A DNA stretch of 33,218 bases from an uncultured Bacteroidales bacterium (GTDB lineage: Bacteria > Bacteroidota > Bacteroidia > Bacteroidales > Muribaculaceae). The position numbers and the translations under genes are program-made. The notes below the pieces were generated by a model. That model was not told the origin of the DNA, ran no database searches, and saw only the letters and a list, made by a program, of their open reading frames with translations. The stretch spans positions 1 to 33,218 of the forward strand of contig CACYAW010000029.1 of NCBI GenBank assembly GCA_902772455.1, written 5' to 3'. This document shows positions 1 to 33,218 of the stretch, piece by piece. How positions within the stretch are numbered: the stretch's first letter is position 1; each line of letters begins with the position of its first letter.

Positions 1-311
1 CCCCAACAGACTTTAGCACCAACAATGACGGCTCAGCATTACCCGTCTTGGTAGTGATAAAACGTATTAATCTGTCAACTTTTTTTAGGACGAGTCAGGA
101 TTGCCGACAAAACATCTTAGTGCCTTAGCTTGAGGCCAAAGGACGCGGAAGCCCCTAAAAGCCCCCATTCACTGGGGAGTAACGTTAATTTTGGTCAAAT
201 ATCGGGCAGTTGCCCATGCAAATTGAAATATTATGAGTAATTTTGTCGTTTGCTAGATAGTCAATCATTCAAAAACAACAAGATAAATACTATTTTATTG
301 AAAAGGAAACG
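1..311. other. Non-coding left-edge region upstream of the DUF2723 gene
   Basis: No convincing gene is visible; the minus-strand reading frame that enters here from the first gene is a shadow of that gene. Two matches to the Bacteroidota -7 element TAnnTTTG (TAATTTTG at 186-193 and 238-245) could start transcription of the downstream gene, but neither has a TTG about 20 nt upstream. Small hairpins are possible at 163-177 (CCCCA/TGGGG) and 204-215 (GGGCA/TGCCC). An 8-nt tandem repeat lies at 116-131. Confidence 0.6.
116..137 (+). repeat. Two-unit 8-nt tandem repeat, CTTAGnnn family
   Basis: CTTAGTGC (116-123) is followed directly by CTTAGCTT (124-131) and then GAGGCC. The three-unit array in front of queA (22908-22935) has the same 8-nt period, the same CTTAGCG-like unit and the same GAGG immediately after it, so I treat the two as one repeat family. 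Two units alone would be weak evidence. Confidence 0.45.
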
Positions 312-3300
312 ATGAAGAAGTACAACCTCATCAACAATGTGCTGGGATGGCTCACCTTTGTGGTGGCGGCAGTGACCTATCTGCTCACCATCGAGCCGAC
401 GGCCAGCTTCTGGGACTGCCCGGAATTTATCGCTCAAGGTTTTAAGACTGAAATCGGGCACCCGCCCGGCAACCCCATCTTTATTCTTGCCGCCAACTTT
501 GCCAGCAAGTTTGCCGGGGGTGACGTGATGGCTGTCGCCAAGTGCGTCAACGCTATGTCGGCCATCTTCAGCGCCTTGACCATCCTGCTGCTCTTCTGGT
601 CCATCACCCACTTGGTGAAGAAACTCGTCGTCAAGGACGGTGAGGAGGACAAGATGACGCTGGCCCAGTACCTGGTGGTGATGGGAAGCGGCTTGTGCGG
701 CGCATTAGCCTATACGTGGAGCGATACCTTCTGGTTCAGTGCCGTCGAGGCCGAGGTGTATGCCTTCTCGTCGTTCTGCACCGCGCTGGTATTCTGGCTC
801 ATCCTCAAGTGGGAGAACCGTGCTGACGAACCCGGCAGTGACCGCTGGATTGTGCTCATTGCCTATGTGTTGGGCGTGTCGCTGGGTGTGCACCTGTTGA
901 ACCTGCTGTGCATCCCTGCCATCGCGCTGATTTTCTATTATCGTCAGTGCCGTTCCAAGGGTAAGAACTCGACGCTCAAGGGCTCGTTGCTCACGCTGCT
1001 TGTCTCGTTTGTCATCGTGGGCTTGATCCTTTATGGTCTGGAGCCTGGATTTGTCAAGATGGGTCAGCGCTTCGACCTGTTCTTTGTCAACACGCTGGGC
1101 ATGTCGTTCAACTCGGGTGTGCTGGTCTATGCCATCGTGCTGCTTGCTGCCCTGGCATGGGCCTTGTGGGAGCTTTACAGTAACAAGAGCCTCCTGCGCA
1201 TCAAGCTGTCGTTCGCCCTGTCTATCCTGCTGTCGGGTCTGATCTTCATTGGCGACGGCTGGATCATGCCTTTGATTCTGTTCATCGCACTGTGCGTTTA
1301 CCTGTTCCACAAGGACATGAAGCGCGTCCCCGTGCGCGTGTTCACCAATATCGTGACCTGCATCCTGGTGATTTTCATCGGTTTCAGCAGTTATGCGCTG
1401 ATTCTGATCCGCAGTTCACAAAATACCCCGTTGGACGAGAACTCGCCCAACAACACCTTTGCCCTGGCCAAGTACCTGAGCCGTGAGCAGTATGGCGAGA
1501 CTCCGCTGCTCTATGGCCGCACGCTCTACAGCGAGGTCATGTACCAGCAGGGCGGCAACGGCACATTGGAGCCTGCCACCAAAAAAGGCCCCATGCAGTA
1601 TGCCCCCGAGGTGAAGACCAGCCCCGACCAGCCTGACCGCTACAAAGAGCTGGGCTACAAGCAGATTTATCGCTACAGTCCCGAGCAGAACATGCTCTTC
1701 CCGCGCATCCACGATGAGAAGCAAGAGCGTGCTTACATCGAGTGGTTGGGAATGCAGGGCACCCAAGTTGAAGCGACGACACAGCTCGACGCCAACGGCA
1801 ATGCCGCTGCCAAGGAAATGAAGACGAAGCCCACGATGATGGAGAATCTGCGTTTCTTTGTGGACTACCAGTTGAATTACATGTATTGGCGCTACTTCAT
1901 GTGGAACTTTGCCGGTCGTCAGAACGACCTCCAGGGCATGGGCGAGATTACCCATGGCAACTGGATTTCGGGCTATCCCTTCATCGACAACCCGCGCCTG
2001 GGCGACCAGAGCCTGTTGCCCGATGACCTGGGCAAGGGCAACAAGGGACACAATGTGTTCTACCTGCTGCCGCTGCTCATGGGTATCATCGGCTTGCTGT
2101 GGCAGGCCTACCGCGGCCGTCGCGGCATCGAGCAGTTCTGGGTAGTGTTCTTCCTGTTCTTCATGACGGGTATCGCCATCGTGCTCTACCTGAACCAGAC
2201 CCCCAATCAGCCTCGTGAGCGTGACTATGCCTATGCGGGCTCGTTCTATGCGTTCTGCATTTGGGTTGGAATGGGCGTTGCCGGCCTGTGGAGCCTTGTC
2301 ATGTGGGCACTCAACAGGAATAAAGGCAAGAAGGAAGACAAGGGCGAAGCTGCCGTTGCCGCCTCTAACGGCTCTCGTGGCGGTGTCGCTACCGCTGTTG
2401 CCGCCGTTGCCGCCCTCATCGGCATCATCGTTCCCTTGCAGATGGTAAGCCAGACGTGGGATGACCATGACCGCAGCGGACGCACCGCAGCGCGTGACTT
2501 TGGCCGCAACTACCTGTCGAGTGTTGCCCCCAACGGCATCATCTTCTGCAACGGTGATAACGACACCTTCCCGCTGTGGTACCTCCAGGAAGTGGAGGGA
2601 TACCGCACCGACGTGCGTGCCGTCAACTTGAGCTATCTGTCCACCGATTGGTACATCAGCCAGATGCAGCGTGCAGCCTATGAATCGGCTCCGCTGCCCA
2701 TGCAGGCTAACAATATGACCTACGCCTACGATGACCGCCAGTTCAACTACTTCGTGGAGCCTGATTTGACACCTACCGAGGCGCTCAAATCCCTCGCTGC
2801 GGTATATGGCCCCGAGAGCAAGAACAACCGCTTCGGCATCTCCGAAATCCATTATCCCGTGGTTTATATGCCCGTGGATGCCGACAAGGCCATCAAGGCT
2901 GGTGTGGTGCCTGAGGAATTCCGCGACAAGATTCAGCCCTCGATTAACCTGGACTTGCAGCGCATAGGTTCAGGAATGACCGCCAGCCAGCTGATGTCGC
3001 TCGACATGATTGCCAGCAGCATCGCACAGGGCTGGAACCGTCCTTGCTACTTTGCTATCTCAGTACCTGACAGCTATTATCTGGGACTTGACCCCTATCT
3101 GCGTCTCACGGGTATGGCTTATCAGGTGACACCGCTCGTTACCGACTCGGAAAATGGCGACTTTGGCGTCTCGACCGATGTGATGTATGATAATGTGATG
3201 AACAAGTTCCTGTGGGGTGGTCTCGACAAGGCCACACCAGGCAGCATCTATCTGGATGAGACCGTGAGCCGCATGGTGACCAGTACCCGCACCGTCTTGC

Positions 3301-3881
3301 TCGACTTGGCCAGCAACTTGTGCAACGAGGGAACCCTGGCACGTGATGGCAAGTATCCCATTCCCGCCAATATGACCACCGACCAGTATGTGGCCGACCG
3401 CTACAAGAAAGCCCGCACCATTCTGGACCTGATGATGGAGAAACTGCCCGTCAGCATCTTGCCGTTCGTCGTCCAGATGGGTGAGCAAGCGGCCAACATC
3501 TATTACAACCTGGGTAAGGTCAGCGGTGACAAGTCCAGCATCGAGATGTCTAACAAGATTCTGGAAGACGAAATCATGCGTTATGCCGGCTACCTGCGCT
3601 TCTATCAGTCGCTGGATGCCGACCAGTATTCCCGCTTGACCAGGGCCGACAAGTTCGTGGACCAGCAGTATCTGGTATTCATGCTGCATGACTACTACCG
3701 CCAGTGCGGTGAGAAGAAGTACAACGAGATCATGGCCAAGCTTCAGGCTGCTGGCGTGAACATGGACCGTCTGCAGGCCTACCAGCGCTCCTATGAGCAG
3801 GCTGTGATGCAGCAGGAAGAGGCTGCTGCGGCTCAGGCCGAAGAGTCCTCCGTCAGCCTGGAGGAAGCATTGGGTAACTGA
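312..3881 (+). CDS. DUF2723 (TMEM260-like) polytopic membrane glycosyltransferase
   Basis: A large integral membrane protein of 1189 aa. The N-terminal half has many hydrophobic segments (about residues 10-370, then more around 590-690), followed by a soluble C-terminal region of about 470 residues. Near the N-terminus, after the first membrane segment, is the conserved acidic motif WDCPEF (34-39) followed by GHPPGNP, the signature of DUF2723. The human member TMEM260 is a protein O-mannosyltransferase and the family is related to the PMT/GT-C enzymes that use lipid-linked sugars. A role in O-glycosylation of secreted proteins is therefore a reasonable inference, but acceptor and donor are unknown. 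The length fits bacterial members. The ATG at 312 follows an A-rich leader with no clear Shine-Dalgarno. The deacetylase gene begins 16 nt downstream, so the two are probably cotranscribed. The C-terminus is rich in Ala, Gln and Glu. Confidence 0.88.
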   Translation: MKKYNLINNVLGWLTFVVAAVTYLLTIEPTASFWDCPEFIAQGFKTEIGHPPGNPIFILAANFASKFAGGDVMAVAKCVNAMSAIFSALTILLLFWSITHLVKKLVVKDGEEDKMTLAQYLVVMGSGLCGALAYTWSDTFWFSAVEAEVYAFSSFCTALVFWLILKWENRADEPGSDRWIVLIAYVLGVSLGVHLLNLLCIPAIALIFYYRQCRSKGKNSTLKGSLLTLLVSFVIVGLILYGLEPGFVKMGQRFDLFFVNTLGMSFNSGVLVYAIVLLAALAWALWELYSNKSLLRIKLSFALSILLSGLIFIGDGWIMPLILFIALCVYLFHKDMKRVPVRVFTNIVTCILVIFIGFSSYALILIRSSQNTPLDENSPNNTFALAKYLSREQYGETPLLYGRTLYSEVMYQQGGNGTLEPATKKGPMQYAPEVKTSPDQPDRYKELGYKQIYRYSPEQNMLFPRIHDEKQERAYIEWLGMQGTQVEATTQLDANGNAAAKEMKTKPTMMENLRFFVDYQLNYMYWRYFMWNFAGRQNDLQGMGEITHGNWISGYPFIDNPRLGDQSLLPDDLGKGNKGHNVFYLLPLLMGIIGLLWQAYRGRRGIEQFWVVFFLFFMTGIAIVLYLNQTPNQPRERDYAYAGSFYAFCIWVGMGVAGLWSLVMWALNRNKGKKEDKGEAAVAASNGSRGGVATAVAAVAALIGIIVPLQMVSQTWDDHDRSGRTAARDFGRNYLSSVAPNGIIFCNGDNDTFPLWYLQEVEGYRTDVRAVNLSYLSTDWYISQMQRAAYESAPLPMQANNMTYAYDDRQFNYFVEPDLTPTEALKSLAAVYGPESKNNRFGISEIHYPVVYMPVDADKAIKAGVVPEEFRDKIQPSINLDLQRIGSGMTASQLMSLDMIASSIAQGWNRPCYFAISVPDSYYLGLDPYLRLTGMAYQVTPLVTDSENGDFGVSTDVMYDNVMNKFLWGGLDKATPGSIYLDETVSRMVTSTRTVLLDLASNLCNEGTLARDGKYPIPANMTTDQYVADRYKKARTILDLMMEKLPVSILPFVVQMGEQAANIYYNLGKVSGDKSSIEMSNKILEDEIMRYAGYLRFYQSLDADQYSRLTRADKFVDQQYLVFMLHDYYRQCGEKKYNEIMAKLQAAGVNMDRLQAYQRSYEQAVMQQEEAAAAQAEESSVSLEEALGN

Positions 3882-3897
3882 TGTTCAATCTGGCACA

Positions 3898-4515
3898 ATG
3901 TTAGTTGAACGTCCGCCCCTCATCTATCGAATGATATTCCCCGAGACCGTGTGGCGCATCCACAAGCGCGACCACACGGTCTATTTGACCTTTGACGACG
4001 GGCCCGTCCCCGAGGTGACGCCGTGGGTGCTCGACACGCTCGATCGCTATGGCGTCAAGGCCACCTTTTTTATGGTGGGCGAGAATGTGGAACGCCATCC
4101 CGAGCTGCTCGAGGAGGTGCGCCGACGTGGCCACAGCGTGGGCAACCACACGATGAGCCACCTGCAAGGCGCCCACGTGGGCACCAAGCACTACCTGCAC
4201 AATGTGTTCAGGGCCAATGAGTTGATAGGGTCCACATTGTTCCGTCCGCCGCATGGTTTGTTGCGTTGGGGGCAATCCAAGGTGTTGCGTTCGCGTTTTG
4301 CCATCATCATGTATGACCTGGTGTCGCGCGACTATAGCCGCAAACTCACTGGCGAACAGGTGCTCAACAATGTCAAGCGCTATGCCCGCAACGGCTCGAT
4401 TATCGTTTTCCATGACTCGTTAAAAGCCGAAAAGAACATGAAATATGCCCTGCCGCGCGCCATCGAGTGGCTGCAGGGGCAGGGGTACAAATTCGATGCC
4501 ATCCCCGAATTGTGA
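3898..4515 (+). CDS. Polysaccharide deacetylase, NodB-type (CE4)
   Basis: A 205-aa single-domain NodB-fold enzyme. All family motifs are visible: TFDDGP (31-36) with the catalytic and metal-binding aspartates, HTMSH (84-88) with the two metal-binding histidines, RPPHG (116-120), and VFHDS (170-174) with the catalytic histidine. Members remove N- or O-acetyl groups from polysaccharides, peptidoglycan or glycolipids using a divalent metal; the substrate cannot be read from the sequence. There is no signal peptide, so the enzyme may be cytoplasmic or membrane-associated and act on a lipid-linked or nascent glycan. It lies 16 nt after the DUF2723 gene and 10 nt before queG, suggesting one transcript. 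The position next to a glycosyltransferase suggests glycan modification, but this is inferred from context only. Confidence 0.9.
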   Translation: MLVERPPLIYRMIFPETVWRIHKRDHTVYLTFDDGPVPEVTPWVLDTLDRYGVKATFFMVGENVERHPELLEEVRRRGHSVGNHTMSHLQGAHVGTKHYLHNVFRANELIGSTLFRPPHGLLRWGQSKVLRSRFAIIMYDLVSRDYSRKLTGEQVLNNVKRYARNGSIIVFHDSLKAEKNMKYALPRAIEWLQGQGYKFDAIPEL

Positions 4516-4525
4516 CATACCGTTG

Positions 4526-5431
4526 ATGATCAAATCCCAGGCTGCAAGTCTGGGATTTGACGCCTGTGGCTTTGCTGCCGCCACCCCCGTCGATGACGAG
4601 GCGGTGGCACGCTATGACCGCTGGGTCGAGCAGGGCCATCACGGCTGCATGCAGTGGGCCGCGGGCCATCGTGACTTGCGCCGTGACCCCGCTATGCTGC
4701 TCGAGGGGGCCCAGACGGTCATCTCGCTGGCCCTGAACTATTATCCGGCCCATTTTCAGCCCTCAGAGGCATTGCGCGTCGCCTATTACGCTTATGGCCG
4801 CGACTATCACGAGGTCTTGCGGGAGAAATTGACTAAAATGGCCCATTTCATCGAGGAAATTACCCATTGCACGACCCGACCGTGCGTCGATTCGGCACCC
4901 ATTCGCGAGCGTTATTGGGCACAGCGGGCAGGCGTCGGCTTCGTGGGCCGCAACAACTGCCTCATCCTGCCCGGCAAGGGGTCATTCTTCTTCTTGGGCG
5001 AGATTGTCACGACGGCCCAACTGCCGCCTGACGAGCCCTGCACGATGACCTGTGGCGACTGCGGCAAGTGTGTTGAGGCGTGTCCGTCGGGTGCCTTGGA
5101 TGCCCAGGGGGCTGTCGATGCTTCGCGATGCCTGTCGTGCCTACTCATCGAGAACCACGACGAGCAGCTGCCCGACTGGGTGGGTGACGTCATTGGCAAC
5201 AGGGTAGTGGGCTGTGACGAGTGCCAGCTGTGTTGCCCCCACAATGCACATGCTGTGGCGACCACGATCGAGGACTTTGCCCCGACCCCGGCAGTGATGA
5301 CCCTCACGCGTGAACGCATCGAGGCGATGACCTCGGGTGAGTTCAAGCGCACCTTTGCCCACAGCGCCATTTCCCGCCTGCGTTACAAGACCCTGTTGCG
5401 CAATACCGCTCTGGCCACCGGTGAGAAATGA
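4526..5431 (+). CDS. queG: Epoxyqueuosine reductase QueG
   Basis: Catalyses the last step of queuosine synthesis, reduction of epoxyqueuosine to queuosine at position 34 of tRNAs with GUN anticodons, using cobalamin and two [4Fe-4S] clusters. From the ATG at 4526 the protein is 301 aa. The family core VDSAPIRERYWAQRAGVGF (121-139) holds the proposed catalytic aspartate (D122). Ferredoxin-type cysteines are C176, C179, C182 and C186, then C202/C205, and CDECQLCCPHN (230-240). The frame is open upstream of 4526, but that extension overlaps the deacetylase gene and has no homologous content, so I chose the ATG that gives the usual QueG N-terminus. The protein is shorter than E. coli QueG, as is common outside Proteobacteria. 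queA, the preceding step of the pathway, lies at 22970. Confidence 0.93.
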   Translation: MIKSQAASLGFDACGFAAATPVDDEAVARYDRWVEQGHHGCMQWAAGHRDLRRDPAMLLEGAQTVISLALNYYPAHFQPSEALRVAYYAYGRDYHEVLREKLTKMAHFIEEITHCTTRPCVDSAPIRERYWAQRAGVGFVGRNNCLILPGKGSFFFLGEIVTTAQLPPDEPCTMTCGDCGKCVEACPSGALDAQGAVDASRCLSCLLIENHDEQLPDWVGDVIGNRVVGCDECQLCCPHNAHAVATTIEDFAPTPAVMTLTRERIEAMTSGEFKRTFAHSAISRLRYKTLLRNTALATGEK

Positions 5432-5478
5432 GATGGCTCCAAAATCGCCAAGAAGGAAGCGATTTCAGTTTTTTGTAG

Positions 5479-5486
5479 TACATTTG
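5479..5486 (+). promoter_or_regulatory. Possible -7 element TACATTTG
   Basis: Matches TAnnTTTG and lies 33 nt before the lipoprotein start at 5520. No TTG is found 19-21 nt upstream, so only half of the expected promoter is visible. Confidence 0.35.
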
Positions 5487-5519
5487 CAGTTCAAGAACTT
5501 AATGATAATTGAGAAAATT

Positions 5520-6410
5520 ATGAGGACGAATGTTTTAGGCACCATAGTGCTGCTGTGCATGCTGGCAGTTTTCACGTCATGTGGCAGCAAGACAACAGGG
5601 AACACCAATGTCAAGGAATCGACAGTAGAGCAGTTTGAACCTGACACCCGGTTTGCTACAATCGATACACTGGTCTATGTTTTGACCGAAACCCTGTCGG
5701 ATAGCTCACTCAACGAGTTGGAGCAGCATTACGAGGAGCAGTCGTTGGCCATAAAGTCCTATTGGTATCTGAACCACAAAGGGGGTGATGAAAGCCGCAT
5801 CGACGAGGACGTTTGCAATGACTTGAAGGCGCTTGCCGACAGCCTGTCGGGCGGTAGCACGTTTGACATGATGCAGAGCTGCCAAATCGCATGTGCAGTA
5901 GCTCGTTACCTCACCGCTAAGGACTACTGCTGCAATTTTAGCAAAAATCCCCTCTATCAGGCCGAAATGAGTGACTGGCTCGTTCTTGAAGAGGAATTAC
6001 AAGAGTTTTACTGTACACTGGCCTCATTGGCTAACTGGGGTGGCTCGATTGTCACCATCACAACCAGCAGCGCAATGGCTGAACTGGCTGAAGTCCGTCA
6101 AGCAGATTATGCCCAACTCACAAAAGACGGCCACCATGCTGGAGACGAGGGGATGACCACTAGCGAGGCACGTGCCAACCTGATCCAGGAGATGGAGGAC
6201 GCCAAGAGCCTGGAGGACGACCAGACGGATAAAGAATACACCGAGGCTGTCATGAAACTGTGCAAGAGCTGCGACAAGGTGACCATGCTGCTCGACAAGT
6301 GGCTCAAATCGCGCAATAAGCTATGTGAGGCCGAGGGCATTCCCGAAAGCCATACGGCACAATTTATCGCCCAACTCAGTCAACTCATTATGGAATATAT
6401 CGAAGGATAA
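5520..6410 (+). CDS. Putative lipoprotein of unknown function
   Basis: I do not recognise the family. The 296-aa product starts with a typical lipoprotein signal: a hydrophobic stretch, then a lipobox-like FTSC with the acylated cysteine at C21, followed by GSK. The mature part looks helical and acidic and contains several cysteines (a DYCCNF segment and C-K-S-C near the C-terminus). There are no further membrane segments. An in-frame ATG at 5502 would add six residues, and the frame is open further back into queG. A -7-like element at 5479-5486 places the likely transcript start just before 5502, which favours 5520. It is probably exported and anchored in a membrane. The cstA gene follows after 55 nt. 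Confidence 0.7.
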   Translation: MRTNVLGTIVLLCMLAVFTSCGSKTTGNTNVKESTVEQFEPDTRFATIDTLVYVLTETLSDSSLNELEQHYEEQSLAIKSYWYLNHKGGDESRIDEDVCNDLKALADSLSGGSTFDMMQSCQIACAVARYLTAKDYCCNFSKNPLYQAEMSDWLVLEEELQEFYCTLASLANWGGSIVTITTSSAMAELAEVRQADYAQLTKDGHHAGDEGMTTSEARANLIQEMEDAKSLEDDQTDKEYTEAVMKLCKSCDKVTMLLDKWLKSRNKLCEAEGIPESHTAQFIAQLSQLIMEYIEG

Positions 6411-6415
6411 CCAAG

Positions 6416-6465
6416 AGTGAGGAGTTATAAGTGAGGAGTTCGCTAACAACTAGAAACCAGAAATT
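6416..6465 (+). repeat. 7-nt periodic repeat array in front of cstA
   Basis: AGTGAGGAGTT occurs at 6416-6426 and again at 6430-6440, 14 nt (two heptads) apart, so AGT recurs every 7 nt at 6416, 6423, 6430 and 6437. A right-hand part follows with AACTAGA (6448-6454) and AACCAGA (6455-6461), ending 4 nt before the cstA ATG. The two halves are offset by a shift in phase. This is the most degenerate of the five heptad arrays. Confidence 0.5.
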
Positions 6466-8013
6466 ATGATTACTTTTATCATCAGTCTTGTGGCCCTGGT
6501 GCTGGGCTATCTGGTATATGGAGCCATCGTGGAGCGTGTGATGCGCCCCGATGACCGTGAAACGCCGGCTATACGCTTGGCCGACGGCGTGGACTACGTG
6601 GCACTGCCCACGTGGAAGGTGTTTATGATCCAGTTCCTGAACATTGCGGGAACGGGACCCATCTTCGGTGCTATTATGGGTATGTGGTTCGGTCCCGCCA
6701 GCTACTTGTGGATTGTGCTGGGCTGCATCTTTGCCGGCGCGGTGCACGACTTCATGAGCGGTATGCTGTCGCTTCGAAATGACGGTGCCAACCTGCCGAC
6801 GCTCATCGGCAAGTACCTGGGCGGTGGCGCGCGCAACGTGATGCTCGTCTTTACCGTGCTGCTGTTGATGATGGTGGGTGCCGTGTTTGTTTATAGTCCA
6901 GCCATGATCTTGGCTAACATGAGCGGGGGCGATAGTACCACCATCTGGTGGATAGTAGCCATTTTTGCCTACTATGTGATTGCCACGCTGCTGCCTATCG
7001 ACAAAATCATCGGCCGTGTCTATCCCTTATTTGCCATCGCCCTGCTGGTGATGGCTGCGGGACTGCTGGTGGGCTTGTTGGTCAAGATGCCGCACCTGCC
7101 CGAACTGTGGAACATGGGTGACTTGTCACAATGGACCGGCAGTCAGGTTGTTGACGGCAAGGACACGCTGGGTATCAGCGCCTTCTTGAGCAAGAATTCC
7201 CTCTTCCCCTGCATGTTCATCACCATCGCTTGTGGAGCCATCAGCGGCTTCCACGCCACACAAAGTCCCTTGATGGCCCGTTGTCTCAAGAGTGAGCGCC
7301 TGGCCAGGCCCGTATTCTATGGCGCGATGATTACCGAGGGAGCTGTGGCCCTCATCTGGGCAACCGTATCGTCCTATTTCTTCTATTACGGCGGCTGGAA
7401 AGAGATTGTCAGTCCCGAGGTGGTCAACGACTTCATGGCACAGGTGCAACTGGCCGACGGCCAGACCTTGATCCAGTACTTCACCGCACCCGAGGTGGTC
7501 AACCTGGTGTGCAGCGGCTGGCTGGGCGTCGTGGGTGGCACGCTGGCCGTGCTGGGCGTTGTGGCCGCTCCCATCACGAGTGGCGACACGGCATTTCGCA
7601 GTGCGCGACTCATCATTGCCGAGGCACTGCACTTTGAGCAAAAGAGCATGGTGCGCCGCCTGACGATCAGTGTTCCCCTGTTTGTGGCCTCACTGCTGCT
7701 GCTCATCTGGCAAATGGAGAACCCCAACGGCTTTAACGTGCTATGGCAATACTTCGGCTGGTCCAACCAGGCCCTGTCGGTATTCACGTTATGGATGATT
7801 ACCGTATATCTGGCCCACCACCGCAAGCCATACATCATCACGTTGATTCCTGCCATCCTGATGACGACAGTGTGCACTACCTTCCTGGTGGTATCGCCCC
7901 AGGCTTTCGGTCTCAAAGAACTACTGCCCTGGACCGTCATCGCCGTCATTGCGGTAGCTGTCGTGTGGTTTGGCATCTGGCTCCATAAGGACCGCGCCAC
8001 CAGCAAGTTGTAA
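6466..8013 (+). CDS. cstA: CstA-family carbon starvation / peptide or pyruvate transporter
   Basis: A 515-aa polytopic membrane protein with about a dozen hydrophobic segments. The first 150 residues carry the conserved CstA core, including FLNIAGTGPIFGAIMG, the AGAVHDF segment and SLRNDGANLPTLIGKYLG. Later family blocks such as CGAISGFHATQSPLMARCLKSE and ITSGDTAFRSARLI are present. Family members in E. coli import peptides (CstA) or pyruvate (BtsT); which applies here is unknown. It is shorter than the about 700-aa E. coli proteins, as is usual for members from Bacteroidota. The start follows a heptad repeat array by 4 nt. A strong terminator follows the stop codon, so this gene ends a transcript. 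Confidence 0.9.
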   Translation: MITFIISLVALVLGYLVYGAIVERVMRPDDRETPAIRLADGVDYVALPTWKVFMIQFLNIAGTGPIFGAIMGMWFGPASYLWIVLGCIFAGAVHDFMSGMLSLRNDGANLPTLIGKYLGGGARNVMLVFTVLLLMMVGAVFVYSPAMILANMSGGDSTTIWWIVAIFAYYVIATLLPIDKIIGRVYPLFAIALLVMAAGLLVGLLVKMPHLPELWNMGDLSQWTGSQVVDGKDTLGISAFLSKNSLFPCMFITIACGAISGFHATQSPLMARCLKSERLARPVFYGAMITEGAVALIWATVSSYFFYYGGWKEIVSPEVVNDFMAQVQLADGQTLIQYFTAPEVVNLVCSGWLGVVGGTLAVLGVVAAPITSGDTAFRSARLIIAEALHFEQKSMVRRLTISVPLFVASLLLLIWQMENPNGFNVLWQYFGWSNQALSVFTLWMITVYLAHHRKPYIITLIPAILMTTVCTTFLVVSPQAFGLKELLPWTVIAVIAVAVVWFGIWLHKDRATSKL

Positions 8014-8044
8014 ACAGCCAATAAAGCGTGAAATAAATTTACAT

Positions 8045-8080
8045 CAAGCCATCAGGGGCAAAACTCCCTGATGGCTTTTT
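8045..8080 (+). terminator. Rho-independent terminator after cstA
   Basis: An 11-bp perfect stem, AGCCATCAGGG (8047-8057) with CCCTGATGGCT (8066-8076), has an 8-nt loop and is followed by a run of T. It ends the transcript that includes cstA. Its T-run overlaps the -33 element of the rpoN promoter. Confidence 0.92.
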
Positions 8081-8109
8081 GGGTAATTGAAAACTTTATA
8101 CTACCTTTG
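8078..8109 (+). promoter_or_regulatory. Bacteroidota-type promoter of rpoN
   Basis: TTTG (8078-8081), a 20-nt spacer, then TACCTTTG (8102-8109), matching TTTG-N20-TAnnTTTG. The start codon is 30 nt further on. Confidence 0.75.
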
Positions 8110-8139
8110 TAGGTTACAACGATAAAACCTCTAACGACG

Positions 8140-9603
8140 ATGGCAAAACAGGGACTTACACTCGAGCAGAAGCAGACGCAACGGCTGGCACTGGAGCAAC
8201 AGCGCCTCCTGGGGCTCATCTTGGAGAAAAACGATGCCGAAATGGCCGAATTCATCGACAACAAGGTCAATGAGATTCAGGCTCTTGAAAAAAAGTCTGA
8301 CGACGATGATGAATATGGTAACGACAAGGAGAACCGCAATGACAATGACCAGGGTGATGGCGCCACCACACCCAGTGGCGAGGTGAATAGCGACGGCGAC
8401 GATGACACGGCGGCGTGGTACCGCTATTTTGCCAACAACCGCAGCCGCGACGATGAGTACTATGAGCCGATTGCCGTGAGCGAGAAAACCCTGCAAGAGT
8501 TTCTGGCCGACCAACTCGGAGAGCTGGAACTCGATGAGACCCAACTAATTATTGCCCATGCCATCGTGGGAAACCTGGAGGATAACGGATATCTGCGTCG
8601 CTCGGTAAGTGAGATAGCCGATGATGTGACGTTCAACGACGGTTATGTCGTGGACGCGGCACAGGTTGAGAAAGTGCTGGCCATCATACAGTCGCTGGAT
8701 CCGCCCGGCATCGCGGCACGTGATCTGAGGGAGTGCATCCTGCTGCAGTTGCGCCGCAAACCTCAGAGCGAAGATGTGGACCTGGCCATCGAAATGGTCG
8801 AGAAGTATTTTGACGATTTCGCTGCCATGCGTTTCGACACGCTGGCCCGCAAGATGGGTGTGCCCAGCGAGCGCCTGGAATATGTGTTCAAGCATCAGAT
8901 CAGGCGTGGGCTTAATCCGCATCCCGGCAACGCATTCGGCTCCCGTGCCGACAACAGCCAGCAGGTGACGCCCGACTTTGACGTGGAACTGGAGGAGGAG
9001 ACAGGACGGCTGACGGTGACACTGCGCAACAACATTCCCGCATTGCAGATCAGCGAGAGTTATGTCCTGTTGAATGACCGCTACAAGACTTCCGCACCGC
9101 TGAGTGTGAAAGAAAACAAGGAGAAAAAGCAGATTCAGGACGCTTACCAACGCGCCAGCATGTTTATCGAGGTGCTCAAGCAGCGGCAAGAGACGTTGTT
9201 CAAGACCATGAGCGCTATCGTTAAATGTCAGCAGGAATACTTCCTGCATGGCGACGAGCGTGACCTCAAACCCCTGGGACAGCAACAGATTGCCGACATG
9301 ATAGGCAAGGACGTTTCGGTTGTCTCAAGGGCTGTAAGCAACAAGTATGTCCAGCTGCCATGGGGCGTGAAAAGCCTCAAGTCCTTCTTTAGCGAGGACA
9401 TCAACGGCTCGTCGAGGCACGAGGTCTATGATGACCTGAAGAAACTCGTGGACGGCGAGGACAAGAAGCACCCCTTGAGCGACGACGCCCTGTGCGACAT
9501 GCTCAAGAAGATGGGATATAAACTGGAACGGCGCACCGTGGCCAAGTACCGTGATGCCCTGAAGATTCCCAGCAGCACCATTCGCCGCAAGATGTCCCGA
9601 TAG
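8140..9603 (+). CDS. rpoN: RNA polymerase sigma-54 factor RpoN
   Basis: Directs RNA polymerase to -24/-12 promoters, where opening needs an AAA+ activator. The 487-aa product has the expected order: a Gln/Leu-rich region I (about 1-50) that contacts activators; a highly acidic linker (about 55-90, many Asp/Glu); a core-binding domain (about 105-250); and a DNA-binding part with a helix-turn-helix (about 385-415). The RpoN box RRTVAKYR (464-471), which reads the -24 element, is intact. The length fits the family. It has its own promoter, just after the cstA terminator. The PAP2-like gene follows after a 69-nt gap filled by a heptad repeat array. No bacterial enhancer-binding protein gene is in the window, so its targets cannot be inferred. 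Confidence 0.96.
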   Translation: MAKQGLTLEQKQTQRLALEQQRLLGLILEKNDAEMAEFIDNKVNEIQALEKKSDDDDEYGNDKENRNDNDQGDGATTPSGEVNSDGDDDTAAWYRYFANNRSRDDEYYEPIAVSEKTLQEFLADQLGELELDETQLIIAHAIVGNLEDNGYLRRSVSEIADDVTFNDGYVVDAAQVEKVLAIIQSLDPPGIAARDLRECILLQLRRKPQSEDVDLAIEMVEKYFDDFAAMRFDTLARKMGVPSERLEYVFKHQIRRGLNPHPGNAFGSRADNSQQVTPDFDVELEEETGRLTVTLRNNIPALQISESYVLLNDRYKTSAPLSVKENKEKKQIQDAYQRASMFIEVLKQRQETLFKTMSAIVKCQQEYFLHGDERDLKPLGQQQIADMIGKDVSVVSRAVSNKYVQLPWGVKSLKSFFSEDINGSSRHEVYDDLKKLVDGEDKKHPLSDDALCDMLKKMGYKLERRTVAKYRDALKIPSSTIRRKMSR

Positions 9604-9609
9604 CGTTAT

Positions 9610-9672
9610 CAGTTCCCAGTCTCTAGTTGCAACTGGCAACTGGAAACTAATAACTAGAAACTAACAACTACA
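9610..9672 (+). repeat. Nine-unit 7-nt repeat array with inverted halves, ending at a start codon
   Basis: AGT or ACT recurs every 7 nt at nine successive positions: AGT at 9611, 9618 and 9625, then AACT at 9631, 9638, 9645, 9652, 9659 and 9666. The last unit ends at 9672, directly against the ATG at 9673. The left units are reverse complements of the right ones, so 9611-9628 can pair with 9631-9648 across a GC loop (14 of 18 positions match). The TAA/TAG triplets at 9648, 9655 and 9662 put stops in all three frames. Confidence 0.85.
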
Positions 9673-10314
9673 ATGAACAAATTTTCAGTCAACAAGTTCA
9701 TCGCGGGGTTTGCCCGATTCCTGACAACGACACTCAGCCCGCTGCTGATGCCCACTTATGGCGTTTTCCTTGCCTTGTGGGTGTCGGTACTGTGCCTGCT
9801 GCCTTATGGGCGGCGAGTGGCCGTGCTGCTTGTCTGTATGGGCATCACATGCATCGTTCCCCTGATTTTCTTGAACGTATTGCGCCACTTCAACCTTGTC
9901 AAGGACTTGAATGTCGAGGTGCGTGAACAGCGTCTTTTGCCTTACCTGTTCTCGTCATTCTGCTGTGGTGTGGCAGCCTATTATCTGTATTTCACCTGCC
10001 ATGCCCCGCAATGGTTTGCCATGTTTATGGTGGGAGCGGCCATCACGATGCTCGTGATGGCGGTCATCAACCTATGGTGGAAAATCAGCGCACACATGGC
10101 GGGCATCGGCGGGGTTATCGCCTTGTTTTATCAGATTCATGTACAGGGTTTGAGTGCGTTTGACATGTTGTGGCTGCTGTGTCTCGCCATTATTGTGGCG
10201 GGATTGCTGGGCACGTCACGGTTGGTGCTCAGGCGGCATGACATCTGGCAGTTGCTAGCCGGCGTTGCAGTGGGTTTCCTGTGCGTGTCAACCACCATGC
10301 GCTTGTTGGGCTGA
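9673..10314 (+). CDS. PAP2-like integral membrane phosphatase
   Basis: A 213-aa protein with about six hydrophobic segments. It carries a divergent set of the three PAP2 signature motifs: K77 with R87-LLP90 (motif 1), S139-x-H141-x-x-G144 (motif 2), and S182-R183 with H189 (motif 3, SRLVLRRH). PAP2 enzymes remove phosphate from membrane lipids such as phosphatidic acid or undecaprenyl pyrophosphate. Next to ispG, and with a classical uppP at 21118, a polyprenyl-lipid phosphatase is plausible, but the substrate is inferred. The start codon directly abuts the heptad array. ispG begins 47 nt after the stop. Confidence 0.72.
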   Translation: MNKFSVNKFIAGFARFLTTTLSPLLMPTYGVFLALWVSVLCLLPYGRRVAVLLVCMGITCIVPLIFLNVLRHFNLVKDLNVEVREQRLLPYLFSSFCCGVAAYYLYFTCHAPQWFAMFMVGAAITMLVMAVINLWWKISAHMAGIGGVIALFYQIHVQGLSAFDMLWLLCLAIIVAGLLGTSRLVLRRHDIWQLLAGVAVGFLCVSTTMRLLG

Positions 10315-10331
10315 TGGCGAATGCCTTTTTA

Positions 10332-10361
10332 AACTTTTAACTCAAAACTTTAAACTAACAT
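10332..10361 (+). repeat. Four-unit AACTnnn heptad array in front of ispG
   Basis: AACT occurs at 10332, 10339, 10346 and 10353, exactly 7 nt apart. The last unit ends 2 nt before the ATG at 10362. The three variable positions differ between units, so period and core are conserved but the exact unit is not. Confidence 0.75.
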
Positions 10362-12182
10362 ATGAATTTCAACTATAGTCGCCGCCACACCGTGAGCGTT
10401 AATGTGGGCGGCATCGCGATGGGCAGCGAGTGGCCGGTGCGTGTACAGTCGATGACCAACACTGCAACCGACGATATTGACGCCAGTGCCGCACAGTGCC
10501 AGCGAATCGCCTATGCAGGGGCCGACTATGTGCGGCTTACCGCACAAGGTGTGAAACAGGCACACAGCATCGGTGAGGTGTCACAGGTGCTGCGGGCACA
10601 GGGGTGCGACATTCCGCTCATTGCCGACATCCATTTCAATCCGCAGGCAGCCCTTGCCGCTGCTGAGGTGTGTGAGGGCGTGCGCATCAATCCGGGCAAC
10701 TTTGTGGATCCTGCCCGCACGTTCAAGCAGTTGGATTATACCCAAGAGGAATATGAGGCTGAACTGGCCCGCATCCGTGAGGCATTGCTGCCTTTTATCG
10801 CGGTGTGCCGTGAGCATCACACGGCGGTGAGGCTGGGCGTGAACCACGGTTCGTTAAGCGACCGCATCATGAGCCGCTTTGGCAACACTGCCGCGGGAAT
10901 GGTCGAGAGCGTCATGGAGTTTTTGAGGGTGTTTGTTCAGGAGAAGTTTATGGATGTGGTCATCTCGATGAAGGCATCTAACGTCGTGGTCATGGTCGAG
11001 GCGGTGCGCCGCCTGGTGGACGCGATGGATCGTGAGGACATGCATTTCCCGCTGCACCTGGGCGTTACCGAGGCAGGATTTGGCGAGGATGGACGTGTCA
11101 AGAGCGCTGTGGGTATCGGTGCTCTCATGGCTCAAGGATTGGGTGACACCATCCGCGTCTCACTCAGCGAGGATCCTGAACTGGAAGTGCCCGTGGCACA
11201 TAAGCTGGTGGATTACATCTCGCAGCGGGAAGGACATGACCCCATCAGTGGGGAGTACTGCGAGGGATATGACCCCTTGTGCCCCATGCGCCGCAAGACC
11301 ATTACGGTGAGTGACCGCATCGGTGGATCGCAACAGCCCGTGGTCATTGCCAGCTACCGTCCCGACGAACTTAAGGGCGCACAGTTGCAACCCGACTTCT
11401 ATTATAGCGAGAGCGGACTTATTGACGGCATGCACCAGTTCCTGGTGCCGCTAGGCAGCTGGCGTGGTGAGCGCAACGTTTACCCCTTGCTCACATTGGG
11501 CGAGTGGGAGCGTTGCCCCGAGGTGCCGATGCGCTTCCTGCAACTGCCGGCTACCACACCGGTGGAACGGCTGGAATTCCTCAAGGGACGCAACGATACC
11601 GTTCTGGTCATCACTCCCGTGGGTGTGAACATTCCCGGGGAGCAGCAGGCATTGACACACGCAATGGATGCGGCAGGCATACAATGCCCTGTAGTCATGC
11701 GCAACACCTATGCCGACAGTTCCAACGAGTGGCTGCAGGTCAAGGCAGGTGCCGATTTAGGTGCTGTACTGCTCAACGGGCGTGCCGACGGCGTCTGGCT
11801 CGAAGCCCCCAACTGCCACAGTTGTGATGATGTGGTACGTTATGCCTTTGCCATCCTGCAGGCCGCACGCCAGCGCACCACCAAGACCGAGTTCATCTCG
11901 TGTCCCGGATGCGGGCGTACGATGTTTGACCTCCAGACGACCGTCCAGCGCGTTCAACAGGCAACAGCCCACCTGACTCACCTCAAGATTGGTGTCATGG
12001 GCTGCATTGTCAACGGCCCAGGCGAGATGGCCGATGCCGACTATGGATACGTCGGTGCCGCGGCAGGGCGCATCAGCCTGTACAAGGGCAAGCAGTGCAT
12101 CGAGATGAATATCCCCGAGGATGAAGCCATTGACCGCCTCGTTGCCCTCATCAAGCAGCACGGGGATTGGAAAGATGCCTGA
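10362..12182 (+). CDS. ispG: 4-hydroxy-3-methylbut-2-en-1-yl diphosphate synthase IspG (GcpE)
   Basis: Catalyses the penultimate step of the MEP isoprenoid pathway, converting methylerythritol cyclodiphosphate to HMBPP with a [4Fe-4S] cluster; the product feeds undecaprenyl and quinone side-chain synthesis. This is the long form of 606 aa found in Bacteroidetes, Chlamydiae and plants: an N-terminal TIM barrel (about 1-270), an inserted central domain (about 280-480), and a C-terminal reductase-like domain. The cluster ligands lie in CPGCGRT (about 514-520) and in MGCIVNGPGE (about 546-555). The N-terminal RVQSMTNTATDD segment is the usual family start. The ATG follows a four-unit heptad array. 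The DUF4369 lipoprotein follows after about 70 nt with no terminator between. Confidence 0.96.
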   Translation: MNFNYSRRHTVSVNVGGIAMGSEWPVRVQSMTNTATDDIDASAAQCQRIAYAGADYVRLTAQGVKQAHSIGEVSQVLRAQGCDIPLIADIHFNPQAALAAAEVCEGVRINPGNFVDPARTFKQLDYTQEEYEAELARIREALLPFIAVCREHHTAVRLGVNHGSLSDRIMSRFGNTAAGMVESVMEFLRVFVQEKFMDVVISMKASNVVVMVEAVRRLVDAMDREDMHFPLHLGVTEAGFGEDGRVKSAVGIGALMAQGLGDTIRVSLSEDPELEVPVAHKLVDYISQREGHDPISGEYCEGYDPLCPMRRKTITVSDRIGGSQQPVVIASYRPDELKGAQLQPDFYYSESGLIDGMHQFLVPLGSWRGERNVYPLLTLGEWERCPEVPMRFLQLPATTPVERLEFLKGRNDTVLVITPVGVNIPGEQQALTHAMDAAGIQCPVVMRNTYADSSNEWLQVKAGADLGAVLLNGRADGVWLEAPNCHSCDDVVRYAFAILQAARQRTTKTEFISCPGCGRTMFDLQTTVQRVQQATAHLTHLKIGVMGCIVNGPGEMADADYGYVGAAAGRISLYKGKQCIEMNIPEDEAIDRLVALIKQHGDWKDA

Positions 12183-12251
12183 AAATGGTCGATAGCATCG
12201 TGTGGAGAGAGAATATATAACCAAGTGCGGAAGCCCAACATAAAGAGTAAA

Positions 12252-13256
12252 ATGAAAAGAATATCGTTCTTCTTGCTTGTATGTCTGGCCTTGGCTTCGT
12301 GCAGCAGCGACGAATTCAAGATTGACGGCTCGCTCATGGATCTTGACGGCAAAACCGTCAGGGTTGTATTTCATGGAGACTCGGCCCTGGTCGATGAAGA
12401 TGTCGAGGTTGATGATAAGGGACATTTCACCTTCAAGGCCTCGTCGTCACAACCCGTCCTGATTAACCTCATGAACTGGCGTGGTGAGCCACTGGTGTCA
12501 CTCGTCGCAACTAATGGTGACCACCTCAAGGTCAAGGGTAGTGCAGGTAAAGCCATGGGCCTCAAAGTGAGTGGCAACCGCCTCAACGAGGACTGGCAAC
12601 TCTTCCGTGACGAGCATGCCGCCTTCTATGCTGATCCCAATCCCAGCCGCCTGGATGCCGCTATTGAGAAATATGTGCGCGAGCATCCCGATGACATGCT
12701 CTCTACCGTCCTGTTGCTGGCCGATTATAGCGATTACAGCGACCGTGGCAAGATGGATAAGATGTTGAAAAGCCTGAAAACCGAGGCGCGTCCTAAGTCT
12801 TTGCTCCAGCCATTCCAAGACAATCCGGCATGGCGAGGAAAGGACCTTGTCCCTCGCCTGATGACTCTCAACCTGATAAAACATGATGGGGGTGATGTGG
12901 AAATCAGCCTGACGAAACAGAAAACCTTGATTAGCCTTTGGGCCAACCCCCAAAACAGCCGCAACGGCCTCATCGGCAAACTGCAAGCGCTCGATAAGAG
13001 TGTGCGCGTCATTGATATCCTTGCTGAGAGTGATTCCTTGCAGTGGCACAAGACCATCAGCGCCGACCCGGAGCACTGGCAGCATTACTGGGCACCAGGT
13101 GGCCCTCTTGAGCCAGGCATACAGTTGTTGGGCATCACTTCACTGCCGTGGTTTGCCGTTACCGACAGCACCGGTCTGGTCACTTACTCAGGCCCCGACC
13201 TGCCCACCGCGATCACCACTCTCACGTCAAAGGAGAATAAAACGCCTGTAAAATAG
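12252..13256 (+). CDS. DUF4369 lipoprotein with a cysteine-free thioredoxin-like domain
   Basis: A 334-aa exported lipoprotein. The signal peptide ends in a lipobox with the acylated cysteine at C17 (ALASC-SS). Residues about 20-110 resemble DUF4369, a beta-rich domain that in Bacteroidota usually precedes a TlpA-like thiol-disulfide domain. The C-terminal part (about 220-334) looks like that domain: a hydrophobic strand leading into LWANPQNS (229-236), and a late SLPWFAVTDSTG that fits the cis-proline strand. Where oxidoreductases have WCxxC, this protein has no cysteine, so redox chemistry is unlikely; a binding or structural role is my inference. The ATG at 12252 is preferred over 12225 because it starts the signal peptide cleanly. 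A terminator follows. Confidence 0.78.
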   Translation: MKRISFFLLVCLALASCSSDEFKIDGSLMDLDGKTVRVVFHGDSALVDEDVEVDDKGHFTFKASSSQPVLINLMNWRGEPLVSLVATNGDHLKVKGSAGKAMGLKVSGNRLNEDWQLFRDEHAAFYADPNPSRLDAAIEKYVREHPDDMLSTVLLLADYSDYSDRGKMDKMLKSLKTEARPKSLLQPFQDNPAWRGKDLVPRLMTLNLIKHDGGDVEISLTKQKTLISLWANPQNSRNGLIGKLQALDKSVRVIDILAESDSLQWHKTISADPEHWQHYWAPGGPLEPGIQLLGITSLPWFAVTDSTGLVTYSGPDLPTAITTLTSKENKTPVK

Positions 13257-13280
13257 GGCCATTAGGTGATTTCCCATTCC

Positions 13281-13323
13281 GAGCATCAGGGGAGTTGATC
13301 AGGTATGACCACTGATGCTTTTT
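13281..13323 (+). terminator. Rho-independent terminator after the DUF4369 gene
   Basis: An 8-bp perfect stem, AGCATCAG (13282-13289) with CTGATGCT (13312-13319), has a 22-nt loop and is followed by five T. It closes the transcript that includes ispG. Confidence 0.8.
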
Positions 13324-13354
13324 CCTGTTAAATGTGACTATTGGTATGGCAGGA

Positions 13355-13376
13355 CCGCCCGTTCAGGAACGGGTGG
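13355..13376 (+). other. Strong hairpin between the terminator and rnr
   Basis: CCGCCCGTT (13355-13363) pairs with AACGGGTGG (13368-13376) around the tetraloop CAGG; eight Watson-Crick pairs and one G-U. No T-run follows, so it is not a terminator on this strand. It lies about 70 nt before the probable -7 element of rnr. Its role is unknown. Confidence 0.6.
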
Positions 13377-13447
13377 GATAGAGGTGTGCGGTTTCTAAAA
13401 AAATGAGAAAAGTTGGGCGAGGTGATGATCTTGTTGAGAAATATCAT

Positions 13448-13455
13448 TATCTTTG
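13448..13455 (+). promoter_or_regulatory. Possible -7 element TATCTTTG of rnr
   Basis: A match to TAnnTTTG lies 40 nt before the rnr ATG. The expected TTG 20 nt upstream is missing; TTGTTG at 13431-13436 is only 11-14 nt away. Confidence 0.5.
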
Positions 13456-13495
13456 TAAGTTATTCATTTATATATAGGGATTAACAGCACTAGAT

Positions 13496-15898
13496 ATGGC
13501 ACGGAAAAGTGGAATTCAATCGTTGAAACAGGAACGTCGTGAGTATCACGACAGGGTGATTAACTTCTTTAATGCGCAGGGAGAAGGGACATTCAACTAC
13601 AAGCAAGTGTCGGCTGCCGTTGGGGCCAATACTCCCAAACGGCGTACGATTATTGTCGAAATTCTCGACCAGCTGGCCGTTGACGGCTTTTTGGCTCAAG
13701 TGGGACCTGGCAGCTACAAGGCGGTGAACCGTTCGTCGGTTGCCGAGGGTATCTTCATCCGTCGCGGTAACGGCAAGAATAGCGTGGACACTGCCAGCGA
13801 CGACGGCCTGCCTATCATGGTTGCTGAGCGCAACTCGATGCATGCCCTGAACGGCGACCGTGTGCTGGTGCACATCAAGGCCGTGCGCCATGGTATGGAG
13901 CCCGAGGCCGAGGTAGTGAAAATCCTTGAGCGCAAGGAGCAGGTGTTTGTGGGTACGCTGCAGGTCATGAAGTATTTCGCCCAGTTGGCTACCGACAGCA
14001 AGTTCTTGGCTACCGACATCTTCATTCCCCTCGACAAACTTGCCGGGGGCAGGACGGGTGACAAGGTGGTGGCAAAGATTGTCGATTGGCCCGAGGATGC
14101 CAACTCGCCCATTGGAGAGGTGGTTGACGTGCTGGGTGTCGCCGGCGAGAATAATGCCGAAATCCACGCCATCCTGGCCGAGTTTGGGCTGCCTTACAAA
14201 TATCCCGAGAAAGTGACCGAGGCTGCTGAGGCGCTGGAGCCGGGAATCACCCCCGAGGAGGTGGCCAAACGCAGGGATATGCGTGATGTGACCACGTTCA
14301 CCATCGACCCTGCCGATGCCAAAGACTTTGACGATGCCCTATCTATCGAGAAACTCAAAAACGGCAACTGGGAAATCGGTGTACACATCGCCGATGTGAG
14401 CCACTATGTCACGCCGGGCTCGATCATCGATAAGGAAGCCTATGAGCGCGCCACATCGGTCTATCTGGTGGACCGCACGGTGCCCATGCTGCCCGAGAAA
14501 TTGTGTAACTTTATTTGCTCACTCCGTCCCGATGAGGATAAACTCACTCATTCGGTCATTCTGGAAATGGATGCCGAAGCCAAGGTGAAGAAATACAAAA
14601 TATGCCATACGGTAACCCGCAGCAACAGGCGGTTCTCCTATGAGGAGGCACAGCAGATTCTGGAAACCGGCAAGGGCGACCTCGCCGAAGAACTTGCCGT
14701 GCTCAACGAGATGGCCAAGCAGTTGAGGAAACGCCGCTTTGAAGAAGGCGGCTCGGTGTCGTTCAACCGTGAGGAAATCAAGTTTGACATCGATGAGAAC
14801 GGTAAGCCCATCGGTGTCCATGTACACGAGTCTAAGGAGGCCAACAAGCTTATCGAGGAATTCATGCTGCTGGCCAACTGCAAGGTAGCGGAGCACATCG
14901 GCAAGGTGGCCAAGAACCGTACCGCCAAGTCATTTGTCTATCGTGTTCACGACCAGCCAGACCTTGACAAGTTACAGAATTTTGCCGACATCGCAGCCCA
15001 CTTTGGCTACAAGGTGCGCACTAAGGGGTCGGGCCGTGACATCAACAAGTCCATCAACAAGATGCTCGAGGAAGCAAAGGGCAAGCCCGAGGAGGAGATG
15101 CTCTCCATCCTCGCTATCCGTTCGATGGCCAAGGCTGTTTATAGCGCGACCAACATCGGCCACTATGGCCTGGCCTTTGACTACTATACCCACTTCACTT
15201 CGCCCATTCGCCGTTATCCTGACTTGACGGTACACCGTCTGCTCGACCTGTATGCCGGTGGCGGCAAGAGTGTGGATCCTGTCAAGCTCGAGGACCAGTG
15301 CAAGCACATGAGCGCTCAGGAACAGCTGGCTGCTAACGCCGAGCGTGCCTCCATCAAGTACAAGGAGGTCGAGTTCATGGGTCAGCGCTTGGGCGGTGTG
15401 TTCAAGGGGCACGTTTCGGGCGTGACCGAGTGGGGCCTGTATGTCGAACTTGACGAGACCCATTGCGAGGGTCTGGTGGGCATCCGTGGCCTGGATGACG
15501 ACTTCTATGAGTTCGACGAGAAGAACTACTGCATTCGCGGCCGCCGTCGCAACAAGGTATATAGCCTGGGCGATCCCATCACTATCCAGGTAGCCCGTGC
15601 CGACTTGATCAAGAAGCAGCTCGACTTTGTTCTTGTGGACAAGGAGAATCCCGCCAATACCCACCGCATCGACCGTGAGCCCATCACCGAGCAGAACAGC
15701 CGTGGCGGTAGCGGACGCCTCTCCCGTGACGAGCGCCAGCGCATCCAGTACGAGGGCAGTAGCGCCTCACGCCGCCAGCAGCGCGGTCAACGTGGCAACA
15801 ACACCCGCCGCCAAGCTCGCGAAGTACGCGATAACAAGGTCGGCAGACCCGGACGCAAATCCGGCCGCTCTGGCAAGCCCCGTGGCCGCAAGAGGTAA
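13496..15898 (+). CDS. rnr: Ribonuclease R
   Basis: An 800-aa processive 3'-to-5' exoribonuclease of the RNB family that degrades structured RNA and takes part in RNA quality control. Domains in order: an N-terminal winged-helix-like region (about 10-75), cold-shock OB folds (about 80-220), the RNB catalytic domain starting with the aspartate cluster DPADAKDFDDA (about 270-280), the conserved FTSPIRRYPDL segment late in RNB, an S1 RNA-binding domain (about 630-700), and a basic Arg/Gly/Ser-rich tail (about 735-800). The four catalytic aspartates are present. The length fits the family. The ATG at 13496 lies 40 nt after a TATCTTTG element. mtaB follows after 52 nt. Confidence 0.96.
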   Translation: MARKSGIQSLKQERREYHDRVINFFNAQGEGTFNYKQVSAAVGANTPKRRTIIVEILDQLAVDGFLAQVGPGSYKAVNRSSVAEGIFIRRGNGKNSVDTASDDGLPIMVAERNSMHALNGDRVLVHIKAVRHGMEPEAEVVKILERKEQVFVGTLQVMKYFAQLATDSKFLATDIFIPLDKLAGGRTGDKVVAKIVDWPEDANSPIGEVVDVLGVAGENNAEIHAILAEFGLPYKYPEKVTEAAEALEPGITPEEVAKRRDMRDVTTFTIDPADAKDFDDALSIEKLKNGNWEIGVHIADVSHYVTPGSIIDKEAYERATSVYLVDRTVPMLPEKLCNFICSLRPDEDKLTHSVILEMDAEAKVKKYKICHTVTRSNRRFSYEEAQQILETGKGDLAEELAVLNEMAKQLRKRRFEEGGSVSFNREEIKFDIDENGKPIGVHVHESKEANKLIEEFMLLANCKVAEHIGKVAKNRTAKSFVYRVHDQPDLDKLQNFADIAAHFGYKVRTKGSGRDINKSINKMLEEAKGKPEEEMLSILAIRSMAKAVYSATNIGHYGLAFDYYTHFTSPIRRYPDLTVHRLLDLYAGGGKSVDPVKLEDQCKHMSAQEQLAANAERASIKYKEVEFMGQRLGGVFKGHVSGVTEWGLYVELDETHCEGLVGIRGLDDDFYEFDEKNYCIRGRRRNKVYSLGDPITIQVARADLIKKQLDFVLVDKENPANTHRIDREPITEQNSRGGSGRLSRDERQRIQYEGSSASRRQQRGQRGNNTRRQAREVRDNKVGRPGRKSGRSGKPRGRKR

Positions 15899-15917
15899 AA
15901 GATTAGTGTTAGATTTA

Positions 15918-15944
15918 TCCGTTAACTCCGTTATATCCGTCTAG
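15918..15944 (+). repeat. Three-unit 9-nt tandem repeat TCCGTnnAn in front of mtaB
   Basis: TCCGT begins at 15918, 15927 and 15936, exactly 9 nt apart. The array ends 6 nt before the mtaB ATG. Related sequence with the same 9-nt period occurs at 25551-25586. Confidence 0.65.
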
Positions 15945-15950
15945 TAATAA

Positions 15951-17258
15951 ATGACCTCCGCCCCGCAACATAGAGTCAAACTCGAGACGCTGGGTTGCAA
16001 ACTCAATTTCTCAGAGACCGCCACCATGCAGTCTCTCCTTGCCGAGCATGGCATCCTGCCTGTTGCCAAGGGCGAGATGCCTGATGTCTGTGTGGTTAAC
16101 ACGTGCAGCGTGACGGCCTTGGCCGACAGCAAATGCCGCCAACACATCCGCCACCTCATCCGTCAGTATCCCGATGCGCTGATGGTGGTCACGGGCTGTT
16201 ATGCGCAGCTCAAGGGCAAGGAAATTGCCGAAATACCTGGAGTGGACATCGTGTTGGGCAGTGAGCACAAGGCCGAAATTGCCCGGTATGTGCTGCAGTG
16301 GTTCGAGGACCGCCAGCACCAGCTGGCCGTGACTCCGTCGTTGGATATCCGAACGTTCTCGCCCTCGTGTGACCGGGGGGACCGCACACGCTACTGGCTC
16401 AAGGTTCAGGACGGATGTGACTACTGGTGCAGTTATTGCACCATTCCTGCCGCCCGTGGGCGCAGTCGTAGCGGCACCATTGCCCAGCTCACCGCCCAGG
16501 CCCGCGAGGTGGCCGCCGAGGGTGGCAAGGAAATCGTCATCACGGGTGTGAACATCGGTGACTTTGGCAAGAACACGGGCGAGCAATTCCTGGATTTGCT
16601 CAAAGCGCTTGACGATATCGAGGGCATCGAACGTTACCGCATCTCGTCGATTGAGCCCGACCTGTTGACCGATGACATCATTGACTGGTGCGCCGGTTCA
16701 CGGGCATTCATGCCCCATTTCCACATCCCGTTGCAGAGTGGAAGTGACCCCATCCTGAAACTGATGCGACGCCACTACGAGCGGCAGCTTTTTGCCGACA
16801 AGGTGGCACGTTGCCGTGAGCTGATGCCCGACTGCTTCATCGGTGTGGATGTGATGGTGGGCACCCGTGGCGAGACGCCCGAACTGTTCGAGGACAGTTA
16901 CAACTTTATCAAGTCGCTGGACGTGCAGCACCTGCACGTGTTCCCCTACAGCGAGCGACCGGGCACGATGGCCCTGCGCATCCCCTACATCGTCACCCAG
17001 CAGGACAAGCAGCAGCGTGCCGCACGCATGATCGCCCTGAGTGACGAGAAGCAGGCTGACTTCACCCGCCGCTACCTGGGTGCTGTGCGCCCTGTATTGC
17101 TCGAACATGGGCGCGGCAAGGGCAAGATGCACGGTTTTACCGATAACTACATCCGTGTCAACGTGGAGCCCGACATGAGCCTCGCCAACCAGATCGTCAA
17201 CGTGAAGTTATTGACCCTTAACGATGACCTGAGCGTCGATGCCCAAGTCATGACATGA
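15951..17258 (+). CDS. mtaB: tRNA t6A37 methylthiotransferase MtaB
   Basis: A radical-SAM enzyme that adds a methylthio group to N6-threonylcarbamoyl-adenosine at position 37 of ANN-decoding tRNAs. The 435-aa protein has the family layout: an N-terminal UPF0004 domain with cysteines in LGCKLN, NTCSVT and VTGCYAQ for the auxiliary cluster; the radical-SAM motif CDYWCSYC (C156, C160, C163); the central TIM barrel with HIPLQSGSDPILKLMRRHY; and a C-terminal TRAM-like segment. GCKLN and the overall length distinguish it from MiaB and RimO, though I rank MtaB by pattern only. The start at 15951 gives the usual short N-terminus. The glycosyltransferase gene begins 6 nt after the stop. tRNA-Asn, which carries t6A in bacteria, is encoded twice in this window. 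Confidence 0.9.
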   Translation: MTSAPQHRVKLETLGCKLNFSETATMQSLLAEHGILPVAKGEMPDVCVVNTCSVTALADSKCRQHIRHLIRQYPDALMVVTGCYAQLKGKEIAEIPGVDIVLGSEHKAEIARYVLQWFEDRQHQLAVTPSLDIRTFSPSCDRGDRTRYWLKVQDGCDYWCSYCTIPAARGRSRSGTIAQLTAQAREVAAEGGKEIVITGVNIGDFGKNTGEQFLDLLKALDDIEGIERYRISSIEPDLLTDDIIDWCAGSRAFMPHFHIPLQSGSDPILKLMRRHYERQLFADKVARCRELMPDCFIGVDVMVGTRGETPELFEDSYNFIKSLDVQHLHVFPYSERPGTMALRIPYIVTQQDKQQRAARMIALSDEKQADFTRRYLGAVRPVLLEHGRGKGKMHGFTDNYIRVNVEPDMSLANQIVNVKLLTLNDDLSVDAQVMT

Positions 17259-17264
17259 TATAAG

Positions 17265-18284
17265 ATGAAACGAGTCGCTGTCATCATATTGAACTGGAAC
17301 GGTGCGAAATTGTTGCGCCGCTATCTGCCCACGGTCTTCGAGGGCACCGATGCCGCTATCGCCGATGTCATTGTCGCCGATAACGGAAGCACCGACGAGA
17401 GTCTGCAGGTGCTCGAGCAGGAATTCCCCGAGGTCAAGGTGATCAAGTTTGACCGGAATTACGGCTTTGCCGAGGGGTATAACCTGGCTATTGCCCAGAC
17501 GATGTACCCCTACACTGTGCTGCTCAACAGCGATGTGCGCACTCCGCGAGGTTGGCTCAACCCGCTCCTCGACTACATGGAACGTCAGCGCAACGTAGGT
17601 GCCGTGATGCCAAAATTGCTTCACGACCGCGAGGATGGCAAGCAGATGTTTGAGTATGCCGGCGCAGCTGGCGGTTACATCGACTGCCACGGCTATCCCT
17701 ATTGCCGCGGACGTATTTTTGAGTTTGTCGAGGACGATCATGGCCAGTATGACGACGGGCCCAAGAGCGTCTTTTGGGCAACAGGGGCATGCCTGATGGT
17801 ACGCAGCCAGTTGTATCAGGACGTGGGAGGACTCGATAAGGAGTTTTTTGCCCACATGGAGGAGATTGACTTGTGCTGGCGCATCCGCTTGTCAGGCAGC
17901 GATTTGCTGATGGTGCCTGAGAGTCACGTCTATCATCTGGGCGGAGGCAGTCTGCCCCAGGGCAATCCCCGCAAGACCTACCTCAACTTCCGCAACAACC
18001 TGTTGCTGTTGCACAAGAACCTGCCCCGCAGCGAGGGCAAACGCCTGCTGTTTGTCCGCCGTCTGATGGATACGCTGGCTTTTGGCATGGCTATGGCAAA
18101 ATTCCATTTTGGGGATGCCAAGGCTATCATACGGGCACACCGCGACTTCCGCAAAATGCGTTCCCACTACACTTCCCAGCCCACGGTCAACCTGCTCAAG
18201 CAGTTGCCCGAGGAACGCGTCAACATCATCACTGCCCACTACCTGCGTGGCGTGAAGTTGTTCACCGACCTGAAAATCCAATGA
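17265..18284 (+). CDS. Family 2 glycosyltransferase (rhamnosyltransferase-like)
   Basis: A 339-aa GT-A fold enzyme. The nucleotide-sugar binding start VAVIILNWNGAKLL (about 3-16), the ADNGSTDES segment (about 43-51), the metal-binding stretch LLNSDVRTPRGW (about 86-97; the usual DxD is represented by NSD), and an ATGACLMVRS segment followed by FAHMEEIDLCWRIRLSG match GT2 enzymes of the WbbL/rhamnosyltransferase kind. The C-terminal 80 residues include a basic amphipathic helix that could touch the membrane. It probably adds a sugar to a cell-surface glycan; donor and acceptor are not readable. It lies 6 nt after mtaB and 41 nt before the aldo/keto reductase gene. mtaB next to a glycosyltransferase does not suggest a shared pathway. 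Confidence 0.9.
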   Translation: MKRVAVIILNWNGAKLLRRYLPTVFEGTDAAIADVIVADNGSTDESLQVLEQEFPEVKVIKFDRNYGFAEGYNLAIAQTMYPYTVLLNSDVRTPRGWLNPLLDYMERQRNVGAVMPKLLHDREDGKQMFEYAGAAGGYIDCHGYPYCRGRIFEFVEDDHGQYDDGPKSVFWATGACLMVRSQLYQDVGGLDKEFFAHMEEIDLCWRIRLSGSDLLMVPESHVYHLGGGSLPQGNPRKTYLNFRNNLLLLHKNLPRSEGKRLLFVRRLMDTLAFGMAMAKFHFGDAKAIIRAHRDFRKMRSHYTSQPTVNLLKQLPEERVNIITAHYLRGVKLFTDLKIQ

Positions 18285-18286
18285 GC

Positions 18287-18321
18287 AACTAAAAACTAAG
18301 GACTAATAACTAAAAACTGAA
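18287..18321 (+). repeat. Five-unit AACTnnn heptad array in front of the aldo/keto reductase gene
   Basis: AACT or GACT begins at 18287, 18294, 18301, 18308 and 18315, exactly 7 nt apart. The array starts 3 nt after the glycosyltransferase stop codon and ends 4 nt before the next ATG. TAA at 18290, 18297 and 18304 covers all three frames. Confidence 0.85.
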
Positions 18322-18325
18322 TAGG

Positions 18326-19441
18326 ATGAAAAAACTAGGTTTTGGACTCATGCGTCTGCCGCTGGTCAATCCCGACGACCAGTCGAGCATCGATATCGAC
18401 CAGTTTAAGCTGATGGCCGACAAGTTCATCGAGCGAGGCTTTACCTATTTCGACACTGCCTATCCCTATCACGGTGGTCAGAGCGAGATAGCCCTGCGCG
18501 AGGCTGTCGTCAAGCGTTACCCGCGCGAGGCTTTCACGGTGACCAGCAAGATGCCCGTGTGGGCCATCAAGGAGGAGGGCGACCTGGAACGTATTTTTAA
18601 CGAGCAGTTGGAAAAGTGTGGTGTGGATTATTTTGACTATTACTGGCTGCATGCACTCAACCACGAGCGTGTTGAGGTAATGGAACGCATGGATGGATGG
18701 GGATTCATCGCGCGCAAGAAGGCCGAGGGCAAGATACGTCACATCGGGTTCTCTTTCCATGATGACTCGGCATTGCTGGCCGAAATTCTGGAAAAACACC
18801 CTGAGGTGGAATACGTCCAGCTGCAAATCAATTATATGGATTGGGACAGCCCTGCCATTGAGAGCAAAACGTGCTATGACTTGTGCGTCAAGCATGGCAA
18901 GCCCGTCATCGTCATGGAGCCCGTCAAGGGTGGCTCGCTGGCCCGTGTGCCCGAAGTCATCGAACGCCTGTTCAAGGACTATAACCCCGATGCCAGCGCT
19001 GCTTCATGGGCCATACGCTACTGCGCATCGCTGCCCAATGTGATGATGGTGCTTAGCGGCATGAGCAACATGGAGCAACTGGAGGACAACACGTCTTACA
19101 TGCAGGATTTCCAGCCCCTCAACGACGAGGAGCAAAGCATTATCACCCGGGCGACCGAGGTCATCCGCGACGCCATCGCCATCCCCTGCACAGCATGCCG
19201 CTATTGTACCGAGGGATGTCCTCAGCAGATTGCCATCCCCGAGTACTTCAACCTGTACAACACCAGTCAACAGTTCCCGGAACTGAAGGCTAACAGCAAG
19301 CTCTATCACGACTTGATCGCCAAGAACCGCGGCAGTGCCAGCGAGTGTATCGAGTGTGGACAGTGCGAGGCCCAGTGCCCCCAGCACATCGACATCATCG
19401 ACAACCTCAAACTCGTTGCCCAAGCCTTCGAGCAATCTTGA
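18326..19441 (+). CDS. Aldo/keto reductase with C-terminal ferredoxin-like 4Fe-4S domain
   Basis: A 371-aa fusion of an aldo/keto reductase barrel (about 1-280) and a dicluster ferredoxin-like domain. The AKR tetrad is visible: D43 and Y48 in FDTAYPYH, K75 in TSKMP, and H109 in YYWLHA. The C-terminus carries CTACRYCTEGCP (about 288-299) and CIECGQCEAQCP (about 341-352), enough cysteines for two [4Fe-4S] clusters. Proteins of this layout are common in anaerobes and are annotated as oxidoreductases; the physiological substrate is unknown. The Fe-S domain suggests electrons come from or go to ferredoxin rather than only NADPH. The gene ends 2 nt before the stop codon of the convergent ATPase gene, with no terminator between them. 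Confidence 0.92.
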   Translation: MKKLGFGLMRLPLVNPDDQSSIDIDQFKLMADKFIERGFTYFDTAYPYHGGQSEIALREAVVKRYPREAFTVTSKMPVWAIKEEGDLERIFNEQLEKCGVDYFDYYWLHALNHERVEVMERMDGWGFIARKKAEGKIRHIGFSFHDDSALLAEILEKHPEVEYVQLQINYMDWDSPAIESKTCYDLCVKHGKPVIVMEPVKGGSLARVPEVIERLFKDYNPDASAASWAIRYCASLPNVMMVLSGMSNMEQLEDNTSYMQDFQPLNDEEQSIITRATEVIRDAIAIPCTACRYCTEGCPQQIAIPEYFNLYNTSQQFPELKANSKLYHDLIAKNRGSASECIECGQCEAQCPQHIDIIDNLKLVAQAFEQS

Positions 19442-19443
19442 TA

Positions 19444-20571
19444 TCAGCTCTTCTGCAACCAGTAGTGGAATAGTTGGTCTTCAATGTAGTAGCTGCCTTC
19501 ACTGGAGGTCACGAGGCCATACTCCATGAGTTTGCGAATGGCGGCTTGCACACTGCTGGCCGATTGCAGGTAGTGTCGCTTGATGAATTGTCCCGAGGTG
19601 ATTCGTTGTGCGCGTCCTTCGTCGGCAATGGCATATAGTAATTCTTTTTGTGGCAAGGTGAGTCGCGACAATGTCTCGCTGTATTTGTGTCCGCTTTCTC
19701 TCATCATGTCATCGATGATGTAGTCTACCATGGCTATGTCGCACGTTTTGCCAGTTTCGACTGATGCTGAGAAAGCCTCATGGAAAGTCTTCTGTATATA
19801 ATAAGTGTTACCTTGGAACTGCTGATAAACCTTGCTGATGGCTTCGGGTGTAACAGTGAGATGATTTGCCTTGAAATGGTGTTGGATAAACTCGCTGTAT
19901 TTATTGAAACTGATAGGTGACAGAGACATAATGGACGCACTTTGGTAGAACGGGCGTGCATGGTCAAGAAACATCTCTCCCATGATGTGTCGCTCACTGC
20001 CTGCAAAGATGTAATTGGCATTGGCTGACTGCTGGATGTGCGTTCGAAGCAGTGCTTCCACTTTTTTATCGGGATAGTTGACGATTTGTTGAAACTCGTC
20101 AATGGCTACAATACAGCGCTGCTCTGCTTTCTCCAGACAAGCGAAAATTTCTTCCAGCGTATAGGAGGGATTGGTTATTTCACCCAGTTTAATATCAAAA
20201 GTCGGTGTTCCTTGTATCGGGTCGTAGCCGAAACTGCCACGCAGCGAACGCAATGTATCGATGATGTTTTTCATCATCTGCTGGCTGCGACTTCCCAATG
20301 TCTTGAACACTGCGCGCCCCAGCAGATAGGTGAACTCTTGCAGGCTGGAGGTGTGCAGAATATCAATGAATAGGGTAGTAACCTGCTCTTGGACTTCGGG
20401 CTTGTCAAAACAGTGATAAATCAACCCGGTTTTTCCCAAACGACGTGGCGAGATGACCACCATATTTTCTCCGCCCGACATGATGCAGCGCGTGAGACGT
20501 TGGGCCTCCTCAATGCGGTCACAAAAGTATTCTGGTTTGATTTTGCCTGTAACGATAAACGGATTTTCCAT
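19444..20571 (-). CDS. AAA/STAND-type ATPase (archaeal ATPase-like)
   Basis: A 375-aa P-loop ATPase of the kind grouped with archaeal ATPases and STAND proteins, widespread in Bacteroidota with mostly unknown roles. It starts with NPFIVTGKI and a YFCDR segment, then Walker A SPRRLGKTG (41-49), Walker B IVAIDEFQQ (154-162), a sensor-like FAGSERHIM, and a C-terminal winged-helix-like part (about 300-375) that may bind DNA. It is the only minus-strand gene in the central part and separates the reductase gene from the DUF3098-uppP-truB-queA run. Unlike its neighbours it has a canonical AAGGAGG 8 nt before the ATG and an AT-rich upstream region with repeats. Together these hint at insertion or transfer; function is not known. 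Confidence 0.85.
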   Translation of the reverse strand: MENPFIVTGKIKPEYFCDRIEEAQRLTRCIMSGGENMVVISPRRLGKTGLIYHCFDKPEVQEQVTTLFIDILHTSSLQEFTYLLGRAVFKTLGSRSQQMMKNIIDTLRSLRGSFGYDPIQGTPTFDIKLGEITNPSYTLEEIFACLEKAEQRCIVAIDEFQQIVNYPDKKVEALLRTHIQQSANANYIFAGSERHIMGEMFLDHARPFYQSASIMSLSPISFNKYSEFIQHHFKANHLTVTPEAISKVYQQFQGNTYYIQKTFHEAFSASVETGKTCDIAMVDYIIDDMMRESGHKYSETLSRLTLPQKELLYAIADEGRAQRITSGQFIKRHYLQSASSVQAAIRKLMEYGLVTSSEGSYYIEDQLFHYWLQKS

Positions 20572-20579
20572 AATAATAG

Positions 20580-20586
20580 CCTCCTT
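20580..20586 (-). promoter_or_regulatory. Canonical ribosome binding site of the ATPase gene
   Basis: On the minus strand AAGGAGG ends 8 nt before the ATG at 20571. A full anti-16S match is unusual in this window, where other genes have A-rich leaders or heptad repeats instead. Confidence 0.8.
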
Positions 20587-20594
20587 TTTAGCCG

Positions 20595-20626
20595 CAAAGT
20601 TAATTATTTAATTTGAATTATGCAAA
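20595..20626 (-). promoter_or_regulatory. Bacteroidota-type promoter of the ATPase gene
   Basis: On the minus strand TTTG (20626-20623), a 20-nt spacer, then TAACTTTG (20602-20595). The ATG is 23 nt beyond the -7 element. Confidence 0.78.
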
Positions 20627-20646
20627 TCAAATTATTTAATTTGAAT
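20603..20646. repeat. 16-bp direct repeat and inverted repeat over the ATPase promoter
   Basis: The perfect 16-mer ATTATTTAATTTGAAT occurs at 20603-20618 and 20631-20646, with starts 28 bp apart. One copy lies in the promoter spacer and one just upstream of the -33 element. CAAATTA (20628-20634) and TAATTTG (20637-20643) form an inverted repeat around TT. The arrangement looks like paired operator sites, possibly for autoregulation; this is inferred. Confidence 0.65.
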
Positions 20647-20698
20647 AATTTTCTATGGCCAGGTATTGGCCCCAAAATCTAAAAATGGGTTAAAACTA

Positions 20699-20729
20699 TT
20701 GACAAAGGCCTCTTGATGTAGTAATTTTG
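20699..20729 (+). promoter_or_regulatory. Bacteroidota-type promoter of the DUF3098-uppP-truB-queA run
   Basis: TTG (20699-20701), a 20-nt spacer, then TAATTTTG (20722-20729). The start codon of the DUF3098 gene is 67 nt downstream, after a leader that ends in three heptad repeats. Confidence 0.72.
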
Positions 20730-20773
20730 CGCCAAATTGCAGTGCTATGCGCCTGCACGCACTGTGTGATAGA

Positions 20774-20794
20774 GACTAGAAACTAAAAACTGAC
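20774..20794 (+). repeat. Three-unit heptad array in front of the DUF3098 gene
   Basis: GACT at 20774 and AACT at 20781 and 20788 are spaced exactly 7 nt. The array ends 2 nt before the ATG. TAG at 20777, TAA at 20784 and TGA at 20791 cover all three frames. Confidence 0.75.
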
Positions 20795-20796
20795 AA

Positions 20797-21105
20797 ATGG
20801 CAAAAGAAGAAAAGAAAACTCAGGCCGTCGAGAATAAGGCAAGCGGCCAAATCAGCTATCCGCTGGGAAAAATCAACTTCATTTTCATGGGTATCAGCCT
20901 GTTGCTCATCGTGATAGGTTTTTGGCTGATGACGGGAAGCGCCAATGTGGGCGAAACGTTCAATGAGGACATTTTTGAGAGTAGTCGCATTTCTACAGGC
21001 CCCATCATCTCATTCTTGGGCTTTGTGCTCATGGCTTTTGCCATCATCTACCGCAAGAAAGACAAGAAGGCTCAAGACGACACCACCACTGAAGTTAAAG
21101 AATAA
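20797..21105 (+). CDS. DUF3098 small membrane protein
   Basis: A 102-aa protein with a charged N-terminus, two hydrophobic segments (about 28-46 and 67-85) and a Lys/Glu/Thr-rich C-terminal tail. The stretch YPLGKINFIFMGISLLLIVIGFWLMTG is typical of DUF3098, a small family found almost only in Bacteroidota, usually between the cell-division gene ftsX and uppP. Here it lies 12 nt before uppP, but the gene upstream is the divergent ATPase rather than ftsX. Its function is unknown; the usual context suggests envelope growth or division. It has its own promoter and a heptad array directly before the ATG. Confidence 0.88.
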   Translation: MAKEEKKTQAVENKASGQISYPLGKINFIFMGISLLLIVIGFWLMTGSANVGETFNEDIFESSRISTGPIISFLGFVLMAFAIIYRKKDKKAQDDTTTEVKE

Positions 21106-21117
21106 GCCCTCATCTGC

Positions 21118-21975
21118 ATGGATCTGCTGCAAGCAATCATTATTGCCATCGTGGAAGGGCTCACCGAGTTTCTTCCCGTTTCATCTACCGGCCACATGAT
21201 TATCGCCCAGAATCTGCTGGGTGTTGCCCAGGGTGATGCCTTTGTGCATGCATTCACTTTCATCATCCAGTTTGGAGCCATCCTGTCGGTAGTGGTGCTG
21301 TACTGGAAACGGTTTTTCCGTCTTGACCGCACGCCAGCACCTCTTGGAGCCTCGTCATGGCAGAAGTTCAAACACAAATGGTATTTCTACTGGCTCTTGC
21401 TGGTGGGTGTGCTGCCGGCTGTCATCATCGGTCTGGCCGCAAAGAAGTCGGGTCTGCTCGACTGGCTGCTCGACAGCGTCATGGTGGTGGCCATCATGCT
21501 GGTGGCGGGAGGTGTGTTCATGCTGTTCTGCGACCGCATCTTCAACAAGGGTAGTGAGGCTGTGGAACTGGATGAACGCAAGGCCTTCAAGATTGGTCTG
21601 TTCCAGTGTATCTCGGTCATTCCGGGCGTGAGCCGCAGCATGGCGACCATCGTGGGCGGTATGTCACAGAAACTCAGCCGCCGCAAGGCCGCCGAATTCT
21701 CGTTCTTCCTGGCTGTGCCCACCATGGCTGGCGCAACCCTGCTGGACCTCGTGGACCTGTTCAAGGACAATGCCGATTGGGCGACTTCCCACAACATCAT
21801 TGTCTTGATTGTGGGCTGTGTTGTCGCTTTTATTGTGGCGCTGCTCGCCATGAAGTGGTTTGTGAATTTCCTCACCAAATACGGCTTCAAGGCCTTTGGT
21901 TGGTACCGCATCGTTGTGGGTGTCATCATTCTGGTTTTGCTGCTGAGCGGTCAATCGCTGCAGATGGTGGACTAG
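21118..21975 (+). CDS. uppP: Undecaprenyl-diphosphatase UppP (BacA)
   Basis: A 285-aa integral membrane enzyme that recycles undecaprenyl pyrophosphate to undecaprenyl phosphate, the carrier for peptidoglycan and other surface polymers; overproduction confers bacitracin resistance in other bacteria. Both signature blocks are present: EGLTEFLPVSSTGH (13-26) and PGVSRSMAT (about 169-177), which hold the catalytic Glu, Ser, His and Arg residues. Eight or so hydrophobic segments and the length fit the BacA family. It lies 12 nt after the DUF3098 gene and 47 nt before truB, with no terminator. Confidence 0.96.
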   Translation: MDLLQAIIIAIVEGLTEFLPVSSTGHMIIAQNLLGVAQGDAFVHAFTFIIQFGAILSVVVLYWKRFFRLDRTPAPLGASSWQKFKHKWYFYWLLLVGVLPAVIIGLAAKKSGLLDWLLDSVMVVAIMLVAGGVFMLFCDRIFNKGSEAVELDERKAFKIGLFQCISVIPGVSRSMATIVGGMSQKLSRRKAAEFSFFLAVPTMAGATLLDLVDLFKDNADWATSHNIIVLIVGCVVAFIVALLAMKWFVNFLTKYGFKAFGWYRIVVGVIILVLLLSGQSLQMVD

Positions 21976-22022
21976 AGGGGAAAATTCCTTGAGCCTCAAT
22001 CACTCCAATCCGAATATCTGAT

Positions 22023-22877
22023 ATGTTAAACCCGATAGAAGGCGAAATATTCTGCATCGACAAGCCGCTGAGGATGACCTCCTTTGCCGCCGTCAAGAAG
22101 GTGCGTGCCGTCTTGCGTACCCATCTGAAGACCCGTCAGGTCAAGGTGGGCCATGCCGGCACCCTTGACCCGCTGGCGACTGGCGTGCTGCTGTTGTGCA
22201 CCGGCCATGCCACCAAGCGCATCGATGAGTTGCAAGCCGGTGTCAAGGAGTATATCGCCGACCTCAGGTTGGGGGCTACCACACCCAGCTATGACCTGGA
22301 GACCGAGGTGGATGCCACCTACGAGTGGCAGCACATCGACCGTGCTCTCATCGACCGTGTGCTGCAGGAGCAGTTCACAGGCAGCATCGAGCAGGTGCCG
22401 CCCTCGTTCTCGGCCTGCAAGATCGATGGCAAGCCCGCTTACAAGCTGGCGCGCAAAGGGCAGGATGTGGAAATACGTCCCAAGACGTTGGTGATCGATG
22501 AGATCGAGGTGCTGCACTGCGGACTGCCCGAAGAACCCACACTACAGATCCGCGTGGTGTGCAGCAAGGGGACCTATATCCGCGCTCTGGCACGCGACAT
22601 CGGTGTGGCATTGGACAGCGGTGCCCACCTGACGGCATTGCGCCGCACCCGCGTGGGTGATGTCACTATCGACAAGTGCCTCACGCTGGAACAGCTGGTA
22701 GAAAAGCTCGACAACGAGACTTACGTCTCGCCCGAACAGGCTGCTGCCGAGCGTCTGGAGCGTGAACGCATCGAGAACCGTGAGCGCGCTGCCCGCCAGA
22801 AGGCCGAGCGCCAGGCCTGCAAACAAGCCAGGCAACATTGTGACGTCCCGCCCAAACGCACGTCACAAATCAAATAG
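22023..22877 (+). CDS. truB: tRNA pseudouridine(55) synthase TruB
   Basis: Makes the universal pseudouridine 55 in the T-arm of tRNAs. The 284-aa protein has the family block VGHAGTLDPLATGVL with catalytic aspartate D49, and later YxL-type and KGTYIRALARDIG motifs. The core ends near residue 225, and a strongly basic, Arg/Glu/Ala-rich tail of about 50 residues follows, probably a helix that binds RNA; such tails are seen in some Bacteroidota members. It lies 47 nt after uppP. queA begins 92 nt later, after an A-rich stretch and an 8-nt tandem repeat. Confidence 0.95.
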   Translation: MLNPIEGEIFCIDKPLRMTSFAAVKKVRAVLRTHLKTRQVKVGHAGTLDPLATGVLLLCTGHATKRIDELQAGVKEYIADLRLGATTPSYDLETEVDATYEWQHIDRALIDRVLQEQFTGSIEQVPPSFSACKIDGKPAYKLARKGQDVEIRPKTLVIDEIEVLHCGLPEEPTLQIRVVCSKGTYIRALARDIGVALDSGAHLTALRRTRVGDVTIDKCLTLEQLVEKLDNETYVSPEQAAAERLERERIENRERAARQKAERQACKQARQHCDVPPKRTSQIK

Positions 22878-22907
22878 AATCACAAAAAGAAAAATAATCA
22901 ATAATAA

Positions 22908-22935
22908 CTTAGCGCCTTTGCGGCTTAGCGAGAGG
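22908..22935 (+). repeat. Three-unit 8-nt tandem repeat CTTAGCGn in front of queA
   Basis: CTTAGCGC (22908-22915), CTTTGCGG (22916-22923) and CTTAGCGA (22924-22931) are directly adjacent, followed by GAGG. The same unit and the same trailing GAGG occur at 116-135. Confidence 0.7.
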
Positions 22936-22969
22936 TCAATAAGGCGAAGCTAATTGCAATAAGAATACG

Positions 22970-24018
22970 ATGAAACTGTCAGAATTCAACACCAAGATGC
23001 CCGAGGAGCTGATTGCCTCATATCCCGTACCCGTGCGTGACGAATCACGATTGATGGTCCTGCACAAGCGCAGCAACCAGATTGAGCACCGCGTGTTCAA
23101 GGAAATCCTCGAATATTTTAATCCGCACGATATGTTTGTGTTCAACGATACTCAGGTCTTCCCTGCCAAGCTCTTTGGCAACAAGGAGAAGACGGGTGCG
23201 CGCATCGAGGTGTTCCTGTTGCGTGAATTGAACCCCAACAACAAGCTGTGGGATGTGCTCGTTGAGCCGGCCCGCAAGATCCGCATCGGCAACAAGCTCT
23301 ACTTTGGACTTGATGACTCGATGGTGGCCGAGGTCATCGACAACACCACCTCGCGTGGACGCACCCTGCGCTTCCTCTATGACGGTGATCACGACACGTT
23401 CAAGAAGGACCTCTATAACTTGGGTAACACACCGTTGCCCTACTACATTCAGAGGGCAGCCGAGCCCGAGGATGCCGAGCGTTACCAGACCATCTTTGCC
23501 AGCAAGGAAGGTGCTGTTGTGGCTCCCGCAGCTGGACTGCATTTCTCGCGTGAGCTGATGCGTCGCATGGAGATCCGCGACATTGACCGTGACTTCATCA
23601 CGATGCACATCAGCCTGGGCAGCTACCGCGACATCGATGTCGAGGACCTGTCCAAGCACCGCATGGACAGCGAGGAGATGGATGTCAGCTGGCCGAGAAG
23701 GTCAACACCCTGCGTGACAACGGCAACAAGGTGTGTGCCATCGGCACGTCGGTTCTGCGCGCCTTCGAGACTTGCGTGGGCATGAACGGCCACATCAAGC
23801 CCTACGGCGGCTGGAGCAACAAGTTCTTGTTCCCGCCTTATGAGTGCACCACCTGCGACGCCCTGGTGACCAACTTCCACATGCCTTATTCCATCATGCT
23901 GATGGCCCAGGCAGCCTTTGGCGGCTACGAGCAGACGATGAATGCCTACCAGGTGGCCATCGAGGAGAAATACCGCTTTGGTGCCTATGGTGACGCCATG
24001 CTCATCCTTAACGACTAA
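22970..24018 (+). pseudogene. queA: S-adenosylmethionine:tRNA ribosyltransferase-isomerase QueA, frameshifted
   Basis: QueA moves the ribosyl part of S-adenosylmethionine onto preQ1-modified tRNA to form epoxyqueuosine, the substrate of QueG. Residues from [21 protein letters not shown] through [14 protein letters not shown] match the first two thirds of QueA. After codon GTC at 23684 the reading frame turns to nonsense and stops at 23785. The correct sequence resumes in another frame at CAG 23686 with [13 protein letters not shown] and runs to the normal end ([29 protein letters not shown]). The net change is one base lost modulo 3. Restored, the protein would be about 350 aa, the normal length. 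A lost CAGC unit from a CAGCCAGC would explain it, but this is a guess. As written, the gene would not make functional enzyme; a sequencing or assembly error is equally possible. Confidence 0.88.
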
Positions 24019-24040
24019 AGAACAGGTAAACTTAAAAACT

Positions 24041-24082
24041 AACCGCCCAGGTTATTGACGTGACTCAATAATCTGGGCGGTT
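24041..24082. terminator. Bidirectional terminator between queA and the symporter gene
   Basis: An 18-bp stem (24041-24058 with 24065-24082, one G-U pair) closes a 6-nt loop. On the minus strand it is followed by GTTTTTAAG, a good T-run for the symporter transcript. On the plus strand the T-run is weak. It lies between two convergent genes. Confidence 0.88.
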
Positions 24083-24098
24083 GCTTATGGGTGAAGGG

Positions 24099-25469
24099 TC
24101 AATCCTTCTTGGTGAAGTAGGAAGCCATGAGTTTCTTGACACGTGGTGACAACGCGATGATGGTGAACATGGTGCACAGGGCCATCAGCGCAAAAGCCAG
24201 GTCCATGATGCTGACCATGACCTTGAGCGGTATCATGGCGGCAACGACAATCATCGCCAGGTAGTAGTAATTGTACCACTTGACGTTGTGGGCACCGAAG
24301 AGGTAGTTGGTGCACTTTTGGCCATAATAGCTATAGGAGAACATGGTCGAGAAGGCAAAGAAGAAGACAATCGTCATCAGCAGCAAGTGGCCGATGCCAG
24401 GCAGCAGTTGGCCCCAGGCGCCCAGGGCAACGTAGAGGCCCTTGGGGTCGGTCAGGCCCACGTAGTTGCCGGCAATGATGATGGGGATAGAAGTGAGGGT
24501 GCACACCAGACCTGAGTCGATGGCTGGGCCGAGCATGGCGATAAGTCCCTCGCGGATGGGATCGGTGTTCTTGCTGGCTCCGTGCATCATCGAGGCGGTA
24601 CCCACGCCGGCCTCGTTGACAAAGGCGGCACGCCGTGCGCCCGTCAGAGCGACATAGGCAAACGCGCCAAAGCCCGCCTCCATGCTGAATGCCCCTTCAA
24701 AAATCTGGCCGAACACGCCAGGAATTTCCCTGAAATTCATCGCCATGATGACAAGCACCATGATGAGGTAAAGGACCACCATCACAGGCACGATGCGCGA
24801 GGCGAACAGGGCGATGCGCTTGATGCCGCCCAGGATGACGGCACCCACGATGGCCACCATGATCACACCCATGATGAAACGCAGCATCAAGGTGTTCTCA
24901 ATGCCCATGGGTGTGGTAAACACGGTGGTTACCGACTCGACCAGCTGGTTGGCCTGCATGAAGCACAGTGTGCCCACAAGGCCGAAGATGGAGAAGGCCA
25001 CAGCCAGGGGTTTCCATTTCTCGCCCAAGCCCTTGGTGATGATGTACATGGGACCGCCTTGCACCTCGCCGGCGCTGTCGCGTCCCTTGTACATGATGGA
25101 TAAGGTACCCTCAAAGAACTTGGTGCTCATGCCCACCAGGGCGCTCACCCACATCCAGAAGACCGTGCCGGGTCCGCCAATCGACAGAGCGATAGCCACA
25201 CCTGCGATATTGCCCATGCCCACCGTGGCGGCGATAGCGCTGAGCAGCGCCTGAACCGAGCTGATTTGGCCCGACTGCTTACCGCTGTCGCTGGCCTGCT
25301 TGTCGCGCAAGGCGCGCAAGGCCCATGGCAGCCGCCTGATCGACACCGCCCCCGAAAACAAGAAAAGGAACAATCCGCCGCCGATGAGCAGAAAAAATTC
25401 AGGGTAGCCGCACACAGCGTCGCTGGCGGCTACAATCCAGTCACTCAATGTAGTGAGCATGTTTTCCAT
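24099..25469 (-). CDS. alsT: Alanine/sodium symporter of the AGCS family (AlsT-like)
   Basis: A 456-aa polytopic membrane protein with about ten hydrophobic segments that imports alanine or glycine with sodium. The family blocks are clear: SIGGPGTVFWMWVSALVGMSTKFFEGTL, the GGPMYI stretch and ALTGARRAAFVNEAGVGTASMMHG. The reading frame is open up to 25610, but that extension overlaps a -7-like element at 25500-25507 and has no family content. The ATG at 25469 gives the usual N-terminus and lies 30 nt after that element. It is a single-gene unit closed by the bidirectional terminator at 24041-24082. Substrate choice between alanine and glycine is not readable. Confidence 0.92.
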   Translation of the reverse strand: MENMLTTLSDWIVAASDAVCGYPEFFLLIGGGLFLFLFSGAVSIRRLPWALRALRDKQASDSGKQSGQISSVQALLSAIAATVGMGNIAGVAIALSIGGPGTVFWMWVSALVGMSTKFFEGTLSIMYKGRDSAGEVQGGPMYIITKGLGEKWKPLAVAFSIFGLVGTLCFMQANQLVESVTTVFTTPMGIENTLMLRFIMGVIMVAIVGAVILGGIKRIALFASRIVPVMVVLYLIMVLVIMAMNFREIPGVFGQIFEGAFSMEAGFGAFAYVALTGARRAAFVNEAGVGTASMMHGASKNTDPIREGLIAMLGPAIDSGLVCTLTSIPIIIAGNYVGLTDPKGLYVALGAWGQLLPGIGHLLLMTIVFFFAFSTMFSYSYYGQKCTNYLFGAHNVKWYNYYYLAMIVVAAMIPLKVMVSIMDLAFALMALCTMFTIIALSPRVKKLMASYFTKKD

Positions 25470-25499
25470 AATGGTCAATGAATTTTTGATTAACTGGGG

Positions 25500-25507
25500 C
25501 AAAGATA
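25500..25507 (-). promoter_or_regulatory. Possible -7 element TATCTTTG of the symporter gene
   Basis: Minus-strand TATCTTTG lies 30 nt before the ATG at 25469. No TTG is seen at the expected 20-nt distance. Confidence 0.5.
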
Positions 25508-25550
25508 AAGCATTTTTCTGATTCATCCTCCCACACTCCGCCCAAAACTG

Positions 25551-25586
25551 TCCTGTCCGTCCAGTATATCCAGTCCGTCTAATGAA
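25551..25586 (+). repeat. 9-nt periodic repeat, TCCnGTnnn family
   Basis: TCC or TCT begins at 25551, 25560, 25569 and 25578, exactly 9 nt apart. TATATCC and CCGTCTA recur in the array before mtaB at 15931-15943, which suggests a common family. Here it is not followed by a plus-strand gene but lies between the symporter promoter and the tRNA terminator. Confidence 0.55.
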
Positions 25587-25601
25587 ACCATCCCGCCTGA
25601 T

Positions 25602-25641
25602 AAAAACCAAAAACGAGGCTGCTCACGCAGTCTCGCCTCTG
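25602..25641 (-). terminator. Terminator after the tRNA-Asn pair
   Basis: On the minus strand GAGG and CCTC enclose an inner CTGC-GTGA-GCAG hairpin, followed by GTTTTTGGTTTTT. It lies directly after the 3' end of the second tRNA in transcription order. Confidence 0.75.
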
Positions 25642-25642
25642 G

Positions 25643-25716
25643 CGCTTCTTCTTGGACTTGAACCAAGGACCCCCTGATTAACAGTCAGATGCTCTAACCA
25701 ACTGAGCTAAAGAAGC
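25643..25716 (-). tRNA. tRNA-Asn(GTT), copy 2 in transcription order
   Basis: A 74-nt cloverleaf on the minus strand: acceptor GCTTCTT/AAGAAGC, D-stem GCTC/GAGC, anticodon stem TCTGA/TCAGG with loop CTGTTAA (anticodon GTT), T-stem CTTGG/CCAAG with loop TTCAAGT, discriminator G. The next three bases (25642-25640) read CCA, so the 3' end may be encoded, though this could be chance. U33-G34-U35 is the recognition sequence for queuosine insertion. Its sequence is identical to the other copy. Confidence 0.97.
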
Positions 25717-25748
25717 AATCCTCTCTAAAAATTTTATCTATTATGATG

Positions 25749-25822
25749 CGCTTCTTCTTGGACTTGAACCAAGGACCCCCTGATTAACAGTCAGATGCTC
25801 TAACCAACTGAGCTAAAGAAGC
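25749..25822 (-). tRNA. tRNA-Asn(GTT), copy 1 in transcription order
   Basis: Identical over all 74 nt to the copy at 25643-25716, 32 nt upstream of it on the same strand. The bases after the discriminator read CAT, so CCA is not encoded here. It is the first gene after the promoter at 25866-25896; both copies are probably processed from one transcript. Confidence 0.97.
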
Positions 25823-25865
25823 GTTTTCAGCACTCTTGCGGCAAACCCTGCCGAAAAATGCGGTG

Positions 25866-25896
25866 CAAAGATAGTGCCAATAATTGAACTGTGCAA
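25866..25896 (-). promoter_or_regulatory. Bacteroidota-type promoter of the tRNA-Asn pair
   Basis: On the minus strand TTG (25896-25894), a 20-nt spacer, then TATCTTTG (25873-25866). The first tRNA begins 43 nt downstream. Confidence 0.78.
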
Positions 25897-26008
25897 TAAA
25901 AAAATGAAAAAACTTGAAAAAAATGGTCATCTGATGGATTTTTAGGGGGCTAAAACGACCGATATTCAAGGAATAGTAGTATTTTCGCACTCTAAAATCA
26001 TCACAGAA

Positions 26009-27733
26009 ATGAAAAAGATGCTCAAAAATCTTGCATGGGTGTGCGTGGTGCTGAGTCTCACCGCTGCAGTAGCGTTTGCTGACACCGATAAGGCAGTGAA
26101 CGATGACACCGCTGTGGCCCGCAGCCTCGACATCTTCAACTCGCTGTATAAGGAGCTGAACACGTTCTATGTCGACACCATCGATGCTCAAAAGTCGATT
26201 GAAAATGCCATCAACGCGATGCTTGACGAGATTGACCCCTATACCGAGTACATTCCCGCCAAGGAGACCGACGAGTTCATGACCATCAGCACCGGCGAGT
26301 ATGGCGGCATCGGCAGTTACCTGCTGGAGCGCACCATCAACGGCAAGAAAGGCGTTTACATCAGCGGCCCCTATGAGGGCAGTCCCGCTGCACGTGCCGG
26401 CTTGCGCTCGGGCGACCGCATCATCATGATTGATGGCGACAGCACGGCCAGTTGGAGCAGCGACCAGGTGAGCAAGCACCTCAAGGGACAGGCCAACACC
26501 CACTTGACGGTGACGGTTGTGCGTCCTTGGGACGAGGATAGCATCAAGACTTTCTCATTCAACCGCGAGACCATCAGCGTCAATCCCGTGCCCTACTACG
26601 GTGTGACACGCGACAACATCGGCTATATAGCCCTCACGACTTTCAACGAGAAGTCTGCGCAGCAGGTGCGCGATGCCCTTATCGAACTCAAAAAGGACCC
26701 GCGCGTCAAGAACATCGTGCTGGACCTGCGCAGTAATGGTGGCGGCATCGTCGAGGGCGCTATCCAGATTGTGGGTTACTTTGTCCCCAAGGGCACTCAG
26801 GTGCTCGTGATGCGCGGACGCGACAAGTCGAGCGAGCGCACCTACAAAACCACTGTCGATCCCATCGACACCGATATTCCCCTGGCTGTGCTCATCGACG
26901 GCGGTTCGGCCAGCGCCAGCGAGATTACCGCAGGTGCCTTGCAGGACCTGGACCGCGCCGTTATCATCGGCTCGCGTTCCTTTGGCAAGGGACTGGTGCA
27001 GTCCACCCGCCAGTTGCCCTATGACGGCATGCTCAAGGTGACTATCGCCAAATACTATATCCCGAGCGGACGCCTCATTCAGGAGGTGGACTACGGCAAC
27101 CGCAACGATGACGGTACCTTCAAGAAGACGACTACCGACAGCACGGCACGCGTGTTCCACACCGCCCACGGACGCGAGGTGCGTGAGGGTGGCGGCATCA
27201 TGCCCGACATCAAGGTGGAGCCCCGCGAGCTCAAGCGTGTCGTCTATAACATCATGCGTGATCACTGGGACTTTGATTTTGCTACCAAGTATGTCGCCCA
27301 GCATGCCAAGGACATTCCTAATCCTGCCGACTTCCAGGTGACCGACGAAATCTTTAACGAGTTCAAGGCCTTTATCAACCCTGAAAAATTTGAGTATGAC
27401 AAGGTGTGTGAGCAGCAGCTGGCCGCATTGCGCAAGACCGCTACCGCCGAAGGCTACATGAATGACTCGACGACGGCCCTGTTCGACCGTCTGGAGGCTT
27501 TGCTCAAGCATGACTTGGACCATGACCTGGACCTGCACCGCCGTGACATCTCCTACCTCTTGGGTCAGGAAATCATGGACCGCCTCTACTATCAGCGCGG
27601 GCAAGTCCAGAACGCCATCAAGGACGATGAATACCTCGATGCCGCCAAGAAAATGTTTGACAATTCCGACGAATACCAGCGCATTCTCAATATCCCCGCC
27701 AAGAAAGGGAAATCCAACAAAAAGAAAAAGTAA
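26009..27733 (+). CDS. S41-family C-terminal processing peptidase (CtpA/Prc-like)
   Basis: A 574-aa exported serine protease. A signal peptide covers about residues 1-24 (hydrophobic core, then AFA-D). A helical segment (about 35-80) with DEIDPYTEYIPAKE is typical of the family. A PDZ domain with GDRIIMIDG follows (about 95-175), then the S41 catalytic domain with LDLRSNGGG (about 240), the nucleophile S302 in GGSASASEI and the general base K327 in SFGKGLVQ, 25 residues apart as in the family. The C-terminal 200 residues are helical and charged, ending in a Lys-rich stretch. Such proteases trim or degrade envelope proteins. A weak -7-like element (TATTTTCG, 25980-25987) lies just upstream. 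mfd starts 3 nt after the stop. Confidence 0.94.
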   Translation: MKKMLKNLAWVCVVLSLTAAVAFADTDKAVNDDTAVARSLDIFNSLYKELNTFYVDTIDAQKSIENAINAMLDEIDPYTEYIPAKETDEFMTISTGEYGGIGSYLLERTINGKKGVYISGPYEGSPAARAGLRSGDRIIMIDGDSTASWSSDQVSKHLKGQANTHLTVTVVRPWDEDSIKTFSFNRETISVNPVPYYGVTRDNIGYIALTTFNEKSAQQVRDALIELKKDPRVKNIVLDLRSNGGGIVEGAIQIVGYFVPKGTQVLVMRGRDKSSERTYKTTVDPIDTDIPLAVLIDGGSASASEITAGALQDLDRAVIIGSRSFGKGLVQSTRQLPYDGMLKVTIAKYYIPSGRLIQEVDYGNRNDDGTFKKTTTDSTARVFHTAHGREVREGGGIMPDIKVEPRELKRVVYNIMRDHWDFDFATKYVAQHAKDIPNPADFQVTDEIFNEFKAFINPEKFEYDKVCEQQLAALRKTATAEGYMNDSTTALFDRLEALLKHDLDHDLDLHRRDISYLLGQEIMDRLYYQRGQVQNAIKDDEYLDAAKKMFDNSDEYQRILNIPAKKGKSNKKKK

Positions 27734-27736
27734 CCA

Positions 27737-30700
27737 GTGGAAATCAGGGAGCTGTGTACATTGGTGAACGGGAAGGGCCGGACGGCAGCGGTGAAGAAGC
27801 TGCTGGCCGGTGCCGGTAATGCAGTGATTGACGGGCTGGCCGGGTCCAGTGCGGCATTGCTGTTCTCGCAGTTGCCCCAACGGGCTTGCCCCTACCTGAT
27901 TGTCGTCAATGACCTGGACGAGGCGGGCTACATGTACAATGACCTGTGCCAACTGGTGGGAGACAAGCAGGTGCTCATCTTTCCCTCGGGCTACAAACGA
28001 GATATCAAATACGGCCAGATTGACGCTCCCAACGAGATCCTGCGCACCGAGGTGCTTAACCGTTGGTATGACGACCCCGAAGTGCGCTGGGTGGTCACTT
28101 ATCCCGAGGCCCTGGCCGAGCGTGTCCGTCGCCGCGAAGACGTGGAGGCCAGCACGGTGCAACTGCGCGCTGGTGGAACCGCCGACTTGAGCGAAGTCGC
28201 TTCACGGCTGCGCGAGTTGGGCTTCACGGCAACCGACTACGTCTATGAGCCCGGGCAGTACAGCGTGCGCGGCTCAATCCTTGACGTGTTCTCCTACAGC
28301 AACGAGTTGCCCTACCGCATTGACTTTTGGGGCGACGATATCGACTCGATACGCACCTTCAATGTCGAGACGCAGTTGAGCGAAGAGCGCCTGGAACAGG
28401 TGAGCATCCTCAATAACCATTCATCGGGCGGCGGCCGTGAGGATAACGTGTCGCTGCTGGACTATGTGGGTGACGACACCATTGTGCTGTGCCGCAGCGA
28501 ACACTGGCTCACGGCGCGCATCCGTGAGATTGCCCAAGAGGGCATGTCGGTCAGCGCACTGATTGCTGACGAGGGCGACACCCAGGCCACTAACAAGGTC
28601 GTGGATGCCGACCTGTTCGTCAAACGCCTGCATGAACTGCGGCGCATCGCCTTTGTCAACGGCGAGGCTGCTCCCGAGCGCGGTGTCAAGCGCCTGTCGC
28701 TGCACTGCAAGCCGCAGGGCATCTACCACAAGAACTTTGACCTCATCGGACAGTCGTTTACCGATTTCCTGTCCAAAGGCTATAAACTGGTCATCTTGAG
28801 TGACAGCGCCAAGCAGATTGAGCGCCTGCACAATATTTTTGAGGACCGCGGCGACGCCATCACTTTCGAGCCCGTGCTGCGGACACTGCACGAGGGATTT
28901 GTTGACGATGACCTAAAGCTGTGCGTCTTCACCGACCACCAGATATTTGACCGATTCCACAAGTATAACCTCAAGAGCGACCGTGCGCGCTCGGGCAAAC
29001 TGGCTCTGTCGCTCAAGGAGCTGAACCAGATTGAGAAGGGTGACTATATCGTGCACGAGGACTTGGGCGTGGGCAAGTTCGGTGGCTTAATCCGCACGTC
29101 GATGAACGGAACGCCCCAGGAGATGATCAAACTCACCTACCTGAACGGCGACGAGGCCTACGTGTCCATCCACTCGCTTCATAAACTCTCGAAATACCGC
29201 AGCAAGGAGGGCGAGGCTCCTCGCCTGAACCGTTTGGGCAGCAATGCCTGGGCCAAAATCAAGTCGCGCACCAAGAGCCGCCTGAAGGACATCGCGCGCG
29301 AACTCATCCGCCTGTATGCCGCCCGCCGCGAGCAGCAGGGCTTTGCCTATACGCCCGACGGCTACCTGCAGCAGGAGTTGGAGGCCTCGTTCATCTATGA
29401 AGACACGCCCGACCAGCTCACCGCCACACAGGCCGTCAAGGCCGACATGGAGAGCACTAAGCCCATGGACCGCCTCATCTGCGGCGATGTGGGCTTCGGC
29501 AAGACCGAGATTGCCGTGCGCGCCGCCTTCAAGGCCGCTACCGACGGCAAACAGACCGCCGTGCTCGTGCCGACGACGGTGCTGGCGTTCCAGCACTGGC
29601 GCACCTTCAGCGACCGATTGAAGGATTTCCCCGTACGTGTGGATTACCTGAGCCGTGCCCGCAAGCCCAAAGAGGTGAAACAGCTGCTGGCCGACCTCAA
29701 AGAAGGCAAAATCGATATCCTCATCGGCACCCACAAACTCATCGGCAAGACCGTGCAGTTCCATGACCTGGGACTGCTGGTGGTGGACGAGGAGCAGAAG
29801 TTCGGCGTCGCCGTCAAGGACAAACTCAAGCAGATGAAACTCAACGTGGACACCTTGACGATGAGTGCCACACCCATCCCTCGCACGCTCCAGTTCTCGC
29901 TGATGGGCGCCCGCGACCTGAGCACGCTGACCACCCCGCCCGCCAACCGTTATCCCATCCTCACCACCGTGGGGACATTGAACGACGATATCGTTGCCGA
30001 GGCCATCAATTTCGAACTCTCGCGCAACGGCCAGGTCTTTTTCGTCAATCACCGCATCGAGCAGCTGGAACAGTTGGAGAACATGATTCACCGTGTCGTG
30101 CCCGATGCCCGAGTGGCCGTGGGACACGGACAAATGCCGCCCGAGAAGCTGGAGCAGACCATCATCGACTTTGGCAACCACGACTATGACGTGCTGCTCT
30201 CGACCACCATCATCGAGAATGGCATCGACATGCCCAACGTGAACACCATCATCATCAACAATGCCGACCGCTATGGCTTGAGCGACCTGCACCAGTTGCG
30301 CGGCCGTGTGGGGCGTAGCAGTCGCAAAGCGTTCTGTTACCTGCTTGTGCCGCCCGGCAAGCCGCTGGCTACCGATGCGCGCCGCCGCTTGCAGGCCATC
30401 GAGAGCTTTAGTGACCTGGGTGCCGGCATCCAGATTGCCATGCAGGATTTGGACATTCGCGGCGCGGGCAACCTGCTGGGAGCCGAACAGAGCGGTTTCA
30501 TCGCCGATTTGGGCTATGAGACCTACCAGCGTGTGCTCAAGGAGGCCGTGACCGAGCTGCGAACAGAGGAATTTGCGTCAACGTTTGCCGCACCAGGGGA
30601 TGGAGAAAACGGAGAGGACGGATTAGACAGCAATACCGAGTTTGTCACCGACTGCGTGGTGGATACCGACCTGGAACTGATGTTCCCCGCCAGCTATGTG

Positions 30701-31108
30701 CCGCAGGAGAACGAGCGCATCACCCTCTACCGTGAACTGGACAATATGGAGACCGACGATCAGGTGGAGGCCTTTGAGGAGAGGATGAAGGACCGTTTCG
30801 GCAAGATTCCCGAGATGGCGAGCGAACTCATCCGCATCGTGCCGCTCAGGCGCACGGCACGCCGCTTGGGCATCGAGAAACTGGTCATCCGCCAGACGCG
30901 CATGCACCTGTTCATGGTGGGCGAGGAAAATGTCGCATATTACCAGTCACCCGCCTTTGGCCGGCTGCTCAACTACGTGCAGCAGAATCCCAAACGCTGC
31001 AACCTGAGCCAGAAGAACGGCCGCCGCAGCATCATTATCTCTAATATCACGAGCGTGAGCAGCGCTTTAACGGTACTGCGCACCATCAGCCATCTGGACA
31101 GCATCTAG
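27737..31108 (+). CDS. mfd: Transcription-repair coupling factor Mfd
   Basis: An ATP-driven DNA translocase that removes stalled RNA polymerase at lesions and recruits UvrA. The 1123-aa product has the family order: an N-terminal UvrB-like region (about 1-330), the CarD-like polymerase-binding domain with EKGDYIVHEDLGVGKFGG (about 433-450), helicase motifs Walker A GDVGFGKTE (about 582-590) and DEEQ (about 682-685), a SATPIPRTL motif, LRGRVGRS in the second RecA-like domain, and a C-terminal TRCF domain (about 980-1090). The start is GTG at 27737, 3 nt after the peptidase stop; I see no better ATG. The pair looks cotranscribed, though the two functions are unrelated. A terminator follows. Confidence 0.96.
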   Translation: MEIRELCTLVNGKGRTAAVKKLLAGAGNAVIDGLAGSSAALLFSQLPQRACPYLIVVNDLDEAGYMYNDLCQLVGDKQVLIFPSGYKRDIKYGQIDAPNEILRTEVLNRWYDDPEVRWVVTYPEALAERVRRREDVEASTVQLRAGGTADLSEVASRLRELGFTATDYVYEPGQYSVRGSILDVFSYSNELPYRIDFWGDDIDSIRTFNVETQLSEERLEQVSILNNHSSGGGREDNVSLLDYVGDDTIVLCRSEHWLTARIREIAQEGMSVSALIADEGDTQATNKVVDADLFVKRLHELRRIAFVNGEAAPERGVKRLSLHCKPQGIYHKNFDLIGQSFTDFLSKGYKLVILSDSAKQIERLHNIFEDRGDAITFEPVLRTLHEGFVDDDLKLCVFTDHQIFDRFHKYNLKSDRARSGKLALSLKELNQIEKGDYIVHEDLGVGKFGGLIRTSMNGTPQEMIKLTYLNGDEAYVSIHSLHKLSKYRSKEGEAPRLNRLGSNAWAKIKSRTKSRLKDIARELIRLYAARREQQGFAYTPDGYLQQELEASFIYEDTPDQLTATQAVKADMESTKPMDRLICGDVGFGKTEIAVRAAFKAATDGKQTAVLVPTTVLAFQHWRTFSDRLKDFPVRVDYLSRARKPKEVKQLLADLKEGKIDILIGTHKLIGKTVQFHDLGLLVVDEEQKFGVAVKDKLKQMKLNVDTLTMSATPIPRTLQFSLMGARDLSTLTTPPANRYPILTTVGTLNDDIVAEAINFELSRNGQVFFVNHRIEQLEQLENMIHRVVPDARVAVGHGQMPPEKLEQTIIDFGNHDYDVLLSTTIIENGIDMPNVNTIIINNADRYGLSDLHQLRGRVGRSSRKAFCYLLVPPGKPLATDARRRLQAIESFSDLGAGIQIAMQDLDIRGAGNLLGAEQSGFIADLGYETYQRVLKEAVTELRTEEFASTFAAPGDGENGEDGLDSNTEFVTDCVVDTDLELMFPASYVPQENERITLYRELDNMETDDQVEAFEERMKDRFGKIPEMASELIRIVPLRRTARRLGIEKLVIRQTRMHLFMVGEENVAYYQSPAFGRLLNYVQQNPKRCNLSQKNGRRSIIISNITSVSSALTVLRTISHLDSI

Positions 31109-31136
31109 TCTATCCTTATTATATATAGAAGACAAA

Positions 31137-31169
31137 ACAAGCCGCAGGGTCAACCACCCTGCGGCTTGT
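31137..31169. terminator. Bidirectional terminator between mfd and frdB/sdhB
   Basis: A perfect 14-bp stem (31137-31150 with 31156-31169) closes a 5-nt loop. On the minus strand it is followed by TTGTTTTGTC, serving the fumarate reductase operon. It sits between two convergent genes. Confidence 0.88.
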
Positions 31170-31196
31170 CGTATAATAGATAATGTGTCTATCGGC

Positions 31197-31952
31197 TTAG
31201 TCGCTGCACTTGGCGCACAGGAACTCGCGGTTCAAGCGGGCGATGTTGCTCAGCTTGATGTTCTTGGGGCACTCGGCGGCACAAGCACCGGTGTTGGTGC
31301 AGTTACCGAATCCCAGCTCGTCCATCTTGGCCAGCATGGCTTTCACGCGGCGCTTGGCCTCGGCACGTCCCTGGGGCAGCAGTGCGAACTGGCTCACCTT
31401 GGCGCTGAGGAACAGCATGGCCGAACCGTTCTTGCAGGCTGCTACACAAGCACCGCAACCGATGCAGGTAGCGCTGTCCATGGCCTCGTCGGCAGCATCC
31501 TTGCTGATGGGGATAGCGTTAGCGTCCTGGGCACCGCCCGTCTGGAAGCTCACGTAACCGCCAGCCTGCTGAATCTGGTCGAAGGCGTTGCGGTTTACCA
31601 TCAAGTCCTTGATTACAGGGAAGGCAGCCGAGCGCCAGGGTTCAACGGTGATGGTGTCACCATCCTTGAAGCGGCGCATGTAAAGCTGGCAAGTGGTAGC
31701 ACCCGTGGCGGGGCCGTGGGGGTGACCGTTCACATAGAGCGAGCACATGCCGCAGATGCCCTCGCGGCAGTCGTGGTCGAAGGTCACGGGCTCCTCACCC
31801 TTCTCGATGAGTTGCTCGTTGAGGATATCCATCATCTCGAGGAACGAGGTGTCGGTGGGGATATCGCGCATCTCATAGGTCTCAAAGCGGCCCTCGGCAT
31901 GAGCGTTGGCCTGACGCCAAACCTTAAGTTTGAAGCTTATACTTGTATCCAT
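31197..31952 (-). CDS. frdB: Fumarate reductase / succinate dehydrogenase iron-sulfur subunit
   Basis: The 251-aa electron-transfer subunit that links the flavoprotein to the membrane quinone subunit. The N-terminal plant-type ferredoxin domain has C62, C67, C70 and C88 (CREGICGMC and a later TTC) for the [2Fe-2S] cluster. The C-terminal domain has [12 protein letters not shown] (C163, C166, C169, C173) and C218, C224, C228 in [12 protein letters not shown] for the [4Fe-4S] and [3Fe-4S] clusters. In anaerobic Bacteroidota this complex mainly reduces fumarate to succinate, so I use the frd name; sdhB is the other common label. It starts 28 nt after the frdA stop and ends the operon. Confidence 0.94.
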
Positions 31953-31980
31953 TGTATTCGATGAATTTTAATGTGGTTGA

Positions 31981-33218
31981 TTATGACTTATAGTTACGCG
32001 TCTGGACCTTGATGGCCTCGTAGTGGAGCGGCTCCTTGATGAGCGTGGGAGCGGTCTCATCGTCACCGTTGTACTTCCAGCAAGCGACATAGAAGAAGTT
32101 CTCGTCGTCGCGCTTGGCCTCGCCTTCCTCGGTCTGATGCTCCTCGCGGAAGTGGCCACCGCAGCTCTCGTGGCGGTTCAATGCGTCATAGGCGATCAGC
32201 TCACCCATGGTGATGAAGTCACGCAGGCGGAAGGCCTTGTCCAACTCGACGTTCATGCCCTCTTGGGTGCCGGGGATGAACAGGTTGGTCTCAAATTCCT
32301 TGCGCAGCTCTTTGAGCTTCTTGAGAGCAGTCTCCAGGCTCTCCTTGGTGCGAGCCATGCCCACATAGTCCCACATCACGTTACCCAGCTCCTTGTGGAT
32401 GCTGTCCACCGAGCGCTTGCCGTGGATGCTCATCAGGTGGTCGAGATTAGCCTGTACCTTCTTCTCGGCGGCGTCAAACTCGGGTGTGTCGGTCGAGAAG
32501 TGAGGAACGGTAATCTGGTCACTCAGGTAGTTCTGGATGGTGTAAGGCAATACGAAGTAACCGTCGGCCAGACCCTGCATCAGCGCCGAAGCACCGAGGC
32601 GGTTAGCGCCGTGGTCACTGAAGTTGCACTCACCGATGGCGAACAGACCCTTGATGCTGGTCTGCACCCTTGATGCTGGTCTGCAACTCATAGTCAACCC
32701 AGATACCGCCCATCGTGTAGTGGATAGCGGGATAGATCATCATGGGGTTGTAGTACTTCACGCCGTTGATCTCGTTGGCGAGCTCACCGGGATTAACGTC
32801 GGTGATCTCCTCATACATGTCAAACAGGTTGCCGTAGCGCTGACGGATCACGTCGATACCCAGACGGTTGATGGCCTCGCTGAAGTCGAGGAACACGGCC
32901 TTGCCGGTGTTGTTCACACCGTAGCCCTTGTCGCAACGCTCCTTGGCGGCGCGGCTGGCCACGTCACGGGGAACGAGGTTACCGAAGGCGGGATACCTGC
33001 GCTCCAGGTAGTAGTCACGCTCCTCCTCGGGGATGTCACTACCCTTGATCTGGCCTGCCTGCAGTTTCTTGGCGTCCTCGATGTTCTTGGGCACCCAGAT
33101 GCGGCCGTCGTTACGCAACGACTCACTCATCAGCGTCAGCTTGGACTGCTTGTCACCGTGAACGGGGATACAGGTGGGGTGAATCTGTACGTAAGCGGGG
33201 TTAGCAAAGTAAGCACCG
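31981..33218 (-). pseudogene. frdA: Fumarate reductase / succinate dehydrogenase flavoprotein subunit, partial and frameshifted
   Basis: The flavoprotein that interconverts fumarate and succinate. The gene runs off the right edge, so its N-terminal part (FAD-binding start) is missing. From the edge the frame reads [24 protein letters not shown] and continues through [23 protein letters not shown], all strong family sequence. There a perfect 19-bp tandem duplication (32648-32666 and 32667-32685) shifts the frame. With one copy removed the sequence joins exactly as [25 protein letters not shown], the conserved FAD-domain block, and continues to the normal end RNYKS at 31981. As written the protein is truncated just after that point. 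Assembly error, recent mutation or reversible slippage would all explain it. The membrane subunit gene would lie beyond the edge. Confidence 0.9.
32648..32685. repeat. Perfect 19-bp tandem duplication inside frdA
   Basis: The 19-mer CCCTTGATGCTGGTCTGCA occurs at 32648-32666 and immediately again at 32667-32685 without a mismatch. Because 19 is not a multiple of 3, it breaks the reading frame of frdA. Confidence 0.95.

Follow-up and report, generated by a model that had tools for sequence, protein, structure and literature searches.

The stretch of DNA analysed here (the window; 33,218 nucleotides from an uncultured Bacteroidales bacterium of the Muribaculaceae, GCA_902772455.1) raises the question of why tandem heptads of the form AACTnnn should end directly in front of the start codons of five genes with no function in common. 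These genes encode CstA, a PAP2-like protein (PF01569 match under the Pfam cut-off), GcpE/IspG, an aldo/keto reductase with 4Fe-4S domains and a DUF3098 protein. Reading the sequence directly, we found all five arrays of the preliminary description where it had placed them, ending 4, 0, 2, 4 and 2 nt before the respective ATG, and a lag-7 scan without an assumed core (threshold 8) called five places in the window, the same five. The features of the window are as follows.

6415..6440, minus strand: cstA junction, stop-side units (minus-strand sequence AACTCCTCACTTATAACTCCTCACTC) separated by 4 nt from the upstream stop codon, read from the sequence
6448..6461, plus strand: weak start-side heptads before cstA, 4 nt before ATG 6466 (lag-7 segment 6443-6463, score 8)
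9605..9629, minus strand: stop-side inverted units AGTT/AGTC/AGTT at 9611, 9618 and 9625, at 7-nt spacing
9605..9654, plus strand: predicted intercistronic RNA hairpin of the PAP2 junction, with 18 nt before the ATG left unpaired
9631..9672, plus strand: six AACTnnn units before the PAP2-like gene, ending at ATG 9673
10332..10359, plus strand: four AACTnnn units before ispG (ATG 10362)
18287..18321, plus strand: five units, one of them GACTAAT, before the aldo/keto reductase gene (ATG 18326), 2 nt from the upstream stop codon
20774..20794, plus strand: three units before the DUF3098 gene (ATG 20797)

The cstA array was the weakest of the five, with one exact AACT unit and one variant, and the stop-side units of the same junction gave no call in the lag-7 scan of the window; at this stop-side place a relative (stretch L049) carries additional copies between almost identical flanks. 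The stop-side segment of the PAP2 junction starts 1 nt past the stop codon of the upstream sigma-54 gene, and the DUF3098 array lies in a divergent intergenic region, 3' of a TAATTTTGC promoter-like box. The window held six matches to AACTnnnAACTnnnAACT, which covered two of the five arrays, against none in 100 dinucleotide shuffles, and 11 matches to AACTnnnAACT, covering four of the five, against a shuffle mean of 0.53.

In all 3.15 Mb of the genome, the pattern of four AACT spaced 7 nt apart matched 74 + 70 times, overlapping matches counted, while the reversed control pattern gave 0 matches. The reversed pattern is a poor control at the order level because other genomes carry AATC heptads of their own, and in a period-8 control some other genomes were found to use octads, a part of which are plain CTAA runs. 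Our sample of the genome of the window (G000) comprised 41 stretches (819 kb); 40 of these were fetched, 20 picked for listed AACT-pattern matches and 20 being the first stretches of other contigs, 18 of which had no match among the matches listed and are hence rather array-poor. In this sample 109 of the 113 period-7 arrays were intergenic. The count of 109 intergenic arrays at lag 7 compares with 3-13 at lags 4, 5, 6, 8, 10, 11, 12 and 13 and with 37 at lag 9, lags 14 and 21 being multiples of 7. Stretches of another sample, G024, were also picked near matches, and the samples G024 and "relatives" may have one genome in common, at non-overlapping places. Among same-genus genomes, 4 of 24 were without any AACT-pattern match, and four genomes from other families, sampled on a small scale, showed few arrays and no clear rule at gene boundaries.

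Genes were called with our own codon-score caller, which is blind to leader motifs, and owing to the stops within forward arrays the called starts cannot lie far upstream of the arrays. A start codon was the nearest boundary within 8 nt for 48 of 112 arrays (against a mean of 4.6 and a maximum of 9 in 100 random placements), and a stop codon for 21 of 112 (random 4.7). At starts, 48 arrays of G000 pointed forward and 10 in reverse; placement at start codons far beyond chance and forward orientation before them both support the preliminary description. At stops the order was reversed (39 reverse, 13 forward, 2 mixed). This mirror-image set, which the preliminary description had missed, was about as large as the start-side set and equally ordered, and the CTAA/AACT strand was directed outward, into both neighbouring genes. 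The 20 first stretches gave the same order within 30 nt (start forward/reverse 12/3; stop forward/reverse 0/12, with 1 mixed), and at co-directional junctions with at least two arrays a reversed stop-side array was combined with a forward start-side array in 34 of 36. When four samples were pooled, in tests that count arrays of related species as independent, A exceeded T in 84 of the 95 start arrays, and G exceeded C in 89 of the 116 stop arrays.

The units centre on a YTAR core and are mostly CTAAnnn, which is AACTnnn in another register. YTAR carries a stop codon on both strands, and the heptad period is no multiple of three, two properties that touch on the punctuation reading considered below. 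All six frames were stopped in 39 of 49 G000 start arrays (9.8 expected with columns permuted). Among 664 units 176 were distinct, and a discrete vocabulary (CTAAAAA 70, CTAAGGA 42, CTAACAA 41) was common to unrelated loci, with different units used in start-side and stop-side arrays. No pair of arrays shared a mixed run of at least five identical heptads; recent copy-and-paste of whole arrays was therefore rejected, long unit orders not being common to arrays. Integron core sites (GTTRRRY) were dropped as a candidate, since the start-side units do not match them. A link to YTAR as the target site of IS5-type elements was considered; no paper among the literature matches listed had the word YTAR. 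Between related species the place and period of an array can persist while the unit changes around YTAR, as before ispG and PAP2, where the in-frame ATG closest to the aligned N-terminus served as the start in relatives, which is no independent proof of the start. In array context, 8 of 12 indels between sister species were multiples of 7, in a count that left out lengths below 4 or divisible by 3 (thus also 21).

The leaders formed by the arrays were open. At -20..+15 the mean unpaired probability had a median of 0.68 in 89 array leaders and of 0.53 in 387 controls, and 71 of the 89 were more open than their own shuffled versions. The two ATG-proximal units held more A and less G than the remainder of the array (67 arrays; p=0.0005 for A and for G alike, the lowest value that 2000 permutations can give), whereas 61 stop-side arrays displayed no significant gradient (A p=0.05, G p=0.12). 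SD-like 4-mers, rare anyway, were not rarer in array leaders (13/105) than in others (82/1155), and codon scores of array genes differed only marginally (p=0.049). In the available text of PMC3155529, a structure of -5.2 kcal/mol at the start region reduced expression in Prevotella bryantii about fivefold and a hairpin about 20 nt upstream of the start did not lower it, and in that of PMC6847099 A at -3, -6, -12 and -13 favours initiation in Flavobacterium johnsoniae. Open leaders and A-rich, G-poor proximal units speak for the translation-initiation element proposed in the preliminary description. In contrast, the register of the heptads relative to the ATG was free (last ACTWA modulo 7 = 5, 10, 12, 14, 9, 6, 15; n=71), which counts against a precise ribosome-contact motif, and the mirrored stop-side arrays indicate that an initiation element alone does not account for the arrays.

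Where both sides are present, the two arms can be folded on each other. At the PAP2 junction 9605..9629 is predicted to pair with 9631-9654 (z -4.3), and the fold of 9604-9675 reached -19.2 kcal/mol, with 0 of 200 shuffles equally stable. A z below -2 was obtained for 16 of 27 two-arm junctions, against 25 of 80 sampled array-free junctions, and for 18 of 52 start-only junctions. Eight stretches were selected for folding; two-armed copies in L024 (z -8.6), L027 (z -7.4) and L061 (z -5.1) folded strongly, and three stretches, the cstA junction included, were without excess stability. Locally coevolving hairpin arms were not found (p=0.21, 14 pairs), own and swapped arms being equally matched (16.4 vs 16.6 pairs, 34 junctions), and a known structured RNA family was rejected, as Rfam gave only tRNAs above the gathering score in the window, L010, L024, L027, L036, L040 and L061.

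Arrays were densest in promoterless junctions of co-directional genes. Within co-directional junctions, array-bearing regions per kb of array-free DNA, without vs with a TAnnTTTG-type box, numbered 2.61 vs 0.25 in G000, 2.48 vs 0.13 in G009, 2.79 vs 1.38 in G024 and 1.53 vs 0.22 in the relatives. The contrast was smaller when counted per region (G000 61/292 vs 9/99; G009 17/63 vs 1/17; relatives 36/227 vs 10/100) and absent in G024 (23/82 vs 9/29). A promoter role was rejected, arrays lying mostly in regions without a promoter-like box (61 of the 70 array-bearing co-directional regions of G000).

We propose, with a probability of roughly one half, that the arrays are slippage-prone, self-renewing spacers between the genes of polycistronic mRNA. 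They would be transcribed intergenic spacers of tandem YTAR-core heptads that gain and lose copies in 7-nt steps. On the start side they would supply an A-rich, G-poor, open leader suited to the SD-independent initiation of Bacteroidota and may thereby help initiation; on the stop side the mirrored copy, which often includes the gene's own stop codon, would add stops in other frames. Where both sides are present they may pair in cells into a stem between the genes, leaving the last nucleotides before the AUG free (in the window, a predicted 18 nt at the PAP2 junction). Copies could turn over without loss of leader, stops or stem, since the units are largely interchangeable. Several results run against this spacer explanation. 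Most start arrays have no stop-side partner (52 start-only junctions, 27 with both sides, 29 stop-only), ten G000 arrays nearest to a start point in reverse, and 15 of the 113 sit in convergent regions, which have no start codon for them to serve. The enrichment of antisense stops, which translation does not need, was no smaller than that of sense stops, and 7-nt indels also made up 8 of 24 beyond the called arrays. The spacer explanation also leaves the common unit vocabulary of one genome at unrelated loci unaccounted for. We consider unlikely an elaboration in which the arrays act as self-renewing operon punctuation: interchangeable YTARnnn heptads would close all frames where one gene ends, form a register-tolerant stem and give the following gene an open A-rich leader, copy number could tune expression with function kept, and species would rewrite the unit while keeping period, core and placement.

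The arrays could also result from passive slippage, by which 7-nt duplications would arise everywhere and survive where harmless, between genes, their position and composition reflecting what coding sequence and leaders tolerate. This is possible, if on the unlikely side. Copy number differs by steps of 7 between sister species, unit order is specific to the locus, with no mixed run of at least five identical heptads in common, and the available text of MacGregor 2015 (PMC4679880) cites Mrazek for heptamers outnumbering other long repeats in most of the genomes examined. However, long promoter-bearing regions should tolerate repeats best, yet they were the poorest in arrays per kb, and random placement did not reproduce the adjacency to starts and stops. 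Nor would slippage by itself be expected to order orientation at both gene ends, to draw on a discrete vocabulary at unrelated loci, or to confine the A/G gradient to starts.

Conserved cores that directly adjoin some arrays, GCGGATGC in 16 of 113 (GCGGATGCC in 12) plus TCAGGCGATAnnAATCnTACT, raise the different possibility of a dispersed foldback element, in which a central core with outward heptad arms was inserted in gene junctions and then remodelled by slippage. The loose form of the second core ran into heptads in 12 of 14 matches (four samples; 8 of these in G000), a 62-nt unit of hairpin, GCGGATGCC and heptads stands in tandem at L040:2594-2812, CTAA strands are directed outward from the centre, and the selected two-armed copies fold strongly. 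We nevertheless hold such an origin to be improbable: the two core motifs cover only about 24 of 113 arrays, GCGGATGC occurs 49 times inside genes and 27 times outside, start-side and stop-side units differ, and the lack of long unit orders in common indicates that arrays are not recent copies of each other. More doubtful still are sites at which a protein such as S1, Csp or CsrA would recognise RNA or DNA by its sequence and control a gene set, as MacGregor proposed. The exact period, the unit vocabulary common within a genome and the five downstream genes of the window without common function speak for such sites, but related species differ in the unit before the same gene, the ATG register is free and arrays are mirrored at stops.

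These arrays bear on the open question of start-codon choice in Bacteroidota, which do without Shine-Dalgarno pairing. Many leaders of one genome consist of the same few words, varied in number and order and ending a few nucleotides before the start: leader composition and repeat number have been varied here in a natural experiment. The mirror arrays at stop codons and the replacement of units between species bear on the origin and upkeep of operon spacers.

Enterobacterial REP/BIME elements are scattered palindromes that form stems between cotranscribed genes. The predicted stems of two-arm junctions would resemble them in lying between genes, but are built from tandem heptads, with arms interchangeable between loci. 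Cyanobacterial STRR are heptanucleotide repeats, and like STRR and LTRR the arrays are short repeats in tandem between genes, some of them inside an operon; an LTRR lies in an intergenic region of the hyp operon in the available text of PMC2408588. Array leaders are of low GC, A-rich and open, like the SD-less Bacteroidota leaders of the accessible portions of PMC3155529 and PMC6847099, but unlike such leaders generally their composition is supplied by a tandem repeat; the word 'repeat' is absent from the main text of PMC3155529 in its available form.

The closest system is that of the TAACTGA heptamer direct repeats, found before start codons in marine Beggiatoaceae, Thiocystis violascens, some Cyanobacteria and five Bacteroidetes, for which the available part of MacGregor 2015 (PMC4679880) proposes a translational role; the earlier statement that no element of this kind had been described was therefore wrong. 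As in that part of the source, our arrays have an exact 7-nt period and an AACT core, are intergenic, run forward to end a few nucleotides before starts, and precede genes without a clear common function. In contrast to the fixed TAACTGA unit, where related heptamers are rarely repeated, the units here vary around YTAR, and doubles in 819 kb numbered 0 for TAACTGA and 12 for CTAAAAA. Furthermore, while 147 of 170 TAACTGA sets in MacGregor's Table 1 are directed toward starts and 12 toward stops, the stop-side set here is about as large as the start-side set. The heptad arrays are thus a new form of the kind of repeat described by MacGregor 2015.

The preliminary description placed five AACTnnn arrays in front of ATG codons in the window, and both the positions and the distances to the start codons that it gave are correct. 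A lag-7 scan of the window returned these five places and no others, and the arrays exceed chance. By Pfam, the genes downstream encode CstA, a PAP2-like protein (below cut-off), GcpE/IspG, an aldo/keto reductase with 4Fe-4S domains and DUF3098. The DUF3098 array sits between divergent genes, with a promoter-like box upstream of it. Also observed in the window were:

20602-20651, AATTATTTAATTTG repeated every 14 nt, within the divergent region and upstream of DUF3098
25640-25822, minus strand, a tandem pair of tRNA-Asn (GTT) genes
32647-32685, a perfect 19-nt tandem duplication within predicted coding sequence

Across the whole assembly (163 contigs, 3.15 Mb), four AACT units at 7-nt spacing gave 74 + 70 matches and the reversed pattern gave none. 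Core-free detection in 819 kb of this genome (40 stretches and the window) found 113 lag-7 arrays, of which 109 lay between genes; intergenic arrays at lags 4, 5, 6, 8, 10, 11, 12 and 13 numbered 4, 5, 7, 12, 13, 7, 5 and 3, and lag 9 was the second commonest (37) among the non-harmonic lags tested, lags 14 and 21 being harmonics of 7. The top 4-mer at 7-nt spacing was CTAA with its complement TTAG, followed by AACT with AGTT, which are largely one repeat seen in different registers. Other repeats were seen in the sampled loci (L-numbers): period-9 TCTAGAnnn arrays immediately before period-7 arrays (L010:14997-15060, L012:3013-3043), GCGGATGCC followed by AATTCG 9-mers at places other than these two, and a tandemly repeated sequence of about 34-40 nt (AGTCCAGGCGAGCCGCG...) that lies outside called genes (L014:15556-15664).

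The arrays are real and ordered, and they are widespread in this genus. The nearest gene boundary was a start for 58 of the 113, a stop for 54 and neither for one. The enrichment before start codons that had been proposed was borne out, 48 of 112 arrays lying within 8 nt of a start against 4.6 under random intergenic placement, and stops were likewise favoured (21 within 8 nt against 4.7). Relative to the coding strand of the nearest gene, start arrays were forward in 48 cases and reverse in 10, and stop arrays were forward in 13, reverse in 39 and mixed in two. The same order of position and orientation was found in 20 stretches picked regardless of array content, and arrays also clustered at starts and stops in two further genomes of the genus. 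Coding-strand composition agreed across four samples: A outnumbered T in 84 of the 95 start arrays, and C was scarcer than G in 89 of the 116 stop arrays. Start and stop arrays co-occurred beyond expectation (odds ratio 4.9, p=4e-7; 27 junctions with both, 52 with start only, 29 with stop only, 273 with neither), and in 34 of 36 co-directional junctions with at least two arrays the stop-side array was reversed and the start-side array forward. Thus the CTAA strands face away from the centre of the intergenic region, into the genes on either side.

Of the 292 co-directional junctions that lack a Bacteroidota -7 box, 61 bore arrays, a density of 2.61 per kb of array-free DNA; where a box was present, the figures were 9 of 99 and 0.25 per kb. 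In promoterless array-bearing junctions the non-array sequence had a median of only 22 nt. The same-genus genome G009 (2.48 vs 0.13 per kb) and the relatives (1.53 vs 0.22 per kb) agreed; in G024, of the same genus, the contrast was weaker (2.79 vs 1.38 per kb) and absent per region (23/82 vs 9/29). At the sigma-54 gene (8140), whose leader carries a promoter, a period-7 stretch was flagged in that leader in 2 of 36 relatives, each time upstream of the promoter-like box; at the PAP2 junction one was flagged in 14 of 46, with diverse units. We infer that the majority of the arrays are co-transcribed, the DUF3098 array being an exception.

A role in translation initiation, as first proposed, is supported in part, and has to be widened to take in the stop-side arrays and the setting at operon junctions. 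Among 67 start-side arrays of at least four units, the two ATG-proximal units were A-richer and G-poorer than the others (p=0.0005 each, within-array permutation), a gradient that shows signs of selection; in 61 stop-side arrays the differences did not reach significance (p=0.05 for A, p=0.12 for G). CTAAAAA, CTAAGGA, CTAACAA and CTTAAAA were the top start-side units, and CTAACTC, CTAACTT, CTAAAGC and CTAAAAC were among the commonest stop-side units. Array leaders had a median openness of 0.68 vs 0.53 in 387 controls, and were more open than their own shuffled version in 71 of 89 cases. The register of heptads to the ATG was free. Initiation in Flavobacterium johnsoniae is reported to be promoted by A at -3, -6, -12 and -13 (PMC6847099). 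In Prevotella bryantii, also a Bacteroidete, folding of the start region carries a cost that a hairpin placed about 20 nt upstream does not (PMC3155529).

A stem between the two arms was weighed as well. Folding was better than in shuffles (z<-2) at 16 of 27 two-arm junctions, as against 25 of 80 sampled array-free junctions and 18 of the 52 that had only a start array. In eight chosen stretches, z fell below -3 in five (lowest -8.6) and was -1.1, -0.6 and -0.1 in the others, the last being the cstA junction; at the PAP2 junction the predicted fold (9605-9654) leaves 18 nt unpaired before the ATG. The arms of one junction paired no better than swapped arms did, so that stop-side arms are interchangeable as partners. 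In this genome, stop codons closed all six frames in 39 of 49 start-side arrays (9.8 expected with columns permuted) and 21 of 35 stop-side arrays (7.1 expected); the arrays have common ancestry and do not count as independent. Among arrays no more than 30 nt from a stop, the gene's own stop codon lay entirely within the array in 31 of 71 cases in this genome, 7 of 20 in G009, 12 of 40 in G024 and 9 of 43 in the relatives. Units with a stop codon on both strands made up 23 of 38 distinct units in relatives (7.9 expected from shuffled units) and 16 of 43 in other Bacteroidales (9.5 expected). Translation need not depend on the antisense stops.

A conserved core, GCGGATGC, adjoins 16 of the 113 arrays, and a second lies beside eight arrays of this genome, 12 of its 14 matches in the four samples continuing into heptads. 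A dispersed element may have seeded some arrays. Unit order was locus-specific, and no mixed run of five identical heptads was common to two arrays, which is below a first-order unit-order model. Much of the present sequence looks like local turnover out of a shared vocabulary. A tandem unit of about 60-62 nt, with hairpin GCTCGCnnnnGCGAGC, GCGGATGCC and CTCTAAA heptads, was observed at L040:2594-2812, with a variant likewise in tandem at L036:7077-7217 and variant forms of the unit at L044:2930-3038, L019:13653 and L030:584-650.

Copy number shifts in 7-nt steps, and before cstA the relative locus L049 carries additional copies between nearly identical flanks. Excluding multiples of 3, indels across eight locus pairs were multiples of 7 in 8 of 12 counted in array context and 8 of 24 outside called arrays. 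The closest ispG relatives (79 loci retained out of 119) came from rumen and gut assemblies labelled mostly Muribaculaceae, Prevotellaceae or Bacteroidales, and at ispG and PAP2 relatives had different heptads in the same place (AACGTCT/AGCATCT, AAGTCTA, GGACTAA/GAACTAA, AACTGAA, GGTTAAT). YTAR is the core common to the genus; the four-unit AACT pattern was present in 20 of 24 same-genus genomes (2 to 325 matches each) and absent in four. Of 295 genomes in the order, 104 had exact CTAA heptads and 56 had CTAA octads, some of the octads being plain CTAA runs. Intergenic arrays at lags 7 and 8 numbered 69 and 9 in 34 relative loci, and 29 and 19 in 45 loci of other Bacteroidales. Samples of 58-100 kb from four genomes of other families held 2-8 intergenic lag-7 arrays each with no clear boundary rule, so the rule is demonstrated for this genus only. 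Among other Bacteroidales, G063, G090 and G271 had many CTAA arrays of period 8 rather than 7 (80+100, 60+142 and 57+59 matches), and AATCnnn (GATTnnn) heptads were abundant in G216, G280, G274 and G198, where the reversed-pattern control is thus itself an array.

The statement that no such element had been described has to be withdrawn. MacGregor 2015 (PMC4679880) reported that TAACTGA heptads in Beggiatoaceae stop just short of start codons, by a few nt, found such repeats also in five Bacteroidetes and in Cyanobacteria, and proposed that they control translation; PMC4853749 also concerns TAACTGA repeats. Among the titles and abstract openings listed for open-access papers on heptamer arrays in Bacteroidetes, Prevotella, Bacteroidales and cyanobacteria, none described arrays in Bacteroidales that are degenerate or lie at stops.
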